Source of the DNA: Rhynchonema sp. JSB1_4 | Taxonomy: Eukaryota; Nematoda; Chromadorea; Monhysterida; Xyalidae | DNA: 64,000 bases | Assembly (NCBI GenBank): GCA_030248065.1 | Contig: JASAMV010001328.1 | Location: 62,001 to 126,000, forward strand | Direction of reading: 5' to 3' | Part shown: positions 1-64,000 of the stretch, piece after piece | Layout of the letters: every line of letters begins with the position of its first letter | How positions within the stretch are numbered: the stretch's first letter is position 1 | The notes under the pieces: generated by a model | Told to the model about the DNA's origin: nothing | Database searches by the model: none | What the model saw: only the letters and a program-made list of their open reading frames with translations | Made by a program: the position numbers and the translations under genes

Positions 1-3000
1 AATGATATTGTAAATTTAACTGCAAGGTCCACTTCAATGGATTGCTCCCACTCACCAAGTTTCGACCAGGAAGAACAAAATCACAAACTTTGGGACCTCA
101 AACACTCACGTGACATGACAAAGTGAAAAAATACGTCCAGTGCGTCAGAGGTAAGAACGTTTGCCAAAAGCAACACACAGTGCGTGCCTCTCGCGAACTC
201 CCAACTAACGAAAGGGACGAAAAATACGCGCTCAGCGCGAGAAATTTTTCCACAAATTATGCAACGTTGTTGTCAAAGTTCAAAGTTACATACGACACAC
301 AGCATCGGAGGAAGGCGGTCAGCCAAATAATAATATAATACACGAAAATAATAATAATAGAATACGGGCGTATGTCACTGGGAGGTGTTGGTGTTGTCGT
401 TAGTCGTTTTGAAAGAAAAAAGTGTGAACAAATTTTGGACACTGCCATAGCTCGTGCACATGAACTAGTACTTTGTGATGAAATAGCAACCAATGGGATC
501 GGATGATACCTAGTGTGGTAGCAAACTGGGGTCTACAGTTGGGAGAGAGTTGGTCTACAGTCAATAAAGACTAGGTTATTAGTTTTTTTTAACAAACGAG
601 ACTATTATGTAAATTTGCGCACCCGAGTTGGCCAAGTGCCCATGTCAGCAAAATGTACACAAATTGTTTGTTGTGCCTGTGCGACATCGCTGCTTCCACT
701 TGTGAGCAAAATGTCCGCAGAGAGAGGTCTCGTTGACTGTAGTAGAAGCAACACTTCATTTTTGAGAAACGGCAATTGATGTAAAATGAAAAGAAACGGA
801 AAGAAACAGAGACGAGCAACGCACAATTAAATATATCAGTCGAAACCAAATATTTGAGTTTGCGTCACATTTAAGTTCCAGGAAAGCACGAATAAAAAGT
901 TGTCGTTAATTCTCGGGTTTAAAAAAGCTTATGGATTATTTTTTAACTTTGATTGTGATGATCTTGGACAAGCTCTAAGGAAAAAAATACAAAGTAAAAT
1001 AATGACAAGCACAACATCTATCGCTTGGATGCGCCGTGGCCAAGCTCAAACCTGTTTGTTCTGCTCAACGTCACATAACGATCGAGGTATACAAGTATGT
1101 ACAGTACCGTGCACCTTTTCAAACGAGCACCGCAGCTTTGCAAACAAACATTCTGGCAGAAAAAATCCGGTGGCAGATTTGTTGGTTTTTTTTCTACGCA
1201 TACTAGGTGCGCTTGTGTGTGATGAATATTTTTATTTTTATGTCAAGCACTTGTTTGCTCGTAGCGTGTCAGGTATATTGTAACTTTTGGCAGAAAGGCG
1301 AGCAACGTTTGTTACCGTGTCTGTGTCTGTCAGTAGACGCAGCTTTTTTGAAAACTTTCCGATCCCCAACGCTTGAAATCATAAGAAAGCGACGGTAAAA
1401 AGGAGGCTGGTGGCAACAAAAAAAATACAAAATAGGGCAAGATGACTCAGCTACGTCGGCGTTTTTTCCCGTGATTAAACAACAATGGCATGGAAAACAG
1501 GTAGTTGGACTTGGACATATGCCCACCGGTAGGGGTAATGTTAGACTTGGACACTCAAAGTACAGTATGTATATGTACATAAACCCCAGTCAGGTGATCA
1601 AAATTGACTAATGGTAAATGAGTCACTGGTTGATGTAAACTCCGTCCACCTTGCATTTTAAACCAGTTTTTTACGAAAAATAGAAACTGCAAACACACAC
1701 TTGACTACAGCTATCATGTATGGTATAACTACTGTATCTTCATGTTGATGACGAAAAAGCGCTATACAGTAATTTACAGTAAGCCCGAACGAGATAAAAA
1801 CTAGCCGACGAACGGAAACAAATGAAAAACCAGAAGAATTCGAATATTTCGCAAGAAAAGGTTGGACACAGAAACCCGTCATTCATGGAAATCAATTAAA
1901 CTCGTCCAAAACCATGTATGAAAACGCAAAGCCACCTCAGTGGCCATAGTTTTAGGTGGTTTTGAGCAGCATGAGTCATGGACACATGTAGGTAACTACA
2001 TACGACGATACATTGCAAGGACCATGATTTAGTACCTGGCCAACTGTGCAGTGCGCTGGAGTACGACAAACGAAGGGCGCGTATTGTGCTCCTGTGAGTG
2101 AACCTGAACAAAGTGTGTGAGCTGTGGCGGTACTGGATGTTTTTGCCAAGGTTTCAGCTAACGAGCAACATTTCGTAGCTTGTATATCGCACTCTGGCAT
2201 TAATAAAACGTCATTGCGAAATTATAGGCCTCCGCCGGGGAAAATCACAAGTTTTGAGACGGTGCCAGGCGTATTGACAGACGGTTGCTAAGGAATGGAC
2301 AAAGCAACAAAATTGTCCATATTGTATCAATTCATATACATATTGTGTTTTCTTTGATTTCAGCTTGGCTATGTATGTATGTAGCTGTCCCTCAGTGTAT
2401 CTGGGAAAGGTGCAGACAAAACTGCAGAATGAGAGTAACCATAACATCGATTGGAAACAAACAACATGGGATTAGACTAAAGCTGGAGCGTGGCGTAACA
2501 CCTAGGTATACAAATATCCTCCAACGAATTCATGTTTGGAGGGAGAACCGGTGAGAAACGTGTAAGGTACAATCAAAAATTGATCAAAATTGGCAGGTAC
2601 TATGTTAAGGTATCCAGTATGTATAGGTATAAGGCATGGGTGATGGAAGCAAAGCACTTTTTTATACAGGGACATTGCAGATGGCATGCACTCATGGAAT
2701 AACCACATGTTGCCGTGTATAAGGGCATGCATACGCTATTTACACGATATCAAGCACGTTTTTTCAGCATAATAAAAAAATAACTCGTAGTTTACTGGAT
2801 TCTGAAGATATTGGGTATGAATGGTGCAAAACACGGATCAATTTAATTTGGTGCTCAATTTTTATGCACTATTGCAATTCTGATACGCTCAACTAGTTCT
2901 GTGGTGTTAGCGTTGCACAGACAGGAGCAGTGTTTGGGAGCGGAAAACCCTCAAATTTATAAAATATAAAGTTGTATTTTAGTGATTGTGCATTTTATAT

Positions 3001-4129
3001 ACATATATTGATGCGCCTGCAGTGCATAACATATGTAAATGCTGAACGTGAATGAAGTTATTTTAGATAGGCAGGTTGTCTGTTACAGTGACGGGTACCC
3101 ATACCTGACTTGCATTGCACTACCTACACTACACACAATCTGCAGACGAAAATTGATGTTCGACGAAAATTCGTATTGGGTAGTAGAAAGACAACTTCTC
3201 GGGCAAAAGAAAAACATCAGATTTGCTCCGCAGAAAGAAAGAGGTAATGGTCCACCCGGTAGAAACTTCAGAAACAGGCACTAAGGTAAATCTTTCATGG
3301 ATTGCTTTTTCTCCCTACGAAATTTATCGAACGGCGGACAGTGCACGTTTTTCAAACGCACCAAGCACGCATTATAACGCGCGCAAAGACCGAACACAGT
3401 GCAACCATGTGCGTGCATTTGCCCGTCACAAATCGATGTTTGTCGCTGGCATGGTTCTGGGATCTTAGGCGGTTGACGTTTCGGGTGCACGACCGAAAAT
3501 TTCATTACAGCACCATTCACTGAAACAAAATTGGCATGAACTTGTGCGTGTGTATACTTTCTTGTATTTGTGATGGTTACCTCGAAATACGCAAAACGGC
3601 GCTGCTTTTATACGTGGTGTAAAATCAACAAAACCAACTGCGACCAAAACGTCAAGGTCAAAATAATTCTAGTGTATCAATCACACCACCAAACTCAGTC
3701 TGTGATGCGCATATTAGAAAGTGAAACACGTTTTCAATATTGTACGGTTTCAGGAATATCATCACATTAAAACTCCTTGGGTGCACTGGGTGCTGTCTTG
3801 TGGACGTGCTTGGCACAAAAGATGCGATAGATCAATAACGACACGATTTAGCCTGCGGGCACGCATTGCGTTAAGATCTGTGGATGCAGTTTCGGCCCAT
3901 AATGTCAGACTGCAATGGCGCACTGGCCCTTGTCAATGACAAAAGTGCAAGCGGTCACCGCCGTAAACCGAAAATGCTCCATCTCCAACGTTGTCGGTTT
4001 GAGTGAGACATAAACGGTCACCACAAATTTCTTTTCATAACAAAGCGCACTGGTTGCTGTCTCTCGTGGACAAAACAGAACGCAATGCGTGCCCACAAGG
4101 CTAAATCGCATCGTCATTGGGTGGAATTC
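1..4129. other. no supportable gene
   Basis: Only short open frames without recognisable domains, signal peptides or consistent splice structure are visible on either strand. Composition is ordinary and AT-leaning. I see no RNA gene and no clear mobile element here. Untranslated or regulatory sequence, or very small exons, could be present but cannot be supported. Confidence 0.4.
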
Positions 4130-4275
4130 GCAAAACAAAGTGAAGCTGACAGTCAAGTTCAAAGTAAAAGTTCACCGTCAACTCAAAGTCACGTATAAAC
4201 TGACGGTGCACTTTCACGAGTTCACCGTCAAGCTCACCGTCACGTTTACTGTCAACCTCAAAGTCAAGAATATCC
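4130..4275. repeat. degenerate short tandem repeat
   Basis: Variants of the words TTCACCGTCAA and CTCAAAGTCA recur about every 15 to 20 bases, alternating along roughly 145 bases. The units have diverged, so this is an old minisatellite-like tract. Open frames on both strands through it are by-products of the repetition. Confidence 0.6.
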
Positions 4276-5016
4276 TCAACGTTACGCTCGCACTGGCACG
4301 ATGGACCCTTTTTGCATGCTGGACCGTCTTGAACACTGGACCCTCTTGGCACGCAACCCCATAAGCCCCAAGGGGGCTTAACCGAACTTCTCTGATAATA
4401 AGGGTCGACCGAAAAGATCAGATGTACAAAAACAGAGCTGTGGATGGAAGAAACATCGGCAACCTAACCAGCACGGTAAAAGATTTGGAACCATTTTAGG
4501 AGCGTAACTTCACAAGATCCGGATAGGCAAACAACAGTACTGCGCTGCGACTGTTAGTTTAGTTTTCTGAACTGGTATTCGATGGATATTCCTGCTGTTT
4601 TCATTATAAAAGTTTGAGACGCCGCAATGACATAAAATTGACACCCACGCAAATTAGCTGTTGAATGAAATCAATGACTGGGGTACGGAGCTTTTCATTC
4701 CACTCGAAAATATTATTCTACGTTGGTGTGTTTTGTCCATTTGTGCCTTGTCCATTTTGTTGTTCTATAGCAAGTACTAAAACATACTATGCACTGACGT
4801 TTCGGAAGTGGTTACATTGTTCGGCTTATACTGGAACCTTTAGATCCATCCTGTTCACTGCCAAACGCAGCATGCAATAAATTGGGAAGTCGTCAGCAAA
4901 CAACAAAAATGTGGAATTACCAGGGTTTCAAGCTTACATAAAATCTAAAAATCTAAAAACGTGAATCAACGGGATTATTCGGGCACGAGGTTATTCTTCC
5001 AGCATACTGCTCATAA
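4276..5016. other. intergenic, nothing recognised
   Basis: No coding exon or repeat that I can support. It lies downstream of the small minus-strand gene ending at 5017 and may contain its 3' untranslated sequence. Confidence 0.4.
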
Positions 5017-5915
5017 TCACTCCTTCTTCAATTGCTCAAGGCGATTCTGCAGGACGGCAACTTCGCCACTTGGCGGTTGTGGCGTGCAGTCCAGCAGTTC
5101 TTGCAGCTCGCTGAAACACAAGCGTTACGAAATGAATAGGCTTTTCATCTACATAAAAACAAAGAATGCATCGACACAGAATGTGCTAACAAAACACCAA
5201 CGTACCAATCATTTGGCATTGCGTCCTCCAACGCTTTTGCTTGCGGATGATGCAGCGTCTTCTTGAGAGCCTCAATAAACTTCTTGTACGCAAACTGGTT
5301 GTTTTTCGCTTTGATGCAAGCGATCAAGTAGTTTTTCTGCTCAGTCGGCGTACTTCCCCTCTGAAGCATGCCAAATGACCATCCAGCTTTTAATCGTCAA
5401 TGACGTGCGAAACCAGCCAAACCGGTTGAATTTTTTCTCTGTCCTCGTCGTCTATCGCTTTCCAATACGCCAGGTAATTTACCAACGTCAGGCTGCACTC
5501 CATCGGCTCGTTACGAAGCAACTCCTGTGCATCCTTTTGTTGCTCTGTAACATGTTTTGAACGATCTCAAGTCGTTTCGTTAGTTGGTACAGATAGATTT
5601 TAGGAAGCATGGACTGGGCAAAACAGGGTTAGACAGTACACCTTCGACAACAGTTTTTAGTAGTGACTAGACGGGACCCGTGTCTACGGCCCGGCTACAG
5701 CGCCGCGCCCCCCACCCCCGAAGACCCGTTAGCATACCCGTTAGCTACCCGTGAAAATTGACCCGTCCGCGCTTTCGAGGGAGGAAGCCACACACACGTC
5801 TTCCTGTTTTAGTATGTAGTATATAGATAATTGCGAGGAACAAACTAAACGTTGCGCGCTTACCACTCAGTTTCGTTAGCTTATCCTTCTCGTCCAGTTC
5901 TGACAGCTTAGGCAT
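5017..5915 (-). CDS. small multi-exon protein, possible death-fold (CARD-like)
   Basis: Four exons can be joined on the minus strand. Exon 1 starts at ATG 5915 (MPKLSELDEKDKLTK...) and meets a GTAAGC donor near 5864. Exon 2, about 5430-5548, encodes a helical acidic stretch (DAQELLRNEPMECS, YLAYWKAIDDEDRE). Exon 3, about 5209-5366, encodes TPTEQKNYLIACIKAK then FAYKKFIEALKKTL. The last exon, about 5017-5107, begins ELQELLDCTPQPPSGE and ends LEQLKKE-stop. The order of amphipathic helices and the pattern 'LL..L.......Y..FI.AL' resemble caspase-recruitment or other death-fold domains, but this is only a resemblance. There is no signal peptide, so the product is probably cytosolic. The first intron holds a GC-rich patch around 5680-5790 with repeated ACCCGT. 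Confidence is moderate that it is a gene and low for the fold. Confidence 0.5.
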
Positions 5916-6374
5916 GTCGGCTGCTCCAATTCAGATTGTCAAAGAAAATAATTTTTTTGATTCAAGAACTCAACAGCTCAATATGACGAAACTACTGCAC
6001 AAAACATTGGAAAGTAGTGAGTGACCCTGCACGACGCCAGCGGATGTGAACTTAGATGACTATATCAATTCTGTCTTGATAAAAATGCCTTTGTGTTTAT
6101 GTCTAATTTGGTAACGCTGTATCCTGGCTGGTGTTATACGTGTCCATTTTAGGTTTGGAACAACTTTTACGCTGATCGAAATTAGTGCTCGAACCTTATC
6201 ACAAAATATGACTGTATCAAAAGTTTCTCCTCATTGTCTACAAGCCGAAAATGGACAAGTATAAACTCCGCCATTACTCATCGGTACAATCAACACTAAA
6301 AGATGAATACACAATCACCATAATAGTTTACAGCCCAGTGTTTATTTGTGCGGGCGCGCCTCTAACTTAGTCAT
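5916..6374. other. upstream region of the 5.0-5.9 kb gene, no gene seen
   Basis: No coding exon is recognised. It includes the presumed promoter and leader of the minus-strand gene starting at 5915 and runs into an inverted-repeat element. Confidence 0.4.
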
Positions 6375-7185
6375 GTACAATACCTGCTATAGGTATTCAT
6401 GTACACATACGTACATACACAGTACATTTCCAGGAGTGATATTTTCGAAACGGTGTAAAGGTCAGTTGGGCGTAAAGGTCGGTGTAAAGTTCGGTCGAAA
6501 GCTCGGTCGGCGTAGCTCGGTGTAAAGGTCGGTTTATACTCTGACTGCCTGGCAGTAGCAGTCAGAAATTTGCGACTGCCCATTCGGTCAGCTCTTTAAC
6601 TGAGCAAGGACAGTAGACGGCAGGTACCGGTCAATGGACACAGCTGAGCAGGCAATCACTGCAAGCAATCACTGCCTTGCTGGACACTTCTGCGTGGTAG
6701 TGACTTCTCCGGATTTTGACTTCTACTTCCCGGAAGTCAGAAGTATAAATCGACCTTAAACGTGAAACATTGCCTGTTATTAACGTGGAATGTTTCAAGT
6801 TTACACCGACGTCTATCACACTGAGCTGTCGACCGAGCTTTCCACCGACCTTTACACCCAACTGACCTTTACACCGTTTCGAAAATATCACCCCAGGAAA
6901 GGGGTAGTTGCACTAGTGCACACGCGGGTATACGATTAATTTGCGTGCACGTGCTTAAGAATTATCGATATTTTGCTTAACTATCGCACGCACCCGCACG
7001 CGTGTGACCTAGTGCGGCGCTTGGGCGTGGGAAAGTCACAAAATGCTGCCTGTTAAGTACTGCCCGCAAATTAATCGTACGCCCGCGTGACACTGGTGCA
7101 GCTACCCCTTTCCTGGAAATGTACTGTATGTACCTGTATACCTGCTAGTAAGTACATATACCTGTGTACCCACTAGCGAAGCGTC
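6375..7185. mobile_element. outer inverted-repeat (foldback/MITE-like) element, interrupted
   Basis: The left half (words ACAGTACATTTCCAGG and AAAGGGGTAGTTGCAC, about 6410-6434 and 6898-6960) is the inverted complement of the right half (GTGCAGCTACCCCTTTCCTGG, about 7097-7117, then AAATGTACTGTATGTAC). The loop carries ATTAATTTGCG in both arms. The left arm is split at CCAGG by the element at 6435-6892. Outer edges are approximate because the arms fade into TACATA-type simple sequence. No coding capacity, so this is a non-autonomous element. Confidence 0.65.
6435..6892. mobile_element. inner 458-bp terminal-inverted-repeat element nested in the outer one
   Basis: The ends are GTGATATTTTCGAAACGG and its complement, and the inverted arms extend about 100 bases with the words GTGTAAAGGTCAGTTGGG and GGTCGGTGTAAAG. 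It is flanked by CCAGG at 6430-6434 and CCAGG at 6893-6897, a probable 5-bp target duplication. Removing the element and one copy of CCAGG restores the left arm of the outer inverted repeat so that it matches the right arm. No open frame of note. The middle contains short tandem-like words (GGTCGG, AAGCTCGG). Confidence 0.75.
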
Positions 7186-7505
7186 GGCAACGATAACTTT
7201 GGTTTTTGAACCAGGCCAAAATACTGAGGCGCACTGGATACAGTTTCTGCTTGTTGAGTGCTGCGGAAACAATGACACCCTCATCCAGTGTAAAAGCTTT
7301 AGAAAAGTTAGCACAGAAAACAGAAAAACTTTGTTCCAGTAGTTTATTTTATTTCGAGTGAAAGGTTCCAAGTTGGATGGAGGCATTGAGGGCAGGGCAT
7401 TATCGAATCAGTGAATGCTTGGGGTCATGGCTATAGGCAGATTATTGCTGCACTAACGTCTTTATGTACGCATAAAGAAATCAGTTGAAACATTATTTGC
7501 ATAAA
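7186..7505. other. intergenic, nothing recognised
   Basis: No gene or repeat that I can support. It lies immediately downstream of the minus-strand lectin gene and may hold its 3' untranslated region. Confidence 0.4.
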
Positions 7506-9397
7506 TCAGTCAACGAAATCATGCTCTTCCCGACGGCTAGCTTCTTCCATCTTCTCTTTTTCAGTTTTTTCATGTTTCTCATTAGGGTTGCTTTCGTGTG
7601 GAATGGTGGTTTGAACAGTGTTCGCTTTCAATGACCTAGCTTTGGATTTATTGGTTTCAGTCGGGGATTCAACGGTATTCGCTGGAGATTCGGTCATTTC
7701 AATTTGTGTTTGACCGGCCTTTGATTCTGTCTCGTCTTCTCTGGTCATATTCGTTTCCGCTTCTTCGCTCTCGACAACTGTACTCGAATATGGTTCAGCC
7801 CTTCTGCAACCGGGGGACAAATACTGTTGTTGCTGTGACGATTTTGCATTAAACCACACTACGTTGCCAACTTTTTCAATTTTTTTCGGTGTTTGCTGCA
7901 AACACAGAGCAAGAACACTCCACCGATGATTACGATCGTCTCGATGCCGCACACCAAACCTAATAGAACGAAGATCTTGAATTGGTAATGGCTCAGCTCG
8001 TTGTCGTCGCCCGGGCATTTGGCTGCAAAAATGAGATATGGGTAAGCTTGGAATGGAACACCATTGTAAAAAGTTTTGAAATAAAACGTCAATCGCCTGC
8101 TGTACCGTCTTCAAATTGTGGATAGTCGGTTTGGCGCTCGTATTCGGTTGTTGTAGAAGTCGACTTTGACTTGGGCGAGAGTGTCGGTGGAGTCGAATCG
8201 ATATGGGCTGAAAACATACAGTAGATGTACAAGGGCCATATGACCATTGTGTCGCTGTCGCGATCCGTACATTGCGAGTTAGCCTTACTGCGTGACTTAT
8301 TCAGGGTTCATGCGCACCAGCAACAGAAACCGAAACACCTTTGGCCTATAAACTTCAACATAAACCTAAACCTAACAGACCTAAACCGAAGCTATAAAAT
8401 TTTGTCTCGCGTTTTTATGTTTTAAGGCAAATCAAACCATTGTTTGTATATTGCAAAGTTAATGTTGTTTTCTGCGTCGATACTGCTTGTATTAGCCGCC
8501 ACGGTACGATCAAGCAACAAAAATTTAGTTTTAGGTTTCGGTTGAGATTTAGGTTAAGGTTAACGATTAAGGTTAAGGAAATCCGCTGATGTAGACCGGG
8601 CTTTGGAGCCGCAGGCAAATGCAGCCCCTTGTACACCGGCTGGCATTATGGGTAGCCGGAGGAGTCCTGACCCCGCATGTACGAACAATGTAGCACCTCT
8701 TGGTATTGGTACATTTTCGCACACGAAATACAGTTGATTTCTGCAGAGCTTGACGGCGAGTCCGTTGCGCTTGAATCGCGTCAAATAGCACGCAAACGTC
8801 AAGCAATATATGTGCTCGAAGGAAAAGCCACGCATTGCGTCCGTCGCCCATATGTTTGCGTCACTTTTATTGATTATCGACCCGTTTCTGCTCCATTGAA
8901 AACGATACATCAGTCGGGCACCGATGTGTAGCGTATCCTCGATTTCGAATTTCTGCAATTAATAAGTGGAAGTTCGATAGTTTGACAGCATTGACGTAGT
9001 TCTCAAGGACCCTCCCAAAACGTTATAAATACTGTAAATATACTTTATACATTCATTATAAAGCTCATCACTCTCTGGGAGAAAATTGCGGACCAACCAA
9101 TTTTTTAGTCAGCAACTGATCAAATTCTTCGATGGGGCTCTCAATGTTGACCAGGGTGCCGCGCTGGTATACGGTTGAATTTGACAATATGAAGGTCTTG
9201 CAGTATATTTTGGCCCCAGATTTTTGATTTCTTTTGCGCACCAATGTATAGCATTTGTTATGTCGAAAGCTGTAGTATGCGGTGTAGTTAGCATCTTGTT
9301 CATTCAAATTGTGGCATTCCTCTATCAGCGGCTTGCGATTAATGGGATCGGGTGACGTTTCATAAACCAGCAGCAATAGTAGGAGGTAGGGTGTCAT
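7506..9397 (-). CDS. membrane-bound C-type lectin-like protein (paralogue 1)
   Basis: Five exons read in one order on the minus strand. Exon 1 (9397 to about 9086) starts MTPYLLLLLLVYETS, a signal peptide, and carries the first half of a divergent C-type lectin-like domain (NKCYTLV, AKIYCK, RGTLVNIESPIEEF). Exon 2 (about 8945-8685) carries the second half, ending in LCRNQLYFVCENV, the usual terminal Cys-Val-Cys-Glu-like signature. A Ser/Thr/Pro-rich stalk exon follows (about 8209-8105). Then comes an exon with the membrane span (FKIFVLLGLVCGIETI through VFLLCVCSKHRKK, about 8035-7868) and a charged cytoplasmic tail exon (about 7852-7506) rich in Glu, Lys and Ser. Exon order, stalk and tail match the plus-strand gene at 29934-32033. 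No clear EPN or QPD sugar-binding triplet is visible, so calcium-dependent sugar binding is uncertain. A type I surface receptor is the natural reading. Confidence 0.8.
8330..8600. repeat. telomere-like degenerate repeat inside lectin intron
   Basis: The intron between the lectin-domain and stalk exons contains clustered words of the form AAACCTAAACCTAA (around 8352-8386) and, in the opposite orientation, TTTAGGTTTCGG and TTTAGGTTAAGGTTAA (around 8524-8580). These are degenerate relatives of the nematode telomere unit TTAGGC. The adjoining GACCGGGCTTTGGAGC resembles sequence beside a similar tract at 30590-30790, so both may belong to one dispersed repeat. Confidence 0.55.
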
Positions 9398-9817
9398 GAT
9401 TGATGATTGAGATCAGCCAGTATATGTATTTTGATGTAGAGATGGAAAATTCTTCGTCATTAGATATTGAATGATGAGATAAAAACACGTTGCTTGATCT
9501 CCGTGAAGAAACTGTGGTGCCCCTCGCCCTGTCAAACAAAATTCAGACGCGAAGCATGTGTGTGCTCATCGTAAGTTATCTGAAGCATAGTGGTCTGTTA
9601 TTTACAACAAACAGAAGGTCGTTGTGCAGATTTTACTGGTTTCACAGCATAAGGAATGAACAAAAACAGTAAAAATTTTGTACGTTCGGATAGACAAATG
9701 AACCAGCCAGCAAAACCACCAACTGAAAGGGAGACGTTCGTAATTGATCTTGGTTGGTGTATGCTGCAATTCTTATCAGAAAAATTTGTGACATCCGCGT
9801 AAAAACCATTTTGCTAC

Positions 9818-12176
9818 TCACGACTTCACACTCGTGAGAAACGGAAGCACGTAAAGTTGATATTCCAAGGTGTACATATTGTTTGGCAGTGTGTAGTGGA
9901 ACGTGACGGCTGTGGGACTGATGCAGTTCGGACCCTGTGAAGCAAAAAATCGACAAAGTACTTTAATGAAACCGACAGAAACTTAAGGAAACACACAAAC
10001 TTCGAGCGGACATTTGTGTTTGAACCAACTCCAATACCAACATCCCTCAGTCCCGGCGCTCATCAGTGTATCAATCGGCACTGGGAAGAACCGATGTCGC
10101 GCTAGGAAGTCGCGGGAATCACCGAATTGAACCTAAAATAACGTCTACAACTTCTACCTCATCTCGCAGACGGCCAGTGCACCAGGTCATCACCAGTGTT
10201 ATTGTACCAAATTGCCACGTCACATCAAAACCACATCGATTTGTTTTGTTTCTTTGTTTTTAACAAGCCAGTCGATGCTTAATATTCGTACGCGTTTAGT
10301 TTAGTGTGTAATGTTTGAGAACAGCCTTTGGTGTAACGTGCTCAAAGCTCAAACTGACGAAGACCGGGTACACCACCGTTCCAACCCAACACCCAACATT
10401 ACCCCAGCGTTTGTGAGACAATTTGCGAGTTCCACGTCCTCACAGCCGCTATTGGCTGCACGACACAAGTACGCATGTGGTAGTGCCTGAGTGACAAAGG
10501 CGTGCAACGCTGCTCGGCTCAGAACGTAACCGGCGCCACCGCTGAAGTAGCCCTCTGAATAATGTAACAATAGTGAGTTTTGCCCGTTGCGGCCTGTTTT
10601 TACACAGGCGGGTGAGGTGCCAGGCCTCGTCGGTTGATTGACACCTCTGGCCAATTGACCTCCAAAAAGGACCTCGAGCAGATCATATTGCTCTCTGTTT
10701 TGGTTCTGAAACTGCTCTGTTTCGGGTTCTTTCATGACCACTGACAAGCGTGACGTTCCGCTCTCTTTCGGCAAATTCAACAAACTTTCCTTTTGATGTT
10801 TTGAAACTATCAGGCTTGGGTGTGTTCTCTTAGGTATGAAGATCAGGATGAAGCAACACATCAAACTGAGCTGTCGTAGATACACGAAAGTTTTAATTCC
10901 TGAGGAGGACCGGCAACCGAATCGAAGACCGTATAACGTCATTGGCAATCGGGGGATGTACGGCACTGAGATCAAGCCTCAAGGTGTTTGCAGTTTTGCT
11001 TTGTTATCACGGCCATTGTTTACTATCGAAAACATTTGAATGCTCCAGTTGTAACTGATTGGTTTGCTATCATGGCCGTTGTTTACCGAAAAAAACATTT
11101 AAATGCCCCAGCTGTACATAACTAAGCAAGTTTTGAGTGCAAAAGAATCACTCCACAGCCACACCAACGTTTCAGAATCTTTCCAAAATGCGCGCCAAAC
11201 CAAATCTTCGCATCCGGGCTGTATCCATTTAGCACGGCAGCCAAATGCTCAATGATCACATAAGTGTCGTCATCGGCTTTGACGAACCAATCGAAGTCAC
11301 TACCGTAATGCCGATGGACGTAGGATAGAGACTCTTTGGTTTTGGCCCAAAGCCAGGAGCGACCCGTGGAGGTGTTGAGACTAATCTGGAAGGCTTTGAA
11401 ATTGATTAATCCTCCACTCACAGAGCGTTGACAACGTTTTTCAGTTTTCTTCGTCAAGGAGCCAAAAGTACACGTTGCCGTAAATTCAGGCAGCAACCAC
11501 CTCGCGAGGATCGAATAACACAAGTCCAATCCTTGTTTATGTGCACTGCCCCCAAGATTGAACGCGGTCGAGAGGTTCTTGACCAGCAGCTTTACCCAGC
11601 ATAATAGTTACACTGGGTTGAATAAATTGATGTCATCCGGAGCTCTATGTCAAACCAAAAAGGCAGATGACCAGATCACGCCTTGCACGAACCCGATCCA
11701 CCACCAAGTTCGACATCAACGAAAGCGACTGATCAAATTCCACTTGCCGACGGTAAATCCGGATCCTCCAAATCCGAAATGAACACAAATCTATGACATC
11801 TCTGTGCCCACGTGTTGCGCACATGCCTGGCGCGGCGCTCGTGATTCTCACGTCCGGTCATGATCACACAAAAGATGCGATGGCCTCCTTGTGGTACGGA
11901 GTGGAGGGCGTAGTCGGAAATTGAAATGTTATGAGTGCATAATACATCGCTTTTATCATTCGATAGGAAATAAAAAAATATACAAACTTTTTTCTTCCAA
12001 CATTGTTGAAACTTCTTTATATTCGTTTTCCATTTCCACATACTCATTTGAATCCGGATTCTCCGGTTCACGATTGAACGCGTGTCGCGGTGGGCTGTCG
12101 CAGAAAATGCCTGAGACTTATCTATTCTTTTGAAAACAAGAAATCGGTAAAATATTGCAAGAAAAGACAAGCTCAA
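9818..12176 (-). CDS. C1GALT1: core 1 beta-1,3-galactosyltransferase (C1GALT1, GT31 family)
   Basis: Makes the Gal-beta-1,3-GalNAc core of mucin-type O-glycans in the Golgi from UDP-Gal. Minus-strand exons give the family's motifs in order: an N-terminal hydrophobic anchor from about 12176; FCVIMTGRENHERRARHVR then NTWAQRC and FVFISD (to about 11790); the block GRSWLWAKTKESLSYVHRHY then DFDWFVKADDDTYVI with the metal-binding DDD (about 11460-11190); YFSGGAGYVLSRAALHAFV then SGCEDVELANCLTNAG (about 10560-10395); GDSRDFLARHRFFPVP-like with WYWSWFKHK (about 10125-9995); and a last exon with NCISPTAVTFHYTLPNNMYT, stop near 9818. All hallmark segments of the vertebrate and nematode enzymes are present, so the gene looks complete. 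The exact N-terminus is uncertain, and so is the splice after FISDLEDPDLP. Neighbours are other glycan enzymes. Confidence 0.88.
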
Positions 12177-12623
12177 CCGTTATAGCCACCCAAATTCGAT
12201 ATCAACATTCCGGCCAAGCAACCGAAACAGAATCGCAACACATGGGTGATTGTTCGATCGAGGGATCGTTTTCGCGTCCAGTGAATGGGAACGAGCATCA
12301 TTTTGAGATTGAATGACGATATTTAAAAAACGTTCATTCAGAAATCACGACTGAATGGTTTGAGCTCCGTTGACATCATTAAGATTAACGAAAAATGCTG
12401 ATTATTCTGCGAAGCCGGAAGTTGTTATTGGCGCTCTCAACATACTTTAGCGTTTCCAAAATCTGCTGAAATACTTTTGGATTGGATCATCGGTCCAAAC
12501 CATCGTCCACAAGATAGAACCTTAACCGCAGCAGAATGTTTGTTTATTCAGCAATTAGCACACTTCATGAGCCACTTCATCCAATACAGCAGTATTATAA
12601 AACATCATCTATTCACAGTATGA
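12177..12623. other. intergenic between two minus-strand glycosyltransferase genes
   Basis: No coding exon is recognised. It probably contains the promoter of the core-1 enzyme and the 3' end of the DUF273 gene. Confidence 0.4.
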
Positions 12624-15600
12624 TCACACACAATCCGGCCAGCAATCGCCAATGTCCGGTTCCTGAAAATGCGTGGCCATCTTAGCGAACAGCCAGTGAA
12701 CGAAACTCTCCTGATTCGCTCGTGTTCGCTCTTCGTGTGCAACGACCAATCGTAGGAATTCACAATTCACGGAGTGACCAAAGCGATAGTCCCACGATCG
12801 ACGCAACTCCGGGTCACATTGGTCACCCCGCGGCGATTTCTGGAATGATGCAACTGGATTATCTTTAAGTTCATGTTTATGTTCACGTCTTGTCATGGTT
12901 TATATTCATGTACATCACTGTTCATTTTCATGCTTCTCATGATTTATGTTCATGTGTGTCATAGTTTATGTTCGTGTTTGTCATTGTTCTAAACATGTAT
13001 TTCACTGTTTACATTCATATTATCAGTACTCATGTTCATGTTTGTCGCTGTTTAAAAAGTTCATGTTTATCTCTGTTCATTCTCATGGTTTGTGTTCATC
13101 TTTGTCACTATTTGTATTTTGGTTTTGTCCATATTCGTATTAATCACTGTTTATGTTCATGTTTATCGTTGCTCATGTTCATGTCTGTCTTTGTTTACGT
13201 TCACGTATATCACTGTTCATGTTCTTGCTCTTGTTTATACCTTTGTTTCACCAACAAGTCGCCGTGGCTTTGGGGTCCTGTGTCATACGTATCCAACGCA
13301 CAACCCCTGGGCATGATAACAGGATGGTTAATAGTTCCCTGAACTCTTCACTCAGTTGATCAAACCCGCTGAAATTCATAGGTGATATAATTTGGGTGCA
13401 TCGCAAACCATAAACAGAAATAAACAATATCACCACTCACAGCCAACGTCCATTGCGCGTAGTCGAATTGCACCAGTTTCCAGCCGTGTTGCATGAACAT
13501 TTCCGGGCACCACAGATCCCGAGTCACGAAACGGTCTATGACCCAGGCGTGACCACGACGTAAGATCTGATACCATGCTTGGAACACTCGAGTTTCCACT
13601 TTTCTTTTTTATGTGAAAAAAAACTTATCACACCTTGATATGTGGCCATTTTCGTCGGGCGCCGATGCCCGTTTTGCAGCACGCTGAGTATTTGAAATAT
13701 TTGGCCCAACTGGTCGTTTCGTACCTGGGTAACAAACAAACAACTACTTATACGCTGGTCAAAGTTAATGGTGTCGGCAGCCACAATACCAATACAACTC
13801 TGCTGTCACCTCCTTTTGGTGCACGTGTGGCTATTGTGTGCTGGGCACTGACGATGCCCTGATGCACACCTAGGACCAAACACTGCTGCAGAATTCAAGA
13901 CATGCCACCCATGGGCATAATGAAAGCCATACAATCGGCTGTAAACTAGATTAGGCACACCAAAAGCATGATCATGAAGCCAATATGATCAAAACCAACC
14001 ACAATTTCTCACACAACTTGATCCGGTCTCGAGCACCAGGCACCAATGTTTTCAACAGTATCTGCTGCAACGCTCCATTATCCCACGAATGAGCTGCAGT
14101 GTTTGGCAACAGAAACTCGTAATTTGCCCATCCCATCAGATAACCGTGGGCGTAGTCAGTGTTCTTGGCCAGGTAGTTACCGGCGGCAACCTGAAATTTG
14201 GGATCATCTACCCGGAAGCCTGATCTTTTCACTGTCCAGAAACCCTGTTGTGCTTTGGCCGCTCCCATGTCATGACGCACTTGGTGATCGAATCGAATGT
14301 CGAATATCGGATCTCATTGAAGGAAACGGGTCTCTTTGTTATCCTGTCCATAAGTGGTGAGGTTACGGCAAAAATATTCTAGCGATGCTGAAAGTCAGGT
14401 TTACAGAGAACTTTAACTAAATAGCAGATTTATTGCCAAACAAAACAGGTTGGGCACCAGTAATGGTTGAAAAACACACCCATTATGGTTCCACTTTCAT
14501 AGAGGGTCACTGCTAGGCAGAGCGCCTTTGAAATGTCAATAACCTTACCAACCTCCCAGGCATAGAAACGTTCATAGTGCACGATGTCAACGTCTTCGTC
14601 CAAATAGTCCTGAATGCATTTATTCGGATTGACCACGCCCGTATCAGCGTCTAGAATCAGCCACCAATGCAGATCAGGGTTGGCGCGCATGTACGAAACG
14701 ACTTTGCAGTGTTTGCGGAATAGAATCTGAAATAATAAAACGAAATCAAGCTTGGTGACTTCACGGTCTTGGTCAAGTCACGTGATGACCTTTTTTATCT
14801 CCGATGTCACTAATTTCGACCAGCGCATAATAAACTCATTCCAATGTCACAGTGCACGCAAACCACGATCAAAATAAGACATCTTTGCAGCAACCTGATC
14901 GTATTTGAGGCAATCCCTTTCGAATTCAGGGTACCGCATTGAGTCATGATCGGCCATTATCATCGTATAATTCATGCGCCTTGCGTAACATCGTAGTGTG
15001 TTCAGTGACAAGGTGTACAAGTGACCTGATCTTCCACGGAAATGCGTAACTTTAATTTAAACTGGTTAAAGTTCAGCAAAGTAAAGCAGCAGCCGCCCAA
15101 CCTTCAGTGGAATTATCCCTGACATAGATAAAGATCACAACGTGATGATTCGGTGTTGTGGTGCCACAAGGCAGCTGTCCTCCACCGCGTTGACCGTTGT
15201 TCATGCCCAAATACGTGCTGTTGGCGTGATGGTCGTCGTGCTGGTCAATTCTGGGTGGAAGAATTCCGGACTTAATATTACCTTACATTTACGACACGGT
15301 AACATCTGAACTGCGAATACTGTTGAAGGTCATGCACAGGTGAAACTTAACTCGGCTTGCCATCTTGACATGCACGCGATTAACGCACTAATACACAGAA
15401 TGGTGAGTCACTTGATGGAGAAAAATCCCATCAAACAAACCTGTCATCGACGAAAGTTCGAAGTTCGGCCACCAAGTCTCTGGGGGCGTAATTGGCGAAA
15501 TGATGTTTCACATAGAGTCTGATGGACAGGGCAACGGTGAGCGTGATTAGGCCGATTCGGGCATAGAATCGACGACGGTACTTGGCTCGTTTGATCAGTT

Positions 15601-15661
15601 TGCCGATTGCCGCACAAGAGCTTTGCGTTCCGTTGGTATAAATTGTCATTTTCAGGTGCAA
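12624..15661 (-). CDS. DUF273 nematode glycosyltransferase-like type II membrane protein
   Basis: Starts at ATG 15661 with a short cytoplasmic segment and signal anchor ([17 protein letters not shown]). Following minus-strand exons match the DUF273 family order: [20 protein letters not shown] (about 15246-15100); [19 protein letters not shown] then [10 protein letters not shown] (about 15000-14883); [11 protein letters not shown], then [18 protein letters not shown] with the DAD metal site, then [13 protein letters not shown] (about 14727-14480); [20 protein letters not shown], then NYEFLLPN and [12 protein letters not shown] (about 14270-13990); [20 protein letters not shown] then QHGWKL (about 13600-13440); and a final exon ending CWPDCV-stop at 12624. 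The family is found mainly in nematodes and is thought to be glycosyltransferases of the Golgi, but the substrate is not known. The last intron contains a long simple-sequence tract. Confidence 0.85.
12887..13245. repeat. intronic TTCATGTTTGTCACTG-type minisatellite
   Basis: About 350 bases of imperfect tandem units of 18 to 27 bases built from TTCATGTTT, TCACTG and TTTATG. It lies in the last intron of the DUF273 gene. It generates several overlapping open frames rich in Val, Cys and His that I regard as artefacts. Confidence 0.75.
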
Positions 15662-15723
15662 TTTAGATTTTGCGAAGTATATTCTGCGGTTTTATTCGAA
15701 TAATAACAATCCAGCGTGAAACA

Positions 15724-18700
15724 TCACGAAACGGGGTTCACTTTTTGTTCCGCACGCTCAATTCTCTCCTCAACCCTTTCGTACCAAAGACCCAAATATT
15801 TCATAATCATAATTTTCAATTTATTCATCGCCAAATGCGTTGCGTGGAAGGCGATTGGGGAGAATTTTCGGCCGCTTTTCTGTCGAAATTCGCATTTTCG
15901 TTCGCCCACCCACGGCGCCATCGGACATTGCACATCGTAGCCACACGCAAAGACGGTCGGGTCGGCAAAGGCTGCAATCAGATGCAGTCCATCTTGCTTA
16001 TAGTGACATGTACTGAACCCGGCATTTTTGGTCAGGGAAAAATATTCTATGACAAACAGGACTTCATTATACATATACAGTACATAAGAGGAGGGTCATT
16101 AAAAGAGGGCATACTGCATGGTGCATTGTGAAACGTTTTGGGTACCAAGCTGCTGGATCAGTTTGATCTTGCCTTGCTTGGTTCGCGCGACCTTTTGTGG
16201 GTCTTTCTCAATATTTGATGGTACTACTAATTTTGGCCAGACCTGATGTGCCGGCTCTCGTGTTTTGTTGGATTTTGGGCTAAAAGAGGTCATTTTATGC
16301 ATTTGTCTACGACCATGCCACCCTGAATGCAATATATCCCGTCCGATCTGGCAAGTTAGTCAGTGTCGGCCTGGTTAGTGCTTGAATCGGAGACGGCCTG
16401 GGATGTCGCAGGCAGTTTTGGTCCCGTTTTGTTTCATACTCATGTTAAAATTTTCAAAAATTGGCGCAAAACGAATTAAGGTCAACTCACTGTGAAAATC
16501 AGATTCGTAGTCAGATATATTTGATGGGTGCTCAAGTTCGATATTCTCAGATTTTTTCAAATATTGCGCCACGGCCCAATTTATCAGTGATTGATCTCGT
16601 TTTTCATTGAACGAGGCATTTTTGTAGTGCCCGGCTGCCGTTTTGAAGAGAGTTTTCGTCCAATTGGTTGCTCGTACAATGTAGAGGCCACCGTTTATCT
16701 GAAAAATGTTCCAAAAAGTAGTCATGGTCGTCAATAAAAAGATAAGAAACGCATGGAGTACCTCTTTGTTGTTGCTGTCAATTGTCATGTACGCCGACAA
16801 TTTCGGCTTCGATTCAAAGATGGCGGCAACATGTTCGTGAAACCTGTGATTAATAAATTGCTGTTTTTGTACATTTTGTGAATTTCGGCGAAATTGAAAT
16901 CGTTATTAAAATATATGTAGCTCACCGATCATTGATGAAGACCACGTCCAAGTCAGTGAACACGATTTTCAGGTCTCGTATGCTGCCCCCGGGTTGGCAA
17001 ATCGGATTTTGTGACGATTCGGTGAAGGCGCAGACAGTCTTGTGAAATCCTCCCTCGTTCTTGATTATGCTCTCTGCAACACGGGCAGAACATTGGTCTT
17101 CTTCTGCGTGATCTGATTTTTGGAGCATTTTCAATATGCTTTCTGAAGCATCCAATGCTTCCCGCAATGTGCAGCGCCACATATGCGCGCAGGTACTATC
17201 TGATGTTTCAAGTGGCGTCTGAACTGGAAGTCAAACAATCTTGAAGTTCTTGCTGTTGATTATCCGAGGTCAAAGTGTACACAACTACACGACTGACATG
17301 CATTGGAGGAACTTGACGTTAACAGGTTTCCGCATGCATGCATAACGCAGTACCAGCGTTACGTTACTTTACTTCTCTAGTATTATTGCACTACCTCGCT
17401 TGTGGTCAGCTTCGCTAGAGTACACAGAACTGCAGCACAAAATCAACAGCGTGTGGCGGAAATACCAGCCCATGCCCACTACCACACCGCAGCATTGTAC
17501 AGTATACATAGGTAGATTTCATAACGCACGCACGCACGCCTCGTTCACTAATTAATTGAGTGTGCACTATTCTTGCTGTAATACCAAATTTTGCATCGTA
17601 ACACCTTGTTCACCCTCCCAAAATTACCGCCTCCATTGACCTTGATAACTCAGGCAATTTCAACCACAAGAATTCCCCCATATTTGTATACGTATACTCA
17701 CCAATTATGTCCCAGTAGATCTTGAGTCGCATGGCAGTGTAGTAGACGTAATCAGCACCGAAGAAGTTCGCATTGATTCGGGGTCGTGTCTGGCGGGCTG
17801 GTGGCGTCAGAAGTTCTTCAAGTGGTGCACCTTGTTCAGCGTACACCTTGACCAAATGGAGTATTCGCTCTAGTATATTGTGCTCGACGTTTTCGAGTGG
17901 CACCTAAGGACATCGTCAAATCGACATCTATGCACCCCGTATCACATTTCAAGGCCCGATGCGACTACCCTTATGGTACATCAGGACAATGACAGGTCCT
18001 GTTTCGACCCGATTTTGCCACGGAGTTGGAACACTAGTCGACTAGCGCAAACACTGGTCTAGTGTTGCCAAAAATAGAGCTTCCATCTATCGTAAAATAC
18101 GGCTGCCCCAAGAACTGCTTTTGTTCTGCCATATGTACGTGGTGAAACCGTTTCAAATTTGACCACGTGTCTTAGGCTTAGGCATCGCTCATCGTCCGGA
18201 ATTCAAGTCAGAAAATAATCGGAGGTCATCTCTGATTAGAAGGGCCAAAGTTGATCAGACATATTCAGTTGCATGCAGATTCCGACGTATTGCAGACTCG
18301 TTAACGCATCTCGTCGGGTTTCGTCGTCAACACAATACTGTGCATATTTCTGGCGCTCACGTAGTATTGGTATGACCACACGAGATCCGACGATATGAGT
18401 AGCCAAGATTGCCGTAGCATGTTCAGACACGATGCGTTCCACAGGACTCAGTCACAAGATCAAGAACTGTACGAAAGTTTGATTGACAACGTATTACTGG
18501 CGAAAGCTGCGAAAAAACGGATACCTACTTTGTCAAATTATGTCGTCAAATAAAGTCGTCGAACACATGAGCCCCAAATGAGCTTGAAAATAACACATTT
18601 GTGATTTGACGACAAACTGTGACGACATGATTTGACGACATTACAATAAGCCGAAAAACAAAAAGCAACCGTACCCAGTCAAGTGGAGCTTTATACACTC

Positions 18701-19410
18701 GTTTTTGCAAGAGCAGCGGCGTCTCAGTGTTTTTCGCCACTAAGACAAACTTCTTCAGAACAGGATCCGTCATCAGAACCTCTTTAGCGTCGCTGAACAA
18801 AAAAGAATACCATGATTTTTCAAGACGACACAACCAAAACGAAAAAAGTGTTGGTAATACAACCTGTACACTCCACCATTCAGACAGATGACCAGAAAGC
18901 TGCGATAATTGTTTTTGAGCAAAAAGTAGGCGAAATTGACCAAAAGTGCCGAGTCCAAGCTGTCTATAACGCTGACAAAGATGAAAGGATGATCGACACC
19001 CAGAACTTGGCCAAATGATTGCGCGATGCTGAAAACGATGGTGACTTGAAGCAAATACTGAAGTTATGGGAAGTATGTACCTACGTACCTATAAGTATGG
19101 CTGTTTTGGGGAACAATGACTTTTTTGAAAAATAGTAACGTGCAAATAAAATTAAAATTAAGCATTCCGTTTGAGGAATGTCATCAAGGATCACCATGAG
19201 CATGGCAATGACGATAATGACAATGTGTCCGATTTTTTTTGCAGAACTCAATCGTAGGAGGGGTTGCACTTCGCGGTGATCTTGAAAACTTGTAATGATT
19301 GTGCTGAAAGCCTGACCAACGAACTCTGTCACATGTTCATCTTCAAGCCAGTAGTAGTCTATCGTGCTCATCACGCCCCACTCACTGTAACGAGTGTTGG
19401 GGAATGTCAC
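15724..19410 (-). CDS. PF03407-like nucleotide-sugar transferase A (type II membrane)
   Basis: Minus-strand exons parallel gene B at 20335-23187. N-terminal exon: membrane anchor GHIVIIVIAMLMVIL (about 19371-19085). Next FGQVLGVDHPFIFVSVIDSL then LVICLNGGVYR (about 19020-18862), AKEVLMTDPVLKKFVLVA then RVYKAPLDW (about 18795-18672), FGADYVYYTAMRLKIYWDII (about 17902-17697), LKIVFTDLDVVFINDR with a DLD metal motif (about 17200-16924), LSAYMTIDSNNKE (about 16860-16760), INGGLYIVRATNWTKTLF then DQSLINWAVAQYL (about 16698-16379), and a last exon with VFACGYDVQC and IAFHATHL, stop at 15724. The 'D.D, GG.YI.R, DQ..N' pattern fits nucleotide-diphospho-sugar transferases, probably Golgi-resident. The exon at about 16133-16250 is possible but unproven. 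The stop codon lies inside a copy of the TGAAACATCA word (15717-15726). Confidence 0.7.
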
Positions 19411-20334
19411 CAGCCTGTAAACAAATATTGCTATTATGCTGCGTGGCTCAGTTGGTTAAACGTTGTCAGCATGGTGTGGTGAAAGCAGTGATTAGCGAGT
19501 TCGAAGCCCATATCATAACCAGACCAACCATGTAAAACGCAACATGTACAAACACAAGAAATTCAGGTAAACGCTGTAGTCATATGGCTCGCGTTGTGTT
19601 GCGTGATGTTTCAACCTGCTTGTGCGTTGCATCTGTAAGTTTCAATGACTCTTACATTCTTGCAAAGAACTTGAAACTTGGGAAATGGAGGGCCCCTTTC
19701 AGTATATTTTCTAACGCTGTTTCAGACGTCTTCCTGATACAAAGTCCACGTGGTCTTCTGCATAAAAACCAAGGTCAAATCCAAATGACTGAGTGCCCAA
19801 CTGTACCGAAAACCAATTAATTAGTACAAAAGCTACAACACTTACTTCTTCTTCCTCCCTCATTCTCTGTGCGTTGTTGTTGGCAAGAGATGTCTTTGTG
19901 GCAAGAGCCACTTTGCCTCAAATACTGTGCATAAAAACGCTCCTATTGGTAGATTGGCGGCCAGCCGTTTGCAATAATACGCACATTTCATTACGCACAC
20001 AGGCACAACACAAAGCGCATTAACCAATTAACCGTCGTGTGTAACCAAGGTCTCTTCTAGACACCACTTTGTCTTACGAAAGTGCAGCACTTTGTGGATT
20101 TTGCATATTGCGAGAACGTGGCACGTCAGGTATGTTATTGAAAACCAACAATATGAGTGTGGGGGAGGTAAATTTCGTCCATCGCATGTGAAGTGTCATT
20201 AACGCACAAGTGGTCAAAATTATGCAACAATGCACACATGATGCGTGAAAATCTTGACGACTAGACCAGGAAGGAGGAATGCAACATCAAGCTTGAGCCT
20301 CTGAAACATTCAATAAGTCAATACGATAATCAGA
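19411..20334. other. intergenic between transferase A and B
   Basis: No coding exon that I can support. It contains one exact TGATGTTTCA (19604-19613) and a tRNA-like stretch near 19437-19510 that does not fold convincingly. The upstream side should hold the promoter of gene A. Confidence 0.4.
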
Positions 20335-23187
20335 TCACAAAATCTGATCAGTCTGTTCGATCGATAACAATTTCTTGTCAGCAAGTGTACGCCCAATCAC
20401 TGACGGATGCCAGAATCCCAATCGTTTCAACATTTTGATTTTATTCGCGTTGCCCATCACATGAGTGGCGTGAAACATCAAAGGCAGCCGGCCACTCAAT
20501 TGTTCCTGTTGTATCAGCCAACATTTGCCGCGCAAACATTTGATGTCCCAACCGCAGGCGAATTCGGTTGTGTTCGCCACGGCTGAAACATCAAGTTGAT
20601 TAGAACGGGTTGGAAAACAAACTTTTTTCGGTCATTCAAACATCGCGCACTAATTTCCCTCGTTGCAGAAGCACAGGCACTTGAAAATTGGGCGAAGAAA
20701 ACGGATCTGAGTTTGCAACATTAAGCGTTAGAAAACACGGCTGTCTGTTATCATGCTCATCGACGGTACATACGTATACAATGCGCCGGTCCGGCTCGAA
20801 ATATTTATTATCACAAACATCTAAAAATTGAATTATTTAAGAAAACGCACCATAATGAACTTCGCCCTGATCCGTGATGATCGTGCTTTCCAGCTGCCGT
20901 TGTCTTTGTATTTCGCTTTGTCGTTTGTGTCGAACCCTGAAATACAGGATAATTTTCCCACTTTTATCAAACTTTATAGTTTTTAACTCGCGATCACGTG
21001 CGTTGCACGGCACCTGTTCATCTGATGTTTCATGAGTGCGTAGTTGAGCAGCGATTGATCACGTTGACCGGCCGCGCCCTGGTCAGCGAACAGGCGCAGA
21101 CTTCGGTCGAATAGCTGACTAGTGAACTGGCAAGGACGACAAATGTAGAAGCCGCCGTTGATCTGAACGAAACTTTAGGGATATAAAATGAGAATGCTGA
21201 GAGCAATATTAGAACTTGGTATTGGTCGCACAATGACTTTATAAGAGTTGGTCAAATTTTTTTCCTGAATCGTAAAGAGGGAAAGTGACGGGGCAGTGAC
21301 GTTGCGCTGCGCGATCGCACACAAAACATGCCGTCACCAAAATGTTTCAGACCCGCAGCAACGTGGGTGCTCTGCTGGATTATTTTCAGGTGAAAATGTT
21401 TTGTGAGAATCACAAATAGCACAGTGGTTAAGAGTGATGAACATGAAAATCAGGATTCATTTGATGAATTCTTATGGTCATTTTGGGCGACCAATATCAC
21501 ACACGCCCAACATTTCAAATTGAAAAAAGGCTAACACAAAAGTTGACATAAGCTCCAACGAGACCGCTGATGTTTCATTCAGTTTATGTTTCGTTGAACC
21601 TTTACTGCTATTTTGTATTGATCGGTTATTGGAAAGCAAACTTTATTGCCGCTGATAAATCCGGTGAAGCTTTTACTTTTCACAAGAAACATTTTCCAAT
21701 CCAGAACTGTGGGATGAACGTGAATCGTTTGATTTGCATTGCACTAACCTCTTTTGTATTGCTGTCCGCCGACAAATACATTGACAATCTGTGATTCTCC
21801 GTGAACTGCGCTTCGACATGTGTGTGGAAATCGGGCTGAAATCTTGCACAGTCAGAGAAACAAGACTTCATGAAGAATAACAAGGTGTTTCTAACCTGCA
21901 AAATAACGACGTCGGTATCTGAGAAGACAATTTTCAGCTTTCTCACCCCGCCACTCTTCAGGCGACACAAATATCGCGATGGAAAGTGCGTACAGATTTC
22001 AGAACGCCACTGTCGGCTGTCCGTGAAGAGGCTTTCTGAAACTTTCACCAGGTTTGCTTCTGTTGATTTTCATTTTACGGACAAGAAGAATGAATAATGA
22101 GGGCAGCTTGCGATTTGCCTATTTTTAAGCATGCTGTGATACATGTATCTGCGCTCTAGCACAAACACAGGACAACAAATAACAAGATCAGACTGGCCCT
22201 GCCTTGATCAAGCGACGTTTTTGAATCTTTTATTTGAATTCTTTCCATTGAATTCTACCAATTGTGCTAGATCGACATGAAAGTTTGCAAAGAAGCACTC
22301 ACTTATCAAATCCCGGTAGACTTTCATTCGATGCGCGGTGTAGTAGATGTAGTCCAACTTGAGAAAGTTTGACTGTTCGGTTTTGTTGTCGGACAGAATC
22401 CATGAGTCGGGTGCCAGCACAACATGATGTTTCAAGGTGATATGATTGTGAACGGACTGGTTGATTAGCAGGCGATTGAAGTCGTGGTTGAGGGCGCGAT
22501 GCGAATCACTGCAATCGATAAAAGATTGCATAAATCATGTACATCTAATCCATGGTGTAACGCGTTCCTAACTGATTGCTTGTGCATACAACCACACATT
22601 TTGACCCGCAGCAGTATCGTTTTGGAAGAATTGTGCTGAAATGCAGTCTCTATGTTTTTCATCCCCAGTCAACACCATACGCGTCTGTTCAAAACATGCG
22701 TGTGTTGTTCAGGTAATCCAACGAGGTCCTGGGTCCCATTAACCAACCCTTAGCTTCGATTCCGTAATTTTGTTACTGTAACAAAAACTCACAAGTACGC
22801 GCGATGTCCCAGACAAACGACAATAAAACTCGTATAGTTGTTTGTGACCAAGTAATAGACCCAGTTCCGCAGCAAGTCGATATCGACTGCATCAATAATG
22901 GTGATAAACACAAAATTCTGGTTGTTGGATAAAATTCGGCCAAATTGATGGCTAAGTGTTCGCAATTCCTCGAAATCGGAACTCGATTGATTTAAATCGG
23001 CTAACATGACACCGTTATATTGATTTTGAGTCTCCGGATATGTCAAAACGACGCACAAACGACAAACCAGACCCAATATGGCCAATCGGAACACTAGATC
23101 GGCCCGTTTTCGAATGTGCCGTGTGTTTCGAACGATGAGGGCACAAAAGCGATAGCAGGCGGTTCGTCGGAGTCGAAAACGAAGCAT
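20335..23187 (-). CDS. PF03407-like nucleotide-sugar transferase B (type II membrane)
   Basis: Starts at ATG 23187. Exon 1 (to about 22794) has basic residues, an anchor (LVFRLAILGLVCRLCVVLTY) and QNFVFITIIDAVDI then SFIVVCLGHRAY. Later exons: ALNHDFNRLLINQSVHNH, then LKHHVVLAPDSW and DYIYYTAHRMKVYRDLI (22531-22304); WRSEICTHFPSRYLCRLK then LKIVFSDTDVVILQ with a DTD metal motif (about 22046-21897); LSMYLSADSNTKE (about 21843-21752); INGGFYICRPCQFTSQLF then RDQSLLNYALMKHQMNR (21164-21013); VRHKRQSEIQRQRQLEST (20938-20851); and TEFACGWDIKC through LMFHATHVMGNANKIKML, stop at 20335. It is a clear paralogue of gene A with the same exon order, so they arose by tandem duplication. Five copies of the 10-base word lie within it, one of them forming the acceptor of the last exon (TGATGTTTCAG). 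The substrate is unknown. A 273-bp element sits in one intron. Confidence 0.75.
21222..21494. mobile_element. TA-flanked MITE (TTGGTCGC family), copy 1
   Basis: Begins TTGGTCGCACAATGACTTTA and ends TGGTCATTTTGGGCGACCAA, with TA on each side (21220-21221 and 21495-21496). It is inside an intron of transferase B. No coding capacity. Internal words (GTGACGTTGCGCTGCGCGAT, AATGTTTCAGAC) match copy 3 at 33887-34450 in the opposite orientation, which defines the family. The TA duplication suggests mobilisation by a Tc1/mariner-type transposase. Confidence 0.8.
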
Positions 23188-23707
23188 TTTCTCTCAAATC
23201 TTGCGAATAGAATAAAGTCCTTATGCATGTGTAAGTTCTGTACTTATGTATGTTTACCTTGACGGAACACGCTCGCGCGCAACGTCAAACTTCAATTAAC
23301 CAACTGCACAACACACGCAAGTTATTCTGCTCATTTGGCCGCGCTTTCCCACAATCTGCATGATAATGGTCAATATAGTAGTGCGAGCGCGCACATACGG
23401 TTATTCCAGAAATATTACCTAACCAACTATGCGTTCAGCGACTTTGGGATCTTATTCCACTGTGGGTATCGGTTTCGGTTGCGATTTACGGGTGCAATCA
23501 AGCCATGCCCCATTTCCGATATAAATTGTGCGGTCGGTTTTGATTGGTCATGTGGGCGTGCACCAGTTTATCGTCAGTCCGAAAACACAAGATGGGCACG
23601 TAATCCACACAAGACGCTGGCGCTCTGCACTCCTGAAACACCACTGCTTCTGTAAACGCAAAACTCACTCCAATTCTAGACCGTCTGATGTTTCACAGGT
23701 ATACAGT
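23188..23707. other. divergent promoter region between transferase B and the GT92 gene
   Basis: This 520-bp stretch separates two genes transcribed away from each other. It ends with the sequence TGATGTTTCACAG (23686-23698), 12 bases before the GT92 start codon. No coding exon is recognised. Confidence 0.45.
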
Positions 23708-26700
23708 ATGCAATTGCTCACCCTTACAACGTACCAGCGTGCGTTTGTCTACGCACTAGTTGCGTGCTGTATCTATTGGCGTCAACGTATGTCATCTACG
23801 AATATCAGCCACGACCAGCTGTACCCGATAGTGCACTTGATCGGTGCGTTCGTCAATAGACGACATTTGGAGCTCATTGGAGTCACCAAGAAGTGGCCAC
23901 TTGCACTCGCGAGGAATATTGAGATGTCGATCCAGATAAACGGTTAGGTGATAACAGTTTGCGTATGTAAAAAGTCATTATTTGCCTTGTTGTCTCAGGC
24001 ACACGCCTCGTGCTGACATTCGACGTCTTCGACCTGACCATCGGCGATAAATTCGAGCCATCATGCGATTGGAAGGGATACCTGTACCGAACCGAACTGC
24101 TTCAGTCGACTGTCGATTCCAATGCCGAATTGGTATCGCTTCAATCGCTTGCCGATTCCGTAATGATGTTGAACATCAATCCACCCAACCCGGATCATCA
24201 ATCAATCATTTTATCTATCCCTGAAACATCGGGCAATCAAATTACAACACAATTATCCACTTGTGTCCTGCCGATCTACTTGGGTACAAATTGGATCGAA
24301 TTCTGTCAATTTATGGAATCGTGGACACATTTCGAAGCAGATCACTTTATCGTGATGTTCAGCTCGTTGACAAGTGAATACCGACAGATGATTCGGCTGT
24401 ATGAACGCACTGCACCAGTCAAATTGATTGGTTGGGTTATTTTTTATCGGCATCAAAAGTTGATGATCGATTCGGATCGAATTATTGTAGTTAAGTGACC
24501 TTCAGTATTTTTAACGGAGGGGGGCGGTTCTGGGGGTAAAAACTTGTGGCATTGGTAATTATCGAAATATTTTTACAAAAAAGGTCAAATTCGACCCATC
24601 TCGATCACCAATTTTGGTATCAAGTTCAGTTTGTTTACTCTTTGAATGAGTGTAACATGACACCGTCATTTGTTTTGCAGATTTCGGCTCGCTGGAAATC
24701 GCTGTCTACAGTGCTGGTCACGAAGTTGCACTGAACCTGTGTGTGCGATATGGTAGACACTCGGAATGGTACGACTTTGGTGATGTTGCACTGCAAATAG
24801 GCATATACTGTACTCTCTCCACAATGAACCTCCCTGTAGGTAATCCTCTGGTATGTAATATATAGTGAAGGAATTTTTGGTCCCCTTCTACCGTTCACCT
24901 CCTAATTACTGCTCAGTGTGGTGAACGTCCTATGCATAGCGAACAAAAATTCCCGATCGATTCACTATACGGAGAGTTGGCTGTACACATGCACCATATA
25001 TTGGTCGCACAATGACTATATGAGAATTCATCCCCCTAATTTTCCTGCATTGAAAAGGCGGATATTTGGCATTTTTTTCAAATTGGACCAGGTTTTGACA
25101 AGAACTTTGCATGCTTATCAGTGAGAAGAATGAGAAACACACGTGTGCAGAAGTTTCACCCTGAATTCTACGCAACCGAAATGGTTCGGGCTCGGGTTAC
25201 TGTAGCCACGTATTACACGCTTTGTGTGTGAAATCGATCACAGCACACACACGTTGATCACTCCCGATAAATAAAGCGGGAAAAGAAAGAGAAAATAACT
25301 CCTTGTCAAAACCTGATTCAATTTGAAAAAATCGCCAGAAACCCTCCTTGCCGATGTAGGAAAAATATGGGGATGGATTCTCATATAGTCATTGTGCGAC
25401 CAATACCATCGTAGGATGGCCCTGTTCGATCTCGATGAACTACTAATTTGGCGCGACCCTCAACGCATGTTGTTAGATTTCCTGAATGGTCAAGGCGAGC
25501 AGGACGATGAGCGAGCGCATGTGTACACTTTCAAGGTGCGTGATGTTTCATGCGGGTCACTTTGTGTTGCTCGACGATCAGATTCGTCAGCCTAGAAAAT
25601 GTTTCGGCCCATGGGTAAAAGTAGGCCACATTTCTAGGCTGAAATTCAAATTCAAATTCAAATTTTATCTGCAAGCTTACGCGAAGACCTTCACAAGATC
25701 CGGAAAAACCCTTAAAATAAAACAGTGTTAATAACAAAGAATGTGAACATGAATGAATAAACGACAATGGAAACGCACCGGTGAGATGAGACCAACCAAA
25801 CGAGCCAAACTAGCACAACCAACACACAACAATTTCAGCAACGGATGACGAGAACGAGAATACGATTTTAAATATTGATGATGATCTGAAAGCAGCAACC
25901 CAGTGACTGAGGAGATCAGTCAACGACGGCTGAAAATTTTGAGTTAATGTGGCAAGAAACTACGTCTCGACCACGTGAGTTTAGTTTAGTTTTAAAGGCC
26001 GCAATTGAGGCAGCAGAGACGACGCCCTCTGGTAGCCTGTTCCAGAGGTCCACGACACGATAGGCCCAGTACCCGGACAAGTCCGCACCCGCGCCATGGA
26101 CTCGACACAAACTGTGGGAGTGCCCTCGGGTTGGGCGGCCGGTGTCACGAGATGGAAAGAAGGATTCCTTGGTTACCCCAGGTATGTGACCGTGAATGAC
26201 CTTGTACACAAGCACAAGATCGTTCACGGTCCGGCGCTAAATTAGGGGGTCTAAATTTAGGGCATGCAAACGCTGTTGGTAAGACAGTGTCTGCATGCCA
26301 GGTTGACTGTCTGCCAGGCTGCCAAATGATTGACTGTCTTTGATTTACTGTGATAACATCGATATTCACAAAAATTGTCCAGTACAGCTGGCTGAAATTT
26401 TCGCGATATGACCTTAGGCTCGCCTGTCTGAGTTGTGTGCTCATTAGTTGTCGGAGACCACCTGTCACGCTAACGGCAAATTCTGAAAAATCCCCCACAC
26501 AAAGAGTAACATGACACTTTGACCATTAGCGTGGCGATCAGAAAGTCTCCTTCATTCAGAGCGCTGTCACCACACACCCTCAACCATCCTTCCTGCCCGA
26601 GAAGTACGGAATGCATCCAAGACCAGTCCAAATCAGCACCGTATCAATCAATTTCGATTATCTGACCGACCTCAAAACATCCTACATCGATTCGGCACGT

Positions 26701-26988
26701 GCCAAGAACATTGTTCGACCGCAGTCAGTGGACTTGGTCCATTTTCATTCTGTGCTCAACCGAGGCCTGATCTATCGCAAACAACGACAACTACCAAAAG
26801 CCGAGGCCTTCATTGCGCATCTCAGGGTCTACAGGGGTCAGGTGTATAACTTGCAGACGAGCAGACCCCTGAATCAGGGACACTTGGCGAAGATTATGAA
26901 TCGGTGGGTCTTGGTGATGTATCATTCTCTATTGAACTCTGACCGCCTAGCTTATCAGAATATTGCTGGATCAGTGCATTGCCGGTAA
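23708..26988 (+). CDS. GT92 family galactosyltransferase-like protein
   Basis: GT92 (formerly DUF23) enzymes add galactose to glycans in nematodes and other animals. Start at ATG 23708 (MQLLTLTTYQRAFVYALVAC) gives a signal anchor. Exon 1 runs to about 23947. Exon 2 (24000-24490) holds CVLPIYLGTNWIEFCQFMES and IRLYERTAPVKLIGWVIF. Exon 3 (about 24681-24770) gives LNLCVRYGRHSEW. Exon 4 (about 25413-25534) gives RMALFDLDELLIWRD with the conserved DLDE metal motif and AHVYTFK before a GTGCGT donor. Exon 5 (about 26560-26833 or beyond) encodes the C-terminal region with RPVQISTVSINFDY, VDLVHFHSVLNR and EAFIAHLRVYR. The true 3' end is uncertain. Intron 3 contains a MITE and intron 4 a retrotransposon fragment. 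Confidence 0.8.
25001..25403. mobile_element. TA-flanked MITE (TTGGTCGC family), copy 2
   Basis: Starts TTGGTCGCACAATGACTATA and ends TATAGTCATTGTGCGACCAA, a near-perfect terminal inverted repeat of about 35 bases. TA stands on both sides (24999-25000 and 25404-25405). The arms extend loosely inward (TTGGACCAGGTTTTGACAAG against CTTGTCAAAACCTGATTCAA). It occupies the intron just upstream of GT92 exon 4 and carries no gene. Confidence 0.85.
25640..26303 (-). mobile_element. 5'-truncated 3' end of CR1/jockey-like retrotransposon
   Basis: On the minus strand this encodes the last 103 residues of the reverse transcriptase polyprotein at 59177-60961, almost unchanged (VYKVIHGHIPGVTKESFF, YWAYRVVDLWNRLPE), followed by a related 3' untranslated region. 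It ends in an (AAATTTG)-type tail: on the plus strand, TTCAAATTCAAATTCAAATT near 25645. Similarity stops abruptly at about 26303, just after GCATGCCAGGT, which is the 5' truncation point. It lies inside GT92 intron 4, in opposite orientation to that gene. Confidence 0.9.
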
Positions 26989-27540
26989 ATTCTCTTAAAA
27001 ATAGAATCGTCACCTTTGATTTAAATGTTCGCGGGCACAGCTGATAGACGAGTTCTGCACAGCCAAAATTAGTGTTATCAACAAAATAATTCAGAACTGC
27101 TAAAATCTCGTGCCCACAACACAAAGGCAGATAAGAGCCGTTGACGATGCTTGACACACAGCACGGTTAAATCACAATTGCAGCAGTTTCGCGCGTCGTC
27201 TAAACACCAGCCAAGCATCGTATCCCGAACTCGAACTAGTGCCGTACCGTTCAGCAGCGTCTGCAATCGGCCGTCTACAGGAACTACAATGGCACAACAA
27301 ACAGTCAATGTGTCCAACGCTGTGGCACGCGTTTGATTGCTGTCATGGAATTGTAGACAGTCAGGAATGGATAAAGGCCGAACGGAAGTGGAGGACCTAT
27401 AATTTTGATACATAGGGGGATATAGCGTGTTTAATTCAGTTTGCTGTGCTCAGTGTCTCTCTGTATGTTTGGTTAAACGAATTCGGAACAAATAGTGGGA
27501 CTCGAGTCCCAAAAATTCGTACTGCGCTGCACCGATAATT
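26989..27540. other. intergenic, nothing recognised
   Basis: No coding exon or repeat is supported. The end of the GT92 gene or the first exon (signal peptide) of the next lectin-like gene might be hidden here. Confidence 0.35.
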
Positions 27541-29554
27541 GTGGACGAAATTAATTTAGCAGCAACGTGTCCTCGATCAAAGCAGATCAGATATTCTCAC
27601 TGCTTGCGACAATCAAACGTGGTAGTCGCTATATGTCATAGTGAAAATGCAAGAAGTTGGCAAGATGCCAATAAGCAATGCTCTGCTCTCCGAGAGCGAA
27701 CAACATTTTCGGTCGGTAGTCTATTTTCAGCCGACATACTGTAAGCTTGACTGAGATGGAAGCATAGATCGATGGAAACCTGCGGCGAAAGCGATACGTT
27801 TTATCGATCAATTGGTTATTTTGATAGATTCTCTCAGTTATTGTTGATTAATTGATTGATTAATTAAAGCAATCCATTGACTGTGTGACTAACGAGAACA
27901 GCTGGTTGGCCTCTGGATCGGTCGGCGAGTTCACGACAAACAACCACATCAACTGAATGCATTCATGCGAAATAAGGCAAAATAGGCAACCTCGAAATAT
28001 TTCACACCAGAGATCGGAAACGGGCCGGGTAAAGTCGGCCGGCCCGGCCCTGTCGGCGAAAACACCGGCCCGGCCCGGTGGAGGGCTGCAGGTCGGCCCG
28101 GCCCGGTCAGCCAATTTTCAAAGGCCGAAAACTGAAAAAGTCCAAAAAGCTGAAAAAAATTCGAAAATTTTCTGCAGAATACTTGTTTTCACTGTGCAGC
28201 TAGGGGGAAGGGGTAGGTATTGATAGGTATGTAGGTACATTGACGCGCCATCCTGATGCAGTACGTGAGTGGCCGCCCCGGCTGGTACTGTAGTAGGTAC
28301 ATATATAATTTTTGGCTCAAAATGGTTTAAAATCGGTATTTTTCACTCCATATACAAAGTACATAGGCGAAAAATCGCGCGTGACGCGCGAAATTAGCGC
28401 TTAAGAGAGTACATTCTCACCAATATGTATGTAGACATAAAAATTTTGTTCCCGGATGACCCCCTAGCTCGGCCGGTCGGTACAGTGGGTAGGTGGATTG
28501 CATGCAGACTTTTTTGGTGGTACAGTAGGTTGATTGCAAATGCCTGGGTATGGGTAGCTACACTGCTGCTTCTTTCTTCAAAACGATGACTGAGAAGATC
28601 AAGAACTGGGAAATGTTATTGCGCGAAGCGCAAAAAGTTGGAAATTTTGGTTCAAAAAATGGTAATTTCGCTTGAATTTAGGCATACCGGCCCGGCCCCC
28701 CCCCAAATCTCCGGCCCGGCCCGGTCGACCAAGTCCAAAATCGCGGCCCGGCCCGCTGTCGATCTTTGTTTCACACGCCCACGATTTCTGTGTTGCTGTG
28801 AGAAGAGCTGACTTAGAAGCGAGCCGATCGAAGGGCTTGCTAGCTAGAAAATGTGAAGGAACACAGTGCTTCATTTGTGAACAAAAAATGAGAATAGGTT
28901 TGTATAAATGCCGAATTTACATAAGAAATTTGATTTTATTTTATTGGTTTGAAATCACTTCGTAACACCGACAACAACGGATTTTCAGAGAAACCTCTTC
29001 CTACCGATGAGAAAGGTTATCAGAACGAAAAAAATCAACCGTGAGTATTGTAGCTCTAATTTTCTAGAAAAGTTTTAGAACGACCACATTCGGTATTTTC
29101 GGGCACCACCCAATATCCTCACCGAAGAATGATGCCAAGTTCGGGGCTGTTCGCATTGTGGTCACGGTCTTGATTGTATTCGGTGTGGCTACAGGGCTCC
29201 TCATTGTTCTTATCATCATCACTGTGCTGCTGCAGCAAAAGTATGGCGGAAAGAGGCGAGGGGTCTTTCGGTAAGCAGTTTTGGGCCGTCAGACAGTCAG
29301 ACAATCTGGTCTTGGACCGCTCGGTGAATCGTTGGTATTCGGTCATCATGCAAGTAAAGCTTGTGCGCACATTTGCTGTATCAGGGCATCATCAGTGCTA
29401 GACTACGCTTGACTTTGAGCTCGATTCCAGAGCAACAGAGAAAAGCAGCCGCCAAAGTGACAGTGCGAGCTCTAAGTCACCGATACCGATATTCGATGCA
29501 TACGGGCCTGAAACATCAAGTCGCCCATCACCAATTTCTCCCAAATCAAAATGA
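27541..29554 (+). CDS. C-type lectin-like membrane protein (paralogue 3, partial model)
   Basis: Pieces on the plus strand suggest a third lectin receptor. About 27541-27738 encodes QSNVVVAICHSENARSWQDA then NKQCSALRERTTF, the first half of a C-type lectin-like domain. A short exon (about 28987-29040, EKPLPTDEKGYQNEKNQ) precedes one with a membrane span (FGAVRIVVTVLIVFGVATGL through LLQQKYGGKRRG, about 29130-29271). The tail exon (about 29411-29554) is Ser/Pro-rich and ends SRPSPISPKSK-stop. The second half of the lectin domain was not found, and a GC-rich inverted-repeat element occupies 28005-28770 of the intervening sequence. The gene may be damaged or may have small unrecognised exons. 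The tail contains a TGAAACATCA word in frame (PETSS). Confidence 0.5.
28005..28770. mobile_element. GC-rich inverted-repeat element with CGGCCCGG motifs
   Basis: Both ends carry arrays of GGCCCGGCCC in inverted arrangement: CGGGCCGGGTAAAGTCGGCC near 28021 against CGCGGCCCGGCCCGCTGTCG near 28741. The outer flanks also match as inverted repeats (AGATCGGAAACGGGCCGGG against CGGCCCGCTGTCGATCTTTG). The core is AT-rich and contains no gene. Length about 770 bp. I could not identify a target duplication, so the borders are approximate. Confidence 0.55.
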
Positions 29555-29933
29555 CCTGATTGAGAATAGCCCTGAGCTGAGTCTGTCTGGTGGACCGACA
29601 CGGACAATCACCATGACCAAAGAGCAAACGAGCAAGACAATAAAACAAAAACATTGACTGTTGACCACATACACTTTGCAAATAACAGATGACATCAAAA
29701 TATCAATTTCGAACAGTAGTTCCACAATCTATTTCAACACCATTTTAATGAATCCTACCCATAGCAAATACTATGGCTTCATTCGTTTGCTTGCTGACAC
29801 TGAAATAAAACAAACCGTAATGATTGTTTGAGCTTTCCGTGCCTTCAGCTCCGCGTAAGGGCGTTTCATTTTCAAATTACTTGGCCTGATTTCTTCAAAT
29901 TCCATAAATACCCGGTCCCATCATTCCGTAATC

Positions 29934-32033
29934 ATGACACTCCTTCCCTGCCTACTATCACTGCTGATGATACTGTTTGAAACATCAGCTCATCACAGAA
30001 CTTACTCTGTCCTACGATTCGAATGTCTTCGAGCAAACAATCGAGATGACAATATCACTGCAGCCTACAGAGACGTGGGTAAAAAGTGCTTCACTTTGGT
30101 GCGCCAAAATCTAACGCAATCGAAAGCTGAGATCTTCTGCCAAAACCGGATATTGCCCGAGTCTGCTTTGTTCCATCGCGGCACACTTGTCACCATTGAG
30201 ACCGATGCCGAGGCATTTCTGAACATACTCATTGAGAACCTGGTTGGTCTCCATTTTCGTTCTTACTGTAATGTGGTCGACAGAGGTGCTTGATCATCAA
30301 CGTACAAATAGCTCAAATATATAGTTGTCGTCAACTGCTACTTATGACTTGTTAGATAGCTGGACGGTACTGGAATATGAATGCCTGTTTTCAACAAACA
30401 CCTTTTACAATTTGTTACAAAGTGAAACGAAGCGGCCCCTGGGATGGCTTTGCTGTTATCATGCCCTTCGAGGGTGAATAATAATACGTAATTGTGTAGA
30501 GAATGCGTTTCACGCCACAAAAAGTAATGTTGTTTACCATGATCTGTTATGATGGCATGGCGTATCATGGAGAGAGTAGAAGTTTGTAAGAGGAAGAAAA
30601 AACTGGCTCAGGTTTCCAGCGTGAGAGATGCAGCCCTTTTTTGGGATTATCTGTGTGTTTCATTAGATTCAGGGTAAGGCCTAAACCTAAGCCTAAGCCT
30701 AGTCGCAGGTCTAAGCCTAAACCTAAGCCTGAAAATAAGCATAAACTTAGGTCCACGCTTAAGTAAAGGACCGGGCTGGAGCATAGAGAAAATCAGTGAA
30801 AAAATCTAGAATTGGACAAACTTGGCAGGCTCTGCCTGGGAAGACCATATGAAATAAAAATAATAATAGTAAAACTAAATGTATTTCACACAGAGCTTCA
30901 TGTGCGAACAAGCTCTGTTTGTCGGTGGTCGCCACGTCGATCATTTTGAATGGCAGCGAACCGGTGAAGTGATCGATGAGAAAGATTCGAGTCTTTGGGC
31001 GAATAATACCAGACCAAATAAGATCAATTCGGAGAATTCAATTTGTCTAACGTTTAACTGCCACCAAAATCGATTCATAGACCCCGGACTCGCTGTGCAG
31101 TTCTGCCAGAAACCGACCTATTTCGTGTGCGAAAATTTGGCGAAGGGTAACTTATTTTACTATTTGAGGATGGGCGTGTGGTTGAAGCATCGTTTGCTGG
31201 ATAACAGCACTGAACGGTTCTGACTCTTGCGGTTGTTCATGGTGCAACTTTGTGACGCTGCTGCGATGGCCGACAAGCATGTCATCAGTGCAGTTCTTAC
31301 CCAAATCAAAGTTGCAGTAATTTTAGGCCAAACACAACCACCGAAACCTACCACAATTCCGTTGACCACACCAGCCAATCCTGGCACAACAACGAGCACT
31401 AAAAACGACAGCCAAGCCAAAGATCTGAATTCCCAATCTTCAGACGGTTAGAAGAACTGTTCCGTTTTTATTCATGTTTTAGAAATTTTTAACAAAAATA
31501 GATTTTTTTGCAGAAAAATGTCCAGCCGGAGCCACTCACGAGCTGACGCATAATCAAATCTACATCTTCATTCTGTTGGTCTCAGTTTGCGGGCTGGAAA
31601 TGACGGTCATTATTGGCATGATCGGAATTGGAATTTGTAGCAGACGTCGCACGAAAGTTAAAAGGTTAAATTATTTTTTTAAAAATTGATGTTTTACACT
31701 GACTTACCAAAATTCTCTCGAAGATTTAGCCAATCACAATCGCGTTCGATCAGAGATGTCGATAATGAAGAAGAAAAAAGTAATGAAAGTATTGGACAAG
31801 ACAACGAAAGATCGGCCTATCAAACCAAGGCAGAACAGCGAGCAATCACCGTGACGAAACCAATCGAATCGCTGCATAAATCGTTGCAGAAAAGCAAAAG
31901 GCAACTGAAAAGTAAATTGACAAAAGCTCCGATTCAAACCGAAAATCAAAATGAGCTCAATGAAAAGACAAGATCGCAAGAACATGACGAAGAAGTGCGA
32001 AGCCACCATTCGGACGCTGTGTTCAGGGACTAG
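29934..32033 (+). CDS. membrane-bound C-type lectin-like protein (paralogue 2)
   Basis: Start at ATG 29934 with signal peptide MTLLPCLLSLLMILF. Exon 1 (to about 30265) has GKKCFTLVRQNLTQSKAEIF then FHRGTLVTIETDAEAF. Exon 2 (30891-31145) has EWQRTGEVIDEKDSSLWANN, ICLTFNC and VQFCQKPTYFVCENLAK, closing the lectin-like domain. Exon 3 (31325-31448) is a Thr/Pro-rich stalk. Exon 4 (about 31514-31664) begins EKCPAGATHELTH and has the membrane span IYIFILLVSVCGLEMTVIIG followed by a basic stop-transfer (CSRRRTKVK). Exon 5 (31725-32033) is the charged tail ending DAVFRD-stop. The structure is the same as the minus-strand gene at 7506-9397, so the two are inverted duplicates now about 20 kb apart. Several N-glycosylation sequons are visible. 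A cell-surface glycan or pathogen receptor is plausible but inferred. Confidence 0.85.
30590..30790. repeat. telomere-like degenerate repeat in lectin paralogue 2 intron
   Basis: Contains runs such as GCCTAAACCTAAGCCTAAGC and AAGCCTAAACCTAAGCC, imperfect copies of the complement of TTAGGC, the nematode telomeric unit. The neighbouring words GACCGGGCTGGAG and GATGCAGCCC resemble sequence beside the similar tract in lectin paralogue 1, so this may be a dispersed repeat and not a healed chromosome end. Confidence 0.65.
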
Positions 32034-33116
32034 AGAATTGATCGATCGATATTTCGACTTCTTTCCTTAATGCTCGTCAAGAAAATAATTGTGATTTTAA
32101 TGAATTGATATCTCGAACGGATTTTCTTGCCATTAATTACCTCAAAATGGAAAAATATTTAATGATTTATTGGTTAATTGCAACTTCATTATGTAAGCAC
32201 AATTTTCTGCAAGTGAAACATAGTGCGGACTCCAAACTGTGGCAAATTTTGACGGACTTCATAATTTTTTAATATTGCAGCACACGTGCTGTCAGATTCT
32301 CACTATGGAAGTTCGTATTCCAGCGCAATAAAGCAAAATTTCGCAAGCAGTAATTTATGCACGTGGTTTGTTAAGATATCGGATGGTTTTGTGACTAATT
32401 GATTGCTTTCTGTGACTCGACACGCTTTTTCATGAATGCGCGGTTTTATTTCCAGTCGACAGCTCCAGTCTCATGAACCCATTCATTTACAATACTGATA
32501 TTACCTGCTCACAGCTTCAAACACCATCGAACTTGCATTTGAACAAATCAGCCTGGTATCAGCTGACCGCCTAGTCTATCATTGCAGCACTAAAGTTGTT
32601 TTGAAATTGTTTTGAATTCAGGCGTGAATAATGAAACCGTTCTTTCGGCGACTAATTCAATATTGACCTAACAAAGTGGAACAGTGCACGTCCCAATATG
32701 GGCTCGTCTACTCCGTCACCGCATGAGTTGTGGGTGACAGACTCAGAGAAATTCGATGACAGGCAAACCTCCACAGACAACAGAATCATACTATTTTGTT
32801 CACTGCGAAGAATATTCACTATGTAGAGCACAGCTTGGGAGCATTACATCAATTTGGGGACCGATCATTCGCTTACTACGCAAAGGGATTAAACTATGTA
32901 GAGGTTGACTATGTGGAGGTTTGACGGTTCAGCATACAGTAGGCGCAGAACGCCAAACAACCAATTGGCAGACTCTCATATTTTTGCAAGTCTTCTTGTC
33001 GCGCATCCACGTCATCATTCAACTGTAGGCTTCTATAGTTTTTGGTTGTTTCAAACGAGCGGTTTATAAAATTTTATAATACGCAGATTCAAAGAAGAAT
33101 GCGATGGGAACACAGC
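32034..33116. other. intergenic, nothing recognised
   Basis: No exon with a convincing domain or splice structure. The left flank of the long inverted-repeat element starts at 33117. Translation gives only short frames. Confidence 0.4.
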
Positions 33117-33673
33117 TACAGTACCAGCTGCAATTTTTGGCTGATTGAGGCCTGCGCCTGCAGAGCCTGCAGCGCCTGCAGGCTCACGAGCCTGCGCAGG
33201 CTCAATACAAAAGATAGCAGCCTGCAGGCTCGGCGCAGGCTTCGCAGGCCCAGTGTATAAGGCGGCCTTCACAATGCATGCGGGTTGCGGGTTGCGGGCC
33301 GATGTGGCCCGCAACCCGCACTGTGCATTGTGAAGACACAAGAAAGGCGGGTGGCGGGGCGCGGCTGGCGGCCCGACCCCGCCCCGCACCCCGCACCCCG
33401 CACGCAGAGTGTCCTTCACATCGCAGCGTGCGTATTGCGGGTGGCGGGCCAAATCGGCCCGCAACCCGCATTTTCTCGATTAGAACTGATCCTATTTTTT
33501 TGCGGGTTTGGGTCCTCAGCGCACGCTCGGATGGTTGATTTTTGTTGACCCATTGCTCAGGGAACACAGGTTTTCGACTCTCTATATGTTTTCGATGTTG
33601 CAGAATTCCAAGAACAGTGTGTCAAGCACAACATGCTTTATTTGCGCAAACAATTTGCATGCAAAATTTGTAC

Positions 33674-33705
33674 AGCTTAGCTTAGCTTAGCTTAGCTTAG
33701 CTTAG
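33674..33705. repeat. (AGCTT)n pentanucleotide microsatellite
   Basis: About six consecutive AGCTT units are readable in the line starting 33661, followed by a broken unit. Confidence 0.9.
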
Positions 33706-33886
33706 TTAGCGGTAAATGTTTGCGAAATGCACAGACGAAATTTGCTTCAAGGTTTGATACTTCCCCATGTTTTGAAAATTTTTATCACCACTTGAAACTT
33801 CGGTGGTCTCCAGACAAGGACAATGCAATCGGTATTTGTTGGTCATCTTAAAATCAGTACACAATACTAAAACTCAATAGTAGATA

Positions 33887-34450
33887 TTGGTCGCACAATG
33901 ACCACATAAGAATTCATCAAATCATTCCTGATTTTCACATTCAGTCATTCTTAACCGCTGTGCTATTTATGACTCTCACAAAACATTTTCACCGGAAAAT
34001 AAACCAGAAGAGCACCTATAAGCAATCCGCCAGCTCATGGCACTCCACACACAGGCTGCACGATAAATTACTGCCGTCAATGAGTGCATCTACTTTTCGG
34101 CAGCTATCCGTTGAAACATCCCCAAATTTTGCGACAGTGCATGTGCAGAGATGTGTTATGACAAGCAGCTTATGAAAGCCAGGTAATTTTAAAAGTCGGC
34201 CATCAAAGTATGGCACTCGCCCAGAGTGCACATCTTGTTTAGAAAATGGCGTGTGCTGCTGCATGCGCGCTATGTATAAAAGTGCCATGAACCGATGGAT
34301 TGCCTATACATTGCTGCGAGTCTGAAACATTTTGTAGACTGCATGCCTTGTGTGCGATCGCGCAACGCAACGTCACTGCCCTGTCACTTTCCTGCTTCAC
34401 GATTCAGGAAAAAAATTTGACCAGTTTTTGTAAACTTTTTGTGCGACCAG
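33887..34450. mobile_element. TA-flanked MITE (TTGGTCGC family), copy 3, nested
   Basis: Begins TTGGTCGCACAATGACCACA and ends AACTTTTTGTGCGACCAG, flanked by TA (33885-33886 and 34451-34452). Its right part (GCGATCGCGCAACGCAACGT, CAGGAAAAAAATTTGACCAG) is the inverted match of copy 1 at 21222-21494. It is longer than the other two copies (564 bp). It sits inside the TAA-flanked element, which itself sits in the long-inverted-repeat element. Confidence 0.8.
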
Positions 34451-35521
34451 TACCTGAATAGTACCAGTACATGTTTTTCGAGGTCAGTATTGACAAAGAA
34501 GTGCTCATGAATGTTATGCTTTGTGACGTTTCCTAAACTCCTCTTCGCCCGCAACCCGCATTTTTTTGGTTTCACAATGCACCCGCATGCGGGCAAGGAA
34601 CTGCGGGTTGCGGGTTTGCTTCAATTAGAACTTCTGGCCCGCAACCCGCACATTGCATTGTGAAACCTAGTGCGGATTCAATTTTTGCGGGCCCGCATTA
34701 CCTCGGCCCGCAACCCGCAACCCGCAACCCGCATGCATTGTGAAGGCCGCCTAAGCGGTCGCAGGCGCAGGCTCATGAGCCTGCAGAGCCTGCAGGCTCT
34801 GCAGGCTCGGCGGATGCACAGCTACTTTTTGTGATATGTGATGTGATTGTAATTCCGTTTTTCTCAGTTGTTTGAAGCATTTGGCGATGTTGAGGCTGCG
34901 ACATGCCAAAAACGGTGAAAGAATTAATGTTGAAACTGTCACAAAAACCAACATTTTATCAATATTCGCTGTCGAACAAGAAAAACGTTATTTTTCGCGT
35001 CCATATCAAGTTTCAGCAACAAAAACAGGTAGAAAGGTGATCATTCACAGACCAAACGTGCTAAAAAAGTATCCACACTAATGGCTAAATAGGAGATAAA
35101 ACGCATAAAACATTATATTCATGATCCCTGTTTTTGTTTCCACCAGTTTTTTCATTGGTCGGTGGCGTGATTTGTGAAATGTGTGTGCATCTTGTATCTT
35201 TGTGCGAAAAACATGGGTACAGAATAACGGCTGGGTGCGCTTTGCTGTTTTGCTTTCGTTCAGGTGCAGGCCCTAATGCAGTGACAAAGCATAATTAGAA
35301 GTCACGTGATAACCACAGCTCAGTGCACAGCTCCAAACACACACACGCACTCAATGTTGCATATTACTGTTTTCATACACGAGCATAAGGGTGTTCTCAT
35401 TTGCAACGTGGAACGCACAAACTCGTTTTCTGTTTTTGTCTGTATTGAAAAACGAAGCAAGAAATGCACCTTTTTGCGCAGTTCTAGATGCTATTTGAAC
35501 TAACTTCACTACTGATCTGAT

Positions 35522-35761
35522 ATGGCTGAACAATACGCAGTTGTCAGGTTCGGTTCTGATGCTGAATGTCCCGGAGGCAGTTATTCGGCTGTCCCCAAGC
35601 GATTCATCCGCCTTGACGAGAATCAATCTTTGGATGTCGGACTGGACGTCAAAGTCGACTGGCCGAGACAACGAAAAGGAAAGAAGAAAATTGTTGTGTA
35701 TGACGGAGTTGTTACTGTTATTACAGGCTCACTGTTATTATTTTATAAATTCCGGTTCTGA
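35522..35761 (+). CDS. unknown protein inside long-inverted-repeat element (ORF 1)
   Basis: ATG 35522 opens a frame of 79 codons: MAEQYAVVRFGSDAECPGGS, YSAVPKRFIRLDEN, then VKVDWPRQRKGKKKIVVYDG. The spacing of beta-strand-like segments faintly recalls small Tudor or BEN-associated N-terminal domains found in transposon-linked proteins, but I cannot assign a family. A splice may join it to the following frame at 35862, because TATTACAG occurs near 35726. It lies in the unique centre of the element at 33119-36850, so it may be element cargo. Confidence 0.4.
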   Translation: MAEQYAVVRFGSDAECPGGSYSAVPKRFIRLDENQSLDVGLDVKVDWPRQRKGKKKIVVYDGVVTVITGSLLLFYKFRF

Positions 35762-35861
35762 ACAAGTTACTATCACTAGAGTGTGAGAAAGCGATCAACT
35801 GTCAGATCGACTCCACCATACTTGCAGAATCGCATTCCTGCCAGACACCTACGAAGCAGTC

Positions 35862-36215
35862 ATGGTGCCGCTCAATGATGACAAACCGTCGGAGAATCGG
35901 GAGCCCCCCGTCGCAGACCAGAACATTCCACAACCGGTAATGCTCATTCAACAACAATACCCTCCATCACTCGAGTCGCCTTCTTCACAACAGCGACAGT
36001 ATTACACCGGTGCACCACCTGGTCAGCAACCAGCTCCGTTGCCAGGCATCGACCAGCTGGTGCACACACCAAGTCATCGATCACGCGCTCGGGCTGTCCC
36101 TTTGCAAGAATCGGGTCAGATGAATGTTGATGAGGATAGTCCTGCGTCCTACAAAACTGTCAGTCAACGTCAATTGGTCTGGAATGCTCAGTATAATTGC
36201 TATATGACTCGATAA
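35862..36215 (+). CDS. unknown Pro/Gln-rich protein inside long-inverted-repeat element (ORF 2)
   Basis: An open frame of 117 codons from ATG 35862: low-complexity Pro/Gln segments (QPVMLIQQQYPPSLE, GAPPGQQPAPLPGID), a basic patch (SHRSRARAV) and a more ordered end (YKTVSQRQLVWNAQYNCYMT). It may be a downstream exon of the frame at 35522. No known domain is recognised. Base composition differs little from the surroundings. Confidence 0.4.
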   Translation: MVPLNDDKPSENREPPVADQNIPQPVMLIQQQYPPSLESPSSQQRQYYTGAPPGQQPAPLPGIDQLVHTPSHRSRARAVPLQESGQMNVDEDSPASYKTVSQRQLVWNAQYNCYMTR

Positions 36216-36982
36216 TGCTAGAGCATTTGTATTTGTCTCACAAGATTGATTTTGAATCATCCTCAAGAAAACATGAACTTGATTTGTTGAAATATCGTCT
36301 CGTCTGCTCCTTTATCAAATTTATGATGTCAGTTTTTGAACATTTTATGGACAGAGTGCGTTTTATCTCCTATTTAGCCATTAGTGTGGATACTTCTTTT
36401 AGCACGTTTGGTCTGTGAATGATCACCTTTCTACCTGTTTTTGTTGCTGAAACTTGATATAGACGCGAAAAATAACGTTTTTCTTGTTCGACAGCGAATA
36501 TTGATAAAATGTTGGTTTTTGTGACAGTTTCAACATTAATTCTTTCACCGTTTTTGGTATGTCGCAGCCTCAACATCGCCAAATGCTTCAAACAACTGAG
36601 AAAAACGGAATTACAATCACATCACATATCACAAAAAGTAGCTGTGCATCCGCCGAGCCTGCAGAGCCTGCAGGCTCTGCAGGCTCATGAGCCTGCGCCT
36701 GCGACCGCTTATACACTGGGCCTGCGAAGCCTGCGCCGAGCCTGCAGGCTCTGCAGGCTGCTATCTTTTGTATTGAGCCTGCGCAGGCTCTTGAGCCTGC
36801 AGGCGCTGCAGGCGCAGGCCTCAATCAGCCAAAAATTGCAGCTGGTACTGTATGTATATTGTAATTGGACACCATGTCAAACAATAGTATAGTTTGTTGC
36901 GTACAGTGTGTAAATTTCTAACACCTGTATGTGTCGACTTTGCTTGCAACCAAGGAAAAAACCAGCTTTTACATCATAAATC

Positions 36983-39900
36983 TTGTCTCTTACCAATGCC
37001 ACTATCGCATCCAGATATTTATGGTTTCCAAATACTCATGCCCAGAACAGAACAATGATTGTGCGCGTGCTGCCCTGCTTGTTCCCTCCCCTGCTGTACC
37101 CTTGCGGCCAAAAGAATTTCACGCGTCGCGAAGGCTGCATGAATCCAGGCATCATGGCTGAGATCACCGATTACGTGTTCAAAGTGGCGAATTTGTCTTT
37201 TGAAGTTCGACCCGATTTGACGTCTCACTGCGCCGGGTTAGATTAATTGATAAAGGAATTGATTGGTTAATTTGATTTGTTACATTAATGACCAATTGTG
37301 GACTGATTGAGTCATTCACAGATTTGGTAGCAAAGTGAATGGCACGTGGTTGAACGGCACGATTTTGGCAGCGATCCATGCGGATTTGGTTGACACGAGT
37401 GCCTGGGTGATGGCACCAAGTGCATCCCGATTGCCTGATTTTTCCTTCTCCATGCCGGTATTTCAACCTGGCCAGGCCGAGATCTCGGTATGAAACAGCC
37501 GGTCATCCGGCAATGTCCTTGATTTTCGAGCAACAACCTTTGATTTCTCATTGAAACAGGTCCTGGTGCCAAAATACGACCTCGGCGATCCGGCGCCAGA
37601 GTTGAAAATGCGCAAAATCATCGACAATTTCCCGCCAGAATTGTGGCTGTATCTGATTGGATTGTTGTGTTTCGGCGTGATTTGTGAACTGATCATTAGA
37701 CGCCTTTATGGATGTTCAATTCTGGATGGGGCACACACGAGCACACGACGATTGGGCATCAGTGGATTAGTGATCACTTTGGGTGAAGTGATGATTCGCA
37801 TGTTTTTGGTTCTTCTGCTTGATACTATTTTGAACTGCGCACCGTTGGACGAGCTGATGCTTCACAAAGCGCATAAGTAGCGCTGCGTTTTGAGCAAATC
37901 TATTTCACAACGTTTCTTTTCATATTTTCAGGTTTCACAACATTGATCTTCAGCAGTCTCTACCAGAATACCTTGTTGACCGAGTTGCTAATTCCGAGCC
38001 AAAAGTATGTCGTGCCCACAGCGGCCGACCTGCCCGCCGCCATTAGTGATCATCTTCAACCGATATTTATGGCGCGAAAGTCCAACATTCAGAATCAGAT
38101 CAACAAAGGCGAAACAGTTGCCATGCGAGAACTGCGGACAGCTGTTGATGGAAGAGAGGTTAGACGTACTTTTGGAAGCTGCACTTTTAGTCTCTCGCTT
38201 CTCAGGGAGTTGTGACCAGGCCAAACCTGACTATCTGCCTAACCACGAAATAACGGATATTTCATCGATTAAAATTGGTACCTGGCCAAGACGTAGGGCC
38301 GGTCAAGACGTAAGGTTCGGCGACACGTGGGGTTGGACAAGACGTAGGGTACAAGCGGCAAGACGTAGGGTTCACTGGACAACACGTAGGGTTCACTGGT
38401 CAAGACGTAGGGTTCATGAAATGCAAAAAGTTTGAAAAGTGGTAGGAATCTGCCATGCATGGAGATGTATTACCGTGGTTCAGTGCATGGCATTCACCCA
38501 CTCTGTTTCAAGTCATATTGAGCATGGGATATGCACGATTGGACCGTTTTATCCGAAACATCGCAAGTTGTCAAAAATATGACATATACCCCTTACAAGG
38601 TAAATGTTCAATTAGCAAGCACGCAAGCTGAAATGAAGCTGGCACGAGCGTACCTTCACCGACGTCAACCATTCAGGTACCAAACAATTCCGGCTGCGAT
38701 GCTGAACACATTGGTTGTACTCATTTACGTTAAGTTACTTAAAGTTTCGTTGGTCAAATGAGCGGTATACGCCCATGTGCACCTGACATGGTACATACAT
38801 ACATATGTACATATGTACATATACTGTATGTCGGTATGTGTTGTGACCTTGGTCTGTTACCACATGTCGACATGTACCCACACTCTACCAATCTATGTAT
38901 ACATACAGTATATACTACGTCAGGTGCACGCTGGCATACGTGCACCAGACAATGAAAGGGCGCCGCAGTGAAACCAAACCACAGCTGATGGTTGTGCAAC
39001 ATTATACGGCGGCACCTTCAAACAGTGTGCTGTACATTGTTCAGAATCATATTCAGTTGCGTGTGCGCGTGTGAACAGTTTCCTTTGCTTTGTTATATTT
39101 TTGGCAGCAATGAGGCGCGCCAAGCGATGCTTCGATCCCGAATCGGACTTCGGTCCAGCACCGGTTGAAACTGATCGCTGTAAATCTGCACAGCTACTCA
39201 ATGCGTGAAACATCAGGTGCACAGCCGGTACGTTGTTCTTCGATGAAGTTACTGAAACGAACTGTCACTGTACCGTTCAATTTTGCCCTTTTCTATTCAG
39301 GCTACGTCAACGCCCCTACCGAACGGCGCCGCCCACCGCCGTCATGATGTATTCGTTTTGAACGACGAACAGAATGATGTTTTGATTCGCGATCCCAGAT
39401 TTATGCATTCACATAGTTCGCCGTCGCACTCTTCAATTGACACATTGCGCTCCCCAATTGCGCATCCCAATGAGGCTTTGTATTTAGACTTGTGAAATGG
39501 ATTATTATTTTATTTTGGTGAGATTGCTTTACTCGCGTTGTTCCTGCATTTGATGATACAGCTCATATTTTCTGATTTTTTTGTTGTGGAGCCGTACATT
39601 TTGTCTAATTTTGTTGCATCCTGAATATGTATGTATGTACATACAGTGAACATATTACATACTTTTACGCACATTTTGGGGTCTCTGTCACCTTTACTAC
39701 TTGTCCTGTCCACTTGAATTTTCAAATTTCTTGTTTTTCTGGCTTTATGCCATCTGTCTGATGTCATTTATTCATTTGTGCTTGATATCAACGTTCGCAC
39801 GGGTACGCCAATGGGCACATCACGGGGGTTTGTGTATTTTCTGAGTGGTTTCGCTTTACATGATACGGTGCAATACATGTTATTTGTTGCTGTAAAGCCG

Positions 39901-42900
39901 TTTATATTATCAGATAAAGTGTGCATGTGCGAATATAAAGTACCAGTAACAGAACAAGGTCACAACATATATGTATGTACATATGTGCCAGGGCACGTGC
40001 ACATGCGCGCAGCTGACGTACATACTGTATATGTATATGTACAGTATGTATGTACCATGTCAGGTGCACATGGGCGTATACCGCTCATTTGACCAACGAA
40101 ACTTTAAGTAACTTAACGTAAATGAGTACAACCAATGTGTTCAGCATCGCAGCCGGAATTGTTTGGTACCTGAATGGTTGACGTCGGTGAAGGTACGCTC
40201 GTGCCAGCTTCATTTCAGCTTGCGTGCTTGCTAATTGAACATTTATCTTGTAAGGGGTATATGTCATATTTTTGACAACTTGCGATGTTTCGGATAAAAC
40301 GGTCCAATCGTGCATATCCCATGCTCAATATGACTTGAAACAGAGTGGGTGAATGCCATGCATTGAACCACGGTAATACATCTCCATGCATGGCAGATTC
40401 CTACCACTTTTCAAACTTTTTGCATTTCATGAACCCTACGTCTTGACCAGTGAACCCTACGTGTTGTCCAGTGAACCCTACGTCTTGCCGCTTGTACCCT
40501 ACGTCTTGTCCAACCCTACGTGTCGCCGAACCCTACGTCTTGACCGGCCCTACGTCTTGGCCGACTTCCAAAATTGGGAACAATCGTTCACTGCAACGAG
40601 AACGCGCAGTTGATCGTGCGAACTTCTCAGCACACTGAACGTGTTGTTGAAGTTTGAATTCGAACGTTCATCAGGCCACTTTCTGCCTTTGTCTGACACC
40701 TGATTGGGTAGGCTGTAGAATTATGAGAGCAGTGTGTTCGTATTTGCACCAAGTGATTTCATTTCTGGATCGCTTTGGAACCAACCCTTCAGTGAGTGAG
40801 TGAGTGAGTCAGAGAATGAAGATATCTTACTTCCAAACCTTACTGGACCGTGTAGTGACGAATCCCCATGTGGCCTTGGAATGCAAAGCAGTGTAACGTG
40901 ACTTTACTAAATATCACATGACCTCCAAGAGAATGGCGATGTTCTTTGTTTGCCAGTTCGCTATTTGGGCAAACTTCGTTTATTGTACTATGTGCTTATC
41001 GTATTGTATCGCACCGTATCGTGCTCTACGTCAATTTCGTAACTCGTATCTACAGTGTTGTCAAAATTGTCGGCTGAAACGTTGCAAGGGCAACATTTGT
41101 TTGAACGAGTCAAGCAAACAATGAAAGAAAAAGGGTTTGTGACGGCCAAAGAAGTGACGTTGGCCAAAGCGTACGTCGAACGCGAAGTGCAGAAAGAGAA
41201 TTTTGGTGACGCGTTCGAGGCGTTGCGTACAGGCAAACGCAATCAACTAGTCGAACAGTTCGGTTTGTACGTCGATCAAAACGGTCTGTTGCGTTCGAAA
41301 AGTCGATGTACAAATGCACAGTTAACTGATGAGGCAAAGTATCCGATCATGATTCCGAAGAAGACGCACTTCACCAAATTGTTCGTGATGAAATACCATG
41401 AACGTTGCATGCACAACGGTGTTCAGCAAACGCTGATGGAAATACGGCAAAAGTATTGGCTTGTGTCCGGCCGAACAGAGGTTCGCAAAGTGATCGTACC
41501 ATGTGTTGTGTGTCGCAAGTTGAAGGGCAAAGCATACAAATTGCCAAAGTGTCCGCCGCTACCAGCTGAGCGAGTGTCTCGTTCAGGTACGTTTGAAGGC
41601 GCCGGAATCGATTACGCCGGACCAACTTATGTGAAAGAAAATCGTGATTCGAAGACACCCATGAAGGTTTGGGTTGCGTTGTTGTCATGTTTTTCGAGCA
41701 GATCAGTGCATCTGGAGACGGCCATTGACTTGTCAACTGACAAATGTCTCAATGTGCTACGACGCTTCATTGCCCGAAGAGGAAAACCAAAACATTTGTA
41801 CAGCGACAATGCCACGCACTTCCAATTATTGAAGAAGATCCTGAATGAAAATTGGCCAAATAACCCAGACAACGATGAATATCTCGACTATCTGGCCAAG
41901 GAAGAAATCGAATGGCGCATGCAAACACCGCTAAGTCCGTGGAAAGGCGGCATGTTTGAACGAATGATTGGCATAATGAAGAGAATGATCAAAGCAGCTG
42001 TTGGCAAACGATTGCTGACGCTGGAAGAGTTCCAAACGGTTCTGTGTGAGGTCGAAGCGATGATGAATTCAAGACCGTTGACATATTTGTATTCGGACAA
42101 CGACTCGTTTCAAGTGTTGCGTCCGATTGATTTCCTGGCACCTGGTCGTGAGTGTGGTGCAATTCGTTTCGCGAACGACGAGAGTGACGATTCTGACTAC
42201 GAAGAAGGCGAAATGTCAACCGAGGCGATTGTGAAAAGGAATTGGGCTGAGCAATCAAAATGTCTCGATCGTGCATGGAAGTTGTACACGACCGAATATC
42301 TGACAAGTTTGAGAGAACGTTACAAGTCGAGCATTGATCAGCCCAGGGGAGCTGTCAATATGAAACCACAAGTTGGTGATGTCGTTTTGCTGGACGATGG
42401 TAATGTGCCAAGAGGATGTTGGCGATTGGCGAGAATCGTACGTTTGTTCCATGGTGACGACGGGGAATGTCGTTCAGCTGAAATCGTTGTATCGAATGGT
42501 AACTTGTTGAAGCGATCAATCAGCAAGTTGATCCCTCTGGAACTGCACGAAAACGAAACAGAGCAGAAGGAAGACGAACGTGCTGTTTCGCAAGTCGGGA
42601 AGTCAAGTGAATCGGAAGCACAACCGTTGCGTCGTTCGGAGCGGTTGAAGGCCAAATCCACGGTCGTGCAGACGTGATTTTCTCTCAAGGGGGAGAGAAT
42701 GGCGATGTTCTTTGTTTGCCAGTTCGCTATTTGGGCAAACTTCGTTTATTGTACTATGTGCTTATCGTATTGTATCGCACCGTATCGTGCTCTACGTCAA
42801 TTTCGTAACTCGTATCTACAGTGTTGGCCTTATCATCTACGCTTATCCAGTTCTACGTCTACGCTTATCCATTTCTCGCCTACGACTAACGAACAGTCCC

Positions 42901-44362
42901 TTGAAAGAAGAAAGAAGGCATGAAAACTTGAATGAATGAAGGACTCTGACGAAGAAAGAAAATGGGACATTGGACTGAACTTTTATTGATCTATTGCATT
43001 TGACTTTTTCAGAGTTTAATTTTGATTCATTCTTCTGAAGGGGGAGGATGTAGTGACGAATCCCCATGTGGCCTTGGAATGCAAAGCAGTGTAACGTGAC
43101 TTTACTAAATATCACATGATTCATTGTATTTTGTCTACACGCATTCTAACAGCTTATTTCCTGTGTGCTTGTGCTTGTGAGCTTCAGAGTTGGTTACGTG
43201 GTTTACGTGTGCCTTTGGAATAAAGTGTGTTATGAAGCAAAGACAGTTTCACATTAGACCGGATATCACCCGACCAGTGCAAGACAAAGAGCTCGTGAGT
43301 GTTGGCCCAAACATTAATGCAATGTCACGACTTTTCAGTGCCAGCTCCATGTGTAATATCCACCAACTTTGCCCAGCCAAAGGAAGCCGATGACCAAATA
43401 TAGCTTCCAGCAGTCAGACACGCAAACAGTCGGGCTGCACGTTGCCCTCTCCTAGGTCGGATGTGTTCATGCCAAACCTTGTCGGACAAGGCGGTCTCGT
43501 TCGGTTGCACACTCAAGCGCAAGTCCGCACAAACAACACCCCTCTGCCATCGCCACACACCTTAACTATTCTCACAAAATAATCCCCGAATTTCATGCGC
43601 AGGCCGGTTTCATGAGCGATCTTATGTCAGCCACCCAACTGGTTAACAACAACCGAGGTGTGTTGTTGACGTACAAAACATTGGGTGACTTTCTGGCTTC
43701 AAACTTCTGCAATGTGCGACATCTGGCACTAAGGGAACACTTCAAATTTGGACTGCGATTCATGGCCTTTCCGTTCAGGTTTGAGACTGTTCTCTGACAC
43801 ATACAGGTCTGTTAGGTAGCCTGTCTCGGATTTTCCAAGCAACTATTTTTTATGAACTTGGCCCAAAGAAGTGAAATTCAAGAGAAACATTTCAGAAAGA
43901 ACTACCCATTGGTATCCAGAATTGACAACGCCTTGCTTCGCAGCTATGACCCGATGATCAAGTTCGTCTGAATTTGTTAAAATACGAGTCTTAAAATGAT
44001 CAAATTTCCGAAGTCTATCTTTGCCCAGGATCATTTCACGTTACACGCGTGGCACGCGTGCCAACTGTGGCAATGACGTCACGGCTAGCAATAGTCCACA
44101 AGTTGCTCCCATATCAGTTTGGTCAGTGACCGGCTGTTTCCTCGTGTTACTCGCCGGTTTTGCCTCGACCACTTTGTACTTTGTGCTCTGCGAAATGGGA
44201 AGATCGCCAACAACGGACAATCGCTCAAAATTAGCCGTAGACGGAAGCGAATCCGAATCTCGGGCAACGACTGTGAGGTCTCACCACATTGAGAAGAAGT
44301 ATAAGAAACCGGTCAAGTTGAAAACCCGGATAAAGAGAATATATTTGTGTGGAAGTGCATGA
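36983..44362 (+). CDS. ionotropic glutamate receptor-like channel, split by transposons
   Basis: Exons on the plus strand follow an ionotropic glutamate/chemoreceptor-like order without an amino-terminal domain. The first ligand-binding lobe is 36983-37236 and 37321-37487 (NRTMIVRVLPCLFPPLL, then VNGTWLNGTILAAIHADLVD, FSFSMPVFQPG). The channel block is 37560-37873 (PPELWLYLIGLLCFGVICEL then ITLGEVMIRMFLVLLLDTIL) and 37932-38158 (TLIFSSLYQNTLLTELLIPS then TAADLPAAISDHL). The second lobe is 43603-43778 (SATQLVNNNRGVLLTYKTLG then SNFCNVRHLAL) and 43896-43966 (YPLVSRIDNALLRSYDPMIK). The last exon, 44029-44362, has the fourth membrane segment (VWSVTGCFLVLLAGFASTTL) and a basic tail. About 5.4 kb of transposons separate the fourth and fifth exons. 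Ligand residues are not obviously those of classical glutamate receptors. N-terminus uncertain. Confidence 0.72.
38284..38412. repeat. ACGTAGGGTTC minisatellite within foldback arm
   Basis: Units of about 17 to 21 bases (CAAGACGTAGGGTTCACTGG and variants) repeat some seven times. The inverted copy lies at 40432-40562. Confidence 0.8.
39110..39495 (+). CDS. small unknown gene carried in the foldback element centre
   Basis: ATG 39110 opens MRRAKRCFDPESDFGPAP. A donor at CCG|GTTGAA, or further on at AATGC|GTGAAA, could join to the acceptor TTCTATTCAG near 39300. The second exon reads ATSTPLPNGAAHRRHDVFVL, then NDEQNDVLIRDPRF and NEALYLDL-stop at 39495. Only the first donor keeps the reading frame. 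The product would be about 80 residues, hydrophilic, with no recognised domain. Its position between two long inverted arms makes it possible transposon cargo. A TGAAACATCA word (39206-39215) lies at the second possible donor. Confidence 0.4.
40851..40921 (+). repeat. truncated 5' LTR (first 71 bp)
   Basis: Identical to the first 71 bases of the 3' LTR from TGTAGTGACGAATCCCCATG through ATATCACATGA. The match ends abruptly at 40921, where the sequence changes to CCTCCAAGAG. Confidence 0.85.
40928..41060 (+). repeat. 133-bp direct repeat, upstream copy
   Basis: From AGAGAATGGCGATGTTCTTT to CGTATCTACAGTGTTG, apparently identical to 42694-42826. This copy runs straight into the truncated pol frame. 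Confidence 0.9.
41055..42677 (+). CDS. Bel/Pao integrase-containing pol fragment
   Basis: An open frame of 540 codons. The first part is the RNase H-integrase linker (GLYVDQNGLLRSKSRC), followed by a zinc-finger-like region (YHERCMHNGVQQTLMEIRQK, CVVCRKLKG). The DDE-type catalytic core follows (GAGIDYAGPTYV, then HLYSDNATHFQLL, then WRMQTPLSPWKGGMFERMIG with the final E), and a C-terminal DUF5641-like segment (VGDVVLLDDGNVPRGCWRLA). The three acidic catalytic positions appear intact. The frame lacks an upstream reverse transcriptase and its start codon sits at the edge of the 133-bp repeat, so the protein would be a fragment. It ends GACGTGA just before CAAGGGGGAGAG, a polypurine tract. Confidence 0.92.
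   Translation: MLSKLSAETLQGQHLFERVKQTMKEKGFVTAKEVTLAKAYVEREVQKENFGDAFEALRTGKRNQLVEQFGLYVDQNGLLRSKSRCTNAQLTDEAKYPIMIPKKTHFTKLFVMKYHERCMHNGVQQTLMEIRQKYWLVSGRTEVRKVIVPCVVCRKLKGKAYKLPKCPPLPAERVSRSGTFEGAGIDYAGPTYVKENRDSKTPMKVWVALLSCFSSRSVHLETAIDLSTDKCLNVLRRFIARRGKPKHLYSDNATHFQLLKKILNENWPNNPDNDEYLDYLAKEEIEWRMQTPLSPWKGGMFERMIGIMKRMIKAAVGKRLLTLEEFQTVLCEVEAMMNSRPLTYLYSDNDSFQVLRPIDFLAPGRECGAIRFANDESDDSDYEEGEMSTEAIVKRNWAEQSKCLDRAWKLYTTEYLTSLRERYKSSIDQPRGAVNMKPQVGDVVLLDDGNVPRGCWRLARIVRLFHGDDGECRSAEIVVSNGNLLKRSISKLIPLELHENETEQKEDERAVSQVGKSSESEAQPLRRSERLKAKSTVVQT
42694..42826 (+). repeat. 133-bp direct repeat, downstream copy
   Basis: A second copy of 40928-41060, immediately preceded by a polypurine tract (CAAGGGGG). 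It behaves like a short LTR of an inner element or like a duplicated 3' region. Confidence 0.9.
43050..43256 (+). repeat. 3' LTR of Bel/Pao element
   Basis: 207 bp from TGTAGTGACG to TTCACATTA, bounded by a polypurine tract and the target duplication GACCG. It contains GGAATAAAGTG near 43217, a possible polyadenylation signal. Confidence 0.75.
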
Positions 44363-44633
44363 AAAAGAATTATTGTGTTGAGTAGGTTATGCCATATGAA
44401 TGTTGGACTAAACGAATGTCGAAAAGACTGAGAGACACCAAATTGTAGTTCAACGAATTTCAATTTGTTTTGATTTATTTGTCGATTACTGATCAGTTTT
44501 TAGCACCAATTGGAAAATATTCCACCTTTTTCAGTGAGTAATTCTGGTTCTATAGCTGTAGATTGTTAGTTTCTGGCTGTCACTGGGCTCATAATCAGCT
44601 AAATCATTCCAGATATTAAATCGCTCCATCACT

Positions 44634-45113
44634 CTACCCCGTCCACCAGCTCAAATGGTCGGCCCAGTCGAATTGGTAATTCGCATAGTTATTATTCGCG
44701 ATCACTTCACTTAATTCGGATTTCAGTTCAATTCGCTTCACTTCAAATTTATCGATCGCTTTGCGCGTGATGTTGAGCTCGGATTGTAGTTTTCTGGATA
44801 AATCACAATTAAGAACATTATTTTAATATCTGGACTCAATTTTTGGTTTCGGTGCCCAGTGCAACTGTGCATCCCTATCAAAACTGAGCCTACCTGTTGG
44901 GAATTCCAAGATTTACGTTGCTTAACGAGTGAACAATTCAGTTTCACCAATTTAAACCCAAAATAACCGTTTGAAGGCCCGACTGGCGGCCAGAATTTCC
45001 ATTCGTTCTGCCTCCTGCTTCATTGCAATGAGACGCCAGATGCAAATAATCAACGTGATCAGCAACAGCACGTTCACAATCATCTGTGCTGTTATAATGG
45101 CGTGGTGAAACAT
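44634..45113 (-). CDS. small single-pass membrane protein, family member M1
   Basis: Exon 1 starts at ATG 45113 (MFHHAIITAQMIVNVLLLIT, LIICIWRLIAMKQEAERM) and gives a short N-terminus, one hydrophobic span and a charged segment. A donor follows AAACG near 44969. Exon 2 (about 44795-44634) reads KLQSELNITRKAIDKFEVKR and ends DHLSWWTG-stop. The two-exon plan of an anchor exon followed by a helical, charged exon is shared with the genes at 45494, 46801, 47918, 49363, 56113, 57836, 58727 and 61577. Function unknown. The start codon lies within a TGATGTTTCA word. Confidence 0.65.
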
Positions 45114-45493
45114 CAGGATGGTCTATTGGGTGCTAGGGTTTAGATTATTTAAATGGAAAGGAATCAGTGAGAAAAAATCTAATAATCTGGTTCCATTTTC
45201 TGAAGAACTTGGGGCAATAATTTTGACATGCTGTGTTCGTGACACTCGGCTTGAACCAGTTTAGGAAATATAATTGGTCACAGTAGTTGAATAACCGAAC
45301 AAGACTAAATCAGTTTTATCGATTGTCAGATCAAGCGCAGTCAGTTTGTAATCTTGCGATGGGGCAAACCAGCGAAATGTTATACGATAAAGAAATCAAA
45401 CGAACGTTGTTGGATAATGAACTGTCTATCAAGTACAGTTCAAAAAAATAAGAGCAGTTTCACTGCATTCCGGTTTCATTCAGTCATTCCTCG

Positions 45494-46064
45494 TCATTTC
45501 TCGCATTCTTTGACGAACTTTTCAAATTGATTCATTGCTGTTTTCGTTTCCGTCGCCCATTGGGATATTACGGTCAGGTTCTTTGATGTTTCATTGAGTT
45601 TGGTAATATTCCTGGAATACATGAACTGCAAATAATTAAGCGGCATTACGAATAGGATAGCCGTCTTGCTCACTCGAAGACAATTTCAAGCTTTTCTTGC
45701 TTAGTTTCTGCCAGCGTAAAAGTTGTTAGCTTTGGTAGGTCTAGCTTTTAGTCGGATCAACCTGCATTTGTCATCTAACATTTGTCACAGCCAAAAGCCA
45801 CGTGACTGAAAACAGATCCGACCAACTCATCAAGCTTCAATGTTGATGCGATTCGAAATGTTTCAAATGTTTCAAAGAAAAGAAAATCAAGTCCACCAAC
45901 TCATAGACGCGATTGAATCGTTCCGAAATTTGATTATCGAAATTGCGCAATTGGCTGAGCTTCAATGCGATCACCAGCAGTGCGATCACCAGCACCAGGT
46001 CGAACGCGGCCTGAATGCCGAATTCGGCGCTTTTCGCTGTTTGATTGGATCGTTGTGATGGCAT
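45494..46064 (-). CDS. small single-pass membrane protein, family member M2
   Basis: Exon 1 from ATG 46064: MPSQRSNQTAKSAEFGIQAA, then the span FDLVLVIALLVIALKLSQL, then a charged helix NQISERFNRVYEL. Exon 2 (about 45614-45494): NITKLNETSKNLTVISQWAT and MNQFEKFVKECEK-stop. Two N-glycosylation sequons suggest the C-terminal half faces the lumen or outside (type II). Exon 2 contains the 10-base word coding for NETS. No known domain. Confidence 0.65.
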
Positions 46065-46174
46065 AATGATGATGACTGGGTAGATTGGGGTCGAGGTCGA
46101 ATGCTAGATAGTCGATTTTAGATTTCGCGGTGAAAGTGAAATGATGTTGGATTTTAAGGCTGATCATCCACGTA

Positions 46175-46468
46175 AAGGCAGTCTACGGGAGGTTGTCACT
46201 CAGCCCCCGAATACCGTAACCCACCGTAATATTGATCTGCAAGGATCGTGTCGAGACCATTTTGTTTTTTATCTATGTTTTGCGTGTTAGCGCCAACACC
46301 AACCAGCATTTCCACGTTTTGGTGATCGCGCGCACGATGACAATTTCCAGCTTGCTGCAGCTAATACACGTGTCGATAAGCAGCGATCAGCATGGGTCTC
46401 GCAACGATCTCGCTTGCGGTGGGTTACGGTATTCGGGGGCTGAGTGACAAGCCCCCGTAGACTGCCTT
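46175..46468. mobile_element. 294-bp TA-flanked MITE with 55-bp inverted ends
   Basis: Ends AAGGCAGTCTACGGG and complement, followed in both arms by TCACTCAGCCCCCGAATACC and GTAACCCACCG. TA stands at 46173-46174 and 46469-46470, as for Tc1/mariner-type elements. No open frame. It lies between the divergently transcribed genes M2 and M3. Confidence 0.8.
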
Positions 46469-46800
46469 TAGACATCGATTAGAATCAATAAGCAGTGATT
46501 GCATAATGTCGACTTTGTCCGAGATGCGAAAACAGACGTTTGGGCTCTGGAAATTCGGACCTCGGTTGGGGCCTTGGCCTGAGCCTAAGAACGAGTCTAA
46601 CGTACCTTGAAACAATCAGCCACCAGAGGCTGTGGTCCGAACGTCATTCACGAAAAGAATATCGTCCATATGAAGTGGGCGGATATGGTGCAGTCACCAT
46701 AATGCAACAATTGTCCACTGTTTGTCAATCTCATTCATTTCCACAGACCAAAAACATACACGTATCTTGTGAAACATCATTTAAGCACCCAACCAATCAC

Positions 46801-47354
46801 CATGTTCCTACAACCAATCAGCCACCGTCGTTTCGTATTCACAACATTCCAATTGGTCACCAACTGGACTTTGCTGTTGATGGTGGTGATCCTCTGGTGG
46901 AAACACAACGATTTGAAATACACGATTGAGTTTATGGGCGAAAATCTGGAGCAGTCGTTGGGGTTTGTTAAGGGAACGGGTTTGATTCACTTTTTGTCGG
47001 AACCGATATTAAAAATTTTAGCAGTTTACGCAATGAGTCAGCAATTCTTTGCTATAGGTGGCGCGACATATACATACAGTAGATTGTGGTCACCTGTATT
47101 ATATTGTGCTCATCAGTGTAGCTTGCCAATAGCGAAACCAGCCCGATAGGAATTGTTCACTTTAGCTAACACGAAGATTTTTCCCGCAGTTTTTTTGCAT
47201 TTTTCAAAAAAACCTCTGCAGCTCGATGGGCGAAGCATTCGAGCAGTTGGAGAAAGAGTATGACGTGGACAAAATTGAAGCGATGATTAAGAGGAAAATG
47301 CAGCAAACTATGGAAGAGCAGTTCAATGCATTGTTGAATGAAGCCGGGGGGTGA
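46801..47354 (+). CDS. small single-pass membrane protein, family member M3
   Basis: Start ATG 46801: MFLQPISHRRFVFTTFQLVT, span NWTLLLMVVILWW, then KHNDLKYTIEFMGENLEQ. A donor follows near 46960. Exon 2 (about 47217-47354): SMGEAFEQLEKEYDVDKIEA then MIKRKMQQTMEEQFNALLNE, a Met- and Glu-rich helix like those of M4 and M5. An exact TGAAACATCA lies 22 bases upstream of the ATG (46770-46779). Function unknown. Confidence 0.6.
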
Positions 47355-47917
47355 CGATTTGAACCCGATCTGGCCAAGGGAATTATAGATTTTCAGTTGT
47401 TTCTTACATTTGCACACCCGCGCACGCACATTTGCACAGTTTTTGGTCACAAAAAAGACAAAGAGCGTTGAGTGTGTGACTGTCAATCATTGTGAGATTA
47501 CGAACAAAGCAGTGGACTTTCAGTTGTTTTTCTTGACATTTGAAACAATGTTTTGGACTCTTGGTCATTCTGATTTCTGCCTCATCAAAGTACGTACTTT
47601 TTTGCATCAAAATGTTCGCTTGTTTGCAAATAATGCTGTATGTAATATTGAAGGACTCTTATTTCTCTTTTCTTTCAAAAAGTTTAGCTTTTGCATTGCG
47701 CGAGTTATGTACATATGAATGAGCGTGGATTTACGCATCCATTTACGGTGATTTGACTTATCATTTCCGGAGCAGAATAAAAAATACACTCCAGTTAGAT
47801 TTACGGAGGACCATTACATTTTCTCAAGTTTCACATTTTTCAGCAAACTTCAAATCATTTTCTCACTGCGCCATTACCAAGAGATTTCATCGGCAGATCG
47901 CCATTATTTTCATCATC
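47355..47917. other. intergenic between M3 and M4
   Basis: No coding exon that I can support. A short AT-rich promoter-like stretch precedes M4. Confidence 0.4.
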
Positions 47918-48978
47918 ATGCCCAATTCGGTTTCCAACCGTTCAACAAAGAAAGACGACCACAGATCACAGCCCAAAAATCCAAAAGTGACCAAGCAGCG
48001 AATGTGAGTTCGTCGTTTTTTTCAAAGATTCAGTTAATCGTTTTACCCACACACTAAATTATAAAGTAAGTTAAACTTGCCCTAAAAGATGCTCAACGTT
48101 ATGCTGTGCACCGGTTTTAGTGGTATCAGTAAATCTCAAAATAAATTCACTTAAATCTGAAATTCAATATATCAACAAAGACAAAGCCGGTTCCGCTCAC
48201 CAAGTTCGCCCCCGATCTCAAATGGTTTCAGCTTTATGACCACGCAAGTGGCGACCAACGCGCTGCTCATTGTGTTGTTGATGATTCTGTACATGCGTTA
48301 CACGGCCGTGCAGGATCGATATTGGGAAATGCAGTACAAACTCACAGATACTATGACGTACGTACTGTACATGGGCAGGGCGATGTTTCACAAATGATCG
48401 AATGGGGGTACAATAATGGCTGTGCAGTTGTTTCATTTTGAGACGGGTGTAGGTGCCCACATCACGACACTTGCAGACAGAGTAACGCAGCGTCATGGTT
48501 TATGGTGAGCAGCGTGTTTTTGGTTGCCCGTTTCAACCTGTCTTCACAGATGAGCGGTGCATCAGGTCATCGTCACTGCGAATGCATCGAACGGTCGGAC
48601 CCCAAAAAAAGCCCGACTTTTCTGACGCGTTGTGGTGGTAATGGGCTGACTTTTGTCCGAAGTTTCGAAGCCAACTGTCCCCCGCCCCCAATGAGCCGTC
48701 GGACAGCACTGAAAGCGTGCTTCCCGAAGTATGTAATGTTTCACAACCTTGCAGTAAAGATCATCATCCAATTTTGCAGCAAGATGAACCAAATGATGGA
48801 TTTGTTGCAAGGCAATTTCAATCAAGAGAAAATAATGGAAGATATGCAAAAGGATATGTTGGAGGACATGCAAGAGTGGATGAATAGTGGCAAAGTCATC
48901 GAGAAAGAAGATATGAAACAAGTGTATCCGGAGTTGGCCCGCTACATTGACAAAATGTGGGACCAATTTGCGGGGTGA
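47918..48978 (+). CDS. small single-pass membrane protein, family member M4
   Basis: Three exons. Exon 1 (47918-48003) encodes a hydrophilic N-terminus: MPNSVSNRSTKKDDHRSQPK. It splices in frame (AT|A) to exon 2 (48181-48356), SRFRSPSSPPISNGFSFM then the span TTQVATNALLIVLLMILYM and QDRYWEMQYKLTDTM. Exon 3 (about 48778-48978) reads KMNQMMDLLQGNFNQEKIME, then DMLEDMQEWMNSGKV, and ends YIDKMWDQFAG-stop, related to the last exons of M3 and M5. No signal peptide precedes the span, so type II topology is likely. Confidence 0.65.
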
Positions 48979-49362
48979 CTATTCAAACTAGCTAAGCGAC
49001 GCGTTTTGAATTTTCAGTCCTGATGTGCTGAGAGTGGCTTAGAACCGAATTCTGTTATGTTAAGCAGTCTCATTCACAAATCACGGTTTTCTTTTTCTCT
49101 AGTAACCTGTTGTCCTCTTTGAATGTTTTTTCTTCCTGTGCCTGAAACTCTCGAAATGTTGTCATTCGCATTGATTACTGGAACAGGACAAAATTACATT
49201 TGTTGACTTATTAAAATGATCTAGTTTTGTTTTACTTCACCACGAGGTCGGACAGATAAAGTCACAAATTAATGAACAAATACATGTGTTGGCAGTTTCA
49301 TTTTCCCACAGTATCATTTCTACTGCACATCGAATTTGTGCCCGGCGGTGCTCGGTATCATC

Positions 49363-49441
49363 ATGCCTCATCCCGATTATCCAAGAAAACGCCAACAAAA
49401 AGAAGAAGACAAAGACAACAACAACAACAACAACGACAAAG

Positions 49442-49532
<91 letters not shown>

Positions 49533-50213
49533 CGAAAGAGAAAGACGCGAAAATGAAGAAAACGAAGAGAAAGAAAGAGCAGAAAAGGAACAGGACGGCA
49601 AAAGCGAAGCGAATTGGTCGGTGAGCGAACCGCGTGATGCGAATCAACTGTCGCGATGCGATCTGTTCTGGATCGTTGGTCAATCGGTTTTGAATCTGCT
49701 GCTGCTCGTCGCTGCGATCGTGCTGCTCATTAAGGTTGTTCATATTTTTTATATGGCTGACTTTCAGCAGTGCAGCCTGGTTTCGAGAATTACGCCCACC
49801 TGCATTGAATGGTCACTGTTCCGCAATTGTTCAATTGATTTACAAAAGTTTCATCCTAAAAAGTATAGAATATTGCCCTTTTCTCAAACTTAATAACCAA
49901 TCTTTCATTTCAGATGAAGGAGCTGCAAGACGACGTTCAGCGCATGCGACTTTCGGCCACCACCAATTTGGAGTGAGTAAATTTTTTTCTACAGTATTTC
50001 CAAGAATAAAAAGCAAAGCTGATGATACATTCTGTTTTCAGCGGAATGTACAAATTCTTCAATAAAATGGACGGAATGTTCACATCGGATCAAATCAATC
50101 GACTGATCAAAACCGAATACCAGAAATTCATGACCAAAACATTCTCGGGTCAGGAGGGCGAAAGGAAATTGCTGAAAATGATGAATCACTGGATGGCCAA
50201 GAACGAGGGATGA
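49363..50213 (+). CDS. small single-pass membrane protein with poly-Asn tract, member M5
   Basis: ATG 49363 (MPHPDYPRKRQQKEEDK) is followed by an asparagine run of nearly 40 residues encoded by (AAC)n, then an acidic-basic segment (ENEENEEKERAEKEQ). The membrane span is LFWIVGQSVLNLLLLVAAIV. Exon 2 (about 49914-49973): MKELQDDVQRMRLSATTNLE. Exon 3 (about 50041-50213): MYKFFNKMDGMFTSDQINRL through MMNHWMAKNEG-stop. The cytoplasmic N-terminus resembles that of M10 in being low-complexity. Length of the Asn run is likely to vary between individuals. Function unknown. Confidence 0.7.
49417..49532 (+). repeat. (AAC)n trinucleotide microsatellite in M5 coding exon
   Basis: Over 30 uninterrupted AAC units preceded by an interrupted block (AAC, GAC, AAAGAC). 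In frame it encodes asparagine. Other frames give long artefactual Val, Gln, Thr or Leu runs. Confidence 0.97.
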
Positions 50214-51435
50214 GTGAATTTGGAATCGTGCTAAAATTGAGACAATGATCGTTTTTATTTGGATCGTCGAATATATTTCTGTGATTGTGATACTGTCGGA
50301 GATTTGAATGTGTTGAAACGAAATTTGGAGCATAAAGAGAAGAGCAGCATTTTAGTTTTTTCACTGCATTTGTGGTCGCTGACATTGAAGGACATTTAAC
50401 ACTTCCCACCCACACTACTGCTGCGATACCCCATGTGGTTTCTTTCAGATCTCGATCAATCAAGCCCGTCCTGTCCTGCACTTAAAAATTGTCCAAGGAT
50501 GAAAATTGTCAGAATAGTGCAAACCCAGGCAGAATATGCACGTAAAACGGGACAGCGTTGTGGAGTATTGCGGTGCACGTACACGTCATGATGTGTTAGT
50601 GTTTTTTTCACTGATGCTGCCAACTCACTGCGGCCACGATATGGCAAAATCGTAACGCTCACATCAAACCAAAAAAAGAGGATTAGTAACAGCATAGCCA
50701 CACAAACGGCGACACCTGTTGTGGTACAGAGCCGCAGAAATATCATGATCACAATCACATGATTTATTTGTGCAAAGTACCAGAACACCAGACGTTATGA
50801 AATTGAACGGATTGTTTGGTAACCACACTGTGTCGACCAATTAATGTTAAACTATAACCTGATCGTACTGTAAACTAACCAATTGTTTGTTTTTTTAACA
50901 AAAGTTTTACCAATTTTCAAACTCAGAGCTAATGCATATCGTTCGTCATCTAAGATCCCAGACAGATTTCGATTCTGCTTACTTTACATAGCTGACGCGA
51001 ACATTGTACAGTATGGTGCATTTTCAAAATCATAATCATGGGTCCGGGGTGTACATCCATGTTTCGTGTTTCTGGTTTTTGAAACAACCGAAGTCCAAAA
51101 CACAAAGCATTCGAAAAGGTTTCGGCTGACTTTGCAAATGTTCGCGTCACGTCAAATATATAGGTAGCAAAACTTTTTGTGCTAATCAAAAGCCCGAAGC
51201 GCACGGATACGGAAAAATTGTACTATTTCGGATTTCGGGTCTATCTGGCCGAGCCCTAACACAATGCGGCAACAACGTCGCATGAAATAAAATGCTTCTT
51301 GGAGGACATGAACAACAGTAAGTTGGTGATTATACGCGACTTCCATTGCATTCCATCCTTCGCATGACATGCGCTTTATGGGTCAAGGAAACGCATTAGG
51401 AAAATCAAACATCTTTTCCAAAAATGCCGACGACA
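50214..51435. other. mostly non-coding between M5 and the sulfotransferase gene
   Basis: On the minus strand 50456-50788 has a frame with two hydrophobic stretches (IMIFLRLCTTTGVAVCVAML, ILTIFILGQFLSA). I cannot connect it to a second exon, so it is not called as a gene. Nothing else is recognised; the last few hundred bases should hold the sulfotransferase promoter. Confidence 0.35.
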
Positions 51436-53821
51436 ATGTCTCGTCGACCCCAACGTTTAATCGCACTGTGTTGCGTACTGGTGGTCGGGGTAGGGGCGTA
51501 TCTGGTGGTGAGCCGACATCGAAAAACGAGTTTGACTGCAGTGCTGGCCAATTTCTTCGCAAATCGTAAGAAAATTTTTTTATGGAGTTAGCCAACACCA
51601 GCGAGATATTTCTTTTACAAAATGCTTATTTGTCTTCAGGGACAAACTCAACGGTTTGTCTCGGCTGTGACGACTATCTATCGATCGAACCGAAGCGAGT
51701 GAAACATCAGTTTAAAAAGCCAGTGACTCCAAAGTCTCCGATTCGTCATTTCGTCTACCACGCACTTTTTAAAACAGGTAGCACCAATACAAGGAATCAA
51801 TTGAGGTCGGTTGGACTTCGTACTGCGATGTTTTTCAGAGATAGATATAGACATAGACCATTTGTGTTTATGATGAATCAATTTACGTGCACACATCTGA
51901 AAAATAGAAACCTTTCCCTCCTTAATTCCTTGCCAGAGTGCGCTTGAAAAAGGCAAGTATTGCTGCAGATTTCTCTTGCAGATTATTCTGCGATCGTGAG
52001 AAGTTGTCCTGTATGACCTATTGTCAGTGTGGCATGTGCAGCAAAGAGATTGTCGGTTGCATGCAGCGGCACGCAAGAAACATTGGAGTTGACAGGGACA
52101 TTGCGTTTGGTCGGTCGACGTTGCTGTGTATTGGCAACAGATACAGAATTGTGAAATCTACATATGTTATGACGCTTGAGTTTGTGGAGATGCGATCACT
52201 TTGCGCGCTGGTTCGACTGACGATGACCTGGGGCACCTCCCGACCGTCTGTGAAAACAGAACGAAGCAGGCACAAGCGTGTGACAATCACCAGTGATTAT
52301 ACAGTAAGATCCACTGATCTCAGGGTACATGCCATATAACGTATAGCTATGTAGTACAATGAAACATCGTGCCTTTCAGGTGCATTCACAGTGTCACGCA
52401 TGAAGGACGGCAAGTGCTGCATACTATACGACGACTTTCTCAGCAACGGTGTTGATGGTGTGTGAACTGTTGTAGGCGATTCTAGTTAAACCGAGCGAGT
52501 TTCTAGCCGGAGTGGTTGTGATTTTTCAGGTTTAATAGATCATTTCCCGCTGAACGTCATTGAGAATCGCGAGTTTCTGCAGCGCGCAGTGCCCAAGGAC
52601 GCGTTTCGATTCACGGTCTTGCGCGATCCGATCGATCAATTCATCTCGTGGCACAACTATCTCCTCCTTCGTCCACATCTAATGTAAATTATGCAGCATG
52701 TTTATGCTTGATTCGACATGTTTTCAAAGTTGGGCGAAAGGTGTACCAGACAAGATGGACACGTGACCTCAAAAAAACGCACAAGAGCTGGTTTACTGCT
52801 CGCGCAGAACATCTCTGATAGTGCAACTGCACCTACAGGTGGTCATCTGAAGTCGAGTTTAAAATGATAAAGCTTCTACTTTTTAAAAATATATACAGTA
52901 CAATATTTCTAGGAGCGGTGTTTGTTGTTCTTCCTTCAGATACGAGCGAAGCAGCATTCCGAAGCTCGAGACCTTTATCGATTTATGCTGGAATGCGTGG
53001 CACAATCAATCGCTGAAAGACATGCCCAAGAAGCACTACGCATTGCATTCCATTGTTACGAACTCACAAGCAAAGCAATTAGGGTGGTCAGGCAAGTGGT
53101 ACAAGTCATATTCGGTTACACGCATTTGCAAACGTTGACATATATGATTGTTTTGAAGTCACGTCATGGAGTATCATGTTCATTTGCGCATATATGTCTT
53201 CTAACAGATCGTGCTGTTGCAGCTTCAGGAGCTCAGTCCGACATTTTCCCTTTCACATTCAGGCATTTGGACCGATTGGCAGTCATTCAACGACACCCTG
53301 CAGTATTTGCACCGGCTGAACTATGTTGGCATTAATGAGGAGCTGCCTCGTGTTTGGCAGCAACTGCGTATGAGATTGGGTACTTACTTTCGACTTGTGG
53401 TCCTGCATGCATGAAACTTTGATCCAAACAAACGGTGACCTTACCTTGCCGTAGACTAACCGTAACCTCAGTCGTACTGGTTGACTCCAAGTTCGATACA
53501 GCAATTGCCTCTTGCTTTTAGCCCTTGTGATGTGTGTGGCTTTTAACTTTGACACCTCTAAAGTCTTTGAGGATTGTCTAGAGTCAAGAATTTAGAAATT
53601 ATTTCACAGGCTGGCCGACGGACTACTTTTCGAGAAACGTTCCTCCCAATGTATCTGCAGCGGACAGAATACGAATCGGAATCACCTCCTCAAAGACTGT
53701 GACCCACACAAGTGATATCAGAAAGAACCTGAACCAAAAACAATTGGACAAGATTCGTGACATTCAATATGCGGATATCAAACTTTACACCGAAGCAAAA
53801 CGAATTTATCTCGGTCAATAG
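51436..53821 (+). CDS. galactose-3-O-sulfotransferase-like enzyme (PF06990-like)
   Basis: Golgi sulfotransferases of this family move sulfate from PAPS to galactose on glycans or glycolipids. ATG 51436 gives MSRRPQRLIALCCVLVVGVG, a type II anchor. Exon 2 (51640 to about 51804) ends with HFVYHALFKTGSTNTRNQLR, the 5'-phosphosulfate-binding loop (KTGSTN). A later exon (about 52531-52683) carries FRFTVLRDPIDQFISWHNYL, the 3'-phosphate-binding motif (LRDP..Q..S). Further exons: SSIPKLETFIDLCWNAWHNQ (52942-53089); LQELSPTFSLSHSGIWTDWQ then LHRLNYVGINEELPRVWQQL (53221-53380); and the last, WPTDYFSRNVPPNVS through DIKLYTEAKRIYLGQ-stop at 53821. One or two exons between 51930 and 52460 remain uncertain. 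The acceptor substrate is inferred from family only. Confidence 0.75.
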
Positions 53822-54195
53822 TTGTTGAGAGCGTCTCAACTGAAAATTTAAAACGACATAAGGGTATCTTCATTTTTTAGAAATTGATTTTTCGGGCCCC
53901 ACGTTATTGTCCATTGTTAACAACTCATGCCAACTTTCGTGTTGAAAACAACATCATACAATCGAAATGTTTTACCAACCAACCAGTCCACGCCGTACTC
54001 GAAACATTACGGTCTCATGTTAAATAATATCGGATTATAAGATTTATGCAGCACAAAAACCGTTGCCTTGATCGCAGTGTTTTGAAACCAGTTTTTGGTT
54101 TAATCGTGCGCGACACACATTCGTGCTCAACCATAGCAGGGAATTTTTGCCTGGACAATGGCCCGTATGGCCAGATTTTATGACATTGGCAGTAG
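53822..54195. other. intergenic between sulfotransferase and methyltransferase genes
   Basis: No coding exon recognised; presumably the 3' end of one gene and the promoter of the next, both on the plus strand. Confidence 0.45.
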
Positions 54196-55962
54196 ATGGC
54201 GTACATGGAACGATTATTGTTCATTAGTGTGTTATTCGGAGTCCTTGTGTACGTATCGGTCCTGACCTACATGGTTAGCGTCAGAGACGCAGGACGAAGT
54301 TGTGATGACTTCGCAGCTCGCAGTGACATTGTGGGAAAGAACTTCAATCGTTTTCGGCCGCCGCACTCACCAAAGCGCCACATGTTTGGTGGTGTTGCCG
54401 ACTCTGTATGTTAGTGGCCTCCTTCGTATTGTTGTAATTGCTTCCCCACGCATTGTGTTACCGAATGTTTTAGCAATTGCAAACTGCCAGCATTGTGAGG
54501 TTTGGCGAAGTGAACGGACCGACAATGACTTGTCACACGAAGAGTTGATCCGAAAGATGTACGTTGATCTGGTCAAGATGACCGTGACGGGATACGCCAT
54601 TCAGACGGCTGCTGTCACAATTGGTGTGCTTTCTCGGTGCAGCTTTTCTCATCTTTATGATAGACAACCAAAATTGTGATGATGCAGGCAGTTCACAGAA
54701 GGAACTGGCCTTCAACGACGACAAACGATTTGGTGGACGAGATTGGCCGGCTTATGGATATGCGATGACAGGTTAAGGCCCCCTGCTCCGAGAGAGTAGT
54801 GTTAAATTAAATATTAACGGGAATGCAGATACGATCCCACACGTCTGCCATTAATTAATAATCTGTGAAGGTATGAAAAGGCTCAACAATTTGGAATGGA
54901 TGATGGAGACCGTGATCGGAGAGCAAATTGACGGCGATTTCATAGAATGTGGCGTGTGGCGTGGAGGTACTTCACCTGATGTGTGAAAACATAGTCCTTT
55001 AAATTGAAACTCGTTTTGAATCATTACAGGAACATCAATAGTTGCACGAGCAATAGTTGTATCGTTGGAATCTGATAAGAAGGTCTACCTGGCCGATTCA
55101 TTCCAAGGACTGCCCAAAGCATCGCTCACGGTAGATAGAGATACTTACAGGTGGATTACACAGCTATTGGAAAAATGGATGTCACTATGTCAGATATAAC
55201 AATGTAAATAGTCAACTTCTAGAATTCTATGCTTCATTTGATTGAAGCAAATTCTTATTGGCAGCAAACAGACCTATCTGCGTGTATCGCTGGAACAAGT
55301 GAAACACAACTTCTTGCGGTTTCACCTGCTCGACGAAGAGAAGGTTTTTGTTAAAACAACCATAAACAAACGCCTGGTTGTCCGAATTTTGAATCTCTGC
55401 CTTCTTCACAGGTAATCTTCCTCCGCGGATTTTTCAACGAGACCATGCCAGTGGCCCGTCGACAAATCAGAAAGCTTGCAGGTACAAAGGGAATTACATT
55501 CGTGAAACTCAAGCACAGTATTTTAACACTTCAGGTAAAAGCACCAGCGCGACTTTTCAAGCCATTTTGACATCTAAATGCTCTTTTTTGGACGTCATAA
55601 ACTGATTTTTCACATTTCAGTTCTTCGTCTTGATGGCGACATGTACGAGTCGTGCTTCGATGTGATTAACAACCTTTATGATCGACTGGCCATCAATGGA
55701 TTCATCGTTGTCGACGATTGGAAAGGGTTTGAATGCAAGCAGGCAATTGAGGTGGGTTACGGTGGGTTACGATACTCGATCGATATGGTACGTGCGCAAC
55801 TGGCTCTTGCAGGAGTTTCGTGCCAGTGTTGGCATAACCGAACAAATAGAGCCCATCGATGAAAAAAGTGTGTGGTGGCGCAAGACGACTGAGCATGAAT
55901 ATGATCCGACAGCACTCTACGATAAGTTGGTTGCTTCCAAGAAGAAGAAGAACGAAACTTGA
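54196..55962 (+). CDS. membrane-anchored TylF/MycF-like O-methyltransferase
   Basis: TylF/MycF enzymes use S-adenosylmethionine to O-methylate sugars. ATG 54196 (MAYMERLLFISVLFGVLVYV) adds a signal anchor not found in the bacterial enzymes. Exons in order: anchor exon (to about 54390); LSHEELIRKMYVDLVKMTVT then GYAIQTAAVTI (54504-54624); FNDDKRFGGRDWPAYGYAM (54687-54771); LNNLEWMMETVIG then DGDFIECGVWRGG, the SAM-binding region (54872-54966); TSIVARAIVV then VYLADSFQGLPKAS (55029-55149); TYLRVSLEQVKHNFLRFHLL (55262-55342); VIFLRGFFNETMPVARRQIR (55412-55480); VLRLDGDMYESCFDVINNLY then GFIVVDDWKGFECKQAIE with metal-binding acids (55620-55750); and the last exon ending LVASKKKKNET-stop. The family signature is nearly complete. 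Golgi glycan methylation is inferred. Confidence 0.85.
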
Positions 55963-56112
55963 GCCAGCATAGCTTGCAAGATCTTTGCATTGTCTTTTAA
56001 TCTAAATTGTAACCAATTGCTGCAATTCATGATACTAATCACTGATGATATACAGTATAGATACCGCACAACAAGTAATCTTGAACTTCCTGGATACCAT
56101 ATCTCATTCAAT

Positions 56113-56672
56113 TTAATCCTTAGCCGGACAATTCCCGATTGACTCTCCAATTCTGTTCACATATTCGGTCAGGTTCATTTGGGCAAACAGCATCGAGATG
56201 TTCACTCTCAGCGCATTGCTTCGTTCGATAAGGTGATCGGTTGCGCTGAAACACAGTTGCAAAAAAATCGACTTTGTTTAATTTGACGCTGGCTGCACAG
56301 TCTCCAAGGCTCGGGTGCTAGAATCGTTAAGCGAGCTTGCCCGAATCGGTCGGGCCTTTTTTTCTCCGGCGGCCTGGCTTGAACTTTCCAACAAAGGCTC
56401 AGTGACTGAATATGCCAATCCGACTCCATTGTTATCAAGCCCGTTCGGTTGTAAAATTAGCCATTCGTTGTTTCATATGGTCTTCGAAGCACATCGTTCT
56501 GAAACGTGATAAAATTGTCCCATACCAACTTTCTGGCACGATAGATTCGGTCGCGAATTCGATGTTGATAGCGGTGCACTTCGACCAATTGCCAAGTCAA
56601 AATGAGCAAAGCAGCGATCAGCACAACGTTGACGCCGTTTTGAATGAGCACGAGCAGATGGGATGTGTGCAT
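56113..56672 (-). CDS. small single-pass membrane protein, family member M7
   Basis: Exon 1 from ATG 56672: MHTSHLLVLIQNGVNVVLIA, span VVLIAALLILTWQLVEV, then RIYRARKLVWDNF. Exon 2 (about 56248-56113, acceptor TGTTTCAG): ATDHLIERSNALRVNISMLF then MNLTEYVNRIGESIGNCPAK-stop. Two sequons (NIS, NLT) in the C-terminal exon support a luminal or outside location, as in M2. The TGATGTTTCA word at 56672-56681 directly abuts the start codon. Confidence 0.65.
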
Positions 56673-57247
56673 GATGTTTCAAGGAAAGTTGTTTTGCAGA
56701 GAAAGATGTGGATTTTAAATCAGTGAAAGTGACATGTGGATTTTAAAACGATCACGCAACCAAATGTCGCGGCAGGCAACATCGGTCACAGCTTAATGGA
56801 GAAAATGAAGTGGTTCTTGATTTTGATTTTAGGCTCAGGGTCATGCCCGTGAGCAGGGCTGAAACAATTTTAATTAACGAGCTTTTTTAAAAAAATTTTC
56901 TGATTTTTTTGACGAAATTTTTTTATTAGAAAAAGTGTTGCAAACGACGTTTCAGGGTAAATGAAATCTATACAACATAATTTTCAAAAATTGAAAAATT
57001 TCTGCCTGAGATTGAACTTGTGTGGTAACACCCGGTAACATTGTGCAGATTCTACGGTCTCCGACCAGTCTGAGGTTGACGTTGACCAATGATGTTATTC
57101 TAATGTATTGCAGCATGCTATACGTATTTTAACGCATCTAATGCCGAATGAGTGATATACGACCACCAAAATATCGATTACTGCCCAAGCCTTGCGGGTC
57201 CTCCTGGTTCGCAATTATTTTTTCGCTGCTACTGTTGTCGACGCAAC
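56673..57247. other. intergenic upstream of M7, nothing recognised
   Basis: AT-rich with several poly-T runs; no exon or element that I can support. Confidence 0.4.
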
Positions 57248-57430
57248 TAAGGGCGAACTTGGGTTAAATCCGGAATCCGGAACCCGGAAATAATTTGCAT
57301 GCAAAAATACAAAACATTTCTCTTCTCCGAAATTATTTTCGGAAAACGCAAGAATTTGCAAGTAAAGATTATGCGTTTTCCGGAAATATTTCCGGATTCC
57401 GATTTCCGGATTCAACCTAAGCCCGCCCTA
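57248..57430. mobile_element. short MITE-like inverted repeat rich in TCCGGAA
   Basis: Left TAAGGGCGAACTTGGGTT then AATCCGGAATCCGG; right GATTTCCGGATTCAACCTAA then GCCCGCCCTA, the imperfect inverted complement. Length about 180 bp. It contains several overlapping palindromes TTCCGGAA. No gene. Exact ends and target duplication are uncertain (possibly TA). Confidence 0.6.
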
Positions 57431-57835
57431 ATCGTTAGTGTAAGTCTCAGCCGAGCCCCCAAGGCACCTTCGTAACCGCCAGTCCGCCACACAGCCAGGT
57501 CGCGTCGTTATTTTTGTCACCAAGGTCCAAACAACAGAGACAAAAACTAACAAATCAATGAATCAATTTGAATGATCTGGTTCGAAAGTGGGAACTGAAA
57601 CTGCGCAGTAAATCAATGTACCAAATCACAAAATCCAGTCTGGACGGATGAATCGCCTAATTTTGCATGATAGAGCTATAAGTTTGTACGGTAACATTTA
57701 ACTTCAGGACCATTTTTTTCTCAGGAAAAAATTTGCTGCTAGTTTCAATAAGTTGCTGAAATCTGTACGATTTTCATAAATTCTTAGAGAATAGACCTAT
57801 ATGTGCCTTGGTAGGAACCAAACAAATGTGTGGTT
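57431..57835. other. intergenic between M7 upstream region and M8, nothing recognised
   Basis: No coding exon or repeat that I can support. Confidence 0.4.
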
Positions 57836-58274
57836 CTATCCCATACTTGCGATGATGCTGAGTAGTTCAATTAAATCGATTGGATTCGTTATGTACTTTA
57901 ACAACATTTTCTCAAGAACGTTCAGCATTACCGCGGCTTTGTGCTGTTTCAATACTTCCACCATTTCATTTTTCACCAGTTTCTTGATGCCTGCGATGTC
58001 AACTTTGATGTTATCTTTGTCCATTTTGTCGATCATTTTGTCGAAGTTCTCGGCTGTGTCACTGTAATTGCTTGATCATTTGATTTATTTAGTTATTTGT
58101 CGATTGATTGACTTACATAATCGATTGAGTCAATTTCTTTTGCATGTCCAATACATCCAAACTGGTGGCGAACAATTTGTGGTAGCAGTCAACCAGAATC
58201 ACCACCAGCACGAAATTGATGCACATTTGGGTGGTGATGAGTATAAAATGCTTGGTTCGCAATCGCATGGTCAT
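57836..58274 (-). CDS. small single-pass membrane protein, family member M8
   Basis: Exon 1 from ATG 58274: MTMRLRTKHFILITTQMCIN, span CINFVLVVILVDCYHKLF, then LDVLDMQKKLTQSIM. Exon 2 (about 58062-57836): DTAENFDKMIDKMDKDNIKV, then AGIKKLVKNEMVEVLKQHKA and ending LLSIIASMG-stop. It is a close tandem duplicate of M9: the segment LDVLDMQKKLTQSIM and DTAENFDKMIDKMD are identical in both. Second-exon helices are amphipathic. No known domain. Confidence 0.75.
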
Positions 58275-58726
58275 TTCAGATGGAATAATCTTGTTGTCAA
58301 TCAGAGAAACAGAATGAAACCTATTCAAGCTATCCCAACAATTCGACGAAGTTAAAATTTGGTTTTTTACTGTCTTTCGTTTCACTGGTCCTGGTCAATG
58401 TCGTTTTTGGGTTGCTCGTCCTAGGTGAACGTAATTTACATCCCTAGATGGGTACTTTGTCAGTCAATACACCGCTTCAATTGGGAATGGTATCTACAAA
58501 GTTTTGAGCGCAAGCAAATCTTGGGTGCACCTCTCCGACTTTCCTGTAGACTGATTTTCAATATTGGCAAACCGCAGTAACATTTCAACAAGATGGGCGT
58601 TTGGTCGACCGATTAGTATAGCGAGATCGATGTATTTCTTATTATTTTTAATAATCATTATCGAATATGTGTTTGTGCCACACTGATAATATGTAATAAG
58701 CATAGTATTATGACAGCCAAATCAAG

Positions 58727-59165
58727 CTAAGAGGACTTCTGCCCGAGTGACGCGATACCGTCGATCAAATTCCTCCACAACCCGGAATCCACACTGTCTT
58801 TTATAAAGCCCATTATAAAATTCTTCAATACTGCTTGCTTGTGCTGTTTCAATGCTTTGATTATTTCAACCTTCACCATGTTTTTTATGCCCGCCATGTC
58901 AATTTTCATATCCATTTTGTCGATCATTTTGTCAAAATTCTCGGCTGTGTCACTGTAATTGATTGATGATATGATTTATTAATGTACTTATCGATCAAAT
59001 GACTTACATAATCGATTGAGTCAGTTTCTTTTGCATGTCCAACACATCCAAACTAATTACGAATAGTTTGTGGTAGGCGAGCGCTAGCACTGTCACCAGC
59101 ACGAGATCGATGCAAACTTGGGTGAAGATGAGGATAAAATGTTTGGCTCGCAATGGTACGGTCAT
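58727..59165 (-). CDS. small single-pass membrane protein, family member M9
   Basis: Exon 1 from ATG 59165: MTVPLRAKHFILIFTQVCID, span CIDLVLVTVLALAYHKLF, then LDVLDMQKKLTQSIM. Exon 2 (about 58956-58727): DTAENFDKMIDKMDMKIDMA, then VKVEIIKALKQHKQAVLKNF and GIASLGQKSS-stop. It is the tandem sister of M8. A retrotransposon begins within about 40 bases upstream of its start codon, so its promoter has probably been displaced. Confidence 0.75.
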
Positions 59166-59176
59166 GTTTTTAAATC

Positions 59177-60961
59177 TTGTTATCGGTAAATAAAATGAAT
59201 CAAGAACGCATAATCGGTTCTGAAATTATGACACGGTTTGCCAAGCAATACGACACCGATGGCGTGCTGCACACAGAGGACAAGGACAAGGCCATTGCCT
59301 TCAACACCTATTTTGCCTCTGTCTTTAATTCCAACCTTGGAATTACAGGCACAATCCCTCTGTGTGCAGCCCATCCCGTTCCGGACATGGAGGAAATAAT
59401 TTGCTCTCCCCCCATTCTCTTTCAATTTTTTCGAAAATTACCCGCCAAAACTTCCCCTGGCCCAGACGGGATCCCTTCGGCCTTCTTGAAAAAGTTGGGC
59501 ATCGGCCTCGTGGAACAATTCTCATTCCTTTTCAACCAAATTCTCCACACCGGTGTTGTTCCTGATGATTTCAAGTTGGCCGATGTGATCCCAATACCCA
59601 AGGAAAAATTCCCAAAAAATGTCACTAAATATCGTCCCATTTCTCTTACATCCTCCTCCTGCAAACTTTTGGAGACCTTTGTTAACTCAAAGGTCATGGC
59701 CCATCTTCAAAAACATAATTTATTATCTCCCTTCCAATTCGGTTTCATCCCTGGTCGCTCTGTAGAGGCTCAGCTATTGTGCTGCATGTCGCACTGGACA
59801 GCAGCGTTAGAGCGTGGGAACGCAGTGGACATCATTTACCTAGACAGCCAAAAGGCTTTCGACACTGTCCCCCACTCTGCGCTGCTGCAAAAACTGCAGC
59901 ACTACGGTTTCCCCCGCCATTTACTCATTTGGGTATCCTCATACCTAAATGGGCGGTCACAGCGGGTTCGGGTCGGGGACGCAGTCTCTGGGTGGATTCC
60001 GGTCACCTCCGGCGTCGCACAGGGCAGTGTTTTCGGCCCGACCCTTTTTCTCATCTACATAAATGATGTCGTCAGTGTGGTACATCCAGGTACCTATCTG
60101 TATCTCTACGCTGATGATATCAAAATTTACAGGGAAATCCGTAGTGCTGCAGATCACAAAATCCTCCAGGGTGACATAAATGCGGTCATTAGTTGGCTCT
60201 CTGCAAATGGCATGGCTCTTGCCAGCCATAAGAGCGTCACAGTAAGGCTTGGGAATCGCCCCCAAGTCCCCCCTGTCTATTTCTGTGGGAATGAGCAAAT
60301 TATTTCACCACCCCATGTCCGGGACTTGGGTGTCCTAATAGACCAACAAAACTTGAAATTTGAATCACATATTGGTAAAATTGTGGCTGACGCCAGTAGA
60401 ATGGAGAAGACCATCCGCCGAAACTTCCACAGTCGAAATCTAGATTTCCTCAGAAAACTATACTTGGCTTATGTTCGCCCATTGCTGGAATTCTCCATGT
60501 CCATTTGGTCCCCTCAAAATGTCACTTTAGCTAAAAACGTTGAAAAAATTCAACGTCGGTTCACCTACTATTTACCTGGCATGCAGACACTGTCTTATCA
60601 ACAGCGTTTGCATGCCCTAAATTTAGACCCCCTAATTTATCGCCGGACCGTGAACGATCTTGTGCTTGTGTACAAGGTCATTCACGGTCACATACCTGGG
60701 GTAACCAAGGAATCCTTCTTTCCATCTCGTGACACCGGCCGCCCAACCCGAGGGCACTCCCACAGTTTGTGTCGAGTCCATGGCGCGGGTGCAGACTTGT
60801 CCGGGTACTGGGCCTATCGTGTCGTGGACCTCTGGAACAGGCTCCCAGAGGACGTCGTCTCTGCTGCCTCAATTGCGGCCTTTAAAACTAAACTAAACTC
60901 ACGTGGTCGAGACGTAGTTTCTTGCCACATTTCATCAAAATTCTCAGCTGTCGTTGACTGA
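59177..60961 (+). CDS. non-LTR retrotransposon reverse transcriptase (partial polyprotein)
   Basis: An uninterrupted frame of 594 codons. Order of motifs: KAIAFNTYFASVF (spacer typical of CR1/jockey types), PGPDGIPSAFLKKLG, YRPISLTSSSCKLLE, FGFIPGRSVEAQLL, IIYLDSQKAFDTVPHSALL (catalytic D), SGVAQGSVFGPTLFLIYIND, YLYADDIKIYR (YADD catalytic pair), then HVRDLGVLIDQQNLKFESHI and the thumb and C-terminal region ending SSKFSAVVD-stop. The fingers, palm and thumb look intact with no stops, suggesting recent insertion. The lost 5' part means it is not autonomous. Confidence 0.93.
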   Translation: MLSVNKMNQERIIGSEIMTRFAKQYDTDGVLHTEDKDKAIAFNTYFASVFNSNLGITGTIPLCAAHPVPDMEEIICSPPILFQFFRKLPAKTSPGPDGIPSAFLKKLGIGLVEQFSFLFNQILHTGVVPDDFKLADVIPIPKEKFPKNVTKYRPISLTSSSCKLLETFVNSKVMAHLQKHNLLSPFQFGFIPGRSVEAQLLCCMSHWTAALERGNAVDIIYLDSQKAFDTVPHSALLQKLQHYGFPRHLLIWVSSYLNGRSQRVRVGDAVSGWIPVTSGVAQGSVFGPTLFLIYINDVVSVVHPGTYLYLYADDIKIYREIRSAADHKILQGDINAVISWLSANGMALASHKSVTVRLGNRPQVPPVYFCGNEQIISPPHVRDLGVLIDQQNLKFESHIGKIVADASRMEKTIRRNFHSRNLDFLRKLYLAYVRPLLEFSMSIWSPQNVTLAKNVEKIQRRFTYYLPGMQTLSYQQRLHALNLDPLIYRRTVNDLVLVYKVIHGHIPGVTKESFFPSRDTGRPTRGHSHSLCRVHGAGADLSGYWAYRVVDLWNRLPEDVVSAASIAAFKTKLNSRGRDVVSCHISSKFSAVVD

Positions 60962-61235
60962 TCCCCTCAGTCACTGGGTTGCTGCTTTCAGGTCATCATC
61001 AATTTTGTTGACATCTGTTATCATCTCGTGTTCGCCATCAATCGCTGATTTATCGCCTGCCGTTGCTGTGTTGTTTGTTGTTTTTGAATCTCTCCGGTAC
61101 GTTTTGTCGTTTGATCATTCATGATTATAATTTTGTGTGCTATTTACTGATATGTCTCTTTTTTAGGTGTTTGCCGGATCTCCTGAAGGTCTTTGCGTGA
61201 GCTTACAGATAAAATTTGAAATTTGAATTTGAAAG
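59177..61235 (+). mobile_element. CR1/jockey-like non-LTR retrotransposon, 5'-truncated
   Basis: Contains one long open frame (59177-60961) for the reverse transcriptase part, a 3' untranslated region and a short tail of AAATTTG-type repeats (AAAATTTGAAATTTGAATTT near 61210). The endonuclease domain and any first frame are missing, so it was truncated on insertion. Its 3' portion is nearly identical to the minus-strand fragment at 25640-26303. The exact 5' junction is somewhere in 59170-59230. Confidence 0.88.
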
Positions 61236-61576
61236 CCCACAACGACACCAGTGAACTTGTATTGATGATGGCACAACAGAAATTTATCAGACCAAATATT
61301 TTCACAGATTAGTTCGAATCTACACGGTTTGATGAGTTAAAATACCCAAAGTTGGCATAAAAATAAACCTGCTAACAGACTGCTATGACATTCGATATAA
61401 TCAGATATGGGATTTGCATCAAAACCGCAATTATATGTGTGTAAGCTTTTCCCATTTCTAGCCTGGTAATGATGGAATCTGTGTGCTTCTCATATTTCAG
61501 ATTTGTTGCATTTTGTATTTAATTTTTTGAATTTTGCTCATTTTGATGTGCGTGCTTTCGATTGACCTTCTTCGTA

Positions 61577-62367
61577 TTACTTGCATTTCTTCGTGGCTCT
61601 GTCGAACACGTCCGTCAGACTTCTGAAAGAAACATGCAAATTTTTGATTCATTTTCAGTAAAAACCACAGCATGTTTTGATATCCAAGAATCGCAACGCT
61701 CATACAACGAATGAAAGGTGAGATTTACGTTCCTCCCAGTATATGCCTACTCTTTTGTTATCATGCCCGGGTTGGTGCGCGCGACAGATTTGGCTGAGAA
61801 TCGTTCGGTTGGTGTAAATACTGCATGTACGTTTCCTCTTATAATATCCACCCAGGCAACTCTTGTATGGCCAAGTATATACATAGATCTAGCTCGCAAG
61901 CTTCGTGGGTGCACCGTCCGCCTGTGAACACTAGCCGAAACACCGGCAACCATCAAACACGCTATACGATCCGCATTGTAATGCCGTATTGAAAAAGAAA
62001 CGATTTTCCCCAAATTCCAGTTCACCGGGCGTCGTCGACCACTGGACGAAAAATAAATAAACTGCATAGTTTGTACGCACTTGACGGCCTTCTCGAGCAT
62101 AGTTTGCAATTCGTCAGCGGTGTAGATGATTTCGGCCAATTTCCAGAAGAGAATAATGATGCAAATGATCAGGAACACATCGAGCATCAGTTGGCCGATG
62201 TAGAATATGTACTCTTGTGGTTTCACTGGCTTGGACACTGATTTGGATTTGACAATATTGACGGTGTCGTCGTCTTCGTGTTGTTCTTGTCGGTATTTCT
62301 CTGATTGAGTGGGCGATTTTGAACGTTGTTGCTGTTGTTCATCGTCACTATGATGTGCTCGTGGCAT
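61577..62367 (-). CDS. small single-pass membrane protein with Gln-rich N-terminus, member M10
   Basis: Exon 1 from ATG 62367: MPRAHHSDDEQQQQRSKSPT, charged cytoplasmic segment to KSVSKPVKPQE, span LMLDVFLIICIIILFWKLAE, then IIYTADELQTMLEKAV. Donor AA|GTGCGT near 62080. Exon 2 (about 61622-61577): KSLTDVFDRATKKCK-stop joins in frame. The long open frame that continues past 62080 into 61747 is probably intron. A TGATGTTTCA word sits 5 bases upstream of the start codon. The family plan matches M4 and M5. Confidence 0.7.
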
Positions 62368-62382
62368 GATGATGATGTTTCA

Positions 62383-63008
62383 CGGACTATGTTTATGCAT
62401 AAGCGATGGCTTGGGAAAAATTTGTTCTGTCTGTGGCAAATGTACTGTAATAAATGAGCTGTGATTTTTTTTGTGGAAACGAGAGTTAGTTCGAAAATTG
62501 TAAACCCCTTGAGAATATCGACACGACTCGATTAACCAGCTTCTTACAAGACAGATTTATTATAATCGAACATATATTTCATGCCATTCCGATTATTTAC
62601 AAAAAGTACATGCTCTGTCCAAAAGAGCGAAAAACAGGAAAAAATAACACAAACGAATAAAATTTTTGAGGAATAAAACGAAGCAAAATCTTTGGTAGTA
62701 TTAATTCGGATTATCATTTATGGTACATACAAAAATTACAACAGCTTTTAAAGCCACGTATCAATAAAAGTGAATTATCAATCTGCAAAATTATAATTTC
62801 GGAAACCAGCATTGTAGGCAATGAATAAAGAACACACGGCGCAGGAAGGAAAGCTAAATAAAAGTCAAACAATTCAAATCAAAAGCAGCTCACCGCTGCC
62901 ACTGTTAAGTAAAGCCATTTTAGAATTTCCCCAGTAAAGGTTCTTTGCTTAACCGCTAAAACTGGAAAGAACCAAGCAGACGATTATTGAAAGCCACGAA
63001 ACATTCAA
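62383..63008. other. intergenic, AT-rich, nothing recognised
   Basis: No exon or repeat that I can support. It contains the 5' flank of M10 and the 3' flank of the last gene. Confidence 0.45.
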
Positions 63009-63928
63009 TTATGCGACTTGAATCTGAACGGACGGTTCATACAGTAATCCATCGGCCCCCTTCAACGACATTTTCCACTTTCCCTTCGCTAAAGCCACAA
63101 CTGCTTGCAACATGCAATCATTCTCGACTCTCATATCAACAACTTGGAAGTCACTGTCGTCAGGTCGAAGGCTGGTCAGCGACAGTTGGTGCACAACGCT
63201 GGTATTGTCTGAAACATCACATTGCGTTGTAGGATGAGGTTCCTTGACCTTGTGAAAGCCACGATCAAGCCTAACCAGAACCATCACCAAAGTCAAAAGC
63301 CAAATTGGTGAAAAAATTTTGATTTTAGCTAACCGATATCTCTAAATTCCAGAACAAAGGCATTCTGAGGGTCCAGCTTGTCAGTCGCTGTCAGTTTTAG
63401 TGCCATTTTGCCCCCGATCTTGAATCCCAACACTCCGCCCTCATTGTTGACTTGGCCGAGAATTTCCACGCTGTCCAGCGTGGGGCACTTTTGGACGTCT
63501 TTTGGGGTCAGTTGCATATGTAGGGGTTCTGAAATGCAATGAAAAACACAATATATGTGAAAGACGTACAGTCTTGTGTTGAAAATCAGACACTTCATGC
63601 GGTCCCAAAACCACAGTCCTTCCTACAGATAAAGAAAGTCTAACCTTAACAAGTGCAAAATTAACCAACTTCCATTGACACCTTCGAACTCAAATCCGGA
63701 CACTTCGCTCATTTTGGTCAACGCCACCCCAGTGAGCAGTTGGTTCCACATCCGTTGATGTTTCACGGGTGTACGTGGTGGGTCATTGGACGGCCGTCGG
63801 CGAAGGGGTAGGGGGAAGGAAGAGGCTTTTGAAGTTTTTTGAACTGATGCATCACTTGCTTCAAGTTCATCGGGCAGACACGGCTTCTGATAAACGTAAT
63901 CTGCCGGCAAATCGATTGGTGTGATCAT
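63009..63928 (-). CDS. unrecognised three-exon protein
   Basis: Exon 1 from ATG 63928: MITPIDLPADYVYQKPCLPD, a Pro/Arg segment (SSFPLPLRRRPSNDPPRT), then MWNQLLTGVALTKMSEVSGF. Exon 2 (about 63529-63335, acceptor TGCATTTCAG): MQLTPKDVQKCPTLDSVEIL then GGVLGFKIGGKMALKLTATD. Exon 3 (to the stop at 63009): TTQCDVSDNTSVVHQLSL, then MRVENDCMLQAVVALAKGKW. No signal peptide or membrane span is obvious, although exon 1 could be preceded by others outside the window. I do not recognise the family. Two copies of the 10-base word fall in its exons, in different frames (VKHQ and DVS). Confidence 0.5.
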
Positions 63929-64000
63929 ATCTTGATTTGAGATTGGGTATTGATATATTGATCGAATTTGATGACAAACGCGACGCGGTGAAATTCTGAA

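Follow-up and report, generated by a model that had tools for sequence, protein, structure and literature searches.

The ten-base word TGAAACATCA, which reads as TGATGTTTCA on the reverse strand, is scattered throughout the genome of the nematode Rhynchonema sp. JSB1_4. The proximal sequence element (PSE) in the promoters of the genome's own snRNA genes, the predicted binding site of SNAPc, has TGATGTTTCA as its first half by sequence and position, an identity that the preliminary description of this DNA had missed. As the word is half of an snRNA switch, its dispersal suggests that the same transcription machinery is called to many scattered sites, where it is possibly making small genome-defence RNAs. 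We see roughly even prospects that the word is a dispersed SNAPc half-site working like the nematode Ruby motif, with piRNA output.

Genome-wide excess of the word

The window, the whole stretch of 64,000 nucleotides analysed here, holds 22 exact copies of the word against 0.55 expected (100 dinucleotide shuffles, sd 0.80, maximum 4). The preliminary description had counted 21 copies at 15717–63765 with about 0.1 expected by chance and none in the first 15.7 kb. Its overwhelming excess stands, as does the word-free start, but the chance expectation was too low, the start is 15.5 kb long and the total is one short owing to a copy beyond that range, at 15501–15510. This copy of TGAAACATCA is on the minus strand, placing the half-PSE TGATGTTTCA on the plus strand, and lies in predicted coding DNA (posterior 1.0; all coding posteriors are from a crude self-trained model). 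Further exact matches on the plus strand are at 15717–15726 (coding posterior 0.01), 29509–29518 (0.57), 29978–29987, 39206–39215, 45106–45115, 46770–46779, 51700–51709 and 63210–63219 (predicted coding). Those on the minus strand are at 17201–17210, 21568–21577, 22425–22434 (predicted coding), 23686–23695, 25541–25550, 45584–45593, 56672–56681, 63756–63765 (predicted coding) and 62373–62382, the last at the 5′ edge of a minus-strand ORF (61747–62379), a few bases ahead of its first ATG. Four more are given below with the DNA that contains them.

Across the whole genome (204 Mb) the word occurs 37,556 times (18,727 and 18,829 by strand), on average every 5.4 kb or so, compared with 345 copies of a control word of reversed letters, an excess of approximately 100-fold. 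A 314-kb sample contained 63 exact copies, 56 of them flank-distinct (copies with at least 17 of 30 flanking bases in common were collapsed into one), against 1.3 expected under an order-3 Markov model, and the word ranked second of 307 frequent 10-mers by Poisson tail, behind poly-C. The genome-wide count and the comparison with other 10-mers, both proposed in the preliminary description as checks, bear out the excess seen in the window, which at 0.34 per kb has about 1.9-fold the mean density of the genome (0.184 per kb). Of the first 23 contigs, 19 carried the word (93 copies in all), and its density was moderately overdispersed from contig to contig (chi-square 57.9, 22 df), so that a word-free 15.5 kb at the start of the window is nothing out of the ordinary. 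On contig C824 (44 words in 164 kb), neighbouring words showed no preferred spacing or orientation, with 18 of 43 pairs on the same strand and a broad range of spacings. Going by titles and abstract openings, the 20 published texts listed, of 101 that contain the word's letters in either orientation, are on unrelated subjects.

Because the word is genome-wide, the earlier suggestion of a shared local enhancer or a feature of one gene set is unsupported, and because it is on 19 of 23 contigs the same applies, at the contig level, to a motif for meiotic pairing or X dosage that would keep to a single region. A meiotic pairing-centre or dosage-compensation word appears very unlikely, as the moderate clustering between contigs that would suit it is set against this wide occurrence and a fixed position in snRNA promoters. 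By description, the HIM-8/ZIM pairing-centre words and X dosage motifs of C. elegans are also short dispersed nematode words, but these are concentrated, whereas the present word is spread genome-wide and tied to snRNA promoters. Bacterial DNA-uptake and HIP1-type words resemble it as exact 10-mers on both strands of coding and non-coding DNA, and differ in that the present word doubles as a promoter element in its own genome.

The first half of the snRNA promoter element

Matches over the cut-off to U1, U2, U4, U5 and U6 (n = 33) made up the snRNA set, and upstream DNA was read for 28 of these, the others being one U4, one U5 and three U6. The word is present with 0–3 mismatches upstream of 26 of the 28 genes, 44–48 nt before the RNA (56 nt in two U6 genes), compared with 1 of 28 (up to three mismatches) in a control stretch farther upstream, although the 28 regions are non-independent and include several near-identical copies. 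Only U1 L082 and U1 L086 lack the element among the 28 upstream regions. The exact word was found in four promoters (U1 L084, U1 L087, U4 L097 and U4 L098), where approximately 0.7 would be expected anywhere in the 3,744 bases, the five best-scoring U2 copies carry the element as TGATGTGACA or TGACGTGACA, and it is also carried by U2 L046 and U5 L090. The second half of the PSE is GANNGACTACCCC in most snRNA genes and is missing from three of the 26 word-carrying promoters (L087 and both U6).

Scattered words and the snRNA PSE have in common not only this first half but also a preference for flanking C. Among strictly distinct scattered copies, C was found at position −1 in 30 of 75 and at position +10 in 31 of 75, against 22% expected (35 and 37 of 86 in a looser set), and in the snRNA promoters at 13 and 18 of 26, respectively. 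Such weak flank preferences are as a bound site would be predicted to have. The scattered words differ from the PSE in lacking both the second half and a downstream snRNA. A 19-row snRNA profile found no second half in the flanks of 82 scattered words (z = −0.3), ruling out a hidden one beside them, and Rfam at gathering scores detected no snRNA in the window, hence the scattered words do not form complete bipartite PSEs set at a constant distance ahead of an snRNA. They also hold to TGATGTTTCA, whereas the snRNA PSEs of the same genome vary, and few copies of the snRNA-used variants TTATGTTTCA and TGATGTTACA are dispersed (2 and 3, compared with 63 of the word).

The place of the word in snRNA promoters also bears on whether it was planted by assembly, primers or polishing. 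Its exactness and unrelated flanks could be read in this way, but the snRNA promoters have it in the same place and with natural variants, predicted reading frames pass through it and its flank preferences agree with those of the PSE, making an artefact extremely improbable. A core-promoter or transcription start site element was rejected, as none of the TATA, ATG, splice or poly(A) signals kept a clear place relative to the word. The scan of these signals gave a few isolated outlying bins (many bins were tried, uncorrected), one of them trivial, since the word plus a following G includes TTTCAG.

Repeats, variants and coding context

The preliminary description had considered the flanks unrelated and the word no residue of a larger repeat. 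This is mostly the case, given the 56 of 63 sampled copies that are flank-distinct and four window words, at 19604–19613 (minus strand), 20471–20480 (plus, predicted coding), 20584–20593 (plus, coding posterior 0.55) and 21023–21032 (minus, 0.55), within 1.7 kb of DNA that matches only itself genome-wide. Flanks do not align between copies as those of a single transposon or repeat family would, and only a minority of copies lie within repeats. One word-bearing repeat, with inverted arms of approximately 277 bases, had at least 42 matches among those listed (40 scored of 1,344 first-look candidates). Its word was intact in 12 of 12 sampled copies, whose flanks are too similar for this to be informative on conservation. 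A ten-base insertion was rejected in one case, where a related window sequence has substitutions and a gap of two bases at the corresponding place, with no ten-base loss. In searches aimed at placing the species, a reverse-transcriptase frame reached no more than 42% identity among the 120 hits listed of 2,487, and a galactosyltransferase fragment had a single hit, in Enterobius vermicularis.

One-mismatch variants were also in excess in the 314-kb sample (78 flank-distinct copies against approximately 27 expected), close to the excess of exact words. In small numbers they were uneven, with 10 distinct copies of TAATGTTTCA, 8 of AGATGTTTCA and none for three transition variants (G4 to A, T6 to C and T7 to C). 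A surplus of this kind is what continuous birth and decay would give, and the inverted-arm repeat with its intact words likewise fits a spreading process, in which word-bearing inverted-repeat elements, or biased gene conversion, would have seeded mostly non-functional copies that then decayed. However, spreading sits poorly with four words in DNA whose sole match is itself and with the unevenness of the variants, and would leave the match to the snRNA element unexplained; we consider it unlikely.

In the crude coding model, the posterior exceeded 0.5 at 14 of 63 words, compared with 21.9% of sampled bases, and averaged 0.255 at words against a null of 0.230 ± 0.052. Strand balance, this apparent indifference to coding DNA, the evidence that the words are not left over from one repeat family and the weak flank preferences all agree with the DNA-level signal that the preliminary description had proposed.

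Comparison with the Ruby motif and piRNA loci

The Ruby motif of type I nematode 21U-RNA/piRNA genes is bound by USTC (PRDE-1, SNPC-4, TOFU-4 and TOFU-5). Beltran et al. 2019 (PMC6436959) trace the motif to an ancestral SNAPc site, of which it represents the GTTTC half; in Clade V the vast majority of piRNA loci have this half by itself, and the loci are dispersed in Pristionchus. The core of the motif contains GTTTC, with the consensus CTGTTTCA (PMC4015492). TGATGTTTCA includes TGTTTCA, seven of the eight Ruby core bases, and resembles the motif in being kin to the snRNA SNAPc element (26 of 28 upstream regions) yet stand-alone (82 words with no second half), with very many dispersed copies of the Pristionchus type, but is a 10-mer with a TGA start. 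This genome, like those with Ruby loci, is predicted to encode a PIWI-type Argonaute: one 52-residue exon (L056 at C4595) has 'Protein piwi' (6kr6) as its best match (9.1e-15), with argonaute-2 at 1.8e-4.

In the explanation we favour, SNAPc or a SNAPc-containing complex would bind the stand-alone half-site TGATGTTTCA, bound half-sites at scattered positions would initiate short transcripts by Pol II, and these transcripts would feed the PIWI-type Argonaute. Binding of this element by SNAPc is put forward by analogy with the PSE elsewhere, where it is known, and we infer that driving transcription and piRNA output is the most likely role of the words.

Other hallmarks of Ruby loci did not accompany the word. 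A 5′ T was no more frequent at positions 44–50 from the word start (159 of 574, 27.7%) than in the genome (28%), and YR initiators at positions 43–46 were at chance level (16, 24, 22 and 18 of 82, against 20.5 expected). YRNT was unphased at the expected distance, approximately 40 nt downstream, in both the 65-copy and the 75-copy sets, and its highest counts (10–12 of 75 against about 5 expected) were at positions 12, 17 and 18, far too close to the word. Downstream of 65 words, GC in three segments was 0.462, 0.473 and 0.457, compared with 0.444 farther out, which gives neither an A/T-rich spacer nor a low-GC valley of the pausing type. By the crude coding model, the word also appears not to avoid coding DNA, whereas 97% of intragenic piRNA loci in P. 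pacificus are intronic (PMC6436959).

A SNAPc half-site with another job, at which a SNAPc subunit, or a protein of like preference, organises chromatin, holocentric chromosomes or germline transcription in general and no piRNAs are made, would suit the missing initiator, 5′ T and pausing signal at the expected place, the apparent indifference to coding DNA and the identity with a PSE half. We know of no precedent for any such role of SNAPc, which counts against this. The stand-alone half-sites described in PMC6436959 are, moreover, piRNA promoters, and we regard another job for the half-site as rather improbable.

In favour of a Ruby-like half-site with piRNA output are the excess of about 100-fold, the position in snRNA promoters, the common flanks, the PIWI exon and the Ruby precedent (PMC6436959). 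Counting against it are the missing 5′ T, initiator, spacer and valley, the apparent failure to avoid coding DNA and the scant dispersal of the snRNA variants, and it is further weakened by the non-independence of the 28 snRNA regions and the missing second half in L087 and both U6 promoters. We suggest, tentatively and at less than even confidence, that the ~37,000 putative SNAPc sites across genes and intergenic DNA, lacking a phased 21U start, constitute a piRNA system that initiates imprecisely or else serve SNAPc in a new, chromosome-wide role. Should short RNAs start from the words, they would make up a piRNA system of unusual size, dispersed as in Pristionchus and following another start rule; should none start there, SNAPc or a protein with the same DNA preference would have a second, genome-wide role. 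The word also lends independent support to the proposal that the Ruby motif arose from the snRNA promoter.

Abundance and dispersal of the word

The 10-mer TGAAACATCA (TGATGTTTCA when read on the other strand) occurs 22 times exactly in the window, with 10 copies on the plus strand and 12 on the minus. The preliminary description had counted 21 copies from 15717 on, which is correct for that range but missed a copy at 15501, and the excess over chance that it claimed is indeed overwhelming, although dinucleotide shuffling gives an expectation of 0.55 (mean of 100 shuffles, maximum 4) rather than roughly 0.1. The genome-wide count it proposed, over 203.9 Mb in 5,747 contigs (the window being G000:C824:62001-126000), returned 37,556 exact copies (18,727 on one strand, 18,829 on the other), and the reversed letters occurred 345 times. 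With one mismatch allowed there were 92,371 places, hence 54,815 single-mismatch copies over 30 variants, and the reversed-letter control gave 15,548. Word density in the window is ~1.9 times that of the genome. Contigs C1-C23 (601,510 bases) account for 93 of the first 100 places listed genome-wide, with at least one word on 19 of the 23, and the counts vary more than a Poisson distribution would allow (Monte Carlo p 0.0002; chi-square 57.9 on 22 df). No published description of the word was found in the portions of the literature searched.

Copies were compared in a 314-kb sample comprising the window and fetched stretches L009-L038; L001-L008 were excluded because they had been fetched for holding the word. 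Merging copies with at least 17 of 30 flanking bases in common left 56 flank-distinct copies of 63, against 1.3 expected. This upholds the earlier view that the word is not the residue of a larger repeat, as do four window words in single-match DNA, a 1.7 kb stretch whose sole genome match is itself in a search that passes over simple repeats and highly frequent words. Part of the copies do lie inside duplications or inverted-repeat elements, one word-bearing element having 42 matches among those listed (40 scored of 1,344 first-look candidates). Set against other 10-mers, as had also been suggested, the word ranked second of 307 frequent 10-mers in the sample by Poisson tail, behind poly-C. 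Fold excess was greater for the simpler TACATACATA (31 vs 0.36 expected) and the palindrome TATGTACATA (28 flank-distinct copies vs 0.43 expected), the latter being one of several other over-represented, flank-distinct words in L009-L038 and the window.

Other elements were also observed. A word-carrying repeat with ~277-base inverted arms (L024, L034, L066; window 11418-11594) is ~73% related to DNA adjoining a Fringe-like galactosyltransferase domain, which would suit capture from such a gene; the sole database match of a galactosyltransferase fragment is Enterobius. A 544-aa open frame at 41043-42677, with DUF5641, integrase zinc-binding and sub-threshold rve matches, is presumably BEL/Pao-like, and its adjoining short repeats are 100% identical. 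At 59174-60961 lies an open reverse-transcriptase frame of 595 aa (best match 42% identical, among 120 listed of 2,487); its 3' part recurs in inverted orientation at 25871-26303, with 97% identity. There is a single 5S rRNA-like match at 16305-16424 (50.5 bits). Interstitial, degenerate telomere-like CCTAAGCCTAA repeats occupy 30670-30730, and CCTAAGCCTAA is also dispersed in the 314-kb sample; TTAGGC-type repeats are linked to nematodes and, together with the Enterobius match, make a nematode source likely.

The word in snRNA promoters

The word includes TGTTTCA and so shares seven bases with the eight-base Ruby motif CTGTTTCA, whose place in C. elegans is ~40 bases upstream of piRNAs (PMC4015492, in excerpt). 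Beltran et al. 2019 (PMC6436959, in excerpt) argue that the Ruby motif represents one half, GTTTC, of an ancestral SNAPc site. Given this likeness and the proposed SNAPc origin, the snRNA genes of the same genome were examined. Matches over the cut-off numbered 8 for U2, 9 for U1, 8 for U5, 5 for U6 (two full-length) and 3 for U4, and upstream DNA was read for 28 of these 33. The word with 0-3 mismatches was present in 26 of the 28, cases that are not independent as several of the promoters are near-identical copies, and began 44-48 bases before the RNA (56 in two U6). Four were exact, in two U1 (L084, L087) and two U4 (L097, L098) promoters, 11 had one mismatch, nine had two and two had three, and among 28 control stretches 76-100 bases upstream a single one came within three mismatches of the word. 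The proximal sequence element (PSE) was absent from two of the 28 regions (U1 L082 and L086); by eye, these promoters hold an end resembling a short element with inverted ends at window 24999-25408, which has at least 39 copies that are 96-100% identical, scored out of 5,636 first-look candidates.

GANNGAC followed the word-like stretch in 23 of the 26 promoters, in most as GANNGACTACCC or near it by eye. The U1-like L087 and two U6 genes (L095, L096) have the first PSE half and, by eye, TATA-like sequence instead of the second, resembling Pol III-type snRNA promoters. A flanking C stood at -1 in 13 of the 26 and at +10 in 18, the remaining eight having G. Scattered copies have this flanking C in common with the PSE: weak preferences for C were seen at -1 of TGATGTTTCA (30 of 75 strictly distinct copies, 35 of 86 in a looser set) and at +10 (31 of 75 and 37 of 86), with 22% expected, and the flanks were otherwise nearly flat in composition out to 200 bases either side. 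The second PSE half was absent beside scattered words (z = -0.3; 82 words, 19-promoter profile). The shared first half and flanking C, with the second half missing, make it very probable that the word represents a stand-alone first PSE half.

Coding DNA and word variants

Under a crude, self-trained coding model, the 63 words gave no hint of avoiding coding DNA. A coding posterior above 0.5 was found for 14 of 63 words against 21.9% of sampled bases, and above 0.9 for 8 of 63 against 14.1%; the mean at words was 0.255, with a shifted null of 0.230 +/- 0.052. Within the window, 8 of 22 words exceeded 0.5.

Flank-distinct single-mismatch variants numbered 78 in the 314-kb sample against ~27 expected and were uneven, with 10 distinct copies of TAATGTTTCA, eight of AGATGTTTCA and none of three transitions. 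The snRNA-promoter variants TTATGTTTCA and TGATGTTACA were hardly dispersed (2 and 3 copies). Turnover of words by neutral birth and decay would fit somewhat less well than selection on a graded binding site.

Comparison with Ruby-type piRNA loci

In excerpts of PMC6436959, piRNA loci of Clade V overwhelmingly have the GTTTC half alone, and loci with this half-site are dispersed in Pristionchus. Initiation at the snRNA-start distance would predict a rise of YR at positions 43-46, counted from the word start, and of T at 46-49. YR showed no rise at 43-46 (16, 24, 22 and 18 of 82; 20.5 expected), T was not elevated at 44-50 (159 of 574), and YRNT phasing was flat at the expected distance with 65 and again with 75 copies. 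The top YRNT positions were 12, 17 and 18 (11, 10 and 12 of 75, ~5 expected, uncorrected for many positions). GC content did not drop in the spacer or past the expected precursor. From these counts, phased starts of the snRNA-distance type could make up no more than roughly one quarter to one third of the words. As the defining features of Ruby-type piRNA loci are thus partly lacking (YR, T and YRNT at the expected distance, and the GC valley), the words were not filed as Ruby motifs.

A Piwi-domain search of the genome gave 54 exon matches, and 8 of the 12 match regions read were Argonaute-type with a GTSRP signature. One exon on contig C4595 (L056) was PIWI-type, matching 'Protein piwi' (6kr6, Drosophila) at 9.1e-15 vs 1.8e-4 for argonaute-2, and matches on contigs C1663 and C3368 cover nearly the same Pfam positions. 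Piwi in nematodes is known from Clade V and plectids (PMC6436959, in excerpt), and the excerpted text of PMC4323106 reports none outside Clade V. The words are putative SNAPc half-sites that probably work like Ruby motifs in this nematode.
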